In this document: positions 1 through 64,000 of the stretch, one piece after another
Numbering within the stretch: the stretch's first letter is position 1
Layout of the letters: each line of letters begins with the position of its first letter
DNA from: Psychromonas sp. MME1
GTDB lineage: Bacteria; Pseudomonadota; Gammaproteobacteria; Enterobacterales; Psychromonadaceae
Direction of reading: 5' to 3'
Length of the DNA stretch: 64,000 nucleotides
Assembly (NCBI RefSeq): GCF_041080865.1
Contig: NZ_CP160906.1
Span: 2,108,001-2,172,000 of the forward strand
The notes under the pieces: generated by a model
What the model was told of the DNA's origin: nothing
The model's database searches: none
The model's input: only the letters and a program-made list of their open reading frames with translations
Made by a program: the position numbers and the translations under genes

Positions 1-15
1 CCGTCCACTCCGCCA
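1..15 (+). tRNA. tRNA-Asp, 3' end only
   Basis: The first 15 bases equal the 3' end (acceptor strand plus CCA) of the four complete tRNA-Asp genes that follow, so the window opens inside a fifth identical copy. Confidence 0.9.
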
Positions 16-71
16 ATCATCTTAAGATGATGGTGAAAGTTAGCAAAATGTTGAACTGATGATTATCACGT

Positions 72-148
72 GGAGTGGTAGTTCAGTTGGTTAGAATACC
101 GGCCTGTCACGCCGGGGGTCGCGGGTTCAAGTCCCGTCCACTCCGCCA
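72..148 (+). tRNA. tRNA-Asp (anticodon GTC)
   Basis: 77-nt cloverleaf with encoded CCA. The acceptor stem GGAGTGG pairs with CCACTCC, the anticodon loop is CTGTCAC giving GTC, and the T-arm GGGTTCAAGTCCC is intact. It matches the enterobacterial tRNA-Asp closely. First complete gene of the tandem array. Confidence 0.97.
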
Positions 149-187
149 ACATCGATAATTATCAAAGCTTGACTGTAATACACTCGT

Positions 188-264
188 GGAGTGGTAGTTC
201 AGTTGGTTAGAATACCGGCCTGTCACGCCGGGGGTCGCGGGTTCAAGTCCCGTCCACTCCGCCA
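188..264 (+). tRNA. tRNA-Asp (anticodon GTC)
   Basis: Identical 77-nt copy of the preceding gene after a 39-nt spacer. The spacer ends in a short motif (CACTCGT) that is also found before the next copy, which suggests array growth by tandem duplication. Confidence 0.97.
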
Positions 265-340
265 ACAGTATTATGTATCAAGTAGATGTACTATTTATCT
301 GTAGCCAACAGATAAATGAAGAAAGCTGTAACACACTCGT

Positions 341-417
341 GGAGTGGTAGTTCAGTTGGTTAGAATACCGGCCTGTCACGCCGGGGGTCGCGGGTTCAAG
401 TCCCGTCCACTCCGCCA
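341..417 (+). tRNA. tRNA-Asp (anticodon GTC)
   Basis: Identical third complete copy. The 76-nt spacer before it again ends in ACACACTCGT, as in the previous spacer. Confidence 0.97.
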
Positions 418-495
418 ACTTCATCCTTGGATGAAAAGAACGATGTGTATAACAGTCAGACTATAATGTGAGTTATAGAATAAAAAGATTTTCGC

Positions 496-572
496 GGAGT
501 GGTAGTTCAGTTGGTTAGAATACCGGCCTGTCACGCCGGGGGTCGCGGGTTCAAGTCCCGTCCACTCCGCCA
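496..572 (+). tRNA. tRNA-Asp (anticodon GTC)
   Basis: Fourth complete and last copy of the array, again identical, with encoded CCA. A reading frame crossing it (499-765) is not a gene. Confidence 0.97.
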
Positions 573-655
573 ATATTCTTTTATTATTCAACATCTAGCT
601 TTAAATATTCAAGTAAAAATCCCTCTATCGACAATGTTAGTTATTAATTCGCAGA

Positions 656-1150
656 CTAAATACTGTATTGCGCCATTATTATTATATCTTGATACCTGTT
701 TTCAAAGAATCGAGCTCTTTTTTTCACTCCCTCTATTTCAAAACTACACTTTTCATATAATTTAATAGCAATTTCATTATCAGAAAACACTTCCAGTTCT
801 AGACGTTTTAACTCTTGACTCCACGCGTGGGCAATCGTTTTTTTCAGCAGATCAGTTCCGATCCCTAAGCCGCGAAAATCGGATACAATCCCCATCCCAA
901 GGTGCCCAACATGGGTCATTGTATTTCGCTCTAATGGAATAATATCAGCCCACCCAATTACTTTTTCGTTGTGTATGGCAATATACTGAGCATGATTATT
1001 TTCGATATTATTGAGAACAAAGTTCTCCATTTTTTCATAGGGAGGAGGTGTTGTGGTAAGGAGATAAACCCCTTCGCTAGCCACATTACATAGAGCATCA
1101 TAAAAACCTCGGATATCTTTGTGTTCTATTTGCCTAATTTCAATACTCAT
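656..1150 (-). CDS. GNAT-family N-acetyltransferase
   Basis: 164-residue protein of normal length for a single-domain GNAT enzyme, which transfers acetyl from acetyl-CoA to an amine. The acetyl-CoA loop motif RGLGIGTDLL (Q/R-x-x-G-x-G/A type) is clear near residue 95, followed by the usual helix and the motif B stretch NEIAIKLYEKCSFEIEG near residue 125. The style is that of the phosphinothricin/ribosomal-protein acetyltransferase subgroup, but the substrate cannot be told. It stands alone between the tRNA array and the diguanylate cyclase gene. The start is the ATG at 1150 with a purine-rich sequence upstream. Confidence 0.85.
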   Translation of the reverse strand: MSIEIRQIEHKDIRGFYDALCNVASEGVYLLTTTPPPYEKMENFVLNNIENNHAQYIAIHNEKVIGWADIIPLERNTMTHVGHLGMGIVSDFRGLGIGTDLLKKTIAHAWSQELKRLELEVFSDNEIAIKLYEKCSFEIEGVKKRARFFENRYQDIIIMAQYSI

Positions 1151-1198
1151 CTCAATTCCTTGGGGTTAACAGGTCATTATGTTAATTGTCGCCTAATA

Positions 1199-1300
1199 AT
1201 ATCAATCCGTATAAGTATCGGATCTATCTTGTTGGTATAATAGGTAGCAGCGTTGCATTCAATCGTAATAGTCTGCTATCACGATTGAATGGAATTGGTA
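1199..1300. repeat. Degenerate MITE-like repeat with internal hairpin
   Basis: One end (1199-1225) resembles the terminal inverted repeat of the element at 37411-37572 and the other end reads TACCAATTCC on the minus strand. Inside, 1257-1290 forms a near-perfect 15-bp stem. Positions 1251-1271 match 11599-11619 exactly in inverted orientation. No transposase is present. Confidence 0.5.
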
Positions 1301-1310
1301 GCAGTCGTAG

Positions 1311-3236
1311 CTACAAAAATTTAGTACAATTTCTGCCCTGACACTTCGCTCCGTATAAAGCTTTATCTGCCCGGGAGATGATACTTTCAGGTTCATCTCC
1401 CACTTGATAAAGACTGATACCACAACTACTTGTCATGTGGCCAATAACGGGAAACTGATGGCAATCGATCTGCTCGCGGATATTTTCAGCAAGCTTTAGT
1501 ATCCCATTTTGATCTATTTCCGGACAAATAATAAGAAACTCCTCGCCACCCCAGCGTCCAAGAGTATCGGTTTTTCTTATCAATGTTTTCAGAAGATTAG
1601 CCAATTCGACCAGCACTTGATCCCCAACTTGATGTCCATAAGGATCATTAACCTGCTTAAAGTAATCGATATCTAAAAGCAGCACACCATAGGCATGATT
1701 AAACCTAATCGCGCGATCATTCTCAGCGGTCAGTGTTTTATCAAGTTTGCGGCGATTACCCAAATTAGTTAAGCTATCCGTTAATGCCAATCGCGCTAGG
1801 AGCTCAGCTTCTTTCGCTCTAACCTCTTCACTGAGTTGCAAAGCAACCAAGGCATCCGTTCTTGTCTCAAGCTGATCAACCATCTCATTGAAGTTATTAC
1901 TTAGGTGATCTATCTCGACAATCCCTACTTCCGCTATTTCTTGTGAACCGATATTTTTACCCAATCCACGGGTCATTGTTGAAAGTTGCTCAATAGGCGT
2001 CGCTATTCTGGATGTCAGCTGACGAGATTTACGCAATAAAAATAGAAAAAAGATGGCATAAAAAAGTAACATAGCGGCAATAATTAAATACCCCACTTCT
2101 TTACTTAGCTGCTTAATATTAACTATCGGCTGCAGAACCAATGCTTCTTCCACCAACGAGATCAACCGCCAGCCCGTTTCCTGAATCACCTCTTGGCTAA
2201 CAATATAGGTTATTCCATCGATATTTATTTTGCTGATACTCAGCTGGGAGTCAAAAATAAACTGCATCTGCTGTTGGAATGCCCCATTTTCACTACTTAA
2301 AATATTATACTGATCTGGTTTTTCCAACGTAGTGAGGATCTTTTCCCCCTCAATATAAGTATTTAACCCCTTAAGCTTAAGCAGCTCCTTGATTTTTGCC
2401 TGCATCGCTAAAATCATACCGTTCTTATCGACCATAAAAGTGGTCGCATTCCACGGAATATCCAAATTTAGGATATTATCTAAAAACGATTCAATAGTCA
2501 GATCAAGCCCACTCACCCCCTCTAAAAAATCATCACGATAAATAGGTACAATATTGGAGACCATCCATCCCTGCCCTGCTGGATCAAGATAAGCTCCCGT
2601 CCAGACAGGTTTTCGCTCTGGGTTATGCAGACTATCGGCTTGATAGTAGAAGTTAAACTCCTGCATATGCAGGACAGGCCCATATTGAGCAGGTAAATCT
2701 TCAATAAAGGGATAGATGCGGTTCATACCATCCCAAGTATTAAGATAAGCCTGTGTGACGATAGGACTGGTCTCAACAATGGAGACCAAAATGGGATCTA
2801 ACATCTCACTGCAGTGTGCTTTACGACTTTGCGCTTCCCCCAAGGTACTGCTACTCGAATAATAGACGCTGCTACCACCATTATCCTTAAGTTTATAGTA
2901 GGCTCCATTTGCATGTGTGGAAAATGCAGGAGCATTATAAGGAAAAAAACATGCCTCGGAATCAGCAAAAAAGGACTCCTGATCACGCTGTATCAATAGG
3001 GCATAATTAGAGATAGCTTGTAGTTGATTCCTAATATTATTAGCTTCTCGTGAGCTTACCTCTTGCAGGTTATGGGAGACCTCTTTAAGCAACACCTGCT
3101 GCGTTTTTTCTGACATGTAAAAGTTAATGGCAAAGTAAAGGGCAATAATAACGACTTCAATCAGCAATAACGGCACAAGTGAATTTTTCAGATAATTTCG
3201 ATAAATCAATGATTGGATAGTGACTGATTTCTGCAT
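1311..3236 (-). CDS. Membrane diguanylate cyclase with dCache-like sensor, HAMP and GGDEF
   Basis: 641 residues. A transmembrane helix at about 18-38 and a second near 378-400 enclose a periplasmic region of about 330 residues that looks like a double-Cache ligand-binding domain. A HAMP-like linker (around 400-455) and a short coiled coil lead to a C-terminal GGDEF domain (about 480-641). The active site GGEEF is intact near residue 563, and an inhibitory RxxD site (RKTD) lies five residues before it, so product inhibition is expected. It should make cyclic di-GMP from two GTP in response to a periplasmic signal; the ligand is unknown. No EAL domain is present. Confidence 0.92.
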   Translation of the reverse strand: MQKSVTIQSLIYRNYLKNSLVPLLLIEVVIIALYFAINFYMSEKTQQVLLKEVSHNLQEVSSREANNIRNQLQAISNYALLIQRDQESFFADSEACFFPYNAPAFSTHANGAYYKLKDNGGSSVYYSSSSTLGEAQSRKAHCSEMLDPILVSIVETSPIVTQAYLNTWDGMNRIYPFIEDLPAQYGPVLHMQEFNFYYQADSLHNPERKPVWTGAYLDPAGQGWMVSNIVPIYRDDFLEGVSGLDLTIESFLDNILNLDIPWNATTFMVDKNGMILAMQAKIKELLKLKGLNTYIEGEKILTTLEKPDQYNILSSENGAFQQQMQFIFDSQLSISKINIDGITYIVSQEVIQETGWRLISLVEEALVLQPIVNIKQLSKEVGYLIIAAMLLFYAIFFLFLLRKSRQLTSRIATPIEQLSTMTRGLGKNIGSQEIAEVGIVEIDHLSNNFNEMVDQLETRTDALVALQLSEEVRAKEAELLARLALTDSLTNLGNRRKLDKTLTAENDRAIRFNHAYGVLLLDIDYFKQVNDPYGHQVGDQVLVELANLLKTLIRKTDTLGRWGGEEFLIICPEIDQNGILKLAENIREQIDCHQFPVIGHMTSSCGISLYQVGDEPESIISRADKALYGAKCQGRNCTKFL

Positions 3237-3415
3237 GATTATTAGTCCATTATATGCGGGAATAAAAGTGATCCGAGAAAATTTTAACCTGAGTTAGAGC
3301 GAAAAGCATAGCCAAACTTGCAATAATCACTATTTACGATAAAGAGCAGCAACGACCCATTATGCTGTTCCACACCTAAATAAGGTATCGGATGCGCGAC
3401 ACCAACTGTTGTTTG

Positions 3416-3679
3416 TTATGCACCTTTTAATTCGCAAAATTGCTCTTTAAGTAGCAATTCTTTATTAATTACAGCTTTACTGTCAATGAGCTTCACAGAT
3501 CTTCCGCCTGCGCCCAAACCAGCCTCAGTAAATGCTTTAACTTCAACATTTGTATATCCGCCTTCATTTTTAGCCAATAAATGAATATAGATAATGGGCG
3601 GAGTGCAGAAAAACTTTTTGGGGCATAACTTACTAACGACTTCTTTGAAACATTTCTCGACACTAAAAAAATCCCCCAT
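3416..3679 (-). pseudogene. C-terminal fragment of a small MreB-related (rod-shape-type) protein
   Basis: 87 residues from the ATG at 3679. The segment VEVKAFTEAGLGAGGRSVKL and the preceding stretch up to EGGYTNVE resemble the C-terminal part of small MreB-like rod-shape proteins common in Gammaproteobacteria, where a glutamate/arginine helix is followed by a GAGAR-type turn. Those proteins are usually nearer 150-160 residues. The same frame stays open upstream of the ATG for about 25 codons with plausible family-like residues (SHQRTLMGDF) before a stop, so the 5' part appears lost. Family assignment is from memory of the pattern and is tentative; it could also be an unrelated small hypothetical gene. 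Confidence 0.4.
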
Positions 3680-4192
3680 TAATGTTCTCTGATGACTTAA
3701 ACCACTGCAAGCAGATTCAACTGAGAGACCCGTGTATAATTCAGTCGCTTTTACCTTACCTTACCTTCATAAACTTCCAAATATATCGTCAATTTAGTAA
3801 AAAACATGAAATCACCTTAGCTGCATAGCGACACTGTATAATTTTTCATTTTCAACCTAATTATTTAAAATAAAACACAGCATTTCACAATTTGTTGATA
3901 TTCTATATGATAATGTATTTTCACTAAGCTGCTGATTAAATTGAGCGAAAATGAGATCGAGGACATTTATACTTTTGTCACGCGGTCTTCTGCCCGCGTG
4001 GTGATATGCGTAATATTTTATTTACCTAATTTCAATCTACACACCTTATGTATTAAGGGGAATAAATCATACAATTAGAGGGATTGTTATCACTGTTTGT
4101 GATTTATGTTTTATCTTTACGTTAAACGATTGAAAAGTAAACTTGTTAACTATATTTTGACGCTTTATTTACATTAGATACAAGGAAGTATT
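3680..4192. other. Intergenic region
   Basis: AT-rich spacer. I see only a short TTACC triplication (about 3747-3764), a compact GC-rich hairpin (3979-4000, stem CACGCGG/CCGCGTG) and the promoter region expected for the lipoprotein gene. No gene is evident. Confidence 0.5.
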
Positions 4193-4846
4193 ATGTTGAT
4201 TTTGAAATCAATATTCTGCATGTTAATGCTTACTCTGGTAGGTTGTGCAGGCAAGCCCCCTATGCCAACTACATTGGCAAATGCAGATATCAGCGGCTCA
4301 ACTGGCTTAATAACTGGTACCATAACAAGAAATCCATTGCAGCCTGCTTATACCGCTTACGGACTTTATATAAGAAATATTGAGACGGAGGAAAACCACA
4401 AAATTTATACCGACCTGACTGGTGACTTTGTGGATTTTCACAATCTTCCGACCAACAACGATAGCAGAGTTACAGGCTCCAGTTTTGCCCTATTGCTTCC
4501 CGAAGGAAAGTATGAAATATATAATTTTAACCTATATGAACTTGAGCCTTCTGGTGCCTCAACGACATATTTTGCAGAGAGTGACTTCTCAGTCCCCTTT
4601 CAAGTTAGCGGTGGAGAGAAATTTTATTTAGGTGAATTTAGGCTAATCGCCAATACCTTTATGTTCGAATGGTTTGGAGTAGAAAAAGAAGTACTCAGCG
4701 GTGGCACTTGGTATATTTATGATTTCTTTGAAAGAGATATCGACATGATGAAAAAAAAGTTTCCTGATGTCGATTGGCAAAAAACAAAGAAAGAAATACC
4801 AATGCCAACGGCAAATCTAGAATTACTGATTCGATCCGGTGGGTAA
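4193..4846 (+). CDS. Hypothetical lipoprotein
   Basis: 217 residues. The N-terminus has a short hydrophobic signal ending in the lipobox LVGC (Cys18), followed by a proline-rich linker. The mature part is mostly predicted beta strand with no motif I recognise; segments such as LPEGKYEIYNFNLYELEP and the closing strands suggest a single beta-sandwich domain. A ribosome-binding sequence AAGGA sits just before the ATG. It stands alone between the MreB-like fragment and the MCP gene, so context gives no function. Lipid anchoring is well supported; the role is unknown. Confidence 0.8.
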   Translation: MLILKSIFCMLMLTLVGCAGKPPMPTTLANADISGSTGLITGTITRNPLQPAYTAYGLYIRNIETEENHKIYTDLTGDFVDFHNLPTNNDSRVTGSSFALLLPEGKYEIYNFNLYELEPSGASTTYFAESDFSVPFQVSGGEKFYLGEFRLIANTFMFEWFGVEKEVLSGGTWYIYDFFERDIDMMKKKFPDVDWQKTKKEIPMPTANLELLIRSGG

Positions 4847-5028
4847 TTTACAATGTTAATATTGATAGTTTTTTTGTAATCACTTTAAAGCCTAATACTT
4901 ACACTGTAAATTAGCAAAGCGAACTAACGTCAGCGCCCCTTCTGTATTAAACGGAGTAAGGAAAAATCAAACAATCCGTTAATTGGCTGTTCAAGGGGCA
5001 CAGATTAAGCCTGAGCAACTATATCAAG

Positions 5029-7012
5029 TTAATGCTTAAAAACTTCAATAACGATGGCCTGCTCTTTGGCAATCGATATAAGACGATTACTTATTTCTTT
5101 GACGTCAGATGTAGCTGTTAATGTCGCCTCCGCTGCGGACAAAATAGCTTCCATATCTTGCGTTAAATTATTACACACATTGGATTGCTGTGTTGTTGAA
5201 ACACTCATCCCATTATTTAATTGTGCGAGTACCGAAACGCTTTCATTGACCCGAGTGATCTGATTTTGAATTGTATTAAAACTTTGCACATTTTCGCTCA
5301 TATTGTCATTACAAAGCTGCACTTGTTTTCCAGCTAATGCGATATCTCTCTGTAATTCTTCGATCACACTCTTAACTGCAACCGTAGAGTCTTTAGTACT
5401 ATGAGCAAGCTTTCTCACTTCATCAGCTACAACTGCAAACCCTCGTCCACTCTCTCCTGCTCTCGCTGCTTCGATTGCTGCATTGAGGGCAAGTAAATTA
5501 GTTTGCTCCGTGATCTTCGTGATTACATCGAGAATAGAATAAATAGAGTGGCTACCTTGCAATACTTTTTGCATAACCAGTTTGGCTTGCTGTAGTTCAT
5601 CAGATAGGTTTATATTAAGCTTATAAGCTGATTCAGACACATCAACACATTCTTTAATGTTAATATCAATGTTTGTCACTGATTCTGAAGCATCCTCTGC
5701 TCTATTAGCAATATCTTTAACACTTGCATCCATTTCAATTAAGGCTTCAGCTATCGAAGAAGCACTTCTTTTTGCGTTTTGGAACGCGCATACAATTTGT
5801 TTCCCAAATTTAAGTTGTCTTCAGAGATGTTATCTATTTTTTCACTTTTCGCCGAGATATCCTTAATCACTTTCTGCTGATTATTTATCGCTAAATTAAG
5901 GTTTTCAGCAATCAGCCCAAACTCATTATCCTTATCATAAGTGCAGCGTACCGTTAAATCACCTTGAGATAAGCGATGCAATGTTGAGACGATTTGTTGT
6001 AAAGGTTTTTTTATTACCCTTTGTAACCAGAAGCTAATACCCAAACAAAGCAAAAATACGACTAACAAAATAAATTTACTACTCGTGAGGACAAGATTAA
6101 TACCTTTAACGGTATCAGCCAATTGAGAAGCGGTGACAGTTTGGCTCTCTTCTGAGGCCAACATAATGCCTTTTTTTATGGTATCTAGCGACAATTCGAA
6201 TTGTGACAACTGAGTAATATTTGTTTTTTTAATTTTTTGTAACTGTAAGTAAAACGCCAATACCCCCGATGTCTCACTTGCTTCATTGAGAATCCATGAA
6301 AGATTTGATGCCAGTTCAGAGCTTCCTTGAATGCCATCCGATACTTTTAATTCCAAATATTCCGCAAAATCACTGGCGATAAACTCAGCACTTTCTTTAT
6401 TATTTTTAAGTGTTTTTTCAATTTCATTAAGGTCAACTTGATTAAGTGTATGTGTTGATTCGACTTGCATTGCCATTACCTCTTCAAGGATAGCGTCTAG
6501 CAAAAGTTGTTCATTGGTTGATGGTTCGGATTGAGCCTTTGGATAAACTTAAACTCTTGAGCAATTAAAACACCAAAACGTTGGCACATTAGTTGGAATG
6601 CAGAATTTTTACTCGCAAAGGTGACAGAATCTAGGGACTCTTTTTTATGATTTTTGAGTAGGACTAACGCTTGTTGAGTCAACAGTTCAAGATCGCTATC
6701 AGAAATCTTACTGGTTTTTTCATCTACTTTATCTAACTTCAAGTTTTCGATTAATTTAATACTATTTTCAATATGATTATCATCATTAGATAAAAGCGCT
6801 CGATTAACAATCCCTTCCAACAGGCCGATAGAATGGTCGATACGACTGACATTCTGTAACAATGGGAAGGTTGTATCTGTAACTTCCATAATGGCGACTT
6901 TAGTCTTATTAAATTGAGCCGTAAACATATAGCCCAATGCCAAAATAGTAATAATAAAAACAACAAAGATAATCGACAACAAACGACTAATAGTTATACC
7001 TGAATGTTTCAT
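5029..7012 (-). pseudogene. Methyl-accepting chemotaxis protein, two frameshifts
   Basis: One MCP gene read in three frames: 7012-6497, 6503-5751 and 5733-5029. Adding one A to the short A run at 6538-6540 (minus-strand sense) joins the first two parts as IQKAQSEPSTNEQ, and one A at the run 5769-5773 joins the last two as [20 protein letters not shown]. The restored protein of about 660 residues has an N-terminal membrane helix (about 10-32), a helical periplasmic sensor, a second membrane helix, HAMP, and a signalling domain containing the hallmark tip [20 protein letters not shown]. Both lesions are 1-base contractions in homopolymers, so sequencing error is as likely as real inactivation. 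Confidence 0.88.
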
Positions 7013-7123
7013 TAGTTTTCCTTAACTTAAAAGAAGTAGAGTAAGAGCTGGTGATCCAATTAACGGTAACTCTCGGTGAGTAGGTAAGACTTGCTTTTAA
7101 TTGAATACAATAAAGCCAGTAAT

Positions 7124-7152
7124 AAAAAGGGAGGGGACGTCCCCCCCTTTTT
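7124..7152 (-). terminator. Intrinsic terminator of the GH10 gene
   Basis: A 14-bp stem (AAAAAGGGAGGGGAC against GTCCCCCCCTTTTT) with flanking T/A tracts lies 16 bases downstream of the GH10 stop codon. Confidence 0.8.
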
Positions 7153-7167
7153 AACTTCTAATCGAAA

Positions 7168-9426
7168 TTACTCAACAATAAGCTTTGTTAATTCTTCTCC
7201 TAGATAAGCAATATTACTACCCGCTACAGGATAGAGTTGATATTTACGCTTTTCACCATCATCGTTATCTGAAAGTGCAATGTTCCACATAAAACTGTCT
7301 CCAGATTTTATAGCGGATTCTAACTCGATAGCAAAGAACAGCTGCGTGCCAGATTCATTCCATTGTGCATGATAATGTTTAGCGTAATGATTCGATTCAA
7401 AGTCTTGACCAATAACGGTACGGAATTGCGTCATCGGAGCATCACCGCTTTGTAGAAAAATTTCGACATTATCATTTTCGTATGTCTGCTTCATTGATGT
7501 AACCGTTATATCATCGACACGATTAACCACGCCATACAACCAGTTTTCATGGTAACCAACAGTCCAATTACCACTCAAATCATCGCCAGGGGCAATTGTC
7601 ATATCTTGCTGATTAAGTTGGTTAAAAGCTAAAGAATAAGTGTACCCATGAAAGACAGGATCATTACCATCTTGCGGTTTAGTCGCTAACTTTATAGCTT
7701 TAAATGCAGGAGGAGTAGAAACAGGGATCGCTTTTATAACTGCATTTTGCCCATTCATGAACAACTCACCAAACTCTTCACCCTGCCAACCGATATTATT
7801 ACCCGTAAGCGGATAAAGCTGCGCATTACGACCACCACTTTCAGTATCGCCATCGTTGTCAGATAACGCGATATTAAAACCAATAGTCTCTCCAACTAAA
7901 TCTTTAAAATCAGTGAATTCAATACTGTAATCAAATACCTTTCCGTCATCACTCCACTTGCCCATAATTTTTCCAGGGAAGTTTGATGGGGCAAATCCTT
8001 GTCCAACAATCGATCTTAGTTGCCAGAATTGCTCTCCAATGCGGATAAAGATTTCTACATTATCATTCTCGTGCGCCATTTTTTGATCAGTAACCGTTTT
8101 ATTATCATGACGAATAACTTGCCCGATTAAGCTGTTCATATAAAAACCCACGCCCCATTTACCATCAATCGAACTACGTGGAGGCAATGTTTGGTTCTTC
8201 ACATCAAGCTGGTTATATGCAAAAGGATAAAAAACGACTTGTTTAGGATCAAATGTATTTGAGGCAAGTTGCTTTGCGTTAAATGGTTGTATAAAACGTT
8301 GTATTTTACTTAAATCCGTCATTGGTTCGTAACTAAATTGGTTAGCAGCGACATCAACTAACACGTCTTTCAAAGCCCAATAAGCAGGTTTTTCCTGATA
8401 GTTTTCGTCAAATATCAAGGCACGCCCATACCCCTTAAACCAACTCGGCACCCAAGAATATTTATCCGTAAGCCCCCACATCGTAAACATATCGACGTCA
8501 GGGTAATATGCAGCAAGTTTAGCCAGTGTTTCATAACGCTTCGCTTGCTCATCTAATGCGTATTCATCACCATCTCGCACTCGCACATCGACTTCAGTAA
8601 AGTGAAAGCTTAATTGCATTTCTGTTAACCGTTCGATATTACGTGCAATTGATGCGTCGCTAATTGGACTATCAACTGTTAAATGTAACTGAGTGCCAAC
8701 ACCATGAATAGGAACACCTTTATCAACCAATTTTTTTACTAATCGGTAAACCGCATTCGACTTAGCGTTCATCCCTTCAGTGGAATAGTCGTTATAAAAT
8801 AAAAGTGCGTCAGGATCTGCTTCATGAGCCCAGCGAAAAGCCATTTCAATATAATCTTCACCAAATGTACGATACCAAATGGTATCTCTAAAACCACCAT
8901 TATCATCTAGCGCTTCATTTACTACATCCCAATAAGCAACTTTGCCTTTATAATGACCAACCACATTTCTGATATGATTTTCCAAAATATCGCTTAGCTC
9001 ATCTTTCGACCAATTCCCTTTTTCTAGCCAGTCTGGGTTTTGTATATGCCAAACGAGCGTATGCCCTCTGACCACCATCCCATGCTCGATTGCAAAATCA
9101 ACAAGTTGATCAGATTTTGAGAAATCAAACTCACCTTTTTTTGGCTCTATATATGACCATTTCATCTCATTTTCAGGTGTTATTTGCGAAAACTCACGGA
9201 TTAATGTCTCTCTAAAGAGCGGATCGTTTAAGTGACGCGTTTCGAACGCTGCGCCAATGGCAAGATTAGCTCTATCTCCCAACTCTCTTAATGGTGTTTC
9301 GACTCGTAATGGTGTGTCTGCGTTTATTGGAGAAGTGGTAATTTGATTACCGGTTTGCTCTTGTTGACTACTCACACAGCCAACTAACAGCATGGTAACC
9401 AAAGCGGGTAACATTACTTTTTTCAT
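7168..9426 (-). CDS. GH10 endo-1,4-beta-xylanase lipoprotein with two CBM9-like modules
   Basis: 752 residues. The signal ends in lipobox LVGC (Cys17), so the enzyme should be membrane-anchored, probably outer membrane. The GH10 barrel spans about 45-345 with acid/base Glu171 in WDVVNEALDD and nucleophile Glu278 in FTEVDVRV; FFYN-like and NDYSTEG motifs are present. Two C-terminal modules of about 190 residues each (about 375-565 and 580-752) share YxLAFNQL, NDNVEIFLxxG, TVxGQ and NIALSDND-type motifs, as in CBM9, which bind xylan/cellulose chain ends. It cleaves internal beta-1,4-xylosidic bonds. AAGGA precedes the ATG. No CCAAAT-type operator was found upstream. Confidence 0.93.
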   Translation of the reverse strand: MKKVMLPALVTMLLVGCVSSQQEQTGNQITTSPINADTPLRVETPLRELGDRANLAIGAAFETRHLNDPLFRETLIREFSQITPENEMKWSYIEPKKGEFDFSKSDQLVDFAIEHGMVVRGHTLVWHIQNPDWLEKGNWSKDELSDILENHIRNVVGHYKGKVAYWDVVNEALDDNGGFRDTIWYRTFGEDYIEMAFRWAHEADPDALLFYNDYSTEGMNAKSNAVYRLVKKLVDKGVPIHGVGTQLHLTVDSPISDASIARNIERLTEMQLSFHFTEVDVRVRDGDEYALDEQAKRYETLAKLAAYYPDVDMFTMWGLTDKYSWVPSWFKGYGRALIFDENYQEKPAYWALKDVLVDVAANQFSYEPMTDLSKIQRFIQPFNAKQLASNTFDPKQVVFYPFAYNQLDVKNQTLPPRSSIDGKWGVGFYMNSLIGQVIRHDNKTVTDQKMAHENDNVEIFIRIGEQFWQLRSIVGQGFAPSNFPGKIMGKWSDDGKVFDYSIEFTDFKDLVGETIGFNIALSDNDGDTESGGRNAQLYPLTGNNIGWQGEEFGELFMNGQNAVIKAIPVSTPPAFKAIKLATKPQDGNDPVFHGYTYSLAFNQLNQQDMTIAPGDDLSGNWTVGYHENWLYGVVNRVDDITVTSMKQTYENDNVEIFLQSGDAPMTQFRTVIGQDFESNHYAKHYHAQWNESGTQLFFAIELESAIKSGDSFMWNIALSDNDDGEKRKYQLYPVAGSNIAYLGEELTKLIVE

Positions 9427-10259
9427 TATTATTCCTTATGTAAAATATCAGATCATCAAATTAATTTCTAATTGCCTTGCAACTTCGCACCTTCTACTCA
9501 GGCTCGCAGTAAGCTGACAATTAAAATTTATTGATATTAAAAACCAACAAATAAAGCATCTAATAAAAAAAAATGCTTCGATATACCTATTGATTACCTC
9601 CATGTACGAAACCTAATCAAAAAATTTACCACATTGCAGATAGGCTTCGATTTTCGATAACAAAAATTACTCACATCTCTAATTGGCAAAATCACTCTAT
9701 AAAACTAATGTTTAGATACTCAAGCGGAAACCACATGAGATGAAAATAACAACAATATTGCATAGCTTCATTAATTTCCCGGTATTCATTAAGTTGCCTA
9801 TCAATTAATATCAACGGAAATAAAAATATCAGGCGCTATTGTTAAAATAATGCAGCTATTTAGTAATTACTATGTACAACTATGAACGAGCAGTTTTTTA
9901 TCGTCTTTACCGTATTTAGCAAATCAATTTATGATTTTCCCCGCAACATGAGTAATTGCGATTAAGTTCAAATAATTTAAGTGTTGGTTACCATAAAAAA
10001 TATCGATCACATCGCAGTAAATACGATTTAATGACACCCAGCAATATCAAACAAATATCACCCACAAATCACTGGTAAACGAGCTTGAATATTGTCATTA
10101 TCCAAATCATCTACATAGCTCACAATTCTAACTACGCTGCAAAATATATAACCCTCTTTACCAAAAAGGTGAATGATTTAAGCTATTAAAAAGAAGAATA
10201 TTTATAGCGGTTAGGCAAGGATGTTCCTGCAAATGTAATATTATTATTGAGGGTAAGTT
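9427..10259. other. Divergent intergenic region, GH10 / repeat lipoprotein
   Basis: An 833-base AT-rich spacer between divergently transcribed genes, so it must hold both promoters. Isolated CCAAAT- or ACAAATATCAC-like hexamers occur (10051, 10102) but not as a 21-bp spaced pair. No reading frame or RNA gene is convincing. Confidence 0.5.
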
Positions 10260-11435
10260 ATGAAAAAGAGTAGAGTAGTACCGCTATTAAGTGTTTGCCT
10301 GTTGTTAAATGGCTGTATTTTAAATGAGAACAAGGACACGACATCTCCAGTTGTAGATCTGCCTCCTGTTGTAGAGCTACCTCCTGTTGAAGGTCCCGCA
10401 TTATTCGAAGACACGTTTACCGATGCCATGAATTGGACAACTGAATGGGGCACTGCTGCTGGGACTCAAGCTTTTGATGATGGAACCATGAAAGTGGATA
10501 TCAACTGGCTAGATACAGGTTCATCAAACCATGTAATACTGGTTAATACAGATAGTTCTATTGATGCAACTGCTGGCGTAGATTTTACCTTTGATATAAA
10601 AGTAACTGCTGCACAAGTTGGCAAATTATCAGTAAAAACCGCTTTTGCTACTGGTGGAGCTGATTCTATGGGCTTATTTAATGAATCTCATCCCACCAAA
10701 ACAGATGGTACATGGGAAACATTTACTATTACAAACATTACGCCAGAATCGATTCAAGCTTATTATGCTCAAGCTAATTTCGATGGTACAAATATAAATC
10801 AGGTGAAACTTGAGTTCACAGCAACTGATGGTGCTGGACTTGAGGATGCGATTATTTATATCGACAACGTAAAAATCACCGCACACAAAGAAGATACAGG
10901 TGCAACACCACCTCCACCACCAGCAGCTCCAAGTGCATTATTCGAAGATACATTTACCGATGCCGTGAATTGGACAACTGAATGGGGCACTGCTGCTGGG
11001 ACTCAAGCTTTTGATGATGGAACCATGAAAGTGGATATCAACTGGCTAGATACAGGTTCATCAAACCATGTGATACTTGTCGACACTGATAGTTCTATCG
11101 ATGCAACAGCTGGTGTTGATTTATCCTTTGATATAAAAGTATCTGCAGCACAAGTTGGGCAGTTATCAGTAAAAACTGCTTTTGCTACTGGTGGAGCTGA
11201 TTCTATGGGTTTATTTAATGAATCTCAGCCCACTAAAACTGATGGTACATGGGAAACATTTACTATTCAGAACATTACACCAGAATCGATTCAAGCTTAT
11301 TATGCTCAAGCTAATTTCGATGGTACAGATATAAATCAGGTGAAGCTTGAATTCACAGCAGCTGATGGCGCTGGACTTGAGGATGCAATTATTTATATCG
11401 ACAACGTAAAAGTAACCGCATCTGTAACAGAATAA
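10260..11435 (+). CDS. Lipoprotein of two tandem jelly-roll-like (CBM-type) repeats
   Basis: 391 residues. A lipobox LNGC (Cys19) anchors the protein. After an acidic/proline linker come two copies of a domain of about 162 residues (about 47-208 and 226-387), joined by a linker with five prolines in a row. The copies are nearly identical in both protein and DNA. Each begins LFEDTFTDA, carries a Trp-rich start (NWTTEWG) and ends IIYIDNVKVT, the edge strand typical of CBM4/CBM16/CBM6-like carbohydrate-binding jelly rolls. No catalytic domain is present. Placed beside the xylanase and followed by a strong terminator, it is probably a surface glycan-binding protein; ligand and exact CBM family are unknown. 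Confidence 0.85.
   Translation: MKKSRVVPLLSVCLLLNGCILNENKDTTSPVVDLPPVVELPPVEGPALFEDTFTDAMNWTTEWGTAAGTQAFDDGTMKVDINWLDTGSSNHVILVNTDSSIDATAGVDFTFDIKVTAAQVGKLSVKTAFATGGADSMGLFNESHPTKTDGTWETFTITNITPESIQAYYAQANFDGTNINQVKLEFTATDGAGLEDAIIYIDNVKITAHKEDTGATPPPPPAAPSALFEDTFTDAVNWTTEWGTAAGTQAFDDGTMKVDINWLDTGSSNHVILVDTDSSIDATAGVDLSFDIKVSAAQVGQLSVKTAFATGGADSMGLFNESQPTKTDGTWETFTIQNITPESIQAYYAQANFDGTDINQVKLEFTAADGAGLEDAIIYIDNVKVTASVTE
10398..11420 (+). repeat. Tandem intragenic direct repeat, 537-bp period
   Basis: 10398-10883 and 10935-11420 are near-identical at the nucleotide level and exactly 537 bp (179 codons) out of phase, encoding the two domains of the lipoprotein. Most differences are single bases, which suggests a recent duplication or ongoing gene conversion. 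Confidence 0.95.
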
Positions 11436-11461
11436 ACCGTAAATTATTTTAAATATTAACC

Positions 11462-11491
11462 AGCCTTCGGCTCTGCCGAAGGCTTTTTTTT
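11462..11491 (+). terminator. Intrinsic terminator of the repeat lipoprotein gene
   Basis: A 10-bp perfect stem AGCCTTCGGC/GCCGAAGGCT with a 3-base loop followed by eight T, 26 bases after the stop codon. Confidence 0.95.
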
Positions 11492-12389
11492 ACCCTCAAT
11501 TAAATAAAAATTTATTTTTATGAATACCATAATATGATGGTTATAGCTGGTTGAGGAAAAATGAGAAAAAACAAGGCGCATGATTAAGTAATAGCAGGCT
11601 ATTACGATTGAATGCAACGCCGCTATCTATTATCTTAATCAAGAAAATAAATCAAACACTTATGCCGGTTGGCATCTAAAAAACGATACTACAAATCCGC
11701 TCCTATCAAACGTTATTGCAATTATTGACATCGCTGACTCTGCTTTTGCACATAAACACTATTTGCTGATACCCCAACGCAAAGTCTGTATTATCCAGAT
11801 ATAGTAACTTTCTTTTGTCACGGCCTCGATGATCAAACAGAAATAGCGCATCAGGGAACAGAAGTTATTCAAGCGCCGTTTTTACCAAGCCGCTTACCCA
11901 CTAATCGCTTTACGATAAATAATGGTGTCAACACATAAATAGAGAGTAGCTACATCTACAAACATCATCAGAGCAATATAATTGCAACGATATCGGTCTA
12001 ACGGATTGGTATAACAGACCTTTGCAAGCATCAAACAGCACCGTATTTTAATGAGTTTATGCGCTGACTTATGGGCGCTCTTTTATCTGAATAAAAGATA
12101 CAGAGAGGGTACCGATTGTGTTGGTAATGATTGTTGTAACGCGTCAAGATCCATCGCTGCATAATCAAAGAGGAAAAGCATACAATAACGGTTATGTGGC
12201 AGGATATTACAGCCAAGCTTGGCAGCATCAGCATAACGGTAGAAGAATAATTATAGGTGACAGAGAAGCAAATAAATAGGGCTTATCTAACAAGAAAACA
12301 GTGACGCTGTTTGCGTTTGCTATCTTTGTTAATAAGCCCCTATTTCTTTTAAAACAGTCACATAAAATGGCTGTTATTTGAAATTGATA
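11492..12389. other. Intergenic region with dispersed repeat fragments
   Basis: No gene is seen. 11528-11564 is similar (33 of 37 bases by eye) to 32959-32995, 11599-11619 matches 1251-1271 in inverted orientation, and CGGATTGGTATAA near 12002 resembles a MITE end. The region looks like the remains of one or more non-autonomous elements. It also contains the 3' flank of the ABC transporter operon. Confidence 0.5.
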
Positions 12390-13220
12390 TTAACCTTTAA
12401 CCGCACCAGAGGTTAAGCCATCAATCAAACGTCTTGATGTCATAACAAACAGAACAAGAAGTGGTAGAACTGCAATTACCGCACCAATAGCTACCGCTCC
12501 CCATGGCACTTGTCCAGTACCTTGTAAAGAACGCAAAGCTAATGGAATCGTAAACATTTTCATATCATTCATAACAACCAAAGGCCCCATGAAATTGTTC
12601 CAGGTTCCGATGAAAGTTATCAGACCAAGTGTTCCGAATGCAGGAGTTATTAAAGGAACGATCACTCTCCAGTAAATTTTGAATTCGCGGCATCCATCCA
12701 TGCGAGCAGCTTCAACCAACTCTTTAGGAATGGAGCTTGAGATATACTGGCGCATCATGAATATACCCATTGCTCCACATGCAGCAGGAATAATAAGAGC
12801 CTTAGGATCATTCATCCATCCAATTTGCGACATAATCATCGCTGTTGGGATCATCCCTAAGAATGGAGGCAATAACATAGTCGCCATAATACAAACAAAC
12901 AAAAAGTTCTTAAATTTAAATTCAAACATGGCAAAAGCATAACCTGCCAGTGAACAGAATAATAAATTAAGTGCTGTTACAGCGATTGCAACAAATAAAC
13001 TTAATGCTAAGTTATGCCAAAAATAAGGTAGAAAACTAATTAATTTATTAAAGTTTTCGACTATATAATCGCCAAATAATATAGGCGGTGGAACAGATAA
13101 TATTCCTGAGTTTGAATGTGAAGCGAACACAAACATAAAATAAAATGGAGCGAGCATTATAACTGCACCCAACCCAACCACAATATAGGCTATAAATTGA
13201 TCTTTTTTTACCTTAATCAT
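12390..13220 (-). CDS. Carbohydrate ABC transporter permease (MalG/UgpE-type)
   Basis: 276 residues with six hydrophobic segments and the cytoplasmic EAA loop EAARMDGCREFKIYW near residue 175, the contact site for the ATPase. It is the inner-membrane permease 2 of a CUT1 family importer. It overlaps the upstream permease gene by one base (TAATG), so the two are translationally coupled. It is the last gene of an operon ATPase, binding protein, permease, permease. Substrate is likely a beta-glucan or xylan oligosaccharide from context; the sequence alone does not say. Confidence 0.92.
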   Translation of the reverse strand: MIKVKKDQFIAYIVVGLGAVIMLAPFYFMFVFASHSNSGILSVPPPILFGDYIVENFNKLISFLPYFWHNLALSLFVAIAVTALNLLFCSLAGYAFAMFEFKFKNFLFVCIMATMLLPPFLGMIPTAMIMSQIGWMNDPKALIIPAACGAMGIFMMRQYISSSIPKELVEAARMDGCREFKIYWRVIVPLITPAFGTLGLITFIGTWNNFMGPLVVMNDMKMFTIPLALRSLQGTGQVPWGAVAIGAVIAVLPLLVLFVMTSRRLIDGLTSGAVKG

Positions 13221-14203
13221 TAATGATTACTCCCACCTAATAGTTTATGATTCAGCCATGTCAATCCTGCAATCATCATAAATAAAATCCATGAAATTGC
13301 TGATGCGGTACCAAAATCACTTTCCACGAATGCAGTTATATACATATGCATCGCTGCTGTTTTACCCGCCTGATCAATACCTCCCGTACCACCTGTAATA
13401 ATAAATGGTTCTTCAAATAACTGCAGACTACCAATAATACTCAAAGTCACGGCGAAGAAAGCCATTGGTTTAAGCTGCGGCAAGGTAACATACCAAAATT
13501 GTTGATAACGATTTGCACCATCAATAATTGCAGCTTCATACAAATCTTTAGGGATTGTTTGTAAAGCTGATAAATAAAGTACAGTGTTCCATCCAACGTA
13601 ACGCCAAAATACAACAAATGAAATCATATTCTTAGTATATTCAGGTCTAGCCCAATCAACATTATCAACCGGGAATAACCAGCTAAACACTTTAATGTCA
13701 GCAATGGTGAAATTACCAAAATATGTCAGTACTTGATTTACCATACCAAAGTCACGCGAAAACAGAGTACTAAATACCAATGATATTGCCACTGTAGAGG
13801 TAATATAAGGGACAAAATAGACGCCTATAACCGTATTACGCCACCTTGAAAAACTAGTGTGAATAAAAAAGGCTAACGGAATAGCTATTGCATGTTGAGG
13901 TATACCTGATTTTAACGCAATAATAAAGGTGTTATAAATCGACTTATGAAACCACTCATCTCCTAATGCAAATGTATAGTTTTCTATTCCAATCCACTCC
14001 ATAGCAGAGAGTCCCGCCGCGGGCTCCCAATTATGAAACGAAAGATATAACGAGAATAGAAGTGGAAAAAAACCAAATATAAGAAATAAAACAAAAAATG
14101 GGCTAATAAAAATATAGGGCGCTATTTTATTACCATTACGTAACCAAAAGGTACTTTTTGGGGGAGTAGTTTTGGTTGAATTAATAGATGTCATAGATGT
14201 CAT
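13220..14203 (-). CDS. Carbohydrate ABC transporter permease (MalF/UgpA-type)
   Basis: 327 residues, N-terminal cytoplasmic tail followed by a strong first membrane helix (about 28-50) and five more. EAA motif EAAIIDGANRYQQFWYVTLP is near residue 222. It forms the pore with the MalG-type partner encoded immediately downstream. The binding-protein gene lies 54 bases upstream. CUT1 importers take up di- and oligosaccharides or glycerophosphodiesters; the neighbouring GH149-like and GH3 genes argue for gluco-oligosaccharides. Confidence 0.92.
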   Translation of the reverse strand: MTSMTSINSTKTTPPKSTFWLRNGNKIAPYIFISPFFVLFLIFGFFPLLFSLYLSFHNWEPAAGLSAMEWIGIENYTFALGDEWFHKSIYNTFIIALKSGIPQHAIAIPLAFFIHTSFSRWRNTVIGVYFVPYITSTVAISLVFSTLFSRDFGMVNQVLTYFGNFTIADIKVFSWLFPVDNVDWARPEYTKNMISFVVFWRYVGWNTVLYLSALQTIPKDLYEAAIIDGANRYQQFWYVTLPQLKPMAFFAVTLSIIGSLQLFEEPFIITGGTGGIDQAGKTAAMHMYITAFVESDFGTASAISWILFMMIAGLTWLNHKLLGGSNH

Positions 14204-14257
14204 AACCTGTACCTAATAAGAGAGGGCAAACGATAGCTCACCCTCTATTTTTAAAAA

Positions 14258-15514
14258 TTAACGACGACGAGCTCTTCGCTTAATTTGCTTCTCAGCATCA
14301 GCTAGAACCTTATCAATATCAGCATCGTGCTCTAATACTTGCTCTAATGCATCATCAACGATTTGACGAGCCACTTCGTCATAGCGATCCATTGCAACAA
14401 ATGGAATTTTTAAAGCAGCTTTTTTCCATTGAAGACGCGCTTTTTGACCACCAAGGTAGGCAATTTCTTCGTCAAACATTGGGCAGGTTTGAGCTTCAAT
14501 TAGTGAAGGGAAAGCATTGATCTCTTTAAATGCTAATAATTGAACTTCTTTATTAGTCGACATAAATTTAATGAATTCCCAAGCTTCTGCTTTATGCTCT
14601 GCTTTTGCAGGAATGGCGAAAAATGATCCACCCCAACTAGCAAATGATCCATTAGGTAGATCTGCTGAACGCCATTTACCAGCATCATCAGGTGCAATCC
14701 AATCTTGTAAATGACCACCTAACCATGCGCCCATCATTTGAACAGAAATCGTTCCACGCTTTAACCCTTCCGTCCATTCGTTTGTCCAAGGTGAAATTTT
14801 TCCATCAATACCTGCATCTCGCGCTACTTTTGATAACCTGAATGCTTCTTTAAATCTCGGAGTGTTTACTAAAATATTATGCTCTTTATCAAAGTAAATA
14901 CCCTCTCCTTCTTTTAACTCTGAGCGAATATAAATATTCTTAATATCAGTAGCATTGGCAATTAAATAATTACCAGTTTTCGCTTTAACTTTAACCCCAG
15001 CTTGGATAAAAGAATCCCAATCCTTTATAAGCTCTTCTTCAGTAACGCCAGCAATTTCTAACACATCTTTTCGATAAAAGAGTGCACCGGGACCGATATC
15101 AGCAGGCATAGCACGTAATGCACCATCGGAGTCTGTCGCTTGACCTAATGTAAACGGTACAATCTTTTGCGTAAATTCACCTGCATTATAAGGAGCCGCA
15201 TTAAGTTGTTCTAAACCTCCAGACTCAGCAAAACGACCAATAAAGTTGGCTTCAACGCCCATAACATCAGGCAAGTTAGCTCCTGTAGCCATAGCTGTTG
15301 TCATTGCATTATGGTGATCAGAGTAAGCCATATTAACAAACTTCAGCTTAATATTTGGATACTGTTTTTCGAATAAAGGCGCAGCAGCTTCTGCGGCTTT
15401 ATTAAAATTAGGGAAGCTAGCAATAGTCAATTCGACCTGTTCCGCAGTCGCCATGCTAGTCACTAAACTAGCGCATAGAGCAGTAAAAATAGCTTTCTTT
15501 TTAAAGATAATCAT
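14258..15514 (-). CDS. Family 1 extracellular sugar-binding protein
   Basis: 418 residues. A classical signal peptide (about 1-24, ending MATA) precedes a two-lobed periplasmic binding protein of the MalE/UgpB class. Recognisable segments include LTIASFPNFNKAAEAAAPLF at the mature N-terminus, LPDVMGVEANFIGRFAE, and WGGSFFAIPAKAEHKAEAWE. It should deliver the sugar to the two permeases encoded downstream. The C-terminus ends in an unusual basic stretch KRRARRR. AAGGAA precedes the ATG, only 11 bases after the ATPase stop. Confidence 0.92.
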   Translation of the reverse strand: MIIFKKKAIFTALCASLVTSMATAEQVELTIASFPNFNKAAEAAAPLFEKQYPNIKLKFVNMAYSDHHNAMTTAMATGANLPDVMGVEANFIGRFAESGGLEQLNAAPYNAGEFTQKIVPFTLGQATDSDGALRAMPADIGPGALFYRKDVLEIAGVTEEELIKDWDSFIQAGVKVKAKTGNYLIANATDIKNIYIRSELKEGEGIYFDKEHNILVNTPRFKEAFRLSKVARDAGIDGKISPWTNEWTEGLKRGTISVQMMGAWLGGHLQDWIAPDDAGKWRSADLPNGSFASWGGSFFAIPAKAEHKAEAWEFIKFMSTNKEVQLLAFKEINAFPSLIEAQTCPMFDEEIAYLGGQKARLQWKKAALKIPFVAMDRYDEVARQIVDDALEQVLEHDADIDKVLADAEKQIKRRARRR

Positions 15515-15525
15515 ATTTATTTTCC

Positions 15526-16572
15526 TTAATTTGAAGTGATGTTGTTGTTTTCATCAAAAAGATGAACCTTGCTTTGATTAAAGAACAGGCGAGCCTTTCC
15601 TTTAACAAAAGTATTTAAATTTGCTGTGTCAACGATAAGCTTGTTGCCTTGATATTCGCATTCTATATGTGAAGTCGAACCGAGTAATTCACTCGCTTTG
15701 ACATGCACATCAATAAATAGCACGTCATGACCAGAAACCTCTTCTTTATTAAAGTGCAGGTGTTGTGGTCTTATACCTATTGAATTACAAGTATCTAAAG
15801 AAGAATTAAAGTTAAAATCACTCAGCATCTTCGCGTTTAATAGGGGAAAAATATTCATTTCTGGTGCACCAATGAATCTTGCAACAAATTCATTTTTCGG
15901 TGAGTCAAAAATCTCTTTAGGCGTACCTACCTGTTCAATTTTCCCCTGGTTAAGAATCACGATTCTATCGGCTAATGTCATAGCTTCAACTTGATCATGA
16001 GTCACATAAATCACAGTCGTTTTAACTTTGTGATGTAATGCCTTAATTTCTTTGCGCATTTGTCCGCGCAATTTAGCATCAAGGTTTGATAATGGTTCGT
16101 CAAATAGGAACACCTCTGGCGTTCTAACCATTGCTCTTCCCATTGCAACACGTTGCCGCTGCCCACCAGAAAGATCTTTAGGTTTTCTATCTAGCAACTC
16201 AGTAAGCTCTAGAATCTCAGCTACTTTTTTTACCATTGCTTCTCTTTCTGAAGCGTCAATTTTCATATTTTCAAGGCTGAAACTAATATTTTGTGCCACT
16301 GTCATATGGGGGTAAAGTGCATAACTTTGAAATACCATGGCAATATTTCGTTCTATCGGATGAAGATCATTAACCACCTGATCTCCTATAAGTATTTCAC
16401 CTCCAGATATATCTTCTAAGCCTGCAAGCATTCTTAATGTGGTCGATTTCCCACAACCAGATGGCCCAAGTAAAACAATGAACTCGCCATGCTTAATATC
16501 TAAATCAATATTTTTCACTACCGGCGTAGTGCCATAGCTTTTTTCCAAATTTTTGAATTGTACCGATGCCAT
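15526..16572 (-). CDS. Sugar ABC transporter ATPase (MsmX/UgpC/MalK-type)
   Basis: 348 residues from the ATG at 16572, preferred over an upstream GTG at 16581 because AGGTGA sits 7 bases before it. Walker [11 protein letters not shown]-loop, signature [14 protein letters not shown], Walker [17 protein letters not shown] and the switch histidine in VTHDQ are all present, followed by a C-terminal OB-fold regulatory domain (about 240-348). First gene of the four-gene importer operon. A second, related ATPase is encoded at 26092-27186 without permeases. Confidence 0.94.
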
Positions 16573-17053
16573 ACCAATCACCTTTATAATCTTTGTTGTT
16601 AAGCAATAAACCTATTGTCTGCTTAAAAATGAAGTTTAGCTTTACCATAATTGGCATGTTGATTGTAGTATTTACCCACGGATAATAATTTGTGATTTAG
16701 ATCCTTTAATGAGAAGTAACAACTGTGATTAGCGATCTATTTCTGTTTTGTTAAGTGCTCATTCAAGATGATATTAGAGCATGTTTTGGAGAGCCGGCTA
16801 CCTAATAATGGCGTATATACATCTAACAGAGATGCGTTATGGGCTGCCAACAGGAAACATAATGACCTGATATCCCAACTACTGAGCTTGTTAATATGAA
16901 TGCTAACTTGAAATGAAACGGCGTTTCACTTCAAGTTAGTTATTTTGCAATTAGTACAATTAGTAATTAGAACTATTTATCTCTGAAAGCCAACTGTCAA
17001 TAAATATGCGAGGAATCCAAAGACCTTCAATAGGTCAATGGATTAGCCCTATT
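16573..17053. other. Intergenic region with a hairpin
   Basis: A 481-base spacer between the phosphorylase gene and the ABC operon. It contains a 16-bp imperfect hairpin at 16904-16938 (TAACTTGA...TCAAGTTA, 3-base loop), possibly ending the phosphorylase transcript, and the ABC promoter. Single CTAAAT and CTAATC boxes followed by CAC occur on the minus strand near 16730 and 16700, but 32 bp apart, not 21. Confidence 0.5.
16904..16938. terminator. Stem-loop downstream of the phosphorylase gene
   Basis: 16-bp stem with one mismatch and a GGC loop. The T-rich stretch follows on the plus strand, while the only nearby gene ends from the minus strand, so its role as a terminator is uncertain. Confidence 0.45.
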
Positions 17054-20000
17054 TCATGGTAATAACATGCTTGATTGAAGCGCAATGCGTATTTGTTTGA
17101 TATCACCCCGACGAGAAAATATCAAACGACTCATTTCTGTATCTAGCTCTAAACTCGCTAACGAAAGCGCTTCACCATTTGTCATTTGCACCACTATCTG
17201 AGCAGCATTAGCAATCTCATAAATAAAAGGTATTTGGCAGTAAGTAAATGCTAATGATTTGGGTGCCAATGATATTGTTTCATACTCACCATTAATATTA
17301 ATAAATTCAAATTTACTCTCGTCCACTAAAAACTCAGATTGTTTAAGTAATGATGGTTGGAAATAAATTTGACCATTTTTAACCAATAGGCCTAACTCTC
17401 CAAAACGGGTTAATATTTCCTCTTTTACCTGCCCCGTCATACCGGGTTGTTGAGCCCCCGCCTGCTTAGGGGTATGAGAATATGGGTCAGTCGGGAACGC
17501 ACCCATAAACATCTGGCGTTTTATTAAATCCAATACCAGCACGCACTCTATAGTAGTATTCTGCGAGTTTTTTGGTTTCCTGAACGTTGGATCTTGTTCA
17601 TAAGAGGAGAAATAATTTTCCTGCACAGCAAGTAATAATTTTGAGACCATATGCCAGTAAATAGAGCCAAGGCCTTCATAACCAAACATTGCCCCTGAAC
17701 GGCCTGTAAACGCCTGATGATTAAATACGTCTTCATAAATTGTTAATACATCTGCGATGGCATTACTATCTTTAGATCCACTCTTTTTAAGAGCAGCCGC
17801 TAAAAAACGGCCATTTTCAAAGGTGGCATTAAAGTGGTAATCCCCCTGTGCATCTACCTCAATAATAGTGCGATCACCTATTTCGATCATATTTTTAAGC
17901 AAAGCATTGCCATTTACACGCTGTGCAGGTATCCGATTTTTATTTTCAAAACGAGTCAAATCACGATCAGGATAAAGCATAAATGTATTCTGATCCTCTC
18001 GGAACATGTTGCTAGCATAAAGATTATCCAACAAAGAAATTGCTTGTTTAGGCGATAATACTCCTGCAGATAATACCGCGACTTGACCTTCAAGCATCGG
18101 ATAAAGAAAATCAATATCCACACAATCTTCAGTGTAATCAATAATATTATAAGCATTGTACAAACCATCTTTGCGCAAGTTAGTTTCAATACTTTCATCT
18201 ATAACTTTTAAGCTTGTTTCAAGCAGTTCTATCATTGATGAGTTATCTACTGTTGCTTTGCCTGAAAAACCTTTTTTATAAACAATTGCGCGATAACCTG
18301 CAGCCGTACTAACCAGTTTACGAAGTACGGTGTTGCGTGCTTCACAGCTGATAACCCCTTGATTCAGAATTTCATGCGCTTCTTGCATAATTTGCGTTGT
18401 TACAGTCAGCCACTGCGCTACCTCTACGGAAAGAACCACCGTATCATTACAGTCTTTTAATAACGCCTGTAAAAAAATGACATAACGACGCATGTAATAC
18501 AAGGTAACCATAGACAGGCCTGTGCCGACAATTGCATTGTTCGCATCATTCCACTCAGGACGTTGTGTATTCAACCAGATACCACCATCAATGACCAAAT
18601 TGCTCAATTTAGCTAATAAGGGTACCAATAGTTTTTCTGTTAGGTTAACTAGATAAACGTTATTATTAGCATCTAGCAACAATCGCCCATCACTGCCTAG
18701 CTGTGCAATCCGATCTTCAATTAGCGCTTGTTTTTCATCGTTGAAAGTTACAGTATTTTTAGCATCAATAAATAGTTGCTCAGCCTCCCCAATTTCATAA
18801 GGCACATTTGCATAGCTGAATATTTCAGTATTTAACAATGCAGTTAACTCTTGTGGCTGGTATTTCTTAGATAACTCTAAAAACTTCAATAAGTAAATAA
18901 TTTGATGATTGCCCCAATAACCTATATTACTCCACGGATCATCTGATTCTAAGAGTTCCCAATCGATACCCGCTTTGGTTATACGATAAGGATTATAGCC
19001 ATCAATAGTCGATGCGTTCACAAACTTAGAAATAAAAGATTTCACAAAGTTTGGATAACTCAAACCAAGAGCTTCCCAATTCTGAAAAATATCACGCCAA
19101 TTACCTTGATAAGATAGTAGACGGTCGCCCTTTTCATCTTTTAGTTTTATCTCAAAATGATTCCATGGTCGACTAGGATCACCATGTCGGCGACCAAAGG
19201 TTAGGGGCAAATACTCATGACAAAGACGCACTAATTGAGCATCGTTTTCTTTTGCAGCTAAAGCAATCAACTCCTGATAATCTATGCGATCTGATAAATT
19301 CGCAAGAAAGGTGGCATGTTGTTTTGCGACTACTCTATTCGCATTCGTCAACGTTTTTACAAAGTCATTTTTATCCACCCAATATTGATCAACAACAACA
19401 CCACCACGCATATTGTTAAACAGCACATTGGCATAATGGTGTACCGTCGTTTCTTCTTGTGCTGTTTTTTGGAAAGCATCACTGCCAGCCATCAACATCA
19501 GCAATTCTTGATGATTAATTTCGACCGATTTTTGTATTTTCTCTTTGCATAAATTCTGTTGTAACTCAACAATCTCTCTATGGGTTTTATCGATATCAGC
19601 AACAATCAGCCAACTCTCTTTTTGATTAGCAGCAAGCTTACAATTTTTATTAATAAAATAGGCACCACGTAAACCTCGACGCAAGGTTTCATTGTACATT
19701 TTGTTACCTTGACGGAAGGCACTTAACTGCTCACTTGAGAGCAAAATAGACTGGCAATCATCAACAATACTGAAGACCGTTGTTGCCAGTAACGATTCGG
19801 CAGGTTCAGCACGATCACTTAATTTTGCGTATAAGCTATAGCTTGCCAGTGAGCTGTTAGGTAATAGCTCATTCCATTTGTAAGCGTCCAGTAGCGCACT
19901 TGCATTCTGCATAACAGCAAGCGGTGCATTAGGCGGTAAAATATTTTGAATACCATCAACGATTTCAAATTCAACAGCCTGTTGAGCATTATTTTCTACA

Positions 20001-20470
20001 GTAGAGGTACGGACAAAACCGAATTGCTCACTCGTTGCCCATTGATATTTAAAAGTCAATCCCAAATCTAGGTTGATTTCTTCAAAAATAATTTTATCGC
20101 CAGTCACATTTTTATAAATATTGCGCTGCACTTGATAAAGGCTATTATGCTGAAGATTAAAGGGTTCCCATCGTTTATCACCATTTTCGGTATGCACTTG
20201 CACAATGGTTTTGCTACCTGTATTTTCCGCACTTTCGTGAATGCAATCTACAGATTTATATGGGAACAATGCATTTTCAGGGCGAATTCTTCCCGCAGAT
20301 AAGCTCCCCGTCGATGAAATAAATAACCAGTGATCACTTGCCGATACCACACTAATAAAAAAGGGTTTCATCTGGTCAGCGTTGCTAATTTGATAGTATT
20401 TATCACCATCGACAGTAACAAATTTTCCGGATATCTCTGCCAATAAGTTGGCTCTATTGTTATTTTTCAT
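17054..20470 (-). CDS. Beta-glucan/oligosaccharide phosphorylase, GH149/GH94-like
   Basis: 1138 residues from the ATG at 20470. The frame is open to a TTG at 20560, but a stem-loop at 20496-20524 lies between, so the internal ATG is favoured. The protein is much longer than cellobiose phosphorylase (about 800) and matches the length of GH149 beta-1,3-oligoglucan phosphorylases. Features fitting clan GH-Q are GNWRDIFQNWEALGLSYP, DPWSNIGYWGNHQIIYLLK, and EWNDANNAIVGTGLS, where the Asp is the probable general acid. No signal peptide, so cytoplasmic: phosphorolysis of an imported gluco-oligosaccharide to glucose-1-phosphate. It follows a GH3 gene by 79 bases. Family number is recalled, not tested. 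Confidence 0.82.
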   Translation of the reverse strand: MKNNNRANLLAEISGKFVTVDGDKYYQISNADQMKPFFISVVSASDHWLFISSTGSLSAGRIRPENALFPYKSVDCIHESAENTGSKTIVQVHTENGDKRWEPFNLQHNSLYQVQRNIYKNVTGDKIIFEEINLDLGLTFKYQWATSEQFGFVRTSTVENNAQQAVEFEIVDGIQNILPPNAPLAVMQNASALLDAYKWNELLPNSSLASYSLYAKLSDRAEPAESLLATTVFSIVDDCQSILLSSEQLSAFRQGNKMYNETLRRGLRGAYFINKNCKLAANQKESWLIVADIDKTHREIVELQQNLCKEKIQKSVEINHQELLMLMAGSDAFQKTAQEETTVHHYANVLFNNMRGGVVVDQYWVDKNDFVKTLTNANRVVAKQHATFLANLSDRIDYQELIALAAKENDAQLVRLCHEYLPLTFGRRHGDPSRPWNHFEIKLKDEKGDRLLSYQGNWRDIFQNWEALGLSYPNFVKSFISKFVNASTIDGYNPYRITKAGIDWELLESDDPWSNIGYWGNHQIIYLLKFLELSKKYQPQELTALLNTEIFSYANVPYEIGEAEQLFIDAKNTVTFNDEKQALIEDRIAQLGSDGRLLLDANNNVYLVNLTEKLLVPLLAKLSNLVIDGGIWLNTQRPEWNDANNAIVGTGLSMVTLYYMRRYVIFLQALLKDCNDTVVLSVEVAQWLTVTTQIMQEAHEILNQGVISCEARNTVLRKLVSTAAGYRAIVYKKGFSGKATVDNSSMIELLETSLKVIDESIETNLRKDGLYNAYNIIDYTEDCVDIDFLYPMLEGQVAVLSAGVLSPKQAISLLDNLYASNMFREDQNTFMLYPDRDLTRFENKNRIPAQRVNGNALLKNMIEIGDRTIIEVDAQGDYHFNATFENGRFLAAALKKSGSKDSNAIADVLTIYEDVFNHQAFTGRSGAMFGYEGLGSIYWHMVSKLLLAVQENYFSSYEQDPTFRKPKNSQNTTIECVLVLDLIKRQMFMGAFPTDPYSHTPKQAGAQQPGMTGQVKEEILTRFGELGLLVKNGQIYFQPSLLKQSEFLVDESKFEFININGEYETISLAPKSLAFTYCQIPFIYEIANAAQIVVQMTNGEALSLASLELDTEMSRLIFSRRGDIKQIRIALQSSMLLP

Positions 20471-20495
20471 GGTAAAACTCGAATTTAAGTAGGTG

Positions 20496-20524
20496 ATTCC
20501 AAATAACAGTTTGTTATTTGGAAT
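20496..20524 (-). promoter_or_regulatory. Intercistronic stem-loop between GH3 and phosphorylase
   Basis: Perfect 12-bp stem ATTCCAAATAAC/GTTATTTGGAAT with a 5-base loop, without a T tract. It sits between the GH3 stop and the phosphorylase ATG and may set mRNA processing or stability within the operon. Confidence 0.6.
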
Positions 20525-20549
20525 TTTATGAAGGAAATTATTGCGAGTG

Positions 20550-22907
20550 TTATTGGACAACCGTGTTACATAGCATATTCCAATATTTGGGTAATAGTTT
20601 TAGCTCACCCGTTACATTGACGGTTTCTGTAAATACAATATCGGTTGCCGAACGACCAATCATAATTTCAAATTCACCCGGCTCGACAACACGTTGATGC
20701 TGATTGTCCGTAAAGTTAAGCATATCAACGGGTAATTCAAAGGTGACTTGCTTTGTTTCGCCAACGTTAATATCTACTCTTGTAAAACCTTTTAATTCAC
20801 GAATAGGTCTGACTAAAGAACATAACTTATCTTTTACGTATAGCTGCACAACTTCACAACCATCCATAGCCCCCGTATTTTCAATTTCAACCGATACTTT
20901 TATAACGCCATTAATATCGACAATTGAGTTTTCAATCGACATATTTTTATAATCGAAATTCGTATAGGTTAAACCATATCCAAAATTATATTTTGAACCA
21001 AAGTGGTAGGCTATCGGTGTACCGCTGCTCTTCAATTTATGATTGTAGTAATAAGGTACCGCCCCAACATTTTTAGGTATAGTTAACGTCAAACGGCCTG
21101 ATGGCAACTGTTTACCCGTTATTATATCGACAATTGCATCGGCACCTTCTTGGCCAGGAGCCCAACCAAAAATAACAGCAGCTGCTTTTTCTTCTGCACC
21201 ATTGAGGTTATATGGACGGCCGCCTGTAACAAGAATAACAACAGGTTTACCTGTTTCAAGCGCGGCGTCAATTAGCGCTTGTTGTACGCCAGGTAAATCG
21301 AGACTATCAGTATCAGAGCCTTCCCCGATGGTACCCGTTTGGAATAAACCAGCTAAGTCTCCTACGCAAACTAATGCGATATCAGCATCTGCAATCACTG
21401 CCGCGGCTGCAGATATTTGACTAATATCTTGCGATACAGGGGATTCCATTTTTTGCCCCATAGCCAGATCGACATCACCAGGAAAAACCGGTGCATTCGC
21501 ATGACGTTCCGTCAATATTTCACAGCCTTTAATATATTCAACGTTTTCAAATTGATCTTTAACGGCTTCTAATATCGTTTTTGATACTTTTTCGTCATCG
21601 CCAAGACTACTCAGTATAAGATGAACAGGAAAACTATAGCCACCGAGTAAAGCCAGCTGATCATCTGCGGTTGGCCCAACAACGGCTATTTTTTTCTGCG
21701 AGTTAAGTGGCAGAGTGCCATCATTTTCTAATAAGACTATCGACTGAGACGCGACTTTATAGGCAACATCGATGGCTTGCTGTGACTGAATTTCAATATG
21801 ATCTTCCGAACAATAAGGATTTTCAAATAAACCAAGTTCAAATTTAACTTTTAAAACACGTGCAACTATCTCATCAATTTTGGCTTCAGAGATAAGCCCT
21901 CTTTCCATCGCGTCTTGAATATGAGTAGCACAAGCATCATCCGGTAGTTCGATATCTAAACCTGCATTAAAAGCTAGTGCAGCGGCTTCAGCTCTATCTG
22001 CTGCAATTCCATGATGAGAAACCAATAATTCAATACCACCGTAATCGGCTACAATCAAACCATCAAATCCCCATTGATCACGCAAAACAGTTGTTAATAA
22101 GTATTTAGAAGAGTGACAAGGTTCATTATCGATATCGTGATAAGCAGGCATAACAGAACCAGCATTACCTAATTTAACGGCCATTTCAAAGGGGAGTAAG
22201 AATGTGTCATTGAGTTCTTTAAAACCCAGATGTACCGGAGCGTGGTTGCGCGCACCTTCACTAAATGAATGCCCTACATAGTGTTTTAATGTCGCTAATA
22301 CGTCACGTTTATCACCTTGAAGACCTTTAACATAACTTGTAGCAATCACACCGACATGGTAGGGATCTTCCCCTAGTGTCTCTTCTGTTCTTCCCCAGCG
22401 AACATCACGTGATACATCAAGAACTGGAGCTAAACCATGATGTGCCCCTACTTGGCGAACTTCCTTACCAATTGCTTGGCCCATCTCTTCAATCAGATCA
22501 GGATTCCAAGTATGACCATAATTAAGTGACGAAGGAAATAACGTAGCGCCTTTTGCCATAAGCCCCACTAAACACTCTTCATGAGACATCGCAGGAATGC
22601 CTAAACGTGTCTCTTCCACGAGAAATTTCTGAAGCAAATTCAGTGCTTTTACACCATCATCTGCACTAATCGTATATGTACCAAGAGGGCGAGTAATTTG
22701 ACCTAAGCCATGCTTTAAGCGCTCTTTAATTGGCTTACGGGAATCTCCCGTAGACATTTCTAATTCACAATCTTTATGCTCTCCCGTTGGACTTAAAAGT
22801 AGCCACTGAGCACTTAGCTGGGCAATTTTTTCATCCATAGTCATCAGGCTCATTAAATCATCCAATCTTTCTTGAATTGAATAATGCGGGTTTTTATAAA
22901 TACTCAT
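20550..22907 (-). CDS. GH3 beta-glucosidase (copy 1)
   Basis: 785 residues, no signal peptide, so cytoplasmic. It has the usual GH3 order: TIM barrel (about 1-350), alpha/beta sandwich (about 385-630) and fibronectin-III-like C-terminal domain (about 680-775). The nucleophile Asp is in GLIVADYGG; substrate-binding KHYVGHS and RTEETLGEDPYHVG motifs are intact. It should remove terminal beta-glucosyl (or xylosyl) residues from imported oligomers. AGGTG precedes the ATG. It probably forms an operon with the phosphorylase downstream, and a paired CCAAAT operator lies 84 bases upstream. A near-identical paralogue is at 41932-44307. Confidence 0.93.
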   Translation of the reverse strand: MSIYKNPHYSIQERLDDLMSLMTMDEKIAQLSAQWLLLSPTGEHKDCELEMSTGDSRKPIKERLKHGLGQITRPLGTYTISADDGVKALNLLQKFLVEETRLGIPAMSHEECLVGLMAKGATLFPSSLNYGHTWNPDLIEEMGQAIGKEVRQVGAHHGLAPVLDVSRDVRWGRTEETLGEDPYHVGVIATSYVKGLQGDKRDVLATLKHYVGHSFSEGARNHAPVHLGFKELNDTFLLPFEMAVKLGNAGSVMPAYHDIDNEPCHSSKYLLTTVLRDQWGFDGLIVADYGGIELLVSHHGIAADRAEAAALAFNAGLDIELPDDACATHIQDAMERGLISEAKIDEIVARVLKVKFELGLFENPYCSEDHIEIQSQQAIDVAYKVASQSIVLLENDGTLPLNSQKKIAVVGPTADDQLALLGGYSFPVHLILSSLGDDEKVSKTILEAVKDQFENVEYIKGCEILTERHANAPVFPGDVDLAMGQKMESPVSQDISQISAAAAVIADADIALVCVGDLAGLFQTGTIGEGSDTDSLDLPGVQQALIDAALETGKPVVILVTGGRPYNLNGAEEKAAAVIFGWAPGQEGADAIVDIITGKQLPSGRLTLTIPKNVGAVPYYYNHKLKSSGTPIAYHFGSKYNFGYGLTYTNFDYKNMSIENSIVDINGVIKVSVEIENTGAMDGCEVVQLYVKDKLCSLVRPIRELKGFTRVDINVGETKQVTFELPVDMLNFTDNQHQRVVEPGEFEIMIGRSATDIVFTETVNVTGELKLLPKYWNMLCNTVVQ

Positions 22908-22990
22908 ACAGGCTGCACCTTTTTTTATTAAAACTTAAAGTGGCAATAATATGAGCGATTTCAAAAAATTTAATCAGGATCTAGCGCACA

Positions 22991-23029
22991 GTTGCCAAAT
23001 CAGTGAATCAATCAACCAGATATCACAAT
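22991..23029 (+). promoter_or_regulatory. Candidate XylR-like operator, GH3 copy 1
   Basis: Two direct half-sites, CCAAAT at 22995 and CCAGAT at 23016, exactly 21 bp apart, the second followed by ATCACAAT. It lies between regulator copy 1 and the GH3 gene. The same arrangement precedes five other genes here. Confidence 0.6.
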
Positions 23030-23077
23030 GTGACGCAGCTACGAATTTTTTATATGGTTCTCTTTCACAGAAGAAGA

Positions 23078-24172
23078 TTAAGCCATTGTTCCCTTTCGAT
23101 ACTCTAACGGCGTATAATTAAATTGCTTTCGATATACTTTATAAAAATAACTTAGATTTGGATAGCCACATTGTAAGGCGATGCTCTCGATTGAGTCATG
23201 ACTGCTTCTGAGTAATTTTTTAGACTTAGAAAGTCTTAAATCTGATAAATATTGATGTACGCTTACCCCTTTACAAGCAATGAAACGATTCTCTAAAGTC
23301 CTGCGAGATACCCGGCAAAAATCAACAACTTGTTGAACTTTTATATTCATATGAAAATTATTGTGCAAATAATACAGGGCTTTACTGACAATATCATTTT
23401 GACTTTCCATGGTTATCGTTGACTTTCCATGTATTAAACTCACAGGCTGATACTTTTCGTGCACTATTCGTTTAAGACGTTTGGCTTTAACTAAAACCTC
23501 TACACAGCGTTGCCCAATTTCATAGGGATCATGATTAACAGAGCTTAATGGAATGGCTGAAATAGCATTCTCTGAATCATCACAATCCGTACCGATAATC
23601 GAGACTTGCTTTGGCACTTCTACATTTCTTTCAATACAAAAATTAACTAACTTTCTTGCCGAGCGATCTGTCGCACAATAAACGCCTAGAGGAAATTTCC
23701 TCAACGCGATAGCCTCATGTATATCATTAAAGTACTTAAACTCTAATTCATTGGCGTGTTTCTCAAAGCACTCTAATCTTTCAGTCGCCCATCCCGTATT
23801 ACACTCCCGAGGCTCCATATAAAATGCAACATTCTCAATGTCATTTTGCATAAATTGCCCTAATGCTAGGCAAGCAAAGTGGTCATTATCATTCACTAAC
23901 GTTGACACAGATTCAGGGGGATTTTGTATTCTATAACCAGAGAAGATCAGAATATTCGTATTTAAGCGGGGAATAACTCTATAGCGATCTCCCTTATCAA
24001 AATCTGCAATCACATAATCCCAATGCTGGGAAAGTATATCTTCAGCATGCTCAATCGAGTCAATAGTGATAGTAAACTTCAATTGATACTCATCGACTTT
24101 TGATTTTATACCTTTCAACACTTCCCTATCAAAATGAAACATTGTATCGATCAACAGTAATAATTTAGTCAT
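23078..24172 (-). CDS. XylR-like AraC-family regulator, copy 1
   Basis: 364 residues with the XylR architecture: an N-terminal periplasmic-binding-protein-like ligand domain (about 1-255) opening MTKLLLLIDTMFHFDRE and an AraC-type double helix-turn-helix at the C-terminus (about 265-362) ending in QCGYPNLSYFYKVYRKQFNYTPLEYR. It is much closer to the copies at 24848 and 44493 than to the true XylR at 55767, so the effector is probably a gluco- or cello-type sugar; that is inference. It lies just upstream of GH3 copy 1, with an operator between them. Confidence 0.9.
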   Translation of the reverse strand: MTKLLLLIDTMFHFDREVLKGIKSKVDEYQLKFTITIDSIEHAEDILSQHWDYVIADFDKGDRYRVIPRLNTNILIFSGYRIQNPPESVSTLVNDNDHFACLALGQFMQNDIENVAFYMEPRECNTGWATERLECFEKHANELEFKYFNDIHEAIALRKFPLGVYCATDRSARKLVNFCIERNVEVPKQVSIIGTDCDDSENAISAIPLSSVNHDPYEIGQRCVEVLVKAKRLKRIVHEKYQPVSLIHGKSTITMESQNDIVSKALYYLHNNFHMNIKVQQVVDFCRVSRRTLENRFIACKGVSVHQYLSDLRLSKSKKLLRSSHDSIESIALQCGYPNLSYFYKVYRKQFNYTPLEYRKGTMA

Positions 24173-24847
24173 AGGTATACCATACAGTGTCAGTAAAATG
24201 GAGGCCTACATAGAGGCAATAATAATTTTTAATGAATAAATTAACGTGAATAATAATGGTTATGAGATGTGCTGTCAGGCTAAAATCGACAAACTAGAAG
24301 GCTATTGATCTCCTTATCTTCTAACCATTTTTGTTACCATAACACCAGTAAACAGCTTTAGAAATCTGTTAAATAACAAGACATTCCAGCTGATTTGTTG
24401 ATATTCATTCCTTGAGCTTTTTATCAATATTGGTCGATTCATCAAGGCTGTTTGTAACCGTACAGTTAGCCACCCAAGAATAAGGGGGTTTAAGGATATA
24501 TTCAAATTTCTAATTGGTATTATCCATTACTTTGATGCATCCATCACAGCAATATAATTTTTCACGTAAATCATTTGGTGGGAATAGCTTGAGTTTTTTA
24601 TTAACCGATATTAAGGAGTGAATTGATAACCTGATGCGTTTAATTCGAACTAAAGGATTATTAATAGCAATTATTAGCGATGGCCATAACTGCTTACCTT
24701 GCCAAATCGTTCGATTAACATATCTGTTGGTATAAATAAGCAGTTACACTGTTTTTAATTTATTGCAGTGCCCAAACTTTGAATCATGTAAAATCTGATC
24801 CCGACTTTAATAAAACCTTCAACTAACTGAATGCCCAGGCCGTTAAT
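24173..24847. other. Intergenic region between two regulator genes
   Basis: 675 bases with no convincing gene. The short minus-strand frame at 24314-24505 has no recognisable features or ribosome-binding site. The promoter of regulator copy 1 must be here. No 21-bp spaced operator pair was found. Confidence 0.5.
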
Positions 24848-25945
24848 TTACATTGCATTAAGTCCTTGACGATACTCACAAGGAGTGTAATCAAATTGTT
24901 TTCTATAGATTTGATACAGATAACTTTGATTAGGGTAACCACATTGTAAGGCGATACTCTCTATCGAGTCTTTACTATTCCTGAGTAGTTTTTTAGACTT
25001 AAGAATACGCAAAGTCGCTAAATATTGGTGTACGCTTACCCCTTTACATTTAATAAAGCGATTATCTAACGTCTTACGAGATACTCTACAATAATCAAGA
25101 ACTTGTTGAACTTTTATATTGAAATGAAAATTATTATGTAAATAATAAAGTGCTTTGTTTACAATGTGATCCTGATTTATCTCTTCTTGTGTTGATTTTT
25201 TATTCATTAAACTAGCAGGCTGAAACTTCTCATGCAATACTCTTTTGAATCGTTTTGCTTTAAGTAGCACATCCATGCAGCGCTGTCCTAACATATAAGG
25301 GTCATGGTTAACGGAACTTAACGGCAAAGGAGAGATAGAACGTTCAGCATCGTCACAGTCTGTCCCTATAATAGAAACCTGCGTTGGCACTGCAATATTT
25401 CTTTCAGTGCAAAAGTTGACCAACTTTCTTGCCGAACGATCGGAAGCACAGTAAACCCCTAAAGGAAATTGCCTTGAAGCAATCGCTTCTTTGACATTTT
25501 CAAAATATTTAAATTCGAGCCGATTCGCGTGATTATCGAACGTTTGTTTTCGTTCATTCGCCCAACCTGCATTGCATTCTCTGGGTTCCATGTAAAATGC
25601 AACATTATGAATATCATTTTGCAGGAATTGTCCTAATGCTAAGCAAGCAAACTGTTCATTATCGTTAACCAAGGTCGATACAGACTCTGGAGGGTGTTCA
25701 ATGGCATAACTAGAATATATAAGGACATTAGAATTTAAACGCGGAATAATTCGGTGGCGATCTCCTTTATCAAAATCAGCAATAACGTAATCCCATTGCT
25801 CGGACAAAATCTCATCGGCATGTTCGATAGATTCAATAGCAATCGTCAATTTTAATTGATATTCGTCAATTTTGGCTTTAATACCTTTTAATATTTCTCG
25901 ATCATAATAGAACCTAGTATCAATCAACAATAATAATTTATTCAT
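24848..25945 (-). CDS. XylR-like AraC-family regulator, copy 2
   Basis: 365 residues from the ATG at 25945, chosen because it aligns with the starts of its paralogues; an in-frame ATG at 25957 is possible. Domains as in copy 1: PBP-like sensor (SIIGTDCDDAERSISPLPLS, ADFDKGDRH) and C-terminal AraC helix-turn-helix (VQQVLDYCRVSRKTLDNRF, QCGYPNQSYLYQIYRKQFDY). Unlike copies 1 and 3 it is not followed by a glycosidase; it sits between the orphan ATPase gene and copy 1, with 675 empty bases downstream, which may mark a lost target gene. Confidence 0.9.
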   Translation of the reverse strand: MNKLLLLIDTRFYYDREILKGIKAKIDEYQLKLTIAIESIEHADEILSEQWDYVIADFDKGDRHRIIPRLNSNVLIYSSYAIEHPPESVSTLVNDNEQFACLALGQFLQNDIHNVAFYMEPRECNAGWANERKQTFDNHANRLEFKYFENVKEAIASRQFPLGVYCASDRSARKLVNFCTERNIAVPTQVSIIGTDCDDAERSISPLPLSSVNHDPYMLGQRCMDVLLKAKRFKRVLHEKFQPASLMNKKSTQEEINQDHIVNKALYYLHNNFHFNIKVQQVLDYCRVSRKTLDNRFIKCKGVSVHQYLATLRILKSKKLLRNSKDSIESIALQCGYPNQSYLYQIYRKQFDYTPCEYRQGLNAM

Positions 25946-26091
25946 ATTAATATCCATTTAATATATCTATTTATTAACTTAATCACGATCAAAATAAAGC
26001 AGAGCATGCCAATTACCGAAAGCAAGAAAACACGCTCTTTATACCCAAACGACTTCATAACTAGAGAAATTTGGATATTAAACATTCAAAA

Positions 26092-27186
26092 TTATCTCGC
26101 GATCACCTCTTCAGTTTGTGAATCAAAAAGATGCATTTTTGTCTTATCAATATACAGATCAATTATCTGCCCCTCTTCGATTAAATCACTGGATAGCGTT
26201 TCAACGGTCAATATACACTTACCAAACTGTGTTTCTAAATGTATGTTAGCACCCAATAATTCGAATGTTTCCACTTTCACTTTAATAGCGACCGAATCTT
26301 CAAGTAACTCTGCAGATAAATGTATGTCACTTGGGCGTATGCCAATTAATACATTTTGATTTTTCTGAACTTGCATACTGTTTGTTGGCAAAGGAAGCGT
26401 TTCACCCGCAACTTCAATATATAAACTTTCCGCTTGTTGTATTTTACCTTCGAGTAAATTCATTGATGGACTACCAATGAAACCAGCCACAAATTTATTC
26501 GCGGGTCTATTATAAATCTCTTCAGGCGTACCAACTTGTGCGATATGCCCACCATGTAAAACCACAATTCGATCAGCTAATGTCATAGCCTCGACCTGGT
26601 CATGTGTAACATAAATTGTTGTTTTCTTTATTTTTCTATGGAGCTCTTTAATTTCACTGCGCATCGCATTGCGCAGCTTTGCATCTAAATTAGAAAGAGG
26701 CTCATCGAATAAAAACACCTCTGGTGTACGTACCATGGCTCTGCCCATCGCAACACGTTGTCTCTGCCCTCCAGACAATGCTTTGGGTTTACGGTTTAAT
26801 AATGGAGTTAATTGCAGCATATCCGTGATAGGTCTAACCTTTTTTTCTATTTCAGCTTTCTTTAAACCAGAAAGCTTCAAAGAAAATGCGATATTATCGT
26901 AAACAGTCATATGAGGGTATAAAGCATAGCTCTGGAATACCATTGCAATATTTCTGTCTTTAGGCTCCATATCATTAATAACATCATCACCAATAATAAT
27001 ATCGCCACCAGAAATATCTTCCAATCCAGCTAACATCCGTAATGTTGTTGATTTTCCACAGCCCGAAGGACCAAGGAACACAATAAACTCCCCTTCTTTT
27101 ATTTTTAAATTGAAATTTTTAACAACGTGTACATTGCCAGGATAAATTTTATCTATATTTTTGAATTCTATTGAAGCCATTCTCAT
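26092..27186 (-). CDS. Orphan MsmX/UgpC-type sugar ABC ATPase
   Basis: 364 residues. Walker [10 protein letters not shown], signature [14 protein letters not shown], Walker [17 protein letters not shown], switch His in VTHDQ and the C-terminal MalK-type regulatory domain are intact. AAGG lies before the ATG at 27186. It is closely related to the ATPase at 15526 but has no permease or binding-protein genes beside it; it follows aldose 1-epimerase by 47 bases, presumably in the same transcript. It could energize the importer at 12390-15514 as an alternative subunit, or serve a transporter elsewhere, as MsmX does in Bacillus. Confidence 0.92.
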   Translation of the reverse strand: MRMASIEFKNIDKIYPGNVHVVKNFNLKIKEGEFIVFLGPSGCGKSTTLRMLAGLEDISGGDIIIGDDVINDMEPKDRNIAMVFQSYALYPHMTVYDNIAFSLKLSGLKKAEIEKKVRPITDMLQLTPLLNRKPKALSGGQRQRVAMGRAMVRTPEVFLFDEPLSNLDAKLRNAMRSEIKELHRKIKKTTIYVTHDQVEAMTLADRIVVLHGGHIAQVGTPEEIYNRPANKFVAGFIGSPSMNLLEGKIQQAESLYIEVAGETLPLPTNSMQVQKNQNVLIGIRPSDIHLSAELLEDSVAIKVKVETFELLGANIHLETQFGKCILTVETLSSDLIEEGQIIDLYIDKTKMHLFDSQTEEVIAR

Positions 27187-27233
27187 TTCTACCTTAATTT
27201 AGTCTATCGAATTAACATTATTTAGTTTAAATT

Positions 27234-28278
27234 TTATGAATTTTCATTGGATATCAATTGGAATATAACCTTGTGCTTATAAGGTCTTTGAGGTGTATAA
27301 ATGCATTGCTTTTTATACGTATCCATATTGATTTGATCTGGATAATGCTGAGTTTCTAAACACAAACCAGCATATTGCTGGTATGTTTGGCCATTTCGAC
27401 CAGTAACATTCTTTAAAAAGTTTCCTGAATAAAACTGAAGACCACTTTGATCCGCATAAACTCTCAAAAATAGCCCACTTTTCGCACTATACGCAGTGGC
27501 AGCAAATTGAATGCCTTCTCCCTCAAGACACCAACAATGGTCAAAGCCCTTTGATTATCGCTAATTCACGAGGTTGAGCAAGAACATCTTTACGTAATTT
27601 TTTAGGTTTACGGAAATCCATCACGGTATTTTCTACGGCACACTTATCAACCGGGATAGAAAAATCATCCGTTACGAAGTATTTTTCAGCATTAATAGTA
27701 AGCGAATGATCAAGTACATCACCTCCACCATTAAGATTAAAATAGGTATGTTGTGTTAAATTAACAGGGGTATCACGATCAACATTTGCTAAGTAATCAA
27801 CCATTAATTCATTATCATTGTTCAACGTATATGAGACGTAAATCTCCATGTTCGCAGGAAAACCACCTTCAAGATAAGCAATGTTTGTTCTTAGGGTAAC
27901 AGAAGTTGCTGATACCGCTTCCAGTACCCATTTCTTTTTATGGATTGCACATGAGCCTCCATGCAAATGATTGCGGCCCTCGTTTTGATCAACAACAATT
28001 TGCTCACCATTGAGTTCAAATTTTCCCTGTGCAATACGATTAGCCCAAGGACCAACAACAGAGCCAAGAAAAACATCACCATCTAAATATTCTTGAGGAG
28101 AGTCATATCCCAGTACAATATTTTTTATGTCTCCTACTTTATCTTTAACATATAAATTAACGATAGTTGCCCCTAAATTTGATATGTCAACTTGGATACC
28201 ATTATCATTAGACAGTGTATATAATTGGTATTCACCCCAAGGCTTACTTTTAATTTGCCGCCTCTCTTTGAGTAACAT
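27234..28278 (-). pseudogene. galM: Aldose 1-epimerase (galM-type), one frameshift
   Basis: Two frames, 28278-27541 and 27467-27234, together make one mutarotase of about 347 residues. Removing one C from the run at 27547-27549 gives the continuous segment IIKGFDHCWCLEG. NEGRNHLHGG, the catalytic His in VNLTQHTYFNL and the catalytic Glu in CLETQHYPDQ are present. It interconverts alpha and beta anomers of glucose and similar sugars released by the glycosidases. A second, intact copy is at 57061-58098. The lesion is one base in a homopolymer and may be a sequence error. Confidence 0.88.
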
Positions 28279-28410
28279 AACGTTTCCTAACTCCCTATTT
28301 CAAAGGGCAACAACAATGATATTTTGTTGGACCTTTTTAATAAATTTAAACTTAAGTGGTAGTAATATGAGTGATTCTCGAAAAAATTAATCTATATCCG
28401 GCGCACAATT

Positions 28411-28446
28411 ACAAAATTAGTGAATCAATGAACCAAATATCACAAT
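28411..28446 (+). promoter_or_regulatory. Candidate XylR-like operator, galM
   Basis: ACAAAAT-type half-site (CAAAAT at 28412) and CCAAAT at 28433, 21 bp apart, the second followed by ATCACAAT. The flanks are clearly homologous to the region upstream of GH3 copy 1. Confidence 0.6.
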
Positions 28447-28513
28447 AAAATAATTACAAAATCTCCCTCTTTTTGCCCTCTTTCAACAAAATAATATACG
28501 ACGGAGCTCTCTT

Positions 28514-28618
28514 TCAATACTCGAACGACGCATAATTGAATTGCTTTCGATAGCGTTGATAAAGATAATTTTGCTTTGTATAACCACATTGTGAGGCTAT
28601 GTTATGGGTTGAATAATG
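28514..28618 (-). pseudogene. Relic C-terminus of a fourth XylR-like regulator
   Basis: The minus strand encodes 34 residues ending in a stop, including NIASQCGYTKQNYLYQRYRK, which align with the last 35-40 residues of the three intact regulators (IALQCGYPNLSYFYKVYRKQ). Nothing recognisable precedes it, so the gene was truncated. It occupies the same place relative to an operator and a downstream gene as regulator copies 1 and 3. Confidence 0.85.
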
Positions 28619-28884
28619 ACCGTTTTTAGGCCATTTTGGGGAATTGTAAAATCGCAAATCGGATTAATATCCACTTCTCGAACATGGGTTCTTGCCCTTG
28701 TAGCAAGTAAGAGCGTCTGAAATGCTCAGTTAAGAGACATTCTTAGCTTTGGACGTTTCATCGTTTAACTACATATATTTTAAGCTTCATAAAAACACGC
28801 TATTGTTATACTTTTCCACTCAGACAGACTAATAGACTAGATTCATCGCTCGCATATTTCTGGTCGAAGATGCAGATCACAATT

Positions 28885-28920
28885 ACCAAATAGACGAGTT
28901 CCGTTATCAAATATCACAAT
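28885..28920 (+). promoter_or_regulatory. Candidate XylR-like operator, GH9
   Basis: CCAAAT at 28886 and TCAAAT at 28907, 21 bp apart, the second followed by ATCACAAT. It lies 117 bases upstream of the GH9 start, here in the same orientation as the gene. Confidence 0.6.
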
Positions 28921-29036
28921 TGAAGAAAATAACTAAAAGGATAAATATATCCTCACTATTTGAAGTTAATAAAACAACTAACCATTTAGCTTTTTATTTC
29001 GGATAAAATTTATCGCATCATATAACGGAGTTTTTC

Positions 29037-31412
29037 ATGACTATTTATCGAAAAAGTATAGTAGGTCAAGGGATAGCAACTATTCTAACAGCGGGTTTAG
29101 TGGTTGGCTGTGTTACGACTGGAAACAGTTCTACAGCAAAAAAAAGAATTATCAAATAATTCCCAATCAAAACAAAGTGAGAGTGGGGAGTTATTACAAA
29201 ACCCTCAATTTAAAAAGGGAGAAGAAAGTTGGTGGGTTTCAGGTGGTCAACTAGCAGTAAAAAATGGCGAAGCTTGTGTTAATATTACACAGCCAGGTTC
29301 TAATAATTGGGATGTGATTTTAGGTCAAGGTGGTCTCGGTCTAGAAAATGGACAATCATATCAAGTCAACTTCACCGCACGTTCTTCTGTTGAAACTAAA
29401 TTTAAAGCATTAATTCAACATGATGGCGCTCCCTACACTGGTTACTTTAATGAAGATATTTCTGTTGGTCCAACGGCAAAAACATATTCCTTTAATTTCA
29501 CCCAAAAAGAGCCAAGTGATGCTAAAACCGGATTCCAATTTCAGCTAGGTGCACAAAAAAAGCTGATATTTGTTTTAGTGACGTCTCGTTAAAAGGAAAA
29601 AGCTTCAAAAAAGAAGTCATTATACCAACAGTTCATGTAAACCAAATTGGCTATTTTCCTAAAGCTGAAAAAATAGCAACAATTAAAAGTGATTCAAAAG
29701 AACCTCTTGCATGGCAAATAAAAGATGCTAACGGAAAAATTATTTTAACGGGTATGACAACGGTATTCGGTTTAAATAAAAGCTCTGGCGAGTCTGTTCA
29801 TAAAGCTGATTTCAGCAAATTAACAACACCAAGCAAAGAGATAGTACTTGTCGTCAATGGGGAAGCTAGCCACCCTTTCCGCATTGCTGATGATATCTAC
29901 ACTGAATTAAAATATGATGCACTTGCTTATTTTTATCAAAACCGAAGCGGTATTGAAATTAAGCCTGAATATGTTCAACGCGCTGATTTAGCTCGCCCTG
30001 CTGGCCATCCTAATGAGACAGTTACCTGTTTCAATAAAACAGATGCAAAAGGTAATAAATGGCCTGGTTGTGACTTCGAATTGAACGTTTCTGGTGGTTG
30101 GTATGATGCCGGCGATCACGGTCGATATGTTGTAAACAGTGGTATTAGTGTATGGACTTTACTAAACCTCTACGAGCGCTCTTTATGGATAAAAGATGCA
30201 AAAGTTCCTTTTGCGGACGGTACCCAGACTATTCCAGAAACAAATAACAACGTTAATGACCTATTAGATGAGGTGCGTTGGAATGTTGAATTCATGATGG
30301 CAATGCAAGTTCCAAATGGTAAAAAAGTAACAGTACCAGAGGGAGATCAATCAGCGAATCTTAATCAATTAAAATTAACTGAAATTGACGCATCAGGCTT
30401 GGCTTTTCATAAAGTAGCCGACGAAAAATGGACAGGCATGCCACTACCACCACATAAAGATACAATGGATCGTGCTATTTTTTATCCAACGACATCTGCA
30501 ACATTAAATCTAGCTGCTACAGCGGCACAATGTGCGCGTATCTGGAAAGATATTGATCCCGCATTTTCTGGTCAATGTTTAACGGCTGCACAACGAGCTT
30601 GGGATGCTGCAAATGCCCACCCAGAAGTATTAGCTTATGATAACTTCACAGGATCTGGCCCATATGGGGATACTGACTTATCAGATGAGTTCTACTGGGC
30701 AGGTGCTGAATTATTTATCACAACGGGTGAAGCCAAATACTTAAAAGCAATTAAAGCATCGCCACTATATTTAGTTTCTCCAAGTGATGATAAAGAGTCA
30801 TCAAATGGTTTATACTGGGGTAATCTTGCTTCTGCTGGTACGCTTAGTTTAGCACTAGTACCAAATGAATTACCAAAAAATGATATTCTACAAGCACGTA
30901 AAAACATTCAGAAAACAGCAGATATTTACCTAAAATCAGTTGATGAAGAAGGTTATAATATTCCTTACACTAGCGAAGAGTACCCATGGGGATCGAATTC
31001 TGAAATCCTCAATAACGGTATTTTCTTAAGTTATGCAACAGATTTTACTGGTGATATAAAATACCTACAGGCAGCAGCAGATGGTATGAATTATATCCTT
31101 GGTAATAACCCGCTAGATAAGTCGTATATCTCAGGGTACGGTGAAAATGCTCTTCAAAACCCTCATCATCGCTTCTGGTCTTTCCAAGCGGATAATAACT
31201 CACCAAAACCAGCGCCAGGCGCAATGTCTGGCGGTCCAAACTCAATAAACTTTTCTGACCCAATAGCTGCGACTATCAAAGGTAAATGTATTGGACAAAC
31301 GTGTTTTGTTGATGATATTGGAGCGTGGACACTAAATGAAATAACCATCAACTGGAACTCTCCGCTTGTTTGGATAACAACAGTTTTAGATGAAAAGCGT
31401 TTAAATCAATAA
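29037..31412 (+). pseudogene. GH9 endoglucanase/glucosidase lipoprotein, two frameshifts
   Basis: The ATG at 29037 opens a signal with lipobox VVGC. The frame shifts at the A8 run 29138-29145 (one A too many) and at the A7 run 29555-29561 (one too few); corrected, the protein is about 790 residues. In order: CBM4/9-like jelly roll (NPQFKKGEESWWV to ICFSDVSLKG), a CelD-type Ig-like domain (HVNQIGYFPKAEK) and a GH9 catalytic domain with GGWYDAGDHGRYV, HHRFW and the general acid in LNEITINWNSPL. It would cut beta-1,4-glucan outside the inner membrane. Long intact frames (29754-31412) and homopolymer lesions argue for sequence error. Confidence 0.9.
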
Positions 31413-31587
31413 ACGTCGCTTTAACTCACCGCCGACCACCTATCGTGGTCGGCAACGATTCAACAAAAATGGCTAATATGCCCGCCAACACGAAACAACT
31501 AGTTTGTAGTGATATCAATTCAAGAACATTTACAGGTTATATTTTAGGCGAAATTGGCGTTGCTATTAATCTCATATTCGAAAACAA

Positions 31588-32897
31588 ATGAGACAAAAAA
31601 AGATGGTCAAGCCAATTATCCCAGTCAAGAAATCCATTATATTTAGCTTTGCTAGCGCTTTACTTGGCGTTTTGCTGAGTACATCCGCATTGGCCTCAAC
31701 ATCAACACCTTCTTTCCCTCATTTTGTGCACACCGATGGAAAAAAGATTCTGGATGAAAATAATCACCCACTCTACCTTTACGGAATTAACTTAGGAAAT
31801 TGGTTATTATGGGAAGGATATTTGATGATGGGAGACTATAAATATCGCACCCATACACAGTTTCTTAACTCATTAACGACCGTATTTGGCAGTGCAGATA
31901 AATCGGCTGAATTTGAACATCAATGGCGCCTAAATTATGTCAATGAACAAACGTTAAAGGAGTTAAAACAACTTGGCTTTAATTCTGTTGTGTGCCATTT
32001 CACTACAATATGTTTTGGAAAAATAACCAGTTAAGCGATGATGGTTTTCAATATTTTGACCTATTAATTAATGCAGCTCGTAAACATGATATTTATGTGT
32101 TGCTCGACATGCACGCAGCCCCAGGTTACCAAAATCCAGGGGACCATTGTGATAACTTAGACTCAAATGCTACACAACCCAGAAGTAGTGTTTATTTTTG
32201 GGATAAAGATGAGTATATTCAAATCACCAGCAAAGTTTGGCAGCATATTGCCCTGCGCTATAAAGAAGAACCCGTTATTTGGGGCTACGACTTACTTAAT
32301 GAACCGGTGCCACAAGACGGTCGAGAATATGAACTACTAGGGTCACTAATTAAGATACGTAATGCGATCCGTGAAGTTGACAATAATCACATTATTGTCG
32401 CTGAAACATCCTGGTGGAGCTCAGACTTAAGCAAAATTGATTGGACGAATCCCTTGGTTCAAGAAAAGACCGGAATCAATTCACAATGGGATGATAACCT
32501 CGTCTATGAAATTCATCACTATGGTCCAGCTAGTGATACCTTTGGTCGTGAAAAGATCACCAATAATCTAAACATTCCATTAATTCTGGGAGAGTTTGGC
32601 GAAAGTGATAACAATAACTTACTTGCCATATCTAGCTGGGCAAAAAAAGAGCTCGTGGGTTACTTTCCTTGGTCATTTAAGAAAATATCTCATGACAAAA
32701 CCCTTTGGACCATCCCTTCAACTACTGCTTATAATAAATTGAAGTCATACATTAATAATAACCAACGAGCCCCGACTGATTTATACGATGAAATAATCTC
32801 TTTCACGCAAAAAAATATCCGCAATGGATCGCCTCAACTAGAGTGGCATGAAGATTTTTTTCAAGCAATTAATCCTTCCTCCCCCTCAACAGATTAA
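31588..32897 (+). pseudogene. GH5 glucanase, one frameshift
   Basis: Frames 31588-32034 and 31992-32897 join when one base (best a C) is added at about 31989, restoring FNSVRVPFHYNMFW, the family consensus around the substrate Arg. The corrected protein is about 436 residues with a Sec signal (cleavage after STSALA), the acid/base Glu in YDLLNEP and nucleophile Glu in LILGEFGES. INLGNWLLWEGYL and HAAPGYQNPGDHCDN resemble the exo-beta-glucanase/BglC side of GH5. It lies 175 bases after GH9, without a terminator I can see, so co-transcription is possible. Confidence 0.87.
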
Positions 32898-32958
32898 GTT
32901 ATTAATATCGCCTTAACAGCGCTTTTTAGCTATTCATTGCCAATATATAGGGAGTACA

Positions 32959-32995
32959 CATAATATTATGGTCATAGCTTGTGGAGGAAAAATGA
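32959..32995 (+). repeat. Dispersed 37-bp repeat
   Basis: About 33 of 37 bases agree with 11528-11564 (ATAATAT-ATGG...GAGGAAAAATGA). Function unknown. Confidence 0.6.
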
Positions 32996-33060
32996 ATGAG
33001 AGAGTTTGCACGTTGAAATATAGGGGTATCGCTTAATCTTTGCACCATAACATACACTGC

Positions 33061-33100
33061 GCTTGAATAAACGACCTAACTTAAGGCTGTTTATTCAAGC
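33061..33100. terminator. Bidirectional terminator-like hairpin
   Basis: Perfect 12-bp stem GCTTGAATAAAC/GTTTATTCAAGC with a 16-base loop between convergent GH5 genes. Confidence 0.6.
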
Positions 33101-33154
33101 GGGAAATCTATTATATTCAGTATATAGTTATTACTGAATACATTTATTCACAAA

Positions 33155-34318
33155 CTATTGTATCGGAATAAGGGCATTAATTAGTTGCTCTCGCCATTGC
33201 CCCGTACTCGCATCATAGGCACCAAAACCGGATGCGTATTCCCAATATGCCCAACTAATATTTCTTTTTTCTGCTTCACGGGCAATAAATGCCGTCCATG
33301 CCTTTTGATGTAATGGATTTGAGAATTGAGAATAAACACCAAATTCCCCCATAAATATTTCAAAGCCACGATTAGCTTGATTATTCCATGTGGTTACTCT
33401 ATCAAACAACGCGATCAAAGGCGTTTGTTCACTTGCGGTTCCTAGCCAAGGAGTGCCAACCCATTTATCTGCACCAGCAACCCATTCAGCGCCTTGATGA
33501 GTAAAATGGAAAGGTTCGTAATAATGAACAGTAATAATTGTATTAGTTGCGTTCACCGTATCTGGCAATGATAATTTAGTTAAGCCATCTGGATGCCCCC
33601 AATTGGCGGTGCCAATCATCACAGTTCGCTGCTCTGTACCGTTATTTTGTTGCGTGGCCATATCACTCCAGATAACATTTAACAATTTTGCAATTATATT
33701 GTTCCAATCACTGTAATCTATGGTGCCATTAGGCTCATTTAATAACTCAAAAATAAGATTGTCACGGGGATATTCATAGAGAGGAAATTGTTCGCTAATT
33801 TGTTGCCATATACTCTGCAAACGTAAGACATGTTTTGATTGCATATTTTCAGGATCATTCATCATTTCTTCATAGTGATGAACATTTAAGATAACTTTAA
33901 GGCCCTCGTTATTTGCCCAGCCAACAACTTCTTTTACACGTTCCATAAATACAGAATCAATGGCATAAGGAGATTCCAGCTCGGTATGAGCAGTCCAGCG
34001 AACAGGGATTCGTACAGTTTTAAATCCGGCATCAGAAATTCGTTGTAAGTCTTCTTCAACGAGTAAACGCCCACCAGTCCATTCACCTTCAGCTGGCGCT
34101 TCTAAATAATTTCCTAGGTTAAGTCCTCGGCCTAATTGCGTTTGTTGCAGCCCCCCTTGACCATTCCATGAATAAAGATCTTTATAATAACTCTCGGATA
34201 AGACGACTGAATTATCTACAGAAGTAGAAGTAGAATCTCCCCCGTTACAACCGACTAAATTATAAATGCAACCCACAAATATTAAAACCATCAAATAGTG
34301 TGTTCGAAAAATATTCAT
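33155..34318 (-). CDS. GH5 endo-beta-glucanase lipoprotein
   Basis: 387 residues. Lipobox LVGC (Cys24; a weaker one at Cys17), then a Ser/Thr linker and a GH5 barrel (about 55-385). Acid/base Glu195 lies in ELLNEPNG, the nucleophile in FMGEFGVY; RGLNLGNYLEAP, VRIPVRW and VHHYE motifs are typical of cellulase-type GH5. It should cleave internal bonds in cellulose, mixed-linkage glucan or glucomannan while anchored in a membrane. AAGGA lies before the ATG. Its promoter and first 80 codons are duplicated as a decayed inverted copy at 34920-35283. Confidence 0.92.
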   Translation of the reverse strand: MNIFRTHYLMVLIFVGCIYNLVGCNGGDSTSTSVDNSVVLSESYYKDLYSWNGQGGLQQTQLGRGLNLGNYLEAPAEGEWTGGRLLVEEDLQRISDAGFKTVRIPVRWTAHTELESPYAIDSVFMERVKEVVGWANNEGLKVILNVHHYEEMMNDPENMQSKHVLRLQSIWQQISEQFPLYEYPRDNLIFELLNEPNGTIDYSDWNNIIAKLLNVIWSDMATQQNNGTEQRTVMIGTANWGHPDGLTKLSLPDTVNATNTIITVHYYEPFHFTHQGAEWVAGADKWVGTPWLGTASEQTPLIALFDRVTTWNNQANRGFEIFMGEFGVYSQFSNPLHQKAWTAFIAREAEKRNISWAYWEYASGFGAYDASTGQWREQLINALIPIQ

Positions 34319-34414
34319 GATAAATCCTTATAAAGTAATTAATTACAGCAGCGAAAACACTTCCATCCTATTTAAACAACAATATCAATTAATTGAGCTC
34401 GTGTGAATGATAGA

Positions 34415-34441
34415 AATTAGTATTATCGTTGTAACCTTTAG
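34415..34441 (-). promoter_or_regulatory. Candidate XylR-like operator, GH5 lipoprotein
   Basis: On the minus strand CTAAAG (34441) and CTAATT (34420) are 21 bp apart, about 97 bases upstream of the GH5 start and in the direction of the gene. The relic promoter carries the same pair. Confidence 0.55.
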
Positions 34442-34919
34442 CATAAAAATGTTAATAATGACGGGAACGAATAGCCTAATTTAAAGCAGGTATTTCAAGG
34501 AAATGTAGAATTTCGAGCTAGCGTCCCCAAGGGCAAAGAAAATAGCACCTTGCGATAAAACCGCTATGTACAAGAAGATACTTCTATTTTACTGAAATGA
34601 CATATATTTTGAATCTCAACCATAGTTTTATCTTCTTCAATACGGGGTGTTTTTTTCTGATTCACCGACGTTCATCGCTGTTACTGATTTACGTACCGAG
34701 TAGCCCTGCTCAACAACTCATTGTGCTGACTCTAATCGAAACTTTAGAGTGAAATTTCACTTGCCCATAGTGCAGATTTCAACCACCAACAAAATTATTG
34801 AAATGAAAAATATCACCTCTACTTAGGTGACCAAATCAATGTGCTACGGAAAAAAGAGGGCGTTCAATTATCTGCTTTTAATTCAATTCTAGACACTCGT
34901 CATTATGAACATTTTTATA

Positions 34920-34950
34920 CTAAATATCACAACGACAATACTAATTTACA
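34920..34950 (+). promoter_or_regulatory. Candidate operator before the GH5 relic
   Basis: CTAAAT at 34920 followed by ATCACAA, and CTAATT at 34941, 21 bp apart. The layout matches the operators of the intact GH5 gene and of the GPH symporter. Confidence 0.55.
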
Positions 34951-35039
34951 GCATTCACACGCTTTTAATTAATTGATATTGTTGGAATAGAATGAAAACG
35001 TTTTCGATGCTGTAATTAATGACTTTATAAGGATTTATA

Positions 35040-35283
35040 ATGAATATTTTTCAAACGCGCTATTGGGTGTTTTTAATATTTACTAGCTTCATTATACAAC
35101 TTAATCGGGCGTAAGAGAGAAGACTCTACTTCTGCAGATAACTCTATCCTCTTATCCGAAAGTTATTATAAAGATCTTTATTCATGGAATGGTCCAGAGG
35201 TCTACAACAAACACAATTGGGCTGATAACTTAACCTAGGGAATGACTTGGAAGCTACAGCTAAAGAGGAATGAACTGGGGCTG
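35040..35283 (+). pseudogene. Relic of a duplicated GH5 gene (5' end only)
   Basis: Starts with ATG and MNIF, and encodes LSESYYKDLYSWNG, identical to the intact GH5 at 33155-34318, then in another frame RGLQQTQLG, LNLGN and LEATAKEE, which match the following GH5 residues. It has at least one frameshift and several stops and fades out after about 80 codons. The upstream leader ending ACTTTATAAGGATTTA is shared too. Confidence 0.9.
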
Positions 35284-35879
35284 ATTAGAGTTGCGCATTT
35301 TTGTCAGCTGTTATATCCCGCACCAGTCGTATATTGAATTAAATTAGGAGCCTTACTATGAATAAATAAAATATATTTGTTTTGTACCGTAAGTATGCCC
35401 ACTTCTTTATTGGTTAACATAAATGCGTGAGCTAGCAGCATTCTGTTCCTGTTGATATTTATGCTTTCCGGAATATCAAATGAATGAAAGAGCAGCTACA
35501 ACCACTACAGAGGTGAACGCTATCTATTTATTTCAGTAACCAGCTGTTTTAATTGCAAAACAAATAAAAGCCAGCATTCATTTTAACAACAATTAATGAC
35601 TAGATAATGATGGGATTGATGTTATATCAGTTTTTATTTTGTGAGGTAAATGTGACTTTTAATGATATTGACCTACATGATTTGAATGCGACCAATTCTG
35701 AAAAACAGAAGGAAGAGATCGCATAGCAGGCGATAACGCATTATCCCCGAATTTCTAATCACTCAAAAAATTAACTTGATATTTCTTAACATTTCAAGGC
35801 ATTGCTTAAAATTTTTACATACATAAATGAAATAGCTTTCATAGCATTGCGAAAGCTAATTAATCATACTGGACATAAC
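35284..35879. other. Intergenic region upstream of the porin gene
   Basis: No gene seen. A short frame opening ATGAATAAATAA (about 35358) and a 24-codon frame at 35651-35725 may be fragments of decayed genes but match nothing I recognise. The promoter of the porin gene lies here. Confidence 0.4.
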
Positions 35880-37264
35880 ATGAATAAAATCAAACATTTA
35901 AATTTAACCCTTGCTATTCTTTCTGCACTAACCTCTACCTCATTGTTAGCTGATCAAAATACTGACCAAGCTAACGAGCAAGAGAATATAGATACTCTTG
36001 TAAAACGACTTGATGAACTCGAGAAAAAATTACAAATAATTAATTATAAAGATGATCAACAACCCGCAATATTAACGCCAGAGACACCAGTTCAACATGG
36101 TATCGTATTTTCAGGCTATGCTCGTTATGGGGCTAACTTTCAAAATAGTGATGCAAAAACAGTTCGAAGCCACGGTTCATCGCTTGGTAATGCAACAGGC
36201 CGTTTAGGTAATGAGCAAAATGGGGGGGAGTACCAATTTGCTAAAGTATTTGAAGGTGCAAATAACACAAAATGGGATTTAGTCTTCATGGTTGATCATT
36301 GGGCTGATAGAGAATGGGCTGATGATGGTGGTGTTCAAGTTAAAAAAATGTATGCGGGTGCTACAAATATATTTGAATCACAACCCGATCTATATGTTTG
36401 GGCTGGACGTGATTTTCATCAACGCCCTCAGTTTGATATTAATGATTATTTTTGGATGATGCATGATGGACAGGGCTTTGGTTTCTATAATTTAAATATT
36501 GATGAGCTGAAATTCGACTTATCCGCTGTGGCACAAGTTGATGATGATATGGTTGGAGATAATGGCAGATATGCGATCACCAGTAAATTAAGCAATATTA
36601 CAATTGGTGATTCCTTAGATCTTGCTTTTTATGCCAACTACGGTTTTTCATCTGATCAAATAAAAAAAGATGAAGAAGGATCTGAAAATACTTCTAGCAA
36701 TGCCTACCAAATAGCTGCTGAAGGAAAGATACATAATCAACACCTGGTTGTTCGTTATTCAAGTAATGCAGTAAATAGCACGTTTGATTTAGCAGACGGT
36801 GTCGATGCGCTATTATTTAGTCTTGAAGGCAACTTCAAATTTACTGACAAAATTGGCCTACAGTATCTTACATCTTATCAAGATGTAAATGGTGCTAAAG
36901 GTACCTATAAGGTAAGTGATGGCTCAATCAAGGAACGATCATTACCAAAATAGAAGATAGTGAAAGCTACAATATGATAGTTCGCCCTACATACCAATGG
37001 AATGATATACATTCTACATGGCTAGAAGCTGGCTACAGTGTTGTTGATTATGGGGATTTAGATGCGACTAATAAATCTTGGAAATTCACGATATCACAAA
37101 ATATTGCAATCGGGCCTGAAACATGGTCTAGACCAATGATACGTTTCTTTGCAACTATTGGGAATGCAGATAATGAGTATATCGGAATGAGGGATGATAA
37201 TAGCTATGATTCTTCTAATTTAGATACTGCGACTTTTGGTGGTATGTTTGAAGCTTGGTGGTAA
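35880..37264 (+). pseudogene. LamB-type carbohydrate porin, one frameshift
   Basis: Start is the ATG at 35880 with a Sec signal ending TSLLA; an upstream ATG at 35802 would spoil the signal. Frames to 36953 and from about 36960 to 37264 join if one base is added near 36932, giving a protein of about 461 residues. Features: N-terminal coiled coil (NIDTLVKRLDELEKKLQI) as in ScrY/BglH, then the LamB barrel with FSGYARYG, VWAGRDFHQR, and the closing GGMFEAWW, compare the EIWW end of LamB. It should let oligosaccharides through the outer membrane; beta-glucan oligomers from context. Confidence 0.88.
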
Positions 37265-37410
37265 TCCCCTCATACTGTAAATATATGTATGATTCATAGA
37301 GATCGTTTCAATCTGGCGATCTCTAAATCTAGTTAGAGTTGGCATCTCGGATTCTCTCAGTTGACGAATCATACTCTGCTAGAACAGGCGGACTTGAGCA
37401 AACAGTGGTA

Positions 37411-37572
37411 ATACCAACTCCGGTAAGTATGTGATCTAAATTTCGCGTAGGAAAAACAGCTTAATTCAAGGCGTAATTTGACGTAAATGGTTATTCCCTT
37501 TGCGAAAATTACAACGCAGCAGTAAGTGGTTTTAACCAGTAAAATAGATCAGCTATTTATCGGAATTGGTAT
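37411..37572. mobile_element. MITE-like element with 27-bp imperfect terminal inverted repeats
   Basis: The ends 37411-37437 and 37546-37572 are inverted copies beginning ATACCAA(C/T)TCCG and ending TGATCT, with a few mismatches. 162 bp overall with no coding capacity, so any movement would need a transposase in trans. Related ends occur near 1199, 12002 and 41815. Confidence 0.65.
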
Positions 37573-37590
37573 AAGCTCCCCATTAATCTA

Positions 37591-37626
37591 AAAAAGGCAG
37601 ATTAGTCTAAACTATTCTGCCTTTTT
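37591..37626. terminator. Bidirectional terminator, porin / permuted GH3
   Basis: 11-bp perfect stem AAAAAGGCAGA/TCTGCCTTTTT between convergent genes, with A and T tracts suited to both directions. Confidence 0.8.
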
Positions 37627-37666
37627 AAGTTAGGTTACTAAATCATGCGAATCAATTCATCTTTGC

Positions 37667-40452
37667 TCAATCTAAAGCTTCCTTTTTGGTAAACATCAAT
37701 CGCTCTAACGCTAACCCCGGTTTCACGAAATCGAGGGTGAGTTCGTAGTATCCCTTACCCAGCCTTACCTCCAGTCCCTCTACAACAATACTTTCGCCGC
37801 TAGTCCCATTCATGGGAAGAGACATAGCAAAAACGCCATTAAGACTGATGCTACAAGATGACTGTGCCTGAGAGTTGCGATCATAATGGCCAACACCGCT
37901 AAATTGATACACACCAGCTTCAAGCACTTCTATCATCATTGATTTATTGACTTTAGTATTGATAACGAGTTCATCTTGCATAGCTTTTGCTGCAACATTA
38001 GAAGTATTACTTTGTGCGATAAACGTCTTAATCGGATCATAGGCTTCTAGTGGTCTATCCATAGCAGGAGTTGCCATGATAAATCGACAAATATTTATCG
38101 CTGAACGCTGTAATTCACCTAACATCAACGTGCCCTGCTGCAAAGCCTCTAACGTATTGTCTTTCATACTATTAGATTCGGCACCATCATTTTCAACAAC
38201 CATGTAAATGTCGTTCTGTGCGCGAATCATAAAAGAAGTGAATCTCTTATCTTCTTTACCGGCCTCAATGGGATCATTCATCTTCGCCCACCAATCCGTC
38301 ATAACCAGACCGCTAAAGCCCCACTCGCCACGCAAAATAGAAGTATTGAGATCATAATTAGAAGCGCCCCAATGACCATTTATTGGGTTATAACAGGTCA
38401 TGATAGAAGATGCTTCTCCTTCTTTGACTGCCATCTCAAAACCTTTAAGATGAATTTCACGCAAGGCGCGCTCCGATGCAATACTGTCTACATCAACTCG
38501 CGCAGTCTCCTGATCGTTAGCGGCAAAATGCTTAATAGTTCCAGATACTCCTGCTTTTTTTAAGCCGCGAGTTTGAGCCGCGCCCATGACTCCCGTCATC
38601 AAAGGATCTTCAGAAAAATATTCAAAATTACGGCCATTCAACGGGTGTCTGTGAATATTAATGCCAGGGCCTAAAAGACTATCGATTTTATTAGCACAAA
38701 GCTCTTGACCAATCAGGAAGAAAAGCTCCTCATTTAGTGCTTTGTTCCAAGTACATCCAAGCAAAGTACCTATCGGAACTTGAGTTGCCTTGTGACCACT
38801 ATCCATACGTATACCTGAAGGCCCATCAGCTACCGCAACAGCAGGAATGCCAAGATGAAAAAGGTTATCACTAAGACCGCCTAAAGCGGCCGCGGTTCCA
38901 GGCGTAACTTTAGGGCTACACATCCCTTCACCTCGAACTAAAGAGGCTAACTCCTCACAACTCATCTGCGCAACAAACTCTTCTATACTATTTTGCCCTT
39001 CTTTAACATCTTTAAGTTGAATCCCCTGATAGCCCGTTAACTTCAAAGCAGCAGGCATTGCAGACTCAACTCTTTCCTTGAGAGAGATGGCTCTTTGAGG
39101 TACAGCTTCATAGGTTTCTTCATAAGTACCATCTTCCTTAAGAGCGCCTGGTTTCAAGCGTTTGAATGGGTAGATAGGTGCTAAAGCTTCAGTTAGATTT
39201 TCAACAACTAAAAGTTCATCTAGCTCTATTGTTGTGGGAATTGGAACTGCTTTACGTACACTGCCCCCCACGTAAAACTGGTAACTCCCCTCTTCCAGAA
39301 CATAACAGGATCGATGCCCAGTGACACCACTATCGTCATAGGAGGCGAGGGACTTAAGTGCAATAGAAACCCGAAGAATTTGTACATCACCAGGCTTAAG
39401 AGCCTCAGATTTAGCAAAGCCAGCTAGTACTGAACAGGCTTACCAAGATGCCCTTGTGGCGCTTCGCAATATACTTGCAGCACTTCTTTACTGGTGTACT
39501 CTTCACCTATATTTTGCAGTGAAAAATCCAAATGAAGTATACGCTCTATACCCGTACCTTCAATTGAATAGGACTGTAATTCCCGACTAAATTCGGTGTA
39601 GGAAAGCCCAGCGCCAAACTCATATTGTACTGCTTGCGGCTTAAAGGTCTCGAAATAACGATATCCGACATAAATATCTTCAACATAACAATTATAATCT
39701 TTACGACCGAAATAAGCTGATGAAGGATAATCTGATAACTGATAGGCAACGGTGTCGCACATTCTTCCACTTGGAGATACGTTTCCGGAGATAACGTCAG
39801 CGAGAGCATGCCCACCTTCCATCCCTGCAGCCCAACTGTAAATAACCGCCTGAATCGATTCTTTATTATCTATGGTATTCAGCCAAGACATATCCATAAT
39901 ATTAGTAATGTTAAGGATCACAATCACTTTATCAAACTGAGCTGTGACGCCAGTTATCATCGCTTCTTCTTGCTCTGTCAAACGGTAACTACCTGGAGCA
40001 TCAGCGTTATCTTGATCTTCACCAGCAGTACGACCAATGAAAATAAGCGCTTTATCTGAATTTTTCGCAGCTTGTTCGACAAGTTCGGTATTCAGAGGCA
40101 TCTCTTGCTGAAACCAAGGTTCAGCAGCCCAACCACCACCTCCATCATCAAAAGGATTTACTTTGATCCATTCTTCATAGACAGCAGCCAGTTCTTCATT
40201 AATGTCAATGGTAGGATTACTGCGCAGCCCCTCTAACGCATTCACAGCATAATGAACGTTAACAGCCCCGCCAGATCCCGTACCACTTCGATAGGTATTG
40301 ACCTGACAACGTCCAAATAAGGATATTTTTTCTCCCTTTTTGATAGGAAGTACGGCATTGCGATTCTCAAGAAGGACTATTCCTTCACAAGCCGATTGCC
40401 GGCTTATGGGAATAAGCTTTTCCTGTGCCAAGCTTATCATTTTAGTTTGCAT
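37667..40452 (-). pseudogene. GH3 glycosidase with permuted domain order, one frameshift
   Basis: Frames 40452-39424 and (open from about 39430) to 37667 join if one base is added between 39431 and 39432, giving GKPVRVLAGFAKSEAL; the corrected protein is about 928 residues. The domain order is inverted: alpha/beta sandwich first (IVLLENRNAVLPI, IYSWAAGMEGGHALADV), then fibronectin-like (VGYRYFETF to VGGSVRKAV), then the TIM barrel (KHFAANDQE, nucleophile Asp in GLVMTDWW), as in the Ruminococcus albus and Butyrivibrio enzymes. No signal peptide. Follows glucokinase by 96 bases, likely co-transcribed. Confidence 0.88.
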
Positions 40453-40548
40453 ATACTATTCTCTACTATTATTAAAAATTTGTAATAAATCAATAAATCG
40501 AAGGTCGTTATGAGCCTATAACAATGCATTCAAACTCAATATGAACTA

Positions 40549-41505
40549 TTAAAGAAACGCCAACTCCTGGCGAAGATAAATACTTGCCCCCAATAACCCT
40601 GGGTTAGCATTAGTTATCAAAAAGGTAGGAATGGTTGAAAGATGGTCTTTAAATCGCCCTTTTTCTTCAAAATAATATCTAAACTCGCTCGATTGAAAAA
40701 AGTCTATAAAGCGAGGCACAATACCTCCGGCAATATAAACGCCCCCCGTACAGTTCAAATTCAAAGCTATATTGCCCGCGAAGCCACCCATAACCTGACA
40801 AAAAACATCCAAACTTCTTCGCGCAATAACGCAACTACCATCCAATGCAGCTTGCGTAACCTCTTTAGGTTGGTCAAATTTTGCTGGTTGATGAGACAAG
40901 AGGCAAAGACTTTGGTATAAATTTACTAACCCTTGCCCAGATAAAATACGCTCAGCTGAAACATGTCCAAACTGTTCCTGTAATAAAAATAAAACCTCAG
41001 ATTGCTCTCGTGTATTAACTGTAAAGCTGACATGGCCACCTTCTCCGTCCAAGCTCACCCATTTACCTTCTAGTTTGACAATGTGTGATACGCCCAACCC
41101 CGTTCCAGGACCAAACACCGCAGTGAGACCATCTGTTTGAGCGTTTCCCCCACCAATCTGAATTTTTTCTTCTGCGGAGAGAAACGGTACTGCTAATGAA
41201 ATGGCTGTGTAGTCATTAAGCAAATATAAAGACGTTAATTGTAATTTTTCTTTAAGTTCCTTTTGTGAAAAAGCCCATTTTAAATTAGTCATTGCGATAT
41301 AATCGTCCTCAACAGGACAAGCAATGCCAATACAAAGATGTTTAACTTGACCTTGTAATTCAGAAAAATAGTAAACAAGAGCCGCTTCAAGTGTTGCAAA
41401 ATCCTGGCAGGCAAATTCTTTTAACTGCCCCAACTCTCCTGAGTCAAGATTACAGACGGCAAGCCTAATATTTGTACCACCAACATCAGCAACGACTGAT
41501 AACAT
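40549..41505 (-). CDS. glk: Glucokinase
   Basis: 318 residues, the size of E. coli Glk. The N-terminal phosphate loop DVGGTNIRLAV, the catalytic Asp in LLNDYTA, FGPGTGLG, DGEGGH and the C-terminal GGVYIAGGI motif are present. It phosphorylates cytoplasmic glucose with ATP. It lies upstream of the permuted GH3 gene on the same strand, so glucose freed by the glucosidases would be taken straight into glycolysis. Not of the ROK type. Confidence 0.93.
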   Translation of the reverse strand: MLSVVADVGGTNIRLAVCNLDSGELGQLKEFACQDFATLEAALVYYFSELQGQVKHLCIGIACPVEDDYIAMTNLKWAFSQKELKEKLQLTSLYLLNDYTAISLAVPFLSAEEKIQIGGGNAQTDGLTAVFGPGTGLGVSHIVKLEGKWVSLDGEGGHVSFTVNTREQSEVLFLLQEQFGHVSAERILSGQGLVNLYQSLCLLSHQPAKFDQPKEVTQAALDGSCVIARRSLDVFCQVMGGFAGNIALNLNCTGGVYIAGGIVPRFIDFFQSSEFRYYFEEKGRFKDHLSTIPTFLITNANPGLLGASIYLRQELAFL

Positions 41506-41931
41506 GTTTTTCCCCTAAATAGTAAACTTTAATTATTTTTACAAGCACTGATTATTGCGCCAGTGACCTTTTGTTGACAACTGTAATAGTCAAATACGTC
41601 ATCTAAATTTTATCAACAATGATGCCAGTGAACGATGAGCATTTAAATAGTGAAAACTTGTATCTTCTATATGAGATTTGGTATCTCTCTTTTCTAGGCA
41701 GCACAGATTAATAGTTGCGCTATATAAAAGAGGGGCTGTTCAATATGTTGTATTTTCAGTTACAGACAATACGAAGGAGGAAAGGGTAAGGTGAAAATTA
41801 TAGTGTTCGGGTGATACCAATTGGAATAAATAGATAGATGGTCTCTTTAACCACTTAAATTAAACTTTGTTATCATGAGTCACTCCAATCTTAGTAAAAA
41901 TTACCGAAACGGGAGTGACTATTTATATGTT
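41506..41931. other. Intergenic region, glk promoter
   Basis: 426 bases. A MITE-like end (ATACCAATTGGAATAAATAG near 41814) and a 9-bp inverted repeat AGTCACTCC/GGAGTGACT (41878-41920) are the only structures. TCAAAT and CTAAAT boxes near 41590 and 41603 are 13 bp apart, not 21. Confidence 0.45.
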
Positions 41932-44307
41932 TTAGCTATCTTTTTTTTCAGTCATTACTTCTGTTTCACAGATCATCTTCCAGTATTTAGGTAATACATT
42001 AAGTTCACCCGTTACTGTTACGGTTTCATTAAACACGATATCTGTAGCTGAACGACCAATCATAATTTCAAAGTCACCGGGCTCAACTACACGACGATGC
42101 ATGTTGTCAGTAAAGTTAAGCATATCAACAGGCAATGAGAAATTTACAATACCTGTTTCACCTGCTTTGATATCTACTCTAACAAAACCTTTTAACTCTC
42201 GAATAGGTCTTACTAAAGAACACAGTTTATCTTTAACATATAATTGAACAACCTCACAGCCGTCAACAGCGCTGGTATTTTCAATTTCGACTGACACATT
42301 AATCGTTCCATTAATATCAACAGAGTGATTATCAATGGATATGTTTTTATAGTCGAAACTTGAATACGTTAGCCCGTAACCAAAGTTATATTTAGAACCA
42401 AAATGATAAGCGATCGGTGTTCCACCACTCTTTAATTTATGATTGTAGTAATAAGGTACTGCACCTGCATTCTTAGGGATAGATAACGTTAAACGACCAG
42501 ATGGCGCTACTTTACCAGTTATGATATCAATGATTGCATCGGCACCTTCTTGTCCAGGGGCCCAACCAAAAATCACACCAGCAGCTTTTTCTTCAGCGCC
42601 ATTTAGGTTATAGGGACGACCACCTGTTACTAAGATTATAACTGGCTTGCCAGTAGCAATCGCAGCATCAATCAACGCTTGTTGTACACCAGGCAAATCT
42701 AGGCTATCGGTATCAGAGCCTTCTCCAATCGTACCTGTTTGAAATAAGCCTGCTAAGTCACCAACACAAACTAATGCAATATCGGCTTCTGCAACCAGCT
42801 TTGCAGCTGCTGCAATTTGACTCGTATCTTTTGATACAGGAGACTCTAACTTCTGCCCCATTGCCATATCAACATCACCAGGGAAAACAGGGGCGTTTGC
42901 GTGGCGTTCTGTTAATATTTCGCACCCTTTAAGATATGAAACATCAGTAAATTGATCTTTAACTGCTTCTAAAATGGTTTTTGATACTTTTTCCCCATCA
43001 TCCATGCTACTAAGGATAAGGTGAATCGGGAAACTATATCCCCCCAGTAGAGCAAGCTGATCGTCGGCAGTTGGTCCCACTACGGCTATTTTTTGATCTG
43101 TTTTAATCGGTAACGTACCATCATTTTCCATTAAAACCGCTGATTGAGAAGCCACTTGATAAGCAACTTTTTTTGCTTCTTCAGTTTGAAGTTCAATGTT
43201 CTCTTCTTTACAGTATGGATTTTCGAATAAACCTAATTCAAACTTAACTTTTAATATACGAGCAACAATTTCATCAATTTTCTCTAATGAGATCAACCCT
43301 CTATCCATTGCATTTTGAATATAACTTGAACAGGCATCATCTGGTAATTCAATATCGAGGCCCGCATTAAAAGAGAGAGCAGCCGCTTCTGTGCGATCCG
43401 CTGCAATGCCGTGATGAGAAGCGAGTAATTCAATACCGCCATAATCAGCAACAATTAAGCCATCAAAGTCCCATTGATCACGCAATACCGTTGTCAGTAA
43501 ATATTCTGAGCTATGGCATGGCTCATTATCAATATCATGGTAAGCAGGCATAACTGAGCCTGCATTTGCTAACTTAACCGCCATTTCGAATGGCAGCATA
43601 AAAGTATCATTTAGTTCTTTAAATCCAAGGTGCACAGGAGCATGGTTACGCGCACCTTCACTGAATGAATGTCCAACGTAATGTTTTAATGTTGCTAATA
43701 AATCACGTTTTTCAGTTTGCAGCCCCTTCACATAACTGGTTGCAAGTACACCAACATGGTATGGATCCTCACCTAACGTTTCTTCTGTTCTACCCCAGCG
43801 CACGTCGCGGGAAACATCAAGAACAGGAGCCAAGCCATGATGCGCACCTACTTGACGTACCTCTTCCCCGATAATTCTCCCCATCTCTTCGATAAGCTCA
43901 GGATTCCAGGTGTGACCATAATTAAGTGATGACGGGAACAGCGTTGCGCCCTTTGCCATAAGGCCAACTAAACACTCCTCATGAGACATTGCTGGTATAC
44001 CAAGGCGGGTCTCTTCCACTAAATATTTTTGCAGTAAGTTAAGCGCTTTAACACCCTCTTCTGCTGCAATAGTATGTGTTCCAAGAGGACGTGTAATTTG
44101 CCCTAAACCATGTTTTAAACGTTCATCAATCGGTTTACGAGCATCCCCGGAAGCCATCTCTAATTCACGATCTTGATGGTCACCATCAGGACTTAAAATT
44201 AACCATTGAGCACCTAACTGCGCTATTTTTTCAGTCAAAGTCATTTGACTCATTAAGTCTTCAAGTCTCTCTTGAACGCTATGATTGGGGTTTTTATAAA
44301 TGCTCAT
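41932..44307 (-). CDS. GH3 beta-glucosidase (copy 2)
   Basis: 791 residues, cytoplasmic, co-linear with and very similar to GH3 copy 1 over the whole length, including MSIYKNPNHSVQERL, RTEETLGEDPYHVG and the nucleophile loop GLIVADYGG. Copy 2 has a slightly longer charged C-terminus (EVMTEKKDS). It is not followed by a phosphorylase gene, and it has its own XylR-like regulator upstream and its own operator. A shift in substrate (gluco- versus xylo-oligomers) cannot be judged from the sequence. Confidence 0.93.
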   Translation of the reverse strand: MSIYKNPNHSVQERLEDLMSQMTLTEKIAQLGAQWLILSPDGDHQDRELEMASGDARKPIDERLKHGLGQITRPLGTHTIAAEEGVKALNLLQKYLVEETRLGIPAMSHEECLVGLMAKGATLFPSSLNYGHTWNPELIEEMGRIIGEEVRQVGAHHGLAPVLDVSRDVRWGRTEETLGEDPYHVGVLATSYVKGLQTEKRDLLATLKHYVGHSFSEGARNHAPVHLGFKELNDTFMLPFEMAVKLANAGSVMPAYHDIDNEPCHSSEYLLTTVLRDQWDFDGLIVADYGGIELLASHHGIAADRTEAAALSFNAGLDIELPDDACSSYIQNAMDRGLISLEKIDEIVARILKVKFELGLFENPYCKEENIELQTEEAKKVAYQVASQSAVLMENDGTLPIKTDQKIAVVGPTADDQLALLGGYSFPIHLILSSMDDGEKVSKTILEAVKDQFTDVSYLKGCEILTERHANAPVFPGDVDMAMGQKLESPVSKDTSQIAAAAKLVAEADIALVCVGDLAGLFQTGTIGEGSDTDSLDLPGVQQALIDAAIATGKPVIILVTGGRPYNLNGAEEKAAGVIFGWAPGQEGADAIIDIITGKVAPSGRLTLSIPKNAGAVPYYYNHKLKSGGTPIAYHFGSKYNFGYGLTYSSFDYKNISIDNHSVDINGTINVSVEIENTSAVDGCEVVQLYVKDKLCSLVRPIRELKGFVRVDIKAGETGIVNFSLPVDMLNFTDNMHRRVVEPGDFEIMIGRSATDIVFNETVTVTGELNVLPKYWKMICETEVMTEKKDS

Positions 44308-44394
44308 ATTATGGTTCTCATTAGTCGATTGATTATTTAGTGAGGGGTAATATGAATGATTTAAAAAAGTGAATATTAAATCTAGATCATGTTT

Positions 44395-44430
44395 GCCAAA
44401 TAACTAAATTCAACAACCAAATAGCACAAT
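44395..44430 (+). promoter_or_regulatory. Candidate XylR-like operator, GH3 copy 2
   Basis: CCAAAT at 44396 and CCAAAT at 44417, exactly 21 bp apart, the second followed by AGCACAAT; 89 bases upstream of the GH3 start. The cleanest pair in the window. Confidence 0.65.
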
Positions 44431-44492
44431 AAAAGAACATTATGATCGAACAAAAATCAAACATTTATAACGGTATATTGCTTTAGGTGAAA

Positions 44493-45590
44493 TTAAATTA
44501 AATCGATATCTTGACGATATTCATAGGGAGTATAATCGAACTTTTTTTTATATACTTGATATAAATAACTCAGGTTTGGGTAACCACATTGTAGTGCAAT
44601 AGATTCAATGGAATCGCTACTCATCCTTAATAATTTTTTTGATTTAGCAATTCTTAGGTCAGACAAATACTGATGTACTGTGATATTTTTACAGGCAATA
44701 AAACGGTTATCTAGCGTTTTCCGTGATGTCTTACAAAATTCTACAACCTGCTGCACCTTAATATTCAAATGAAAATTATTATGCAGATAATATAGCGCAT
44801 TATTAACAATTTGATCTTGATTCTCTTCAACGATGGTCGAGTATTCATTTATTAAATCAGTAGGTTGGTACTTCTCTGCTAATATTTTGTTAAATCGCTT
44901 AGCCTTAACAAGCACTTCAATGCAACGTCGCCCTAGGTTATAAGGATTGACATTGATAGAGCTTAACGGCATCGCCGACATTTTACGCTCCGCATCATCA
45001 TAATCGGTGCCGATAATTGAGATCTCACTGGGAACAGCAATATTGTGTGTCACACAGAAGTTAACCAATTTTCGCGCTGCGCGATCTGAAGCACAATAGA
45101 CACCGAGAGGATATTGTTGTAACGCAACAGCCTGCCGTACATCTTTAAAGTAATTAAGCGCCATTAACTGTGCATGTTGTTCAAAATAATGTTTTCTTTC
45201 AAGTGCCCAGCCACTATTAGCCTCACTAGGATATGTATAAAAAGCGACATTTTTAATATTATTTTGTACGAACTGTCCAAGTGCTAAAGAAGAGATATGT
45301 TCGTTATCATTCACTAATGTTGACACTAATGGCGGTACATTATCTATCTGATAACTCGAGTAAAGAAGTATATTACCAGTTAAACGAGGAATCACTTCAT
45401 GATGATCTGCTTTATCAAAATCTGCAATAACGTAATCCCATTGCTGAGATAAAATATCATCGACATTTTCTATTGACTCAATATGAATGGAAATTTTCAG
45501 TTGATATTCATTAACTTTTGAGGTGATACCTTTTAGTATCTCACGATCGTAATAAAACATTGTGTCAATTAATAGAAGCAACTTATGCAT
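44493..45590 (-). CDS. XylR-like AraC-family regulator, copy 3
   Basis: 365 residues from the ATG at 45590, which matches the starts of the other copies; the frame extends 31 codons further without support. PBP-like N-terminal domain (MHKLLLLIDTMFYYDREI, IIGTDYDDAERKMSAMPLS) and AraC-type C-terminus (VQQVVEFCKTSRKTLDNRF, QCGYPNLSYLYQVYKKKFDY). Position just before GH3 copy 2 mirrors regulator copy 1 and GH3 copy 1, so the pair was probably duplicated together. Confidence 0.9.
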   Translation of the reverse strand: MHKLLLLIDTMFYYDREILKGITSKVNEYQLKISIHIESIENVDDILSQQWDYVIADFDKADHHEVIPRLTGNILLYSSYQIDNVPPLVSTLVNDNEHISSLALGQFVQNNIKNVAFYTYPSEANSGWALERKHYFEQHAQLMALNYFKDVRQAVALQQYPLGVYCASDRAARKLVNFCVTHNIAVPSEISIIGTDYDDAERKMSAMPLSSINVNPYNLGRRCIEVLVKAKRFNKILAEKYQPTDLINEYSTIVEENQDQIVNNALYYLHNNFHLNIKVQQVVEFCKTSRKTLDNRFIACKNITVHQYLSDLRIAKSKKLLRMSSDSIESIALQCGYPNLSYLYQVYKKKFDYTPYEYRQDIDLI

Positions 45591-46117
45591 AGTGATGGAT
45601 CCGAGCTTAAAAGATACAATAAAGAATATAAGGCTAGCGTTAATGAAGCTAAAACCACGTGAAAAAATGCATGTTAAATGCAATTTATACTAATTTTGTC
45701 ATAGTATATAACGACAAACCAATTATTCTCCTCGGTTAGTATTCATAATACAATGCCATTGTAATATTTTGCAGAAGCACTTATAAATTTAGCTATGAAA
45801 TATGATAAAAGAAACATCTAATTAACACTTCACAAAAGAAAATAACAAATAAAATACCAAGCGCATATATTCAAACGTTCACACACTGCACATTACGTGC
45901 GCTACATCCCAAAAATAACGAATAAAAAATCATTCAGCTTTTAACTCCAAAAAATATAAACCATTAATTTTAAAAAGCTTTTGTTTTTTTTTGCACTATC
46001 TCGTTATGATAAAAACCACACATACCAAATATCATAAAGAGATTACCAATTTACACTAATTGATAAATAAGGGGGTGACGAGAATAATAATCCCATCCTA
46101 AAGTTAATCGGAGTTAC
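45591..46117. other. Divergent intergenic region, regulator 3 / GPH symporter
   Basis: 527 bases, very AT-rich, holding the promoters of both genes and the operator pair at 46024-46057. No gene seen. Confidence 0.6.
46024..46057 (+). promoter_or_regulatory. Candidate XylR-like operator, GPH symporter
   Basis: CCAAAT at 46025 followed by ATCATAA, and CCAATT at 46046 followed by TACACT, 21 bp apart, about 60 bases before the symporter ATG and in the same direction. Confidence 0.6.
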
Positions 46118-47515
46118 ATGAAAATGAACACTATCAAGTTATCAATCAAAGAAAAAATCGGCTATGGATTGGGCGATACAGGCTGTAATTTAGTCTGGCA
46201 GACAGTGATGTTATTTCTTGCTTACTTCTACACAGACATTTACGGTTTATCCCCTGCTCACATGGGCACCATGTTTCTTCTAGTTAGATTTATTGATGCT
46301 GTTACAGATCCACTAATGGGCTCTTTAGTTGATCGTACCAAGACTAAATATGGTCGCTACCGCCCCTACATTCTGTGGATGGCAGTTCCATTTGGTGTGG
46401 CATGTATGTGTGCTTTCTTTACTCCTGATTTAGGCCCAACTGGTAAAATTATTTACGCTTACGCTTCTTATATCTTCTTAACATTGATGTACACCGCTAT
46501 CAATGTACCTTACTGTGCGATGGCAAATGCAATGACCAACAGCTCAGAAGAGCGAACATCACTGCAATCGTACCGTTTTGCATTAAGCACTGCAGGAGGA
46601 TTAGTGGTTGCGATGGTTGCACTACCATTAGTCGATATTATTGGTCAAGGTGATGTACAAAAAGGGTATCTTGGTGCGATGAGTGTGATGGGCCTTGCCG
46701 CTATTGCTTTCTTCTTTATCTGTTTTTCTACAACCAAAGAAAATGTGACGCCTGAAGAGACAGAGATTAAGCAGTCTGTATGGAAAGACCTTGCTCTACT
46801 AATGAAAAATAATCAATGGCGTGTGCTGTTCATTCTAAACGTTATACTATTAACGGGGGCTGTACTCAAAGGCGCAACTACAATGTATTATGTAAATAAT
46901 GTAATGGGTCGCCCAGATTTAGCCACTATATTCATGGTTGTTAGTATGGTAGCCAGCATTATTGGCGCGCTGGCATCCGGTCCCCTGTTAGGCAAATACA
47001 ATAAACCTACTGTTTACCGTATTTTAATCTCCCTTTCTGGTTTCTTATGTGCAGTCCTTTACTTTGTTGATCCAACTAATTTAACGCTATTATTTACATT
47101 AGTCATTGCTTTAAGTGTGGTGCAAACAAGTACAACGCCAATCCTATGGAGCATGATGTCTGATGTTGTTGACCATGAAAAAACGCGTAGCAATCGTTCA
47201 CTAAGTGGCATGATCTTCTCAACGAATCTCTTCGCAATTAAACTCGGTATTGCAATTGGCGGTGCATCAGTAGGCTGGATTCTTGCTTACTCTGGATACG
47301 TTGGTGGCGCAGAGATGCAAACACCTGAGGTTGTTAATGTAATCAACCTATTATTTACTGTTATCCCTGGTGTTATGTTCGCAGTACTAGCTGCGATAAT
47401 GATGTTCTATACACTTGATAATGACAAACTAGCGAAAATCAAAGCCCTACTGGTATTGGATGCAAAAGAAAAAGAAGGGATGAAACCACTAGTGCATACT
47501 GTAGAGCTTAGCTAA
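46118..47515 (+). CDS. GPH-family sugar:cation symporter (XynP/YicJ-like)
   Basis: 465 residues with 12 hydrophobic segments. The N-terminus KEKIGYGLGDTGCNLVW and the loop DPLMGSLVDRTKTKYGRYRP are hallmarks of the glycoside-pentoside-hexuronide:cation symporter family. It should import xylosides or xylo-oligosaccharides with Na+ or H+, feeding the two cytoplasmic GH43 enzymes encoded next. CGGAG lies before the ATG at 46118. Yet its promoter carries the CCAAAT operator type found in the glucan half, so it may be controlled by the XylR-like paralogues. Confidence 0.92.
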   Translation: MKMNTIKLSIKEKIGYGLGDTGCNLVWQTVMLFLAYFYTDIYGLSPAHMGTMFLLVRFIDAVTDPLMGSLVDRTKTKYGRYRPYILWMAVPFGVACMCAFFTPDLGPTGKIIYAYASYIFLTLMYTAINVPYCAMANAMTNSSEERTSLQSYRFALSTAGGLVVAMVALPLVDIIGQGDVQKGYLGAMSVMGLAAIAFFFICFSTTKENVTPEETEIKQSVWKDLALLMKNNQWRVLFILNVILLTGAVLKGATTMYYVNNVMGRPDLATIFMVVSMVASIIGALASGPLLGKYNKPTVYRILISLSGFLCAVLYFVDPTNLTLLFTLVIALSVVQTSTTPILWSMMSDVVDHEKTRSNRSLSGMIFSTNLFAIKLGIAIGGASVGWILAYSGYVGGAEMQTPEVVNVINLLFTVIPGVMFAVLAAIMMFYTLDNDKLAKIKALLVLDAKEKEGMKPLVHTVELS

Positions 47516-47533
47516 ATAGAGCCTATATCAACG

Positions 47534-47552
47534 GGCTGGTTACTCACCAGCC
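47534..47552 (+). promoter_or_regulatory. Intercistronic hairpin after the symporter gene
   Basis: 7-bp stem GGCTGGT/ACCAGCC without a T tract, between symporter and GH43. Possibly an mRNA stabilizer or leaky terminator. Confidence 0.4.
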
Positions 47553-47610
47553 TAATTGTTAATCCGCACTATATTCAAGGTGCTTACAGACAAAAATAAC
47601 GAGGCAGTTT

Positions 47611-48657
47611 ATGAATAACAACAACACAACCAACGATCAGCAAGAAGAACAGAATACCGTTACTCAAGGAATTGAAGCAACCCATTCTACAAATGCTCTT
47701 TCAGCACCGCTAGTAACGCATATGTACACAGCAGATCCTTCTGCACACGTATTTAATAATAAGATTTATATCTACCCTTCTCACGACGTTGAAAATGATT
47801 TACCACTGGGCAATGATGGGGATCACTTTGATATGCGTGATTACCATGTATTTTCGCTAGATAGACCACATGGTAAAGTAACTGACCATGGCAATGTACT
47901 TGATGTTAAAAATGTGAAATGGGCCGAACGTCAAATGTGGGCGCCAGATGCTGCCGAAAAAGATGGTAAATACTATCTCTATTTCCCAGCTAAAAACTAC
48001 CAAGGAATTTTCCACATCGGAGTTGCAGTTGCAGACCAACCAGAAGGTCCTTTTGTACCTGAAGATACCCATATTGCAGGTTCATTTAGTATTGACCCCG
48101 CAGTTTACCAAGATGATGATAACCAATATTATTTATTGTTTGGTGGTATCTCAGGGGGGCAATTACAAAATTGGCGCAATGGTGAATTTGGTGAAGAGAT
48201 TTATCCAGCTGATGATGAAGCCGCATTAAAACCGATTATTGCTAAGCTTGCAGAGAACATGACTGACCTTGCAGAAGCTCCGTGTGAAATCGATATTGTA
48301 GATGAAAATGGTGACTTATTACGCGCAGGAGACATCGATCGTCGTTATTTCGAAGGTCCTTGGATGCACAAACATAATGGTATCTATTACTTCTCATATT
48401 CAACTGGCGACAGTCACAAAATAGTGTATGCAACAAGTGATTCTCCTTACGGGCCATTTACCTACCAAGGGGTTATTCTTGAACCGGTTATTGGTTGGAC
48501 AACGCACCACTCAATCGCTAAATTTGAAGGTAAATGGTACCTTTTCTACCACGACAGCTCTCTTTCTGGTGGCCAAACACACTTAAGAAATATCAAGATG
48601 ACTGAGCTTACTCATAATCCTGATAACAGCATACAAACCATTAAGCCTTACGGTTAA
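47611..48657 (+). CDS. GH43 beta-xylosidase/arabinofuranosidase (subfamily 1-like)
   Basis: 348 residues, one five-bladed beta-propeller. The catalytic base Asp42 is in YTADPSAHV, the pKa-tuning Asp in SIDPAVYQDD and the acid Glu in FEGPWMHK. A polar N-terminal stretch of about 30 residues rich in Asn/Gln/Thr replaces any signal peptide, so the enzyme is cytoplasmic. It probably removes xylose or arabinose from imported xylo-oligosaccharides. It follows the symporter by 95 bases on the same strand and has its own terminator. Confidence 0.9.
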   Translation: MNNNNTTNDQQEEQNTVTQGIEATHSTNALSAPLVTHMYTADPSAHVFNNKIYIYPSHDVENDLPLGNDGDHFDMRDYHVFSLDRPHGKVTDHGNVLDVKNVKWAERQMWAPDAAEKDGKYYLYFPAKNYQGIFHIGVAVADQPEGPFVPEDTHIAGSFSIDPAVYQDDDNQYYLLFGGISGGQLQNWRNGEFGEEIYPADDEAALKPIIAKLAENMTDLAEAPCEIDIVDENGDLLRAGDIDRRYFEGPWMHKHNGIYYFSYSTGDSHKIVYATSDSPYGPFTYQGVILEPVIGWTTHHSIAKFEGKWYLFYHDSSLSGGQTHLRNIKMTELTHNPDNSIQTIKPYG

Positions 48658-48971
48658 ATTACTGATTTTCCATATCAACATAGAAAGGTGAGCTCTGACT
48701 CACCTTTTTCGTATGCTTCGCTCATGTCGCACATAGCACTCCTTTGCTTTATTGTTACCAATGTTTAAATCTTTGCTATTTAAAAACAGGTCATGAGTAA
48801 TCACGAGAGTTATCACACATTTAACAGATTGATGAACTAAGTGACTAAATTTCATAATTGAATTGAATGAGTAAACAGCGTTATATAAGTGTAATAAAAT
48901 CTATTAATTCCTCTCTACTATTTACTCATTAGCTGATAGTAAAAGTGAGGATTCACTTACTCGAGAAAATG
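48658..48971. other. Intergenic region between the two GH43 genes
   Basis: 314 bases: terminator at 48684-48709, then an AT-rich promoter region. ACAGAT at 48824 and CTAAAT at 48845 are 21 bp apart and could be a weak member of the operator family; an XylR site is equally possible. Confidence 0.5.
48684..48709 (+). terminator. Intrinsic terminator after GH43 (subfamily 1-like)
   Basis: 9-bp stem AAAGGTGAG/CTCACCTTT with a 6-base loop and T run, 26 bases after the stop codon. Confidence 0.85.
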
Positions 48972-50582
48972 ATGACTAACAAAATATTTAACCCTATATT
49001 AAAAGGCTTCAATCCAGATCCTTCTATCATCCGCGTTGGTGATGATTATTATATCGCTACATCTACCTTTGAGTGGTTTCCTGGTATTCAGATTCATCAC
49101 TCCAAAGATTTAATCAATTGGCACTTAATAGGGCACGCATTGACGCGTACATCACAACTTGATATGAAAGGCATGGATAATTCTGAAGGTGTTTATGCTC
49201 CTGCACTGACTTACTCAGATGGAAAATTTTGGCTCTGTTTTTCTAATGTCCATGCATGCCGAGGTGGAAATTGGATGGCGACCCCCTCTTTTGTTGTGAC
49301 TGCAGATGCACCTACAGGCCCTTGGAGCGATCCTGTTTCTATTGGTAATTATGGATTTGATCCTTCTCTATTTCATGATGATGACGGCAAAAAATATATG
49401 CTTAATATGGTCTGGGATGGCCGAGCGGATAAAAATTTTTTTGGCGGTATTATGCTGCAGCAGTTTGATCCCGACTCAGGCAAACTACTCAACAAAGCAA
49501 AAAATATATTTAAGGGCACTCGATTGGGTTGTACTGAAGGTCCTCAAATGCTCAAAAAAGGTGATTATTATTACTTAATCACCGCGGAAGGCGGTACTGG
49601 TATTGATCATGCAGTCACCGTATGTCGCTCTAAAAATATAGATGGGCCTTATGAAGTACACCCCAATAACCCTATTTTAACAAGTCGTTTTCAAGAGGAT
49701 GCGCCTTTACAGCGTGCAGGGCATGGTTTTTTTGTGGAAACTCAAGATGGAGAATGGTACCTAAGCCACCTTTGTAGTCGTGGTATCGTCAATCCAGAGG
49801 GCTATCAGTTTATGCCCGTATACAATAATCTTTACTCGCCACTTGGGCGAGAAACTGCTTTACAAAAAGCCCACTGGGAAGATGGTTGGCCATACGTGAG
49901 CAGCGGCAAAACACCCGTTGTGGAAGTGCCTGCGCCAGATTTACCGTTTTGTCCATGGCCAGTACAAAATGCCCTTGATGACTTCGATAATACAAAGCTA
50001 CGTTTAGATTATCAAACCTTGCGCGAACCTGCTGATGAAAAATGGATTTCGTTAACAGAGCGTCCAGGGTATTTACGTTTAAAGGGACGCCATTATTTAT
50101 CCTCTCGCTATCAACAAAGTTTAATAGCGAGACGTTTTCAATCTCACTCCGCCCGTGCAGAAACTAAAATGCAATTTAAACCAGAAACACCATATCAGAT
50201 GGCAGGTTTATGCGCCTATTATGCACGAAATGGTCACTATTTTCTTAAAATGAGCGCAACAGATGAAGGCGAGAGAGTGCTACAAATTGTCGGTAATATC
50301 AATGACAATTATAGAGAATTTTCTGAAGAGGTTAGCATTGGTAATATAAGTCAAGTATACATGCGCTTAACCTTAGAGGAGCAGTGGTATAAATATAGTT
50401 ATTCTCTTGATGCAAAAACTTGGTACAGGATCGGTCCGGCATTGAATAGTACTCCATTATCTGATGAAGGTGGGCCCGATGTATTTCGTTTCACAGGTAG
50501 TTTTGTTGCATTATTTGCAGCAGATATTAGTGGTCAAAATACAGCGGCTGATTTTGATTATTTAGAGTATTTAGAATTTTAG
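48972..50582 (+). CDS. GH43 beta-xylosidase (XynB-type, subfamily 11-like)
   Basis: 536 residues from the ATG at 48972 (an ATG sits directly before it and a GTG at 48945 is possible; homologous enzymes begin close to FNPILKGFNPDPSI). The propeller has base Asp16 in NPDPSIIR, Asp in FDPSLFHDDD and acid Glu in CTEGPQML; the C-terminal beta-sandwich (about 330-536) completes the active site in this subfamily. No signal peptide, so intracellular: cuts xylobiose and longer xylo-oligomers to xylose. Convergent with transketolase, with a shared terminator. Confidence 0.93.
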   Translation: MTNKIFNPILKGFNPDPSIIRVGDDYYIATSTFEWFPGIQIHHSKDLINWHLIGHALTRTSQLDMKGMDNSEGVYAPALTYSDGKFWLCFSNVHACRGGNWMATPSFVVTADAPTGPWSDPVSIGNYGFDPSLFHDDDGKKYMLNMVWDGRADKNFFGGIMLQQFDPDSGKLLNKAKNIFKGTRLGCTEGPQMLKKGDYYYLITAEGGTGIDHAVTVCRSKNIDGPYEVHPNNPILTSRFQEDAPLQRAGHGFFVETQDGEWYLSHLCSRGIVNPEGYQFMPVYNNLYSPLGRETALQKAHWEDGWPYVSSGKTPVVEVPAPDLPFCPWPVQNALDDFDNTKLRLDYQTLREPADEKWISLTERPGYLRLKGRHYLSSRYQQSLIARRFQSHSARAETKMQFKPETPYQMAGLCAYYARNGHYFLKMSATDEGERVLQIVGNINDNYREFSEEVSIGNISQVYMRLTLEEQWYKYSYSLDAKTWYRIGPALNSTPLSDEGGPDVFRFTGSFVALFAADISGQNTAADFDYLEYLEF

Positions 50583-50612
50583 CCAGCCTCATTATTAAAT
50601 TTCCCTGAAAAA

Positions 50613-50640
50613 ATAAAACCGATCTTAAGATCGGTTTTAT
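50613..50640. terminator. Bidirectional terminator, GH43 / tkt
   Basis: Perfect 28-base palindrome (half ATAAAACCGATCTT) with flanking A and T tracts between convergent genes. Confidence 0.88.
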
Positions 50641-50666
50641 TTTTAGCATTCTAAGGAATCAACCTA

Positions 50667-52661
50667 CTAAGCAAGCAATTGAGTTGCTTGTTCAACGACA
50701 TTCTCAACAGTAAAACCAAACATTTTAAACAGCTCATCAGCCGGTGCTGATTCACCAAATGTTGTCATACCAACAATACGCCCGTTTAGCCCAACGTATT
50801 TATACCAGAAATCAGCAATACCAGCTTCAATCGCAATACGAGCCGTCACATTAGCAGGTAAGACTGATTCACGGTAGGCCGCATCCTGCTTATCAAATAC
50901 ATCCGTCGCAGGCATCGAAACAACACGCACTTGCTTACCATTCGCGGTTAACTCTAGCGCAGCAGAAACTGCTAGCTCAACTTCAGAACCCGTTGCAATT
51001 AATATTAAATCGGGTGTGCCGACACAATCTTTAAGGATATAACCACCTTTAGTGATGTTCGCTAACTGCACGGCATCACGCGGTTGTTGCGCAAGGTTTT
51101 GACGAGAGAAAATTAACGCCGTAGGGCCATCTTTACGTTCAATCGCTAATTTCCAAGCAACAGCCGATTCTACTTGGTCACACGGTCGCCATGTGCTCAT
51201 ATTGGGTGTCAAGCGCAATGAAGCAATCTGCTCGACAGGTTGATGGGTAGGCCCATCTTCACCTAAACCAATTGAATCATGGGTGTACACTTGAATATTT
51301 TGCACCTTCATCAAAGCAGCCATGCGCATTGCATTACGAGCATACTCCATAAACATTAAGAAGGTAGCACCGTATGCGACAAAGCCACCGTGCAGCGCAA
51401 TACCATTCATGATTGCTGTCATACCAAATTCGCGTACACCATAATGGATATAGTTACCTGAAAAATCATTCGCTGTTAATGATTTAGAGCCCGACCATAT
51501 GGTTAGATTTGAAGGTGCAAGATCAGCAGATCCCCCCATAAATTCAGGCAACATAGGTCCAAAGGCTTCTAATGCATTTTGCGATGCTTTACGTGATGCA
51601 ATATTCGCAGGCGTTGCCTGTAAATCAGCAATAATTGTATTGGTTTTTGCTTCCCAATCATTAGGAAGTTCACCACTTACACGACGTTTAAATTCTAACG
51701 CCAACTCAGGATATTTTGCCTGGTAAGCTGAAAATTTCTTATCCCACGCAGCTTCCTTATCTGCGCCTGCTTTTTTCGCATCCCATTCAGCGTAGATTTC
51801 CGACGGTATTTCAAAAGATTCATACTCCCAATTTAATTTTTTACGTGCGGCTAATATCTCATCATTACCAAGTGGTGCTCCGTGACAATCGTGAGATCCT
51901 TCTTTATTTGGAGAACCAAAACCAATAATGGTTTTAGTGCAAATAAGTGTCGGTTTACCCGTTTCAGCTTTAGCCGCTTCAATTGCTTTATTGACCGCCT
52001 CTGCATCATGGCCATCAACAGAAGGAATAACATGCCAACCATAAGATTCAAAACGTTGAACAGTATCATCAGTAAACCAACCTTCCACTTCACCATCAAT
52101 TGAAATGCCGTTGTCGTCCCAGAATGCGATTAACTTACCTAAACCTAATGTGCCTGCGAGAGAGCAAACTTCATGCGATATGCCCTCCATCAAACAACCA
52201 TCACCCATGAACACATAGGTATTATGATCAACGATCTCATGATCTTCTCTATTAAACTGTGCAGCCAATGCTCGCTCAGCCATTGCCATACCCACCGCAT
52301 TGGCAATCCCCTGCCCTAGTGGACCGGTCGTTGTTTCAATACCGGGAGCATAGCCATACTCAGGATGCCCAGGTGTTTTAGAATGCAGTTGACGGAAATT
52401 TTTCAGATCATTGATCGAAAGTTCGTAACCCGTTAAGTGCAGTAAAGAGTAAATCAACATCGAGCCATGACCATTAGATAAAATAAAGCGGTCGCGATCT
52501 GCCCAATTGGGGTTTTGTGGATTATGGTCTAAATGTCCTCGCCATAATACCTCTGCAATATCAGCCATGCCCATTGGCGCGCCGGGGTGACCTGAATTGG
52601 CTTGTTGTACGCCATCCATACTTAATGCACGAATTGCATTAGCCAGTTTTTTTCGGTTCAT
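50667..52661 (-). CDS. tkt: Transketolase
   Basis: 664 residues, as in E. coli TktA (663). N-terminal thiamine-diphosphate domain with [27 protein letters not shown] and the cofactor/metal motif [14 protein letters not shown]; middle domain with [13 protein letters not shown] and [12 protein letters not shown]-terminal domain with [10 protein letters not shown]. It moves two-carbon units in the non-oxidative pentose phosphate pathway. It follows the transaldolase and xylB genes on the same strand (51 and 102-base gaps), so it is likely a xylose-inducible set for xylulose-5-phosphate. Confidence 0.96.
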
Positions 52662-52712
52662 AATATGCCTATTTTTAACACTAAGTTATTGTGAGTTTAT
52701 ATGTTTGTCTAC

Positions 52713-53690
52713 TTATGCAAATTTCTTTGCGGTAACATCTTGCTGCAAATAATCTTCAATCATCGCTTCTAACTTAACTTGATCAACAGCAAAGCCACGT
52801 ATACCTTCGGCTAGTTTTTCAAATGCCATAGGATCTTGTTGGTGCTGCCATAAAAACTCTGATTGCGTAATCTTTTCAGGCTGTACTTTAGTCGCACCGT
52901 TATCAACAAGTTTTATAACAAGTGGCTCTGTGGATTCACTTAAATCTTGTAATAAAGCAGGGCTAATGGTTAAACGGTCACAACCAGCAAGCTCTGTTAT
53001 TTCACCAAGGTTGCGGAAACTTGCCCCCATAACTACCGTCTTGTAACCATGCTCTTTGTAGTAGTTAAAAATATTAGTAACAGAAATCACACCAGGATCT
53101 TCAACGGCCTCAAATGTACGCCCCTCTTTAGCTTTATACCAATCCATGATACGGCCAACAAATGGAGAGATAAGGTAAACTCCCGCTTCAGCACAAGCTC
53201 GCGCCTGAGCAAAAGAGAATAAAAGTGTTAGGTTACAGTTGATCCCCTCTTTTTCTAGAATTTCAGCAGCACGAATGCCTTCCCAAGTAGAGGCGATTTT
53301 AATTAAAATACGATCGTTAGCGATGCCAGCATCGTTATACATTTTGATAAGTTTACGTGCTTTAAGTACTGTTTTTTCAGTATCGTATGAGAGACGAACA
53401 TCAACTTCGGTGGAGATACGACCAGGGATCTGTTTTAATATTTCTTTGCCTATGTTAACTGCTAACATATCGCAAGTATCGACAACTTGTTGCGCTTTAT
53501 CTGTGCTCTGCTCTTTTGCATAAGCCATTGCCGCATCAATCAGATCAGAATAACTTTCTAATTGTGCCGCTTTTAATATTAAAGATGGGTTCGTCGTTGC
53601 ATCTTCAGGCTTATATTTTAAAATGGCATCCACCTCACCGGTATCAGCCACGACTGTTGTCATTTGTTGTAATTGCTGTAATTGATTCAT
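52713..53690 (-). CDS. tal: Transaldolase
   Basis: 325 residues, TalB-type. The Schiff-base Lys131 is in [22 protein letters not shown], and the [12 protein letters not shown] and [11 protein letters not shown] motifs are intact. It moves dihydroxyacetone units between sedoheptulose-7-phosphate and glyceraldehyde-3-phosphate. Encoded between xylB and tkt, and short spacing suggests a single transcript with both. Confidence 0.96.
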
Positions 53691-53792
53691 TAATTTACTC
53701 TTTTTAAGTTCTTGCTTAGCAGGCTGATATTCATCATTAAGCGATTAAACTTAGTGCATTTCAACGATATCAGCACTGTCAAAAAATATTAG

Positions 53793-55244
53793 TTAGAAAA
53801 GATCTTTCAACTGTACGTAAAGTTGTTGGAATTTTTGTCGTTTCAGTGCATAACTTGCATGGTTTTGACTATCCGGAATATGTGTTTGGATTAACTCCGG
53901 CACAGGGCAAACATCTTCTATTTTCGCATTTGCAATTGTACCTAAGTGAGCAAGGCGTGCGGCGCCCAATGCAGGGCCAACATCCCCACCAGCACGATAG
54001 ACAAGCTTTTTATTGAATACGTCAGCTAACATCTGACGCCAGTAAGGGCTTCGTGCACCACCACCAATAAGCGAAATTTCTTCAGGTTCATTGCCAGTGA
54101 TATGGAGTGCATCTAAGCCATCAGCAAAAGCAAAGGCAACCCCTTCTAAGACCGCTTTAGTTAACTCTGGTCGTGAAGTTTCATGCGTCATTCCAAAGAA
54201 CACACCTTTAGCTTCTGGGTTATTATGCGGGGTACGCTCACCCGATAAATAAGGGAGGAAAATAACATCAGAGTCAGCACTTGCTTCTGCTTCGATCTCA
54301 GCAAGCATCTTAGGCACACTCTCCGACCCTGTTAATTTAGCAACCCAATCAAGGCAAGATGCAGCACTTAAAATAACTGACATTGAGTGCCAAGAAGCAG
54401 GTAAAGCATGGCAGAAAGTGTGTAATGCTGATTCTGGATTTGCAGCAAAACCGTCGGTAACCGCGAAATAAACACCTGATGTGCCTAGCGATAACATCGC
54501 TTGCCCCGGTTGTGTAAGACCAACACCAATCGCGCCAGCGGCATTATCACCAGCGCCAGCAATAACAGGTACACAGGGCATATTCCAGCGCTTTGCAACG
54601 TCTTCTGATAAATGTCCTGTTATCTCGCTACCTTCATATAATTTAGGCATTTGAGCACGTGTTAGCCCCGTTGCCGTTAACAGTTCATCATTCCAGTCAC
54701 GTTTAGCAACGTCTAACCACATTGTGCCGGCTGAATCAGACATATCCGATGCAAAATCTCCAGTCATACAGTAACGTAGATAGTCTTTTGGTAATAAAAC
54801 TTTATCTATTTGTGCAAAACATTCTGGCTCGTGGTTTTGTACCCACTTTAATTTTGGCGCAGTAAATCCAGGCATCATGATATTGCCCGTTATTTCGCGA
54901 CTCGTTGGCACTAATTTTTCAATCTCTAAGCACTCTTCCGAACAACGGCCATCGTTCCACAAAATGGCAGGACGTAGCACTTCACCTGTTTTATTTAATA
55001 GTGTTGCACCATGCATTTGTCCCGCTATACCAATCGCAGTAACGGCAGAGAGATCAATCTCTTTTGATAACGCGATAATGGCTTGGTCTGTTGCACTCCA
55101 CCATTCTTGAGGATCTTGCTCAGACCATAGTGGCGCAGGTCGTGAAATAGAGATTGAAACGGTTTTGGTTCCTAAAATAAGACCACGCTGGTCAAGTAAA
55201 ATAGCCTTAACTCCAGATGTTCCAAGATCAATACCAATAAACAT
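53793..55244 (-). CDS. xylB: Xylulokinase
   Basis: 483 residues, FGGY family. N-terminal ATPase fold MFIGIDLGTSGVKAILLD, substrate loop AGQMHGATLL, the catalytic Asp in AGAGDNAAGAIGVG, and the C-terminal LIGGGARSPYWRQMLADV (family signature 2) are present. It phosphorylates D-xylulose to xylulose-5-phosphate. First gene of the xylB-tal-tkt unit, divergent from xylR. No xylA flanks it, which is unusual. Confidence 0.96.
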   Translation of the reverse strand: MFIGIDLGTSGVKAILLDQRGLILGTKTVSISISRPAPLWSEQDPQEWWSATDQAIIALSKEIDLSAVTAIGIAGQMHGATLLNKTGEVLRPAILWNDGRCSEECLEIEKLVPTSREITGNIMMPGFTAPKLKWVQNHEPECFAQIDKVLLPKDYLRYCMTGDFASDMSDSAGTMWLDVAKRDWNDELLTATGLTRAQMPKLYEGSEITGHLSEDVAKRWNMPCVPVIAGAGDNAAGAIGVGLTQPGQAMLSLGTSGVYFAVTDGFAANPESALHTFCHALPASWHSMSVILSAASCLDWVAKLTGSESVPKMLAEIEAEASADSDVIFLPYLSGERTPHNNPEAKGVFFGMTHETSRPELTKAVLEGVAFAFADGLDALHITGNEPEEISLIGGGARSPYWRQMLADVFNKKLVYRAGGDVGPALGAARLAHLGTIANAKIEDVCPVPELIQTHIPDSQNHASYALKRQKFQQLYVQLKDLF

Positions 55245-55766
55245 ACAACGTTCCTTTTTTATTCATGCAGTAAATATGCTTTAATTCAGCAAAATTAATA
55301 TGCGTTTGAGGGTTTTTTGTAATTCAAAGAATACGCTCTCGCTGTAGGTCTTAACAATTACGTTTTTTAGTACACTGTTTCATTGATTTAGTGAACGTGT
55401 CTTAGATCACAAACAGAGACTAGAATAGTTACTGATAAAAACTCTTAACCCGAGTCCTCATTTAAGCTTATTGATGAGTGTAGCCTCCTATTTAGGCGTA
55501 GCTGTAAATGAATATTAGCGAGGTGTAGAGTGCAGAATTTTCTATTTAAATTTCGCTCAATGTTAGAAACTAAAATATTGTTCCAATTACTCGTATTTGT
55601 GGACCTTTTTCAGTTAATTTTCATCTGTTTATGTAGAGTAAGCACAGGAAGAAAAGCTTTACTTTATAGAAATAGCTAATTAATTTTAAAAAGTCGTTAA
55701 AGATCCGCTATCCTTAACATTTAAGATGGATTGCACTTGCAATCCCAAATAATTAAAGCATTATTT
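55245..55766. other. Divergent promoter region xylB / xylR
   Basis: 522 AT-rich bases between divergent genes. It must contain both promoters and any XylR/CRP sites, but I could not place one with confidence. No CCAAAT 21-bp pair was found. Confidence 0.5.
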
Positions 55767-56984
55767 ATGAAAAAAAATTACCGTATTACATTGTTATTTA
55801 ACGCTAATAAAGCATATGATCGGCAAATAATCCAAGGTATTGGAGAGTATCTCCAAGCGACGCAATGTCATTGGGATATCTTTTTTGAAGAAGATTTTTG
55901 TACCAATCTAGATAATATTCAAGACTGGGTTGGTGACGGCATTATTGCGGATTTAGATAATCCTGAAATAGAATTATTACTCTCAAAGTTAAAAACCCCT
56001 GTGGTCGGGATTGGCAGTTCCTATGCTAATGAGAATGATTATCCTTTTATGCCCTATATCGCAACGGATAACGTCAGTTTAGTTAGCAATGCATTTAATC
56101 ACCTTAAAGACAAAGGGTTAGAAAATTTCGCTTTCTACGGATTACCAGAGAGTCACTCTTCACGCTGGGCAATTGAAAGAGAAAGAGCATTTAGCCAGTT
56201 GATTGCCGATGAAGAATATAATGCCTCCATTTATCGCGGCTATCATACTACACCACAAACATGGCAAGATGATATGGAGCACCTCGCCGAATGGCTACAA
56301 AGCTTACCTACACCCGTTGGGATTATTGCAGTAACCGATGCTCGTGCTCGTCATTTATTACAACAATGTGATCACCTTGATTTGATGGTGCCTGATGATA
56401 TTGCAATAATAGGCATAGATAACGAAGAGCTAACCAGTTATTTAACCCATGTCTCATTAAGTACAGTGGGCCAAGGGTGTAAACAAATGGGTTACGCTGC
56501 CGCTAAAATGCTTCACAAACAATTACTAAAAGTGAAGGATAATGAACAACAAATCCATGAAGATGACATAGATACAGATATCGTTTACCCCCGTATTATT
56601 GTACCTGCTGCAGAGGTGTTTGCTCGACAAAGCAGCGATTATCAGGCGGTTAACGACCCCTATGTAATTAAGGCGATGCACTACATTCGTAACAATGCCT
56701 TTAACGGCATCAAAGTAGACCAAGTATTAGATGCACTAATGATATCTCGTTCTAACCTTGAAGCTCGCTTTAAAGAAGAGCGCGGCCATTCGGTACACCA
56801 AGAGATCCATAATGCCAAACTAAAACGTGCTTGTGAGTTACTCGCATCAACGAATATATCGATTGCTGAAATACCGGGGTTGTGCGGTTATCCATCGTTA
56901 CAATACATGTATACTGTGTTTAAAAAAGATATCAATATGACGCCAAAAGACTATCGAGTTAATCATGCTCGCTCATTAATCTAA
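55767..56984 (+). CDS. xylR: Xylose operon regulator XylR
   Basis: 405 residues from the ATG at 55767, which gives the canonical N-terminus (KNYRITLLFNANKAYDRQ) of E. coli XylR; an upstream ATG at 55731 only adds 12 unmatched residues. PBP-like xylose-binding domain with NANKAYDRQIIQGIGEYLQ, FAFYGLPES and IAVTDARARHLL, then an AraC-type DNA-binding domain (KVDQVLDALMISRSNLEARF, CGYPSLQYMYTVFKKD). Similar along its whole length to E. coli XylR and clearly distinct from the three shorter paralogues. It should activate the xyl genes with xylose. Confidence 0.95.
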   Translation: MKKNYRITLLFNANKAYDRQIIQGIGEYLQATQCHWDIFFEEDFCTNLDNIQDWVGDGIIADLDNPEIELLLSKLKTPVVGIGSSYANENDYPFMPYIATDNVSLVSNAFNHLKDKGLENFAFYGLPESHSSRWAIERERAFSQLIADEEYNASIYRGYHTTPQTWQDDMEHLAEWLQSLPTPVGIIAVTDARARHLLQQCDHLDLMVPDDIAIIGIDNEELTSYLTHVSLSTVGQGCKQMGYAAAKMLHKQLLKVKDNEQQIHEDDIDTDIVYPRIIVPAAEVFARQSSDYQAVNDPYVIKAMHYIRNNAFNGIKVDQVLDALMISRSNLEARFKEERGHSVHQEIHNAKLKRACELLASTNISIAEIPGLCGYPSLQYMYTVFKKDINMTPKDYRVNHARSLI

Positions 56985-56994
56985 GCACATAATG

Positions 56995-57026
56995 AAGCCG
57001 TTAAACTTAAAATAGTGTAACGGCTT
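56995..57026. terminator. Bidirectional terminator, xylR / galM
   Basis: 9-bp stem AAGCCGTTA/TAACGGCTT between convergent genes, with a T run on the plus strand. Confidence 0.7.
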
Positions 57027-57060
57027 TTCACCTGTTAACGATATTCATTCGAATGAATTT

Positions 57061-58098
57061 TTAATTCACAGCTATTTTAAACATCGTTTTATGACTATAA
57101 GGACGTTCAGGCGTATAGATGCACTGCTCTGCAATGTCTGGCATATTTACTTGGTTTGGGTAATGTTGCGTCTCAAGGCATAGCCCATAATAAGCATCAT
57201 AAGCCTGACCTTCTCGACCAATCTCCCCCGGTAATGCATTACCCGTATATAACTGAATTGCATTTTGGTCGGTGAAAACCTGCATTTGTAAACCTGTAGA
57301 GTCACAATTGACTTGAGCTGCTAGTGCAAAATCATCTTGGTTTAAACACCAACAGTGATCGTAACCATTAACCAATTTAATTTGCTGTTCATCAGCAAGC
57401 AAGCCTTCTTGAATCAATTTTGATGTACGAAGATCCATTGCGGTTTCTCCCACTGACTCTTTGCTCATTGGAATTGATTTATCATCTATTTTCAGGTAGT
57501 GATCTGCATCGATAGAGATACGGTGATCAACAATTTTTTCATGGCAACCCGATAAATTAAAGTAGGTATGTTGAGTAACATTGATCGGTACCGCTTTATC
57601 CGTCGTCGCGCTGTACTCAATGGATAATTCATTATCATCGTTTAATACATACTCAACGGTAAAATTGATATTTGCAGGGTAGCCAGAATCGCCTTCTTTT
57701 GTTCGTAATGCAAGGCAAATCGATTGCTCAGAAAACGACTCAACAGACCAATCTTGCTTATCCATATGAATAGATGCACCGTGTAAGTGATTAGTGCCTT
57801 CGTTTAATTCTAATGAAATAATTTCTCCGTTCAATGGAAACTTACCGCCAGCAATACGGTTTGCCCACGGTCCGACCACACTACCAATATACGCTTTAGT
57901 ATCTAAATAATCTTGCGCTTGATTGAAACCTAATACGATATTCTGGCGCTTATTATTTTTATCATTAACAAAAAAGTTAACAATAGTCGCACCCAGTGAT
58001 GAAATATCAACCTGGGTACCCTGTGCATTCTTTAATGAATAAAGGTGAGTATCACCCCATGTCTGTTTAATGATTCCTGAAGTCGTTACTGCTGGCAT
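57061..58098 (-). CDS. galM: Aldose 1-epimerase
   Basis: 345 residues. GTNHLHGAS, the catalytic His in INVTQHTYFNLSG, GYDHCWCLN and the catalytic Glu in LCLETQHYPNQVN are intact. Mutarotates xylose, glucose or arabinose so that the following isomerase gets the right anomer. Similar to the frameshifted copy at 27234-28278. It follows the isomerase gene by 94 bases on the same strand, likely one operon. Confidence 0.94.
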   Translation of the reverse strand: MPAVTTSGIIKQTWGDTHLYSLKNAQGTQVDISSLGATIVNFFVNDKNNKRQNIVLGFNQAQDYLDTKAYIGSVVGPWANRIAGGKFPLNGEIISLELNEGTNHLHGASIHMDKQDWSVESFSEQSICLALRTKEGDSGYPANINFTVEYVLNDDNELSIEYSATTDKAVPINVTQHTYFNLSGCHEKIVDHRISIDADHYLKIDDKSIPMSKESVGETAMDLRTSKLIQEGLLADEQQIKLVNGYDHCWCLNQDDFALAAQVNCDSTGLQMQVFTDQNAIQLYTGNALPGEIGREGQAYDAYYGLCLETQHYPNQVNMPDIAEQCIYTPERPYSHKTMFKIAVN

Positions 58099-58192
58099 AG
58101 CTTTCTCCTATGCATATAAATGGTATAAAAAAAGTGCATGTGCCAAGCAGCATGCACTATCTGTATTGAAACGATTTAAGCGTCTTGCAGTT

Positions 58193-59683
58193 TTAGTTTA
58201 AGAAAGTGCAAGGGATCTCATTTGGATAACGCTCTGATGCCGGTTGGTTATAATCAATATCGGTAACCCCTAACAAATTAAGCACTTGATACATTGTTTT
58301 GCCCACTTTCGCAAACGCAATACCAGCATGATGAGGGTAACGTTTTTGAATTAACACGTGGCGGTAAAAACGTTGCATTTCTGGAATAGCAAAAACAGCA
58401 ATTGAACCAAAAGATTGTGGATCGATGTCTAGAATATCCCCCTGTGCAACATAAGCACGAAGCTTAGTATCAGCCGTTGATTGTAAGCGGAATAATGTTA
58501 CTTCACCCGGTTTAATTTGACCTTCAAGCGTACCACGCGTGATATTTGGCTCTTGACCAGGTTCCATTAAGCTGTGCATGATTTTTTGGAAACGCAATTG
58601 TGAATTTTTCATACAACTCGAAGCGGTGTTACCACAATGGAAGCCCATAAAGAGATCTTTTGCAGTGTAATCGCCCATGATTTCAGCATTTGCTTCAACC
58701 ATATCGGTTGGTACAGAGTTATTGATATCGAGTAAGGTTGCAGCTTGATTAGTTGCACAAGTGATCATGTACTCAGAAAGAGCACCGTAGATATCTACCT
58801 CACATGCAACGGGAATACCACGGTCTGCTAAGCGAGCATTGACATAACAAGGCACAAACCCAAAGAATTTTTCAAATGAAGGCCAACATTTATTAGCAAA
58901 TACACCAAAGCTTGATGCACCAAGATTTGCTTTATGGAAATCTAATAATGCGGCTTCGTATTGTGCTAGTTTAGGCAATAGATCTGGGTATGGGTTATTA
59001 TCGCCTAGCTCAGCTTCCATATCTGCAATAATCGCAGGAATATCAGCATGCCCTTCAGCTTGTAGATATAGGTCATACAGATCAAGTTCACTGTTTTCCA
59101 TGATCTCAACACCAAGGTCGAATAACGCTTTAATTGGTGCATTACAGGCAACAAAGTCTTGTGGACGAGGACCAAAGCTGAATATTTTAAGCCCTTTAAG
59201 GCCAAGAATAGTACGTACAACTGGTACGAAATCGGCAATCATTGTTGCCACTTCTGATGGTGTTCCCACTGGGTATTCTGGAATATGAGGACGGATATTA
59301 CGTAAACCTGCGCTGTATGATGCGTTTAACATACCACAGTATGCATCACCACGATCATCTGCAAGGCATGCAGTTGATTCTTCAGCAGCAGAAACAAACA
59401 TCACTGGGCCATCAAAACGTTGTGCCATTTGTGTTAACGGACCTTCAGGGCCAAAGTTACCTAAGTAAATAACTAGCGAGTTTACCCCAAGCTCTTTTGC
59501 TTCAGCTAACGCTTTAAGCATATCATTTTCGTTTTCAATAATAGTGCTTAGTTCTATAATGCTAATCTCTTTTTCGGCACAAGAAGCAACAACAGCTTGG
59601 CGACGTTGTTCTGAAAGGCGGATAGGAAAACAGTCACGGCTAACGGCTACGATACCTAGCTTTACCTGTGGAATATTGATCAT
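58193..59683 (-). CDS. L-fucose/L-arabinose isomerase family protein, probable pentose isomerase
   Basis: 496 residues, COG2407-type. Recognisable segments are the N-terminal VKLGIVAVSRDCFP, CEVDIYGALSEYM (metal/active-site Glu-Asp region as in FucI/AraA-type enzymes) and FHCGNTASSCM near the C-terminal domain with a metal-binding His. It is unrelated to XylA (no TIM-barrel xylose-isomerase motifs). It sits with galM between xylR and xylFGH, exactly where xylA would be expected, so I infer that it converts D-xylose to D-xylulose here; L-arabinose or another aldose remains possible. Divergent from xylFGH. Confidence 0.85.
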   Translation of the reverse strand: MINIPQVKLGIVAVSRDCFPIRLSEQRRQAVVASCAEKEISIIELSTIIENENDMLKALAEAKELGVNSLVIYLGNFGPEGPLTQMAQRFDGPVMFVSAAEESTACLADDRGDAYCGMLNASYSAGLRNIRPHIPEYPVGTPSEVATMIADFVPVVRTILGLKGLKIFSFGPRPQDFVACNAPIKALFDLGVEIMENSELDLYDLYLQAEGHADIPAIIADMEAELGDNNPYPDLLPKLAQYEAALLDFHKANLGASSFGVFANKCWPSFEKFFGFVPCYVNARLADRGIPVACEVDIYGALSEYMITCATNQAATLLDINNSVPTDMVEANAEIMGDYTAKDLFMGFHCGNTASSCMKNSQLRFQKIMHSLMEPGQEPNITRGTLEGQIKPGEVTLFRLQSTADTKLRAYVAQGDILDIDPQSFGSIAVFAIPEMQRFYRHVLIQKRYPHHAGIAFAKVGKTMYQVLNLLGVTDIDYNQPASERYPNEIPCTFLN

Positions 59684-60423
59684 AATAGCTCCAAATATGT
59701 GTTAATGAATTAAGTTGGAGACACTATGAAGAGTTGTAGAGAAAAAAAATATTGTGAAAAATAACAAACCATTTCTGTTTTTTAGTTTTACTAAAAGATA
59801 GGCCGAAAATAATTACATTGATCACAAAAATAGTGCTGTGAGTTGCATTATGACCCAAATAACGTTTGCTATCCCCTTCCACTCCTTTATGAATAAATAT
59901 CAAAAATAATTAAGAGTGTGATTGATAAGAATTGTTTATGTTTCAATCTAACCATCTCTCTAAATGAAAAAACCGATATATAAGGCTTAACATGCCACAC
60001 TCTATTTTTACACTAATTTTTTAAATGGATGATATAAACTTTACGAATAATAAAACGCTTGATTTAAATGTGAAATTTGACAATAACAGAATCACGCTTA
60101 CAAAAAAACTTAAGCTATTGATTTTAAATCAAAACAAACTTTTTCACTATTGACCTAAAATACAATACGCGAGCATATTCCCGTTCCGGTTTATAAATAC
60201 GACAACCTTTTTGACTCTGTAATACCTCTTAAATAAAACACCTACCAATCACACGCATGCGCAGGATCACAATAAATCAAATAAACAAAAAATAACAAAA
60301 GAGAAATAAAATTCATGAAAAGACTTTATAAACAGATCGGCATATTGTTTAAATATTCACCGCGCATGTGAATGTAAACCACAAATAGACAACATTTATA
60401 CAACATTACAAAAGGACAGGATA
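59684..60423. other. Divergent promoter region isomerase / xylFGH
   Basis: 740 AT-rich bases. Sequences such as TTGTGAAAAATAACAAAC near 59752 and AATGTGAAATTTGAC near 60068 loosely recall enterobacterial XylR half-sites, but I cannot assign operators. An 18-codon frame at 60315 lacks support. No gene seen. Confidence 0.5.
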
Positions 60424-61418
60424 ATGAGTAAAATAATCACCCTCTTATGTGTAGTTTTAATGAGTATTAGTACGCCTATCTTTGCTAAAACAGTGAAAAT
60501 AGGCATGGTAATTGACGATCTTCGTTTAAACGTTGGCAGAAAGATAGAGATATTTTTGTGGCGAAAGCAGAACAATTAGGCGCTAAAGTATACGTCCAGT
60601 CTGCAAACGGAAATGAACAAACACAAATATCGCAAATTGAAAATATGATCTCTCGTGGTGTTGATGTGTTGGTTATCATACCTACAAACGGAGAGGTGCT
60701 TTCTAATGTAATCAAAGAAGCAAAAATTGATGGTATTGAAATACTTTCTTACGATCGCCTGATCAACAATGCAGACATTGATTTTTACCTCTCCTTTGAC
60801 AATGAGAAAGTCGGTGAAATGCAAGCAAAATCAATGCTCGCTTCAAAACCATCTGGTCGTTATTTCCTAATGGGTGGCTCGCCAACTGATAATAATGCAA
60901 AACTTTTCCGTCAAGGACAAATGAACATTCTACAGCCTAAAATTGATTCAGGCGATATCAAAGTTGTTGGTGATCAATGGGTTAATGCCTGGTTAGCAGA
61001 AAATGCATTAAAAATAATGGAAAATGCGCTAACAGCTAATAATAACGATATTGACGTTGTAGTCGCTTCTAATGACTCTACTGCAGGTGGTGCTATTCAA
61101 GCTTTAGAAGCACAAGGTCTAGCAGGTAAAGTATTTATTTCAGGACAAGATGCTGACTTAGCAGCAGTACGCAGAATCATTGCTGGTACCCAAACCATGA
61201 CGGTATACAAACCTATCGTTGCACTAGCACAGCGTGCAGCTGAAATTGCGGTAACCTTAGGTAATGGCGATACTCCAAAACAAAACGCGAAATTAAATAA
61301 CGGCATGAAGGACGTTCCTGCTTGGTTATTAGAGCCGATAGCCGTTGATGTGACTAACATAAAAGAAACTATCGTGGCAGATGGCTTCCACTCTAAAGAA
61401 GAACTTTATAGCAAATAA
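60424..61418 (+). pseudogene. xylF: Xylose-binding periplasmic protein XylF, one frameshift
   Basis: The ATG at 60424 opens a Sec signal ending TPIFA and the mature start KTVKIGMVIDDLR. The frame breaks in the A run at 60528-60530: one added base gives DDLRL(E/K)RWQKDRDIFVAKAEQL, the E. coli XylF sequence almost unchanged, and the rest reads to 61418 (about 331 residues). SANGNEQTQISQIENM, SFDNEKVGE and ISGQDADLAAVRR are family signatures. It binds D-xylose for XylGH. A 1-base contraction in a homopolymer suggests sequence error. Confidence 0.93.
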
Positions 61419-61425
61419 AACAGAT

Positions 61426-61453
61426 AAAACGCTAAGTGAAAACTTAGCGTTTT
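61426..61453 (+). terminator. Intercistronic terminator/attenuator xylF-xylG
   Basis: 12-bp stem AAAACGCTAAGT/ACTTAGCGTTTT with a GAAA loop and extra T residues, between xylF and xylG. It may stop most transcripts after xylF and so give excess binding protein. Confidence 0.85.
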
Positions 61454-61469
61454 TTATAAGGAGTAATTT

Positions 61470-62996
61470 ATGTATCCACTGCTAGAAATGCGTAATATCG
61501 TAAAATGCTTTGGTTCGGTAAAAGCCTTGGATGGCGTTAGCATTAGATTAGATAAAGGTGAAATTTTATCGTTATGTGGGGAAAATGGATCCGGAAAATC
61601 AACCTTGATGAAAGTACTTTGCGGTATTTACGCTCACGGTGAATATGAAGGTGAAATAATTTACAAAGGTAAAAAAATAGAACCAAAGAAAATATCAGAT
61701 ACGGAAGATTTAGGTATCGCCATTATTCACCAAGAACTCACATTAGTAAAAGAGTTAAGTATTCTCGAAAATCTTTTTCTTGGATCAGAGATCTGTAATT
61801 TCGGCATGATGGATTTCGAATTAATGCATTACGAAGCTAAAGCATTATTAAGCAAAGTAAAACTATCAGTATCCCCCGAAACTAAAGTTGGTGATTTAGG
61901 CGTAGGTCAACAACAATTAGTTGAAATTGCCAAGGCAATGTCTAAAAATGCCAAGCTCTTAGTACTCGATGAACCGACAGCCCCCCTCACCGAATCAGAA
62001 ACCGAGATTTTACTCACCTTAGTAAAAGAGCTTAGAGACTCAGGCGTTAGTTGTATATATATTTCCCATAAGCTTAGTGAAGTGAAGGAGATTTCCGATC
62101 ACATTTGCGTTATTCGAGATGGCGTACCTATTGGAACTCGTGAAGCCAAAAATATGACAACCGATGATATTGTCACCATGATGGTCGGACGAGAAATGAA
62201 GCAACTTTTCCCACGCGAAGAACATGACATTGGAGAGGTCGTACTTGAGGTTAAAAATGTCAATGCCTGGGATAAATCAAACTCATCCATTCCGAAAGTA
62301 AGAAATGCCAGTTTTGAACTTCGCAAAGGAGAAATTCTCGGTATTTCAGGGCTCGTTGGTGCAGGTCGAACCGAGTTAATGGAATGCTTATATGGGTGTT
62401 ATCAAGGTAAATATGAAGGTCAATTTTATTTAAATGGCGAACAACTCCTTATTCAAAATAGCCGCGATGCCCTAGAAGCAGGTATAGCAATGGTTCCTGA
62501 AGACCGAAAACATAATGGAATTGTCCCAGTTATGTCGGTTGGACAAAACATGTCTTTAGCGGCACTTGATCAATTTACCTCAGCAGGAGTATTAAACGAC
62601 ACCTTAGAAGCCAACACCATTGCAGAAGGCGTTAAAAGATTAACGGTAAAAACCCCCAACACGGAAATTGCTATCAGCAGTTTATCCGGTGGTAATCAAC
62701 AGAAAGCTATTTTATCAAGATTCTTAATGGTCAATCCTAGTATCTTAATTCTTGATGAACCGACGCGAGGTATCGATGTCGGTGCTAAATACGAGATTTA
62801 TAAATTGATGTTTCAACTCGTCAAAACAGGACTCAGTATCATTATGGTCTCCTCAGAGTTACCTGAAGTGCTTGGTATCAGCGACCGAGTATTGGTGATG
62901 CACGAAGGAATCATTAAAGGCGATTTAATCAACAACAACTTATCACAAAAAATAATTATGGATTGTGCATTATCAGAAAAAGGAGAGGCAGCGTGA
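61470..62996 (+). CDS. xylG: Xylose ABC transporter ATP-binding protein XylG
   Basis: 508 residues with two ABC cassettes, typical of CUT2 sugar importers. First cassette: Walker [10 protein letters not shown], Walker [13 protein letters not shown]. Second: degenerate Walker [10 protein letters not shown], signature [15 protein letters not shown], Walker [28 protein letters not shown] is the first-cassette signature. It powers xylose uptake with XylF and XylH. AAGGAG lies before the ATG; the stop overlaps the xylH start. Confidence 0.96.
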
Positions 62997-64000
62997 TGGA
63001 AAATTCAAGTGAATTAAACAAACAGGAAAGTCCAATGAGTGGAATAAACAACATCAAAACAGCAAATAATTTAAAGCTGATGGAACGAATAAAAAATATT
63101 AATATCCAAATGTTCGTTATGGTTGCCGCTATTATTTTCATCATGCTCTTCTTTAGCATTATGACAGAATGGAGTTATTTAACACCCAGAAATATTTCTA
63201 ACCTTTTTAGACAAACTGCAATCACGGGTATTTTGGCAATAGGGATGGTTTTTGTCATCATTAGTGGCGAAATTGACCTTTCTGTTGGTTCACTAATGGG
63301 GTTATTAGGTGGGATAGCAGCTATTTTAGATGTCTGGTTTGGTTTTCCTCTTCCTTTAACAATCATCATAACATTAACCACGGGTGTACTTTTAGGTGCT
63401 TGGAATGGTTGGTGGATTGCTTATCGCAAAGTCCCCTCTTTTATTGTTACCTTAGCTGGTTACTTGGCATTTCGAGGTATTTTAATTGGTATAACAGATG
63501 GTACAACAGTCGCACCCATTTCAAATGCAATGGGTGTTATCGGGCAAAGTTATCTGCCTAGCATGGTTAGCTTAGTGATTGGTGTTGGTTGCCTTGCAGC
63601 TTATTTTGGCTGGCAACAGAAGCGTAATGGTATGCGTAAAAAATATGAGTTATCAGTGCCAAGTATGCAGCGCTCTTTAATGAAAAACGCTATCATGGGT
63701 ATCGCCGTTTTAACGGTTATATTCTTACTTAATGATTACCGTGGTGTACCGACTCCTGTTTTATTACTTATATTCTTCGCACTTGTTGGTACTTTTATGG
63801 CAACAAAATCGCGTTTTGGACGCCGTATCTACGCCATTGGTGGTAATATTGAAGCAAGTCGTTTATCCGGCATCAATGTCGAGCGCACTAAGTTAGCCGT
63901 TTATGCAATGAATGGATTCCTAGTCGCTGTTTCTGCCTTAATATTAAGTTCTCGTTTAGGGGCAGGTTCACCTTCGGCGGGTAATATTGCCGAACTTGAT
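62996..64000 (+). CDS. xylH: Xylose ABC transporter permease XylH, 3' end outside the window
   Basis: The ATG at 62996 overlaps the xylG stop (TGATG) and is preceded by GGAGAGG. 335 codons are open to the window end. Several membrane helices are evident, with the CUT2 permease signatures [34 protein letters not shown] and [21 protein letters not shown]. coli XylH is 393 residues, so about 60 are missing. Confidence 0.95.

Follow-up and report, generated by a model that had tools for sequence, protein, structure and literature searches.

The window analysed here, a stretch of 64,000 nucleotides from Psychromonas sp. MME1, carries glycoside hydrolase genes, a sugar symporter gene and several genes for AraC-type regulators, among them the following:

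20550..22907, minus strand: GH3-1, closest to beta-xylosidases
23078..24172, minus strand: XylRB-type regulator 1, LacI-like sensor with AraC helix-turn-helix (Pfam, tree)
24848..25957, minus strand: XylRB-type regulator 2, preceded by an ABC ATPase gene (Pfam, tree)
27541..28278, minus strand: galM-like aldose epimerase
28508..28735, minus strand: relic of a XylRB-type gene with three stops, upstream of the galM site
29754..31412, plus strand: GH9 catalytic part (best NCBIfam model cellobiohydrolase, below cut-off)
41932..44307, minus strand: GH3-2, 85% identical to GH3-1
44493..45683, minus strand: XylRB-type regulator 3 (Pfam, tree)
46118..47515, plus strand: GPH-family sugar symporter
48945..50582, plus strand: GH43 with a beta-xylosidase C-terminal domain
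53793..55244, minus strand: xylB, xylulokinase
55731..56984, plus strand: true XylR (tree; 506 bits against the sequence of the E. coli XylR structure)

Genes of this region had originally been predicted to form a beta-glucan regulon, and the cellulase-like character of GH9 and GH5 agrees with this. Nevertheless, beta-glucan is probably not the main substrate, because the GH3 enzymes are xylosidase-like (670 and 667 bits to beta-xylosidases, the next comparison reaching 406) and the orthologous clusters contain xylan/xylose genes. The GH43 and xyl genes likewise point to xylan and, judged by its gene content, the cluster seems to be a xylan regulon that also takes in cellulase genes.

Three XylR-like AraC regulators had been noticed in this region and three XylRB-type genes are indeed present, but a fourth regulator, the true XylR (55731-56984), had been missed. 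All four contain the Pfam domains Peripla_BP_3 and HTH_18, and the best solved relative of AraC1 (128 bits) and of XylR (506) is E. coli XylR. XylR and XylRB rows form separate groups in the tree (100/100, with a long-branch warning), AraC1-3 falling outside the XylR orthologue group (XylRA), whose sole window member in that tree, under the same warning, is 55731-56984. The recognition helices also differ: most XylRB rows have SRKTLD in place of SRSNLE/M and QSY in place of LQY (AraC1 has SRRTLE and LSY), and in the sequence comparison several sensor positions that are fixed in XylRA differ in XylRB. Searching genome contigs with an alignment query returned 19 loci, including 16 XylRB genes at 37% identity or more (the three weak AraC-domain matches were left out); the same search with a single-protein query returned no loci.

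Seven pairs of CCAAAT-like half-sites, each 21 bp apart, had been described in front of genes of this region and all of them are present, two of them being weak. In the other five both halves have at most one mismatch to CCAAAT at exactly 21 bp: 22995 (CCAAAT/CCAGAT), 28412 (CAAAAT/CCAAAT), 28886 (CCAAAT/TCAAAT), 44396 (CCAAAT/CCAAAT) and 46025 (CCAAAT/CCAATT). The weak ones are 34441/34420 on the minus strand (CTAAAG/CTAATT) and 34920/34941 (CTAAAT/CTAATT). Over the 11 intergenic stretches of the region (5,589 nt), spacing 21 yields 6 pairs (the five closer sites and 45792 on the minus strand), whereas the 52 other spacings between 8 and 60 yield 0.6 on average and never more than 3. None of 500 order-1 Markov replicates reached 6 pairs. 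Across the whole window, coding DNA included, the six-letter test is unexceptional (14 pairs at spacing 21; mean 6.8, maximum 15), and a 400-kb background is also somewhat enriched at this spacing (49 pairs vs 33 +/- 6.6); the six-letter CCAAAT core alone is a poor classifier. When the regions upstream of 13 GH3 genes were matched against themselves without a motif, spacing 21 came first in only 4 and among the top three in 8, which indicates that the half-sites are degenerate. Scanning the whole genome with a 34-nt pattern, at up to 3 mismatches, gave seven matches and none with the reversed control: four with one mismatch (22995, 28412, 28886 and 44396) and three with three mismatches, one of them inside the window (45792, minus strand).

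The direct-repeat arrangement with 21-bp phase is that of a XylR-type system, and the XylR-family sites comprise two sister operators, class A (with half-sites reading ACCAAAT) and class B. The sites considered in the window are:

22995..23028, plus strand: class A operator before GH3-1, on the strand opposite to the gene, same layout in relatives
28412..28445, plus strand: class A operator before galM, beside the relic regulator gene
28886..28919, plus strand: XylR-type direct repeat before CBM/GH9 genes, on the same strand as the genes
34408..34441, minus strand: claimed site before GH5, a duplicate of the 34920 promoter, unsupported
34920..34953, plus strand: candidate site, similar to the GPH one, ahead of the GH5 relic
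41648..41681, minus strand: extra candidate before glucokinase, absent from the earlier list
44396..44429, plus strand: class A operator before GH3-2, on the strand opposite to the gene, rank 1 in the window with the Vibrio-only matrix
46025..46058, plus strand: XylR-family site ahead of the GPH symporter, scored with a matrix built on four GPH promoters that lie outside the window
48824..48857, plus strand: class B (XylR) operator before GH43 (31.4 by the class B matrix; 3-mismatch genome match)
55358..55391, minus strand: class B (XylR) operator ahead of xylB, accompanied by a CRP-like box at offset -20

With a matrix built solely from Vibrio promoters, the GH3-1, galM, GH9, GH3-2 and GPH sites take the top five ranks among 127,924 window positions; the two GH5-side sites (34441 and 34920) were not recovered by it. 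The five scores are 15.8, 15.0, 11.9, 10.9 and 9.6, and only the first two exceed the maximum of the 400-kb background (13.4), the other three lying within the background range (8 background positions at 10 or above) and gaining weight because the sites are in promoters. A matrix from 8 promoters outside the window gave 30.4, 25.8, 23.7, 21.2 and 16.1 in the window (plus an overlapping 18.3), the background reaching 17.8 and then 13.8. Two further positions were not adopted: 10140, before an SGBP-like gene, is weak (15.5; 11.9 by the 8-promoter matrix), and 45792 on the minus strand stays under the background top with the latter matrix.

The window sites are not all independent. Sites 22995, 28412 and 44396 lie within homologous promoter copies, the galM site looking like a displaced copy of the GH3-type promoter, and 34441 and 34920 lie within another promoter duplication; this leaves about four independent observations. 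Such duplicates are what would be expected if the repeats were mere leftovers of promoter duplication within this genome, with no common regulator, an explanation we regard as very improbable given that the same arrangement occurs in Vibrio species and that the Vibrio-only matrix recovers the window sites. As duplicates, 34441 and 34920 were rejected as independent members, 34920 being retained as a candidate because it resembles the GPH site (29/38 identical positions, the background best being 25); it is negative by the full class A and B matrices and scores 8.4 by the GPH matrix, under the background top of 16.9. The 34408..34441 site is also negative by both class matrices and shares 23/38 positions with the GPH site, within background. 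The glucokinase candidate (29/38 identical to the GPH site) is joint second in the window by the GPH matrix, at 12.7, again under the 16.9 of the background. The GPH site itself scores 45.6 with that matrix, and its promoter is presumed to be orthologous to PxylT, a published XylRA target (PMC12125979).

Class B sites stand before xylA, xylB and GH43, mostly with a CRP-like box at a fixed offset. The class B matrix, built from 13 sites outside the window, has its best window position at the xylB site (43.7; a 0-mismatch genome match), and the class B pattern matches only xylB, xylA and GH43b in the whole genome (reversed control 0). The two sites of the true XylR, 55391 (minus strand) and 48824, had been absent from the original list. 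A CRP-like left half (at least 4/5) at offset -20 is found in 19 of 23 class B sites and in 0 of 13 class A sites, which consequently do not have the composite CRP-XylR promoter defined by such a box; a CRP-like box at the class A sites was rejected, as the left half is absent and only the right half, overlapping the operator, matches. The GH9 and GH43b sites, both assigned to XylR, also have no CRP-like left half (just 3/5 at 48824). The GH9 site scores with both operator types (class B 33.9 vs full class A 20.3), ranking third in the window by the Vibrio-only class A half matrix. The original view of one operator family linked to XylR-like AraC regulators is right as to family and link, the family splitting into an XylRB-linked class A (GH3-1, GH3-2 and galM) and an XylR type, to which GH9 belongs by score and GPH by orthology.

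The class A site lies between an XylR-like gene (xylRB) and an orthologous GH3 gene, on the strand opposite to GH3, in 18 of 18 tandems (fewer distinct lineages), of which 10 were earlier ones and 8 were held out. In each of the 8 held-out tandems, which come from named Vibrio records outside the training set and comprise about four different site sequences, the highest-scoring class A position within the 11-kb locus fell between xylRB and GH3 on the strand opposite to GH3. Our preferred explanation rests on promoter position and on these held-out loci. Elsewhere the linkage varies: in G491/V. ulleungensis and Vibrio qd031 the class A site precedes xylRB itself and not GH3, and no class A site was seen in G508, where the GH3 after xylRB shares only 33% identity and the pair is not among the tandems counted. 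No class A site of note accompanies the xylRB genes beside ABC genes (L096, L098), and no site reached thresholds in L042 and L043, two of the genomes with 32% regulators.

According to the study on Vibrio sp. EA2 (PMC12125979), XylRA binds PxylB, PxylT, PxylC and Pxyn26B strongly and Pxyl3 (GH3) weakly in EMSA, and deletion of XylRB left growth like wild type. With the class B matrix the window class A sites score 16.6-24.9, above the entire 400-kb background except the xylA site, so XylR might bind class A sites too. Should the true XylR alone bind all sites, with which these scores, the weak Pxyl3 binding and the wild-type growth agree, the class A differences would be drift and XylRB would act elsewhere or not at all; we find this unlikely, since class A sites adjoin the xylRB gene in every tandem, consistently have no CRP-like left half, and XylR and XylRB differ in their recognition helices.

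We consider it likely, from sequence comparison, that the repeats are XylR-family operators and that two paralogous regulators, XylR and XylRB, use the two sister operators. The motif would most likely mark docking sites of XylR-type sugar sensors controlling xylan-digesting genes in marine Psychromonas and Vibrio. The sequences themselves show the motif with its spacing and conservation, its linkage to regulator genes, how it was duplicated and that the recognition helices differ; binding and activation, the effector and the pairing of proteins with sites are inferred. In the proposed mechanism, the regulator would be a dimer whose subunits each combine a LacI-like sugar sensor with an AraC-type DNA-binding domain; it would bind a pair of half-sites on the same helix face, separated by 21 bp or two turns, and, when sugar-bound, recruit RNA polymerase. 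XylR (55731) would use sites of CTAAAT type, mostly with a CRP-like box directly ahead of them, at xylB, GH43, xylA (elsewhere in the genome) and probably also GH9 and GPH, while XylRB (three copies and a relic) would use ACCAAAT-type sites at GH3-1, GH3-2 and galM.

AraC-type proteins usually activate from sites upstream of the -10 box. In Psychromonas the class A sites point backward and lie some 88 nt ahead of the start codon of GH3 (in Vibrio, 50-88 nt), and a -10-like box, TCATATTA, stands downstream of the site in 5 of 6 aligned promoters, so XylRB would be an upstream activator at GH3. A role of XylRB as repressor or dual regulator of GH3, with the inducing sugar relieving it, is unlikely: the LacI-like sensor domain, the opposite-strand operator in 18/18 tandems and the absence of a growth defect upon XylRB deletion (PMC12125979) fit such a role, but in the Psychromonas promoters the -10-like box comes downstream of the site. 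For XylRB as an activator, the effector would most likely be a xylo-oligosaccharide or related sugar rather than xylose. More tentatively, XylRB may be a second, separately tuned (oligosaccharide) sensor of xylan breakdown with a CRP-free, inverted sister operator, which its duplicates would have spread to galM; in V. cyclitrophicus, XylR may stand above XylRB through a XylR site before the ABC-xylRB operon, in a two-tier circuit.

The regulon had been thought undescribed, but XylR-type operators are already published in E. coli and Vibrio (for Vibrio, in PMC12125979). E. coli XylR shares the LacI-like sensor and AraC domain, and its operators (xylA, xylF) are direct repeats fitting the 21-bp phase; the xylA promoter fits class B, with a CRP-like box upstream of the first half, and the xylF site scores only 2.6. 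Class A differs from these operators in its ACCAAAT halves, missing CRP left half, strand opposite to GH3 and adjoining paralogous regulator. The EA2 xul XylRA motif is likewise a pair of AT-rich direct repeats, present ahead of genes for xylB, GH3, an MFS transporter, ABC components and xylanase, in a cluster of similar gene content, which includes a second, distant XylR-like regulator, XylRB (26.0% similarity to E. coli XylR), with GH3 (PMC12125979). We infer that this is the same regulator as those of class A; the portion of that paper at hand gives no operator or target for it, and literature searches found no XylRB operator. The class A operator, tied to a little-studied second sensor, looks new. 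It provides an orphan regulator, whose deletion showed no growth phenotype when published, with an operator that can be tested and with the adjacent GH3 gene as its target, as well as a possible reason for the weak XylRA binding at the GH3 promoter in the published study (PMC12125979), which is as expected if that promoter belongs to XylRB. Additionally, it shows on a small scale how regulators that are paralogues can diverge in parallel with their operators.

The window (positions 2,108,001-2,172,000) belongs to a 3.59-Mb genome held in a single contig. The seven CCAAAT-like direct repeats of the original prediction, upstream of GH3-1 (22995), galM (28412), GH9 (28886), GH5 (34441/34420, minus strand), a GH5 relic (34920), GH3-2 (44396) and a GPH symporter gene (46025), were all found in the window sequence; the proposed pairing of CCAAAT half-sites 21 bp apart held, with at most one mismatch in each half, for five of them and failed for the two GH5-side sites. 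Across 11 intergenic stretches (5,589 nt), six near-CCAAAT pairs occur at spacing 21, whereas 52 other spacings average 0.6 and reach 3 at most; none of 500 Markov replicates of this set attains six. Over the whole window, coding DNA included, there are 14 such pairs (mean 6.8, maximum 15), and in 400 kb of background from other parts of the genome (L067-L086) they are also somewhat commoner (49 vs 33 +/- 6.6), so that the six-letter core alone is unremarkable. Scanning the whole genome with a 34-nt pattern gave four one-mismatch matches, every one in the window, and three three-mismatch matches, one inside it, while the reversed control pattern had no match in the whole genome.

The GH3-1, GH3-2 and galM promoters can be aligned with one another, beginning at the 3' end of the XylRB gene (upstream of galM a relic with three stops), and also with the GH3 promoters of Psychromonas marina (G006), Psychromonas sp. 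SA13A (G018) and G236. The GH5 and GH5-relic sites likewise share a duplicated promoter of ~160 bp with roughly 75-80% identity. The seven sites therefore represent about four observations, and the case for an operator family is carried by evidence from outside the window.

The regulators concerned are the following:

23078-24172, minus strand, AraC1, XylRB-type regulator
24848-25957, minus strand, AraC2, XylRB-type regulator
44493-45683, minus strand, AraC3, XylRB-type regulator
55731-56984, true XylR (506 bits to E. coli XylR)

AraC1-3 (pairwise identity 67-74%) and their relatives in Psychromonas and Vibrio form a group apart from the XylR of E. coli, Vibrio and the window (18 vs 10 rows, support 100/100, with a long-branch warning), in which AraC1 and AraC2 are mutual closest rows (98/94) and AraC3 pairs with a GH3-linked P. 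marina copy (99/97). We infer that this group corresponds to XylRB, the second regulator of Vibrio sp. EA2. The recognition helices of the XylRB and XylR groups are mostly different. AraC1 has matches in 10 of 247 sampled genomes from the family of G236 (E up to 1e-60) and in 8 of 394 sampled genomes of the order (E up to 1e-50), four of the latter at only 32% identity.

Two classes of operator can be described. In class A, linked to XylRB, the half-site between xylRB and GH3 is nTTACCAAATA. With a Vibrio-only matrix, the top five of 127,924 window positions were 44396, 46025, 28886, 28412 and 22995, in that order, with scores of 15.8 and 15.0 above the background maximum of 13.4 and 11.9, 10.9 and 9.6 below it; after addition of three Psychromonas/Vibrio S17_S38 promoters, four of the five stood above the background top of 17.8. 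When each lineage was left out in turn, the 12 GH3 sites ranked first within their own loci in nine cases, second in two (G006, G560) and fifth in that of GH3-1. A further eight xylRB-GH3 tandems came from named records (V. variabilis, V. comitans, V. salinus, two named V. maritimus, V. inusitatus, V. breoganii and V. superstes); in 8/8 of them the top position of the whole locus fell between both genes, on the opposite strand, although these sites amount to about four distinct sequences (the V. maritimus pair is identical, and the sites of V. comitans, V. inusitatus, V. breoganii and V. superstes are almost so). Three of these records (L094, L099, L103) have a split GH3 frame.

Of 19 regulator loci, 12 were scanned for class A, including the previously examined L096 (G576), L098 (G607) and L105 (G491); the other seven were L090 (G018), L091 and L093 (G006), L092 (G236) and three weak ones, which were dropped. 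In L096 and L098, whose regulator has ABC genes as neighbours, the locus scan gave no notable class A site; GH3 genes elsewhere in these genomes (L057, L059) do have one. In L104 and L105 the site lies upstream of xylRB itself, and G508, whose GH3 is just 33% identical, was scanned and has none. On the opposite strand, some Vibrio GPH promoters (L060:7492, L061:11603, L097:3502) bear a repeat resembling class A, in most cases with halves of the ACGAAAT type.

Class B comprises XylR-type operators, which in relatives, upstream of xylA, xylB and GH43b (the GH43 gene with window site 48824), follow the pattern CACGTTnACTAAATCAGTGAA-n-TACTAAATTTCATAATTG, matched in the whole genome at xylB, xylA and GH43b only. 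A matrix from 13 sites, all outside the window, ranked xylB (43.7), GH9 (33.9) and GH43b (31.4) first to third among window sites, and in the 400-kb background only xylA, with its site at genome position 231,558, scored above 11.1. On the E. coli xyl region, for which an excerpt of PMC7567609 describes, without coordinates, two XylR sites each at xylA and xylF and a CRP site at xylA, the top score was the xylA promoter (29.5), followed by the xylF promoter at only 2.6. In 19/23 class B sites, the left half of a CRP-like box (TGTGA, with 4/5 letters or more matching) stands at offset -20, against at most 35% at any other offset scanned; it is lacking at GH43b and GH9 in the window, at xylA in SA13A and at GH43b in P. 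marina. Class B sites also lie upstream of the ABC-xylRB operon in V. cyclitrophicus and G514 (30.6 and 34.7) and, more weakly, in G576 and G607 (13.1, 14.1), and none was found at this place in the window or P. marina. A second XylR copy, split into two overlapping frames (L068:320-1383, genome about 230,320-231,383), lies upstream of xylA, with a strong class B site in between.

As to which regulator acts at which site, class A sites adjoin xylRB, and the CRP left half is present in 0/13. The class B matrix gives those in the window 16.6-24.9, and therefore, judged by sequence, XylR may possibly cross-bind them; the GH9 site scores with both matrices. The GPH site (45.6 by a matrix built on four non-window GPH promoters) is presumably the orthologue of PxylT, a strong target of the xylose-responsive XylRA of Vibrio EA2 according to an excerpt of PMC12125979, which reports for XylRA sites with two AT-rich direct repeats strong binding at xylB, xylT, xylC and xyn26B and weak binding at xyl3. 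No XylRB operator is described in the titles and abstract openings of the literature surveyed, most subscription journals being outside its coverage. A GPH-like operator candidate (29/38 identical) lies at 41681, minus strand, upstream of a glucokinase gene.

Several other genes of the window deserve mention. The LamB-like porin gene at 35802-37263 is broken or misread, its frame stopping at 36953 and the C-terminal part running on in another frame to 37263. Separate open frames also hold the N- and C-terminal parts of a third GH3 gene (37667-40452) and, at 29037-31412, a likely signal peptide (from 29037), a CBM4_9 part and the GH9 catalytic part. Directly after GH3-1, a 1168-aa open frame (17054-20560) gave no match in a Pfam search. 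A fucose-isomerase-like protein (58193-59683), adjoining a galM-like gene, shows 94-96% identity in the xylose regions of two relatives, over those stretches that were compared, its sole NCBIfam match being sulfoquinovose isomerase, far under cut-off.

Concerning the substrate, predicted originally to be beta-glucan, the best matches of GH3-1 are beta-xylosidases (670 and 667 bits; next 406), and it also matches the NCBIfam beta-xylosidase/arabinosidase model, under its cut-off. Around the same regulator-GH3 pair, V. cyclitrophicus has GH10, two GH43, GH5, xylA, xylB, xylFGH-type genes and XylR. The window GH9 and GH5 are cellulase-like, and the regulon is best described as centred on xylan, with some cellulase genes joined to it.
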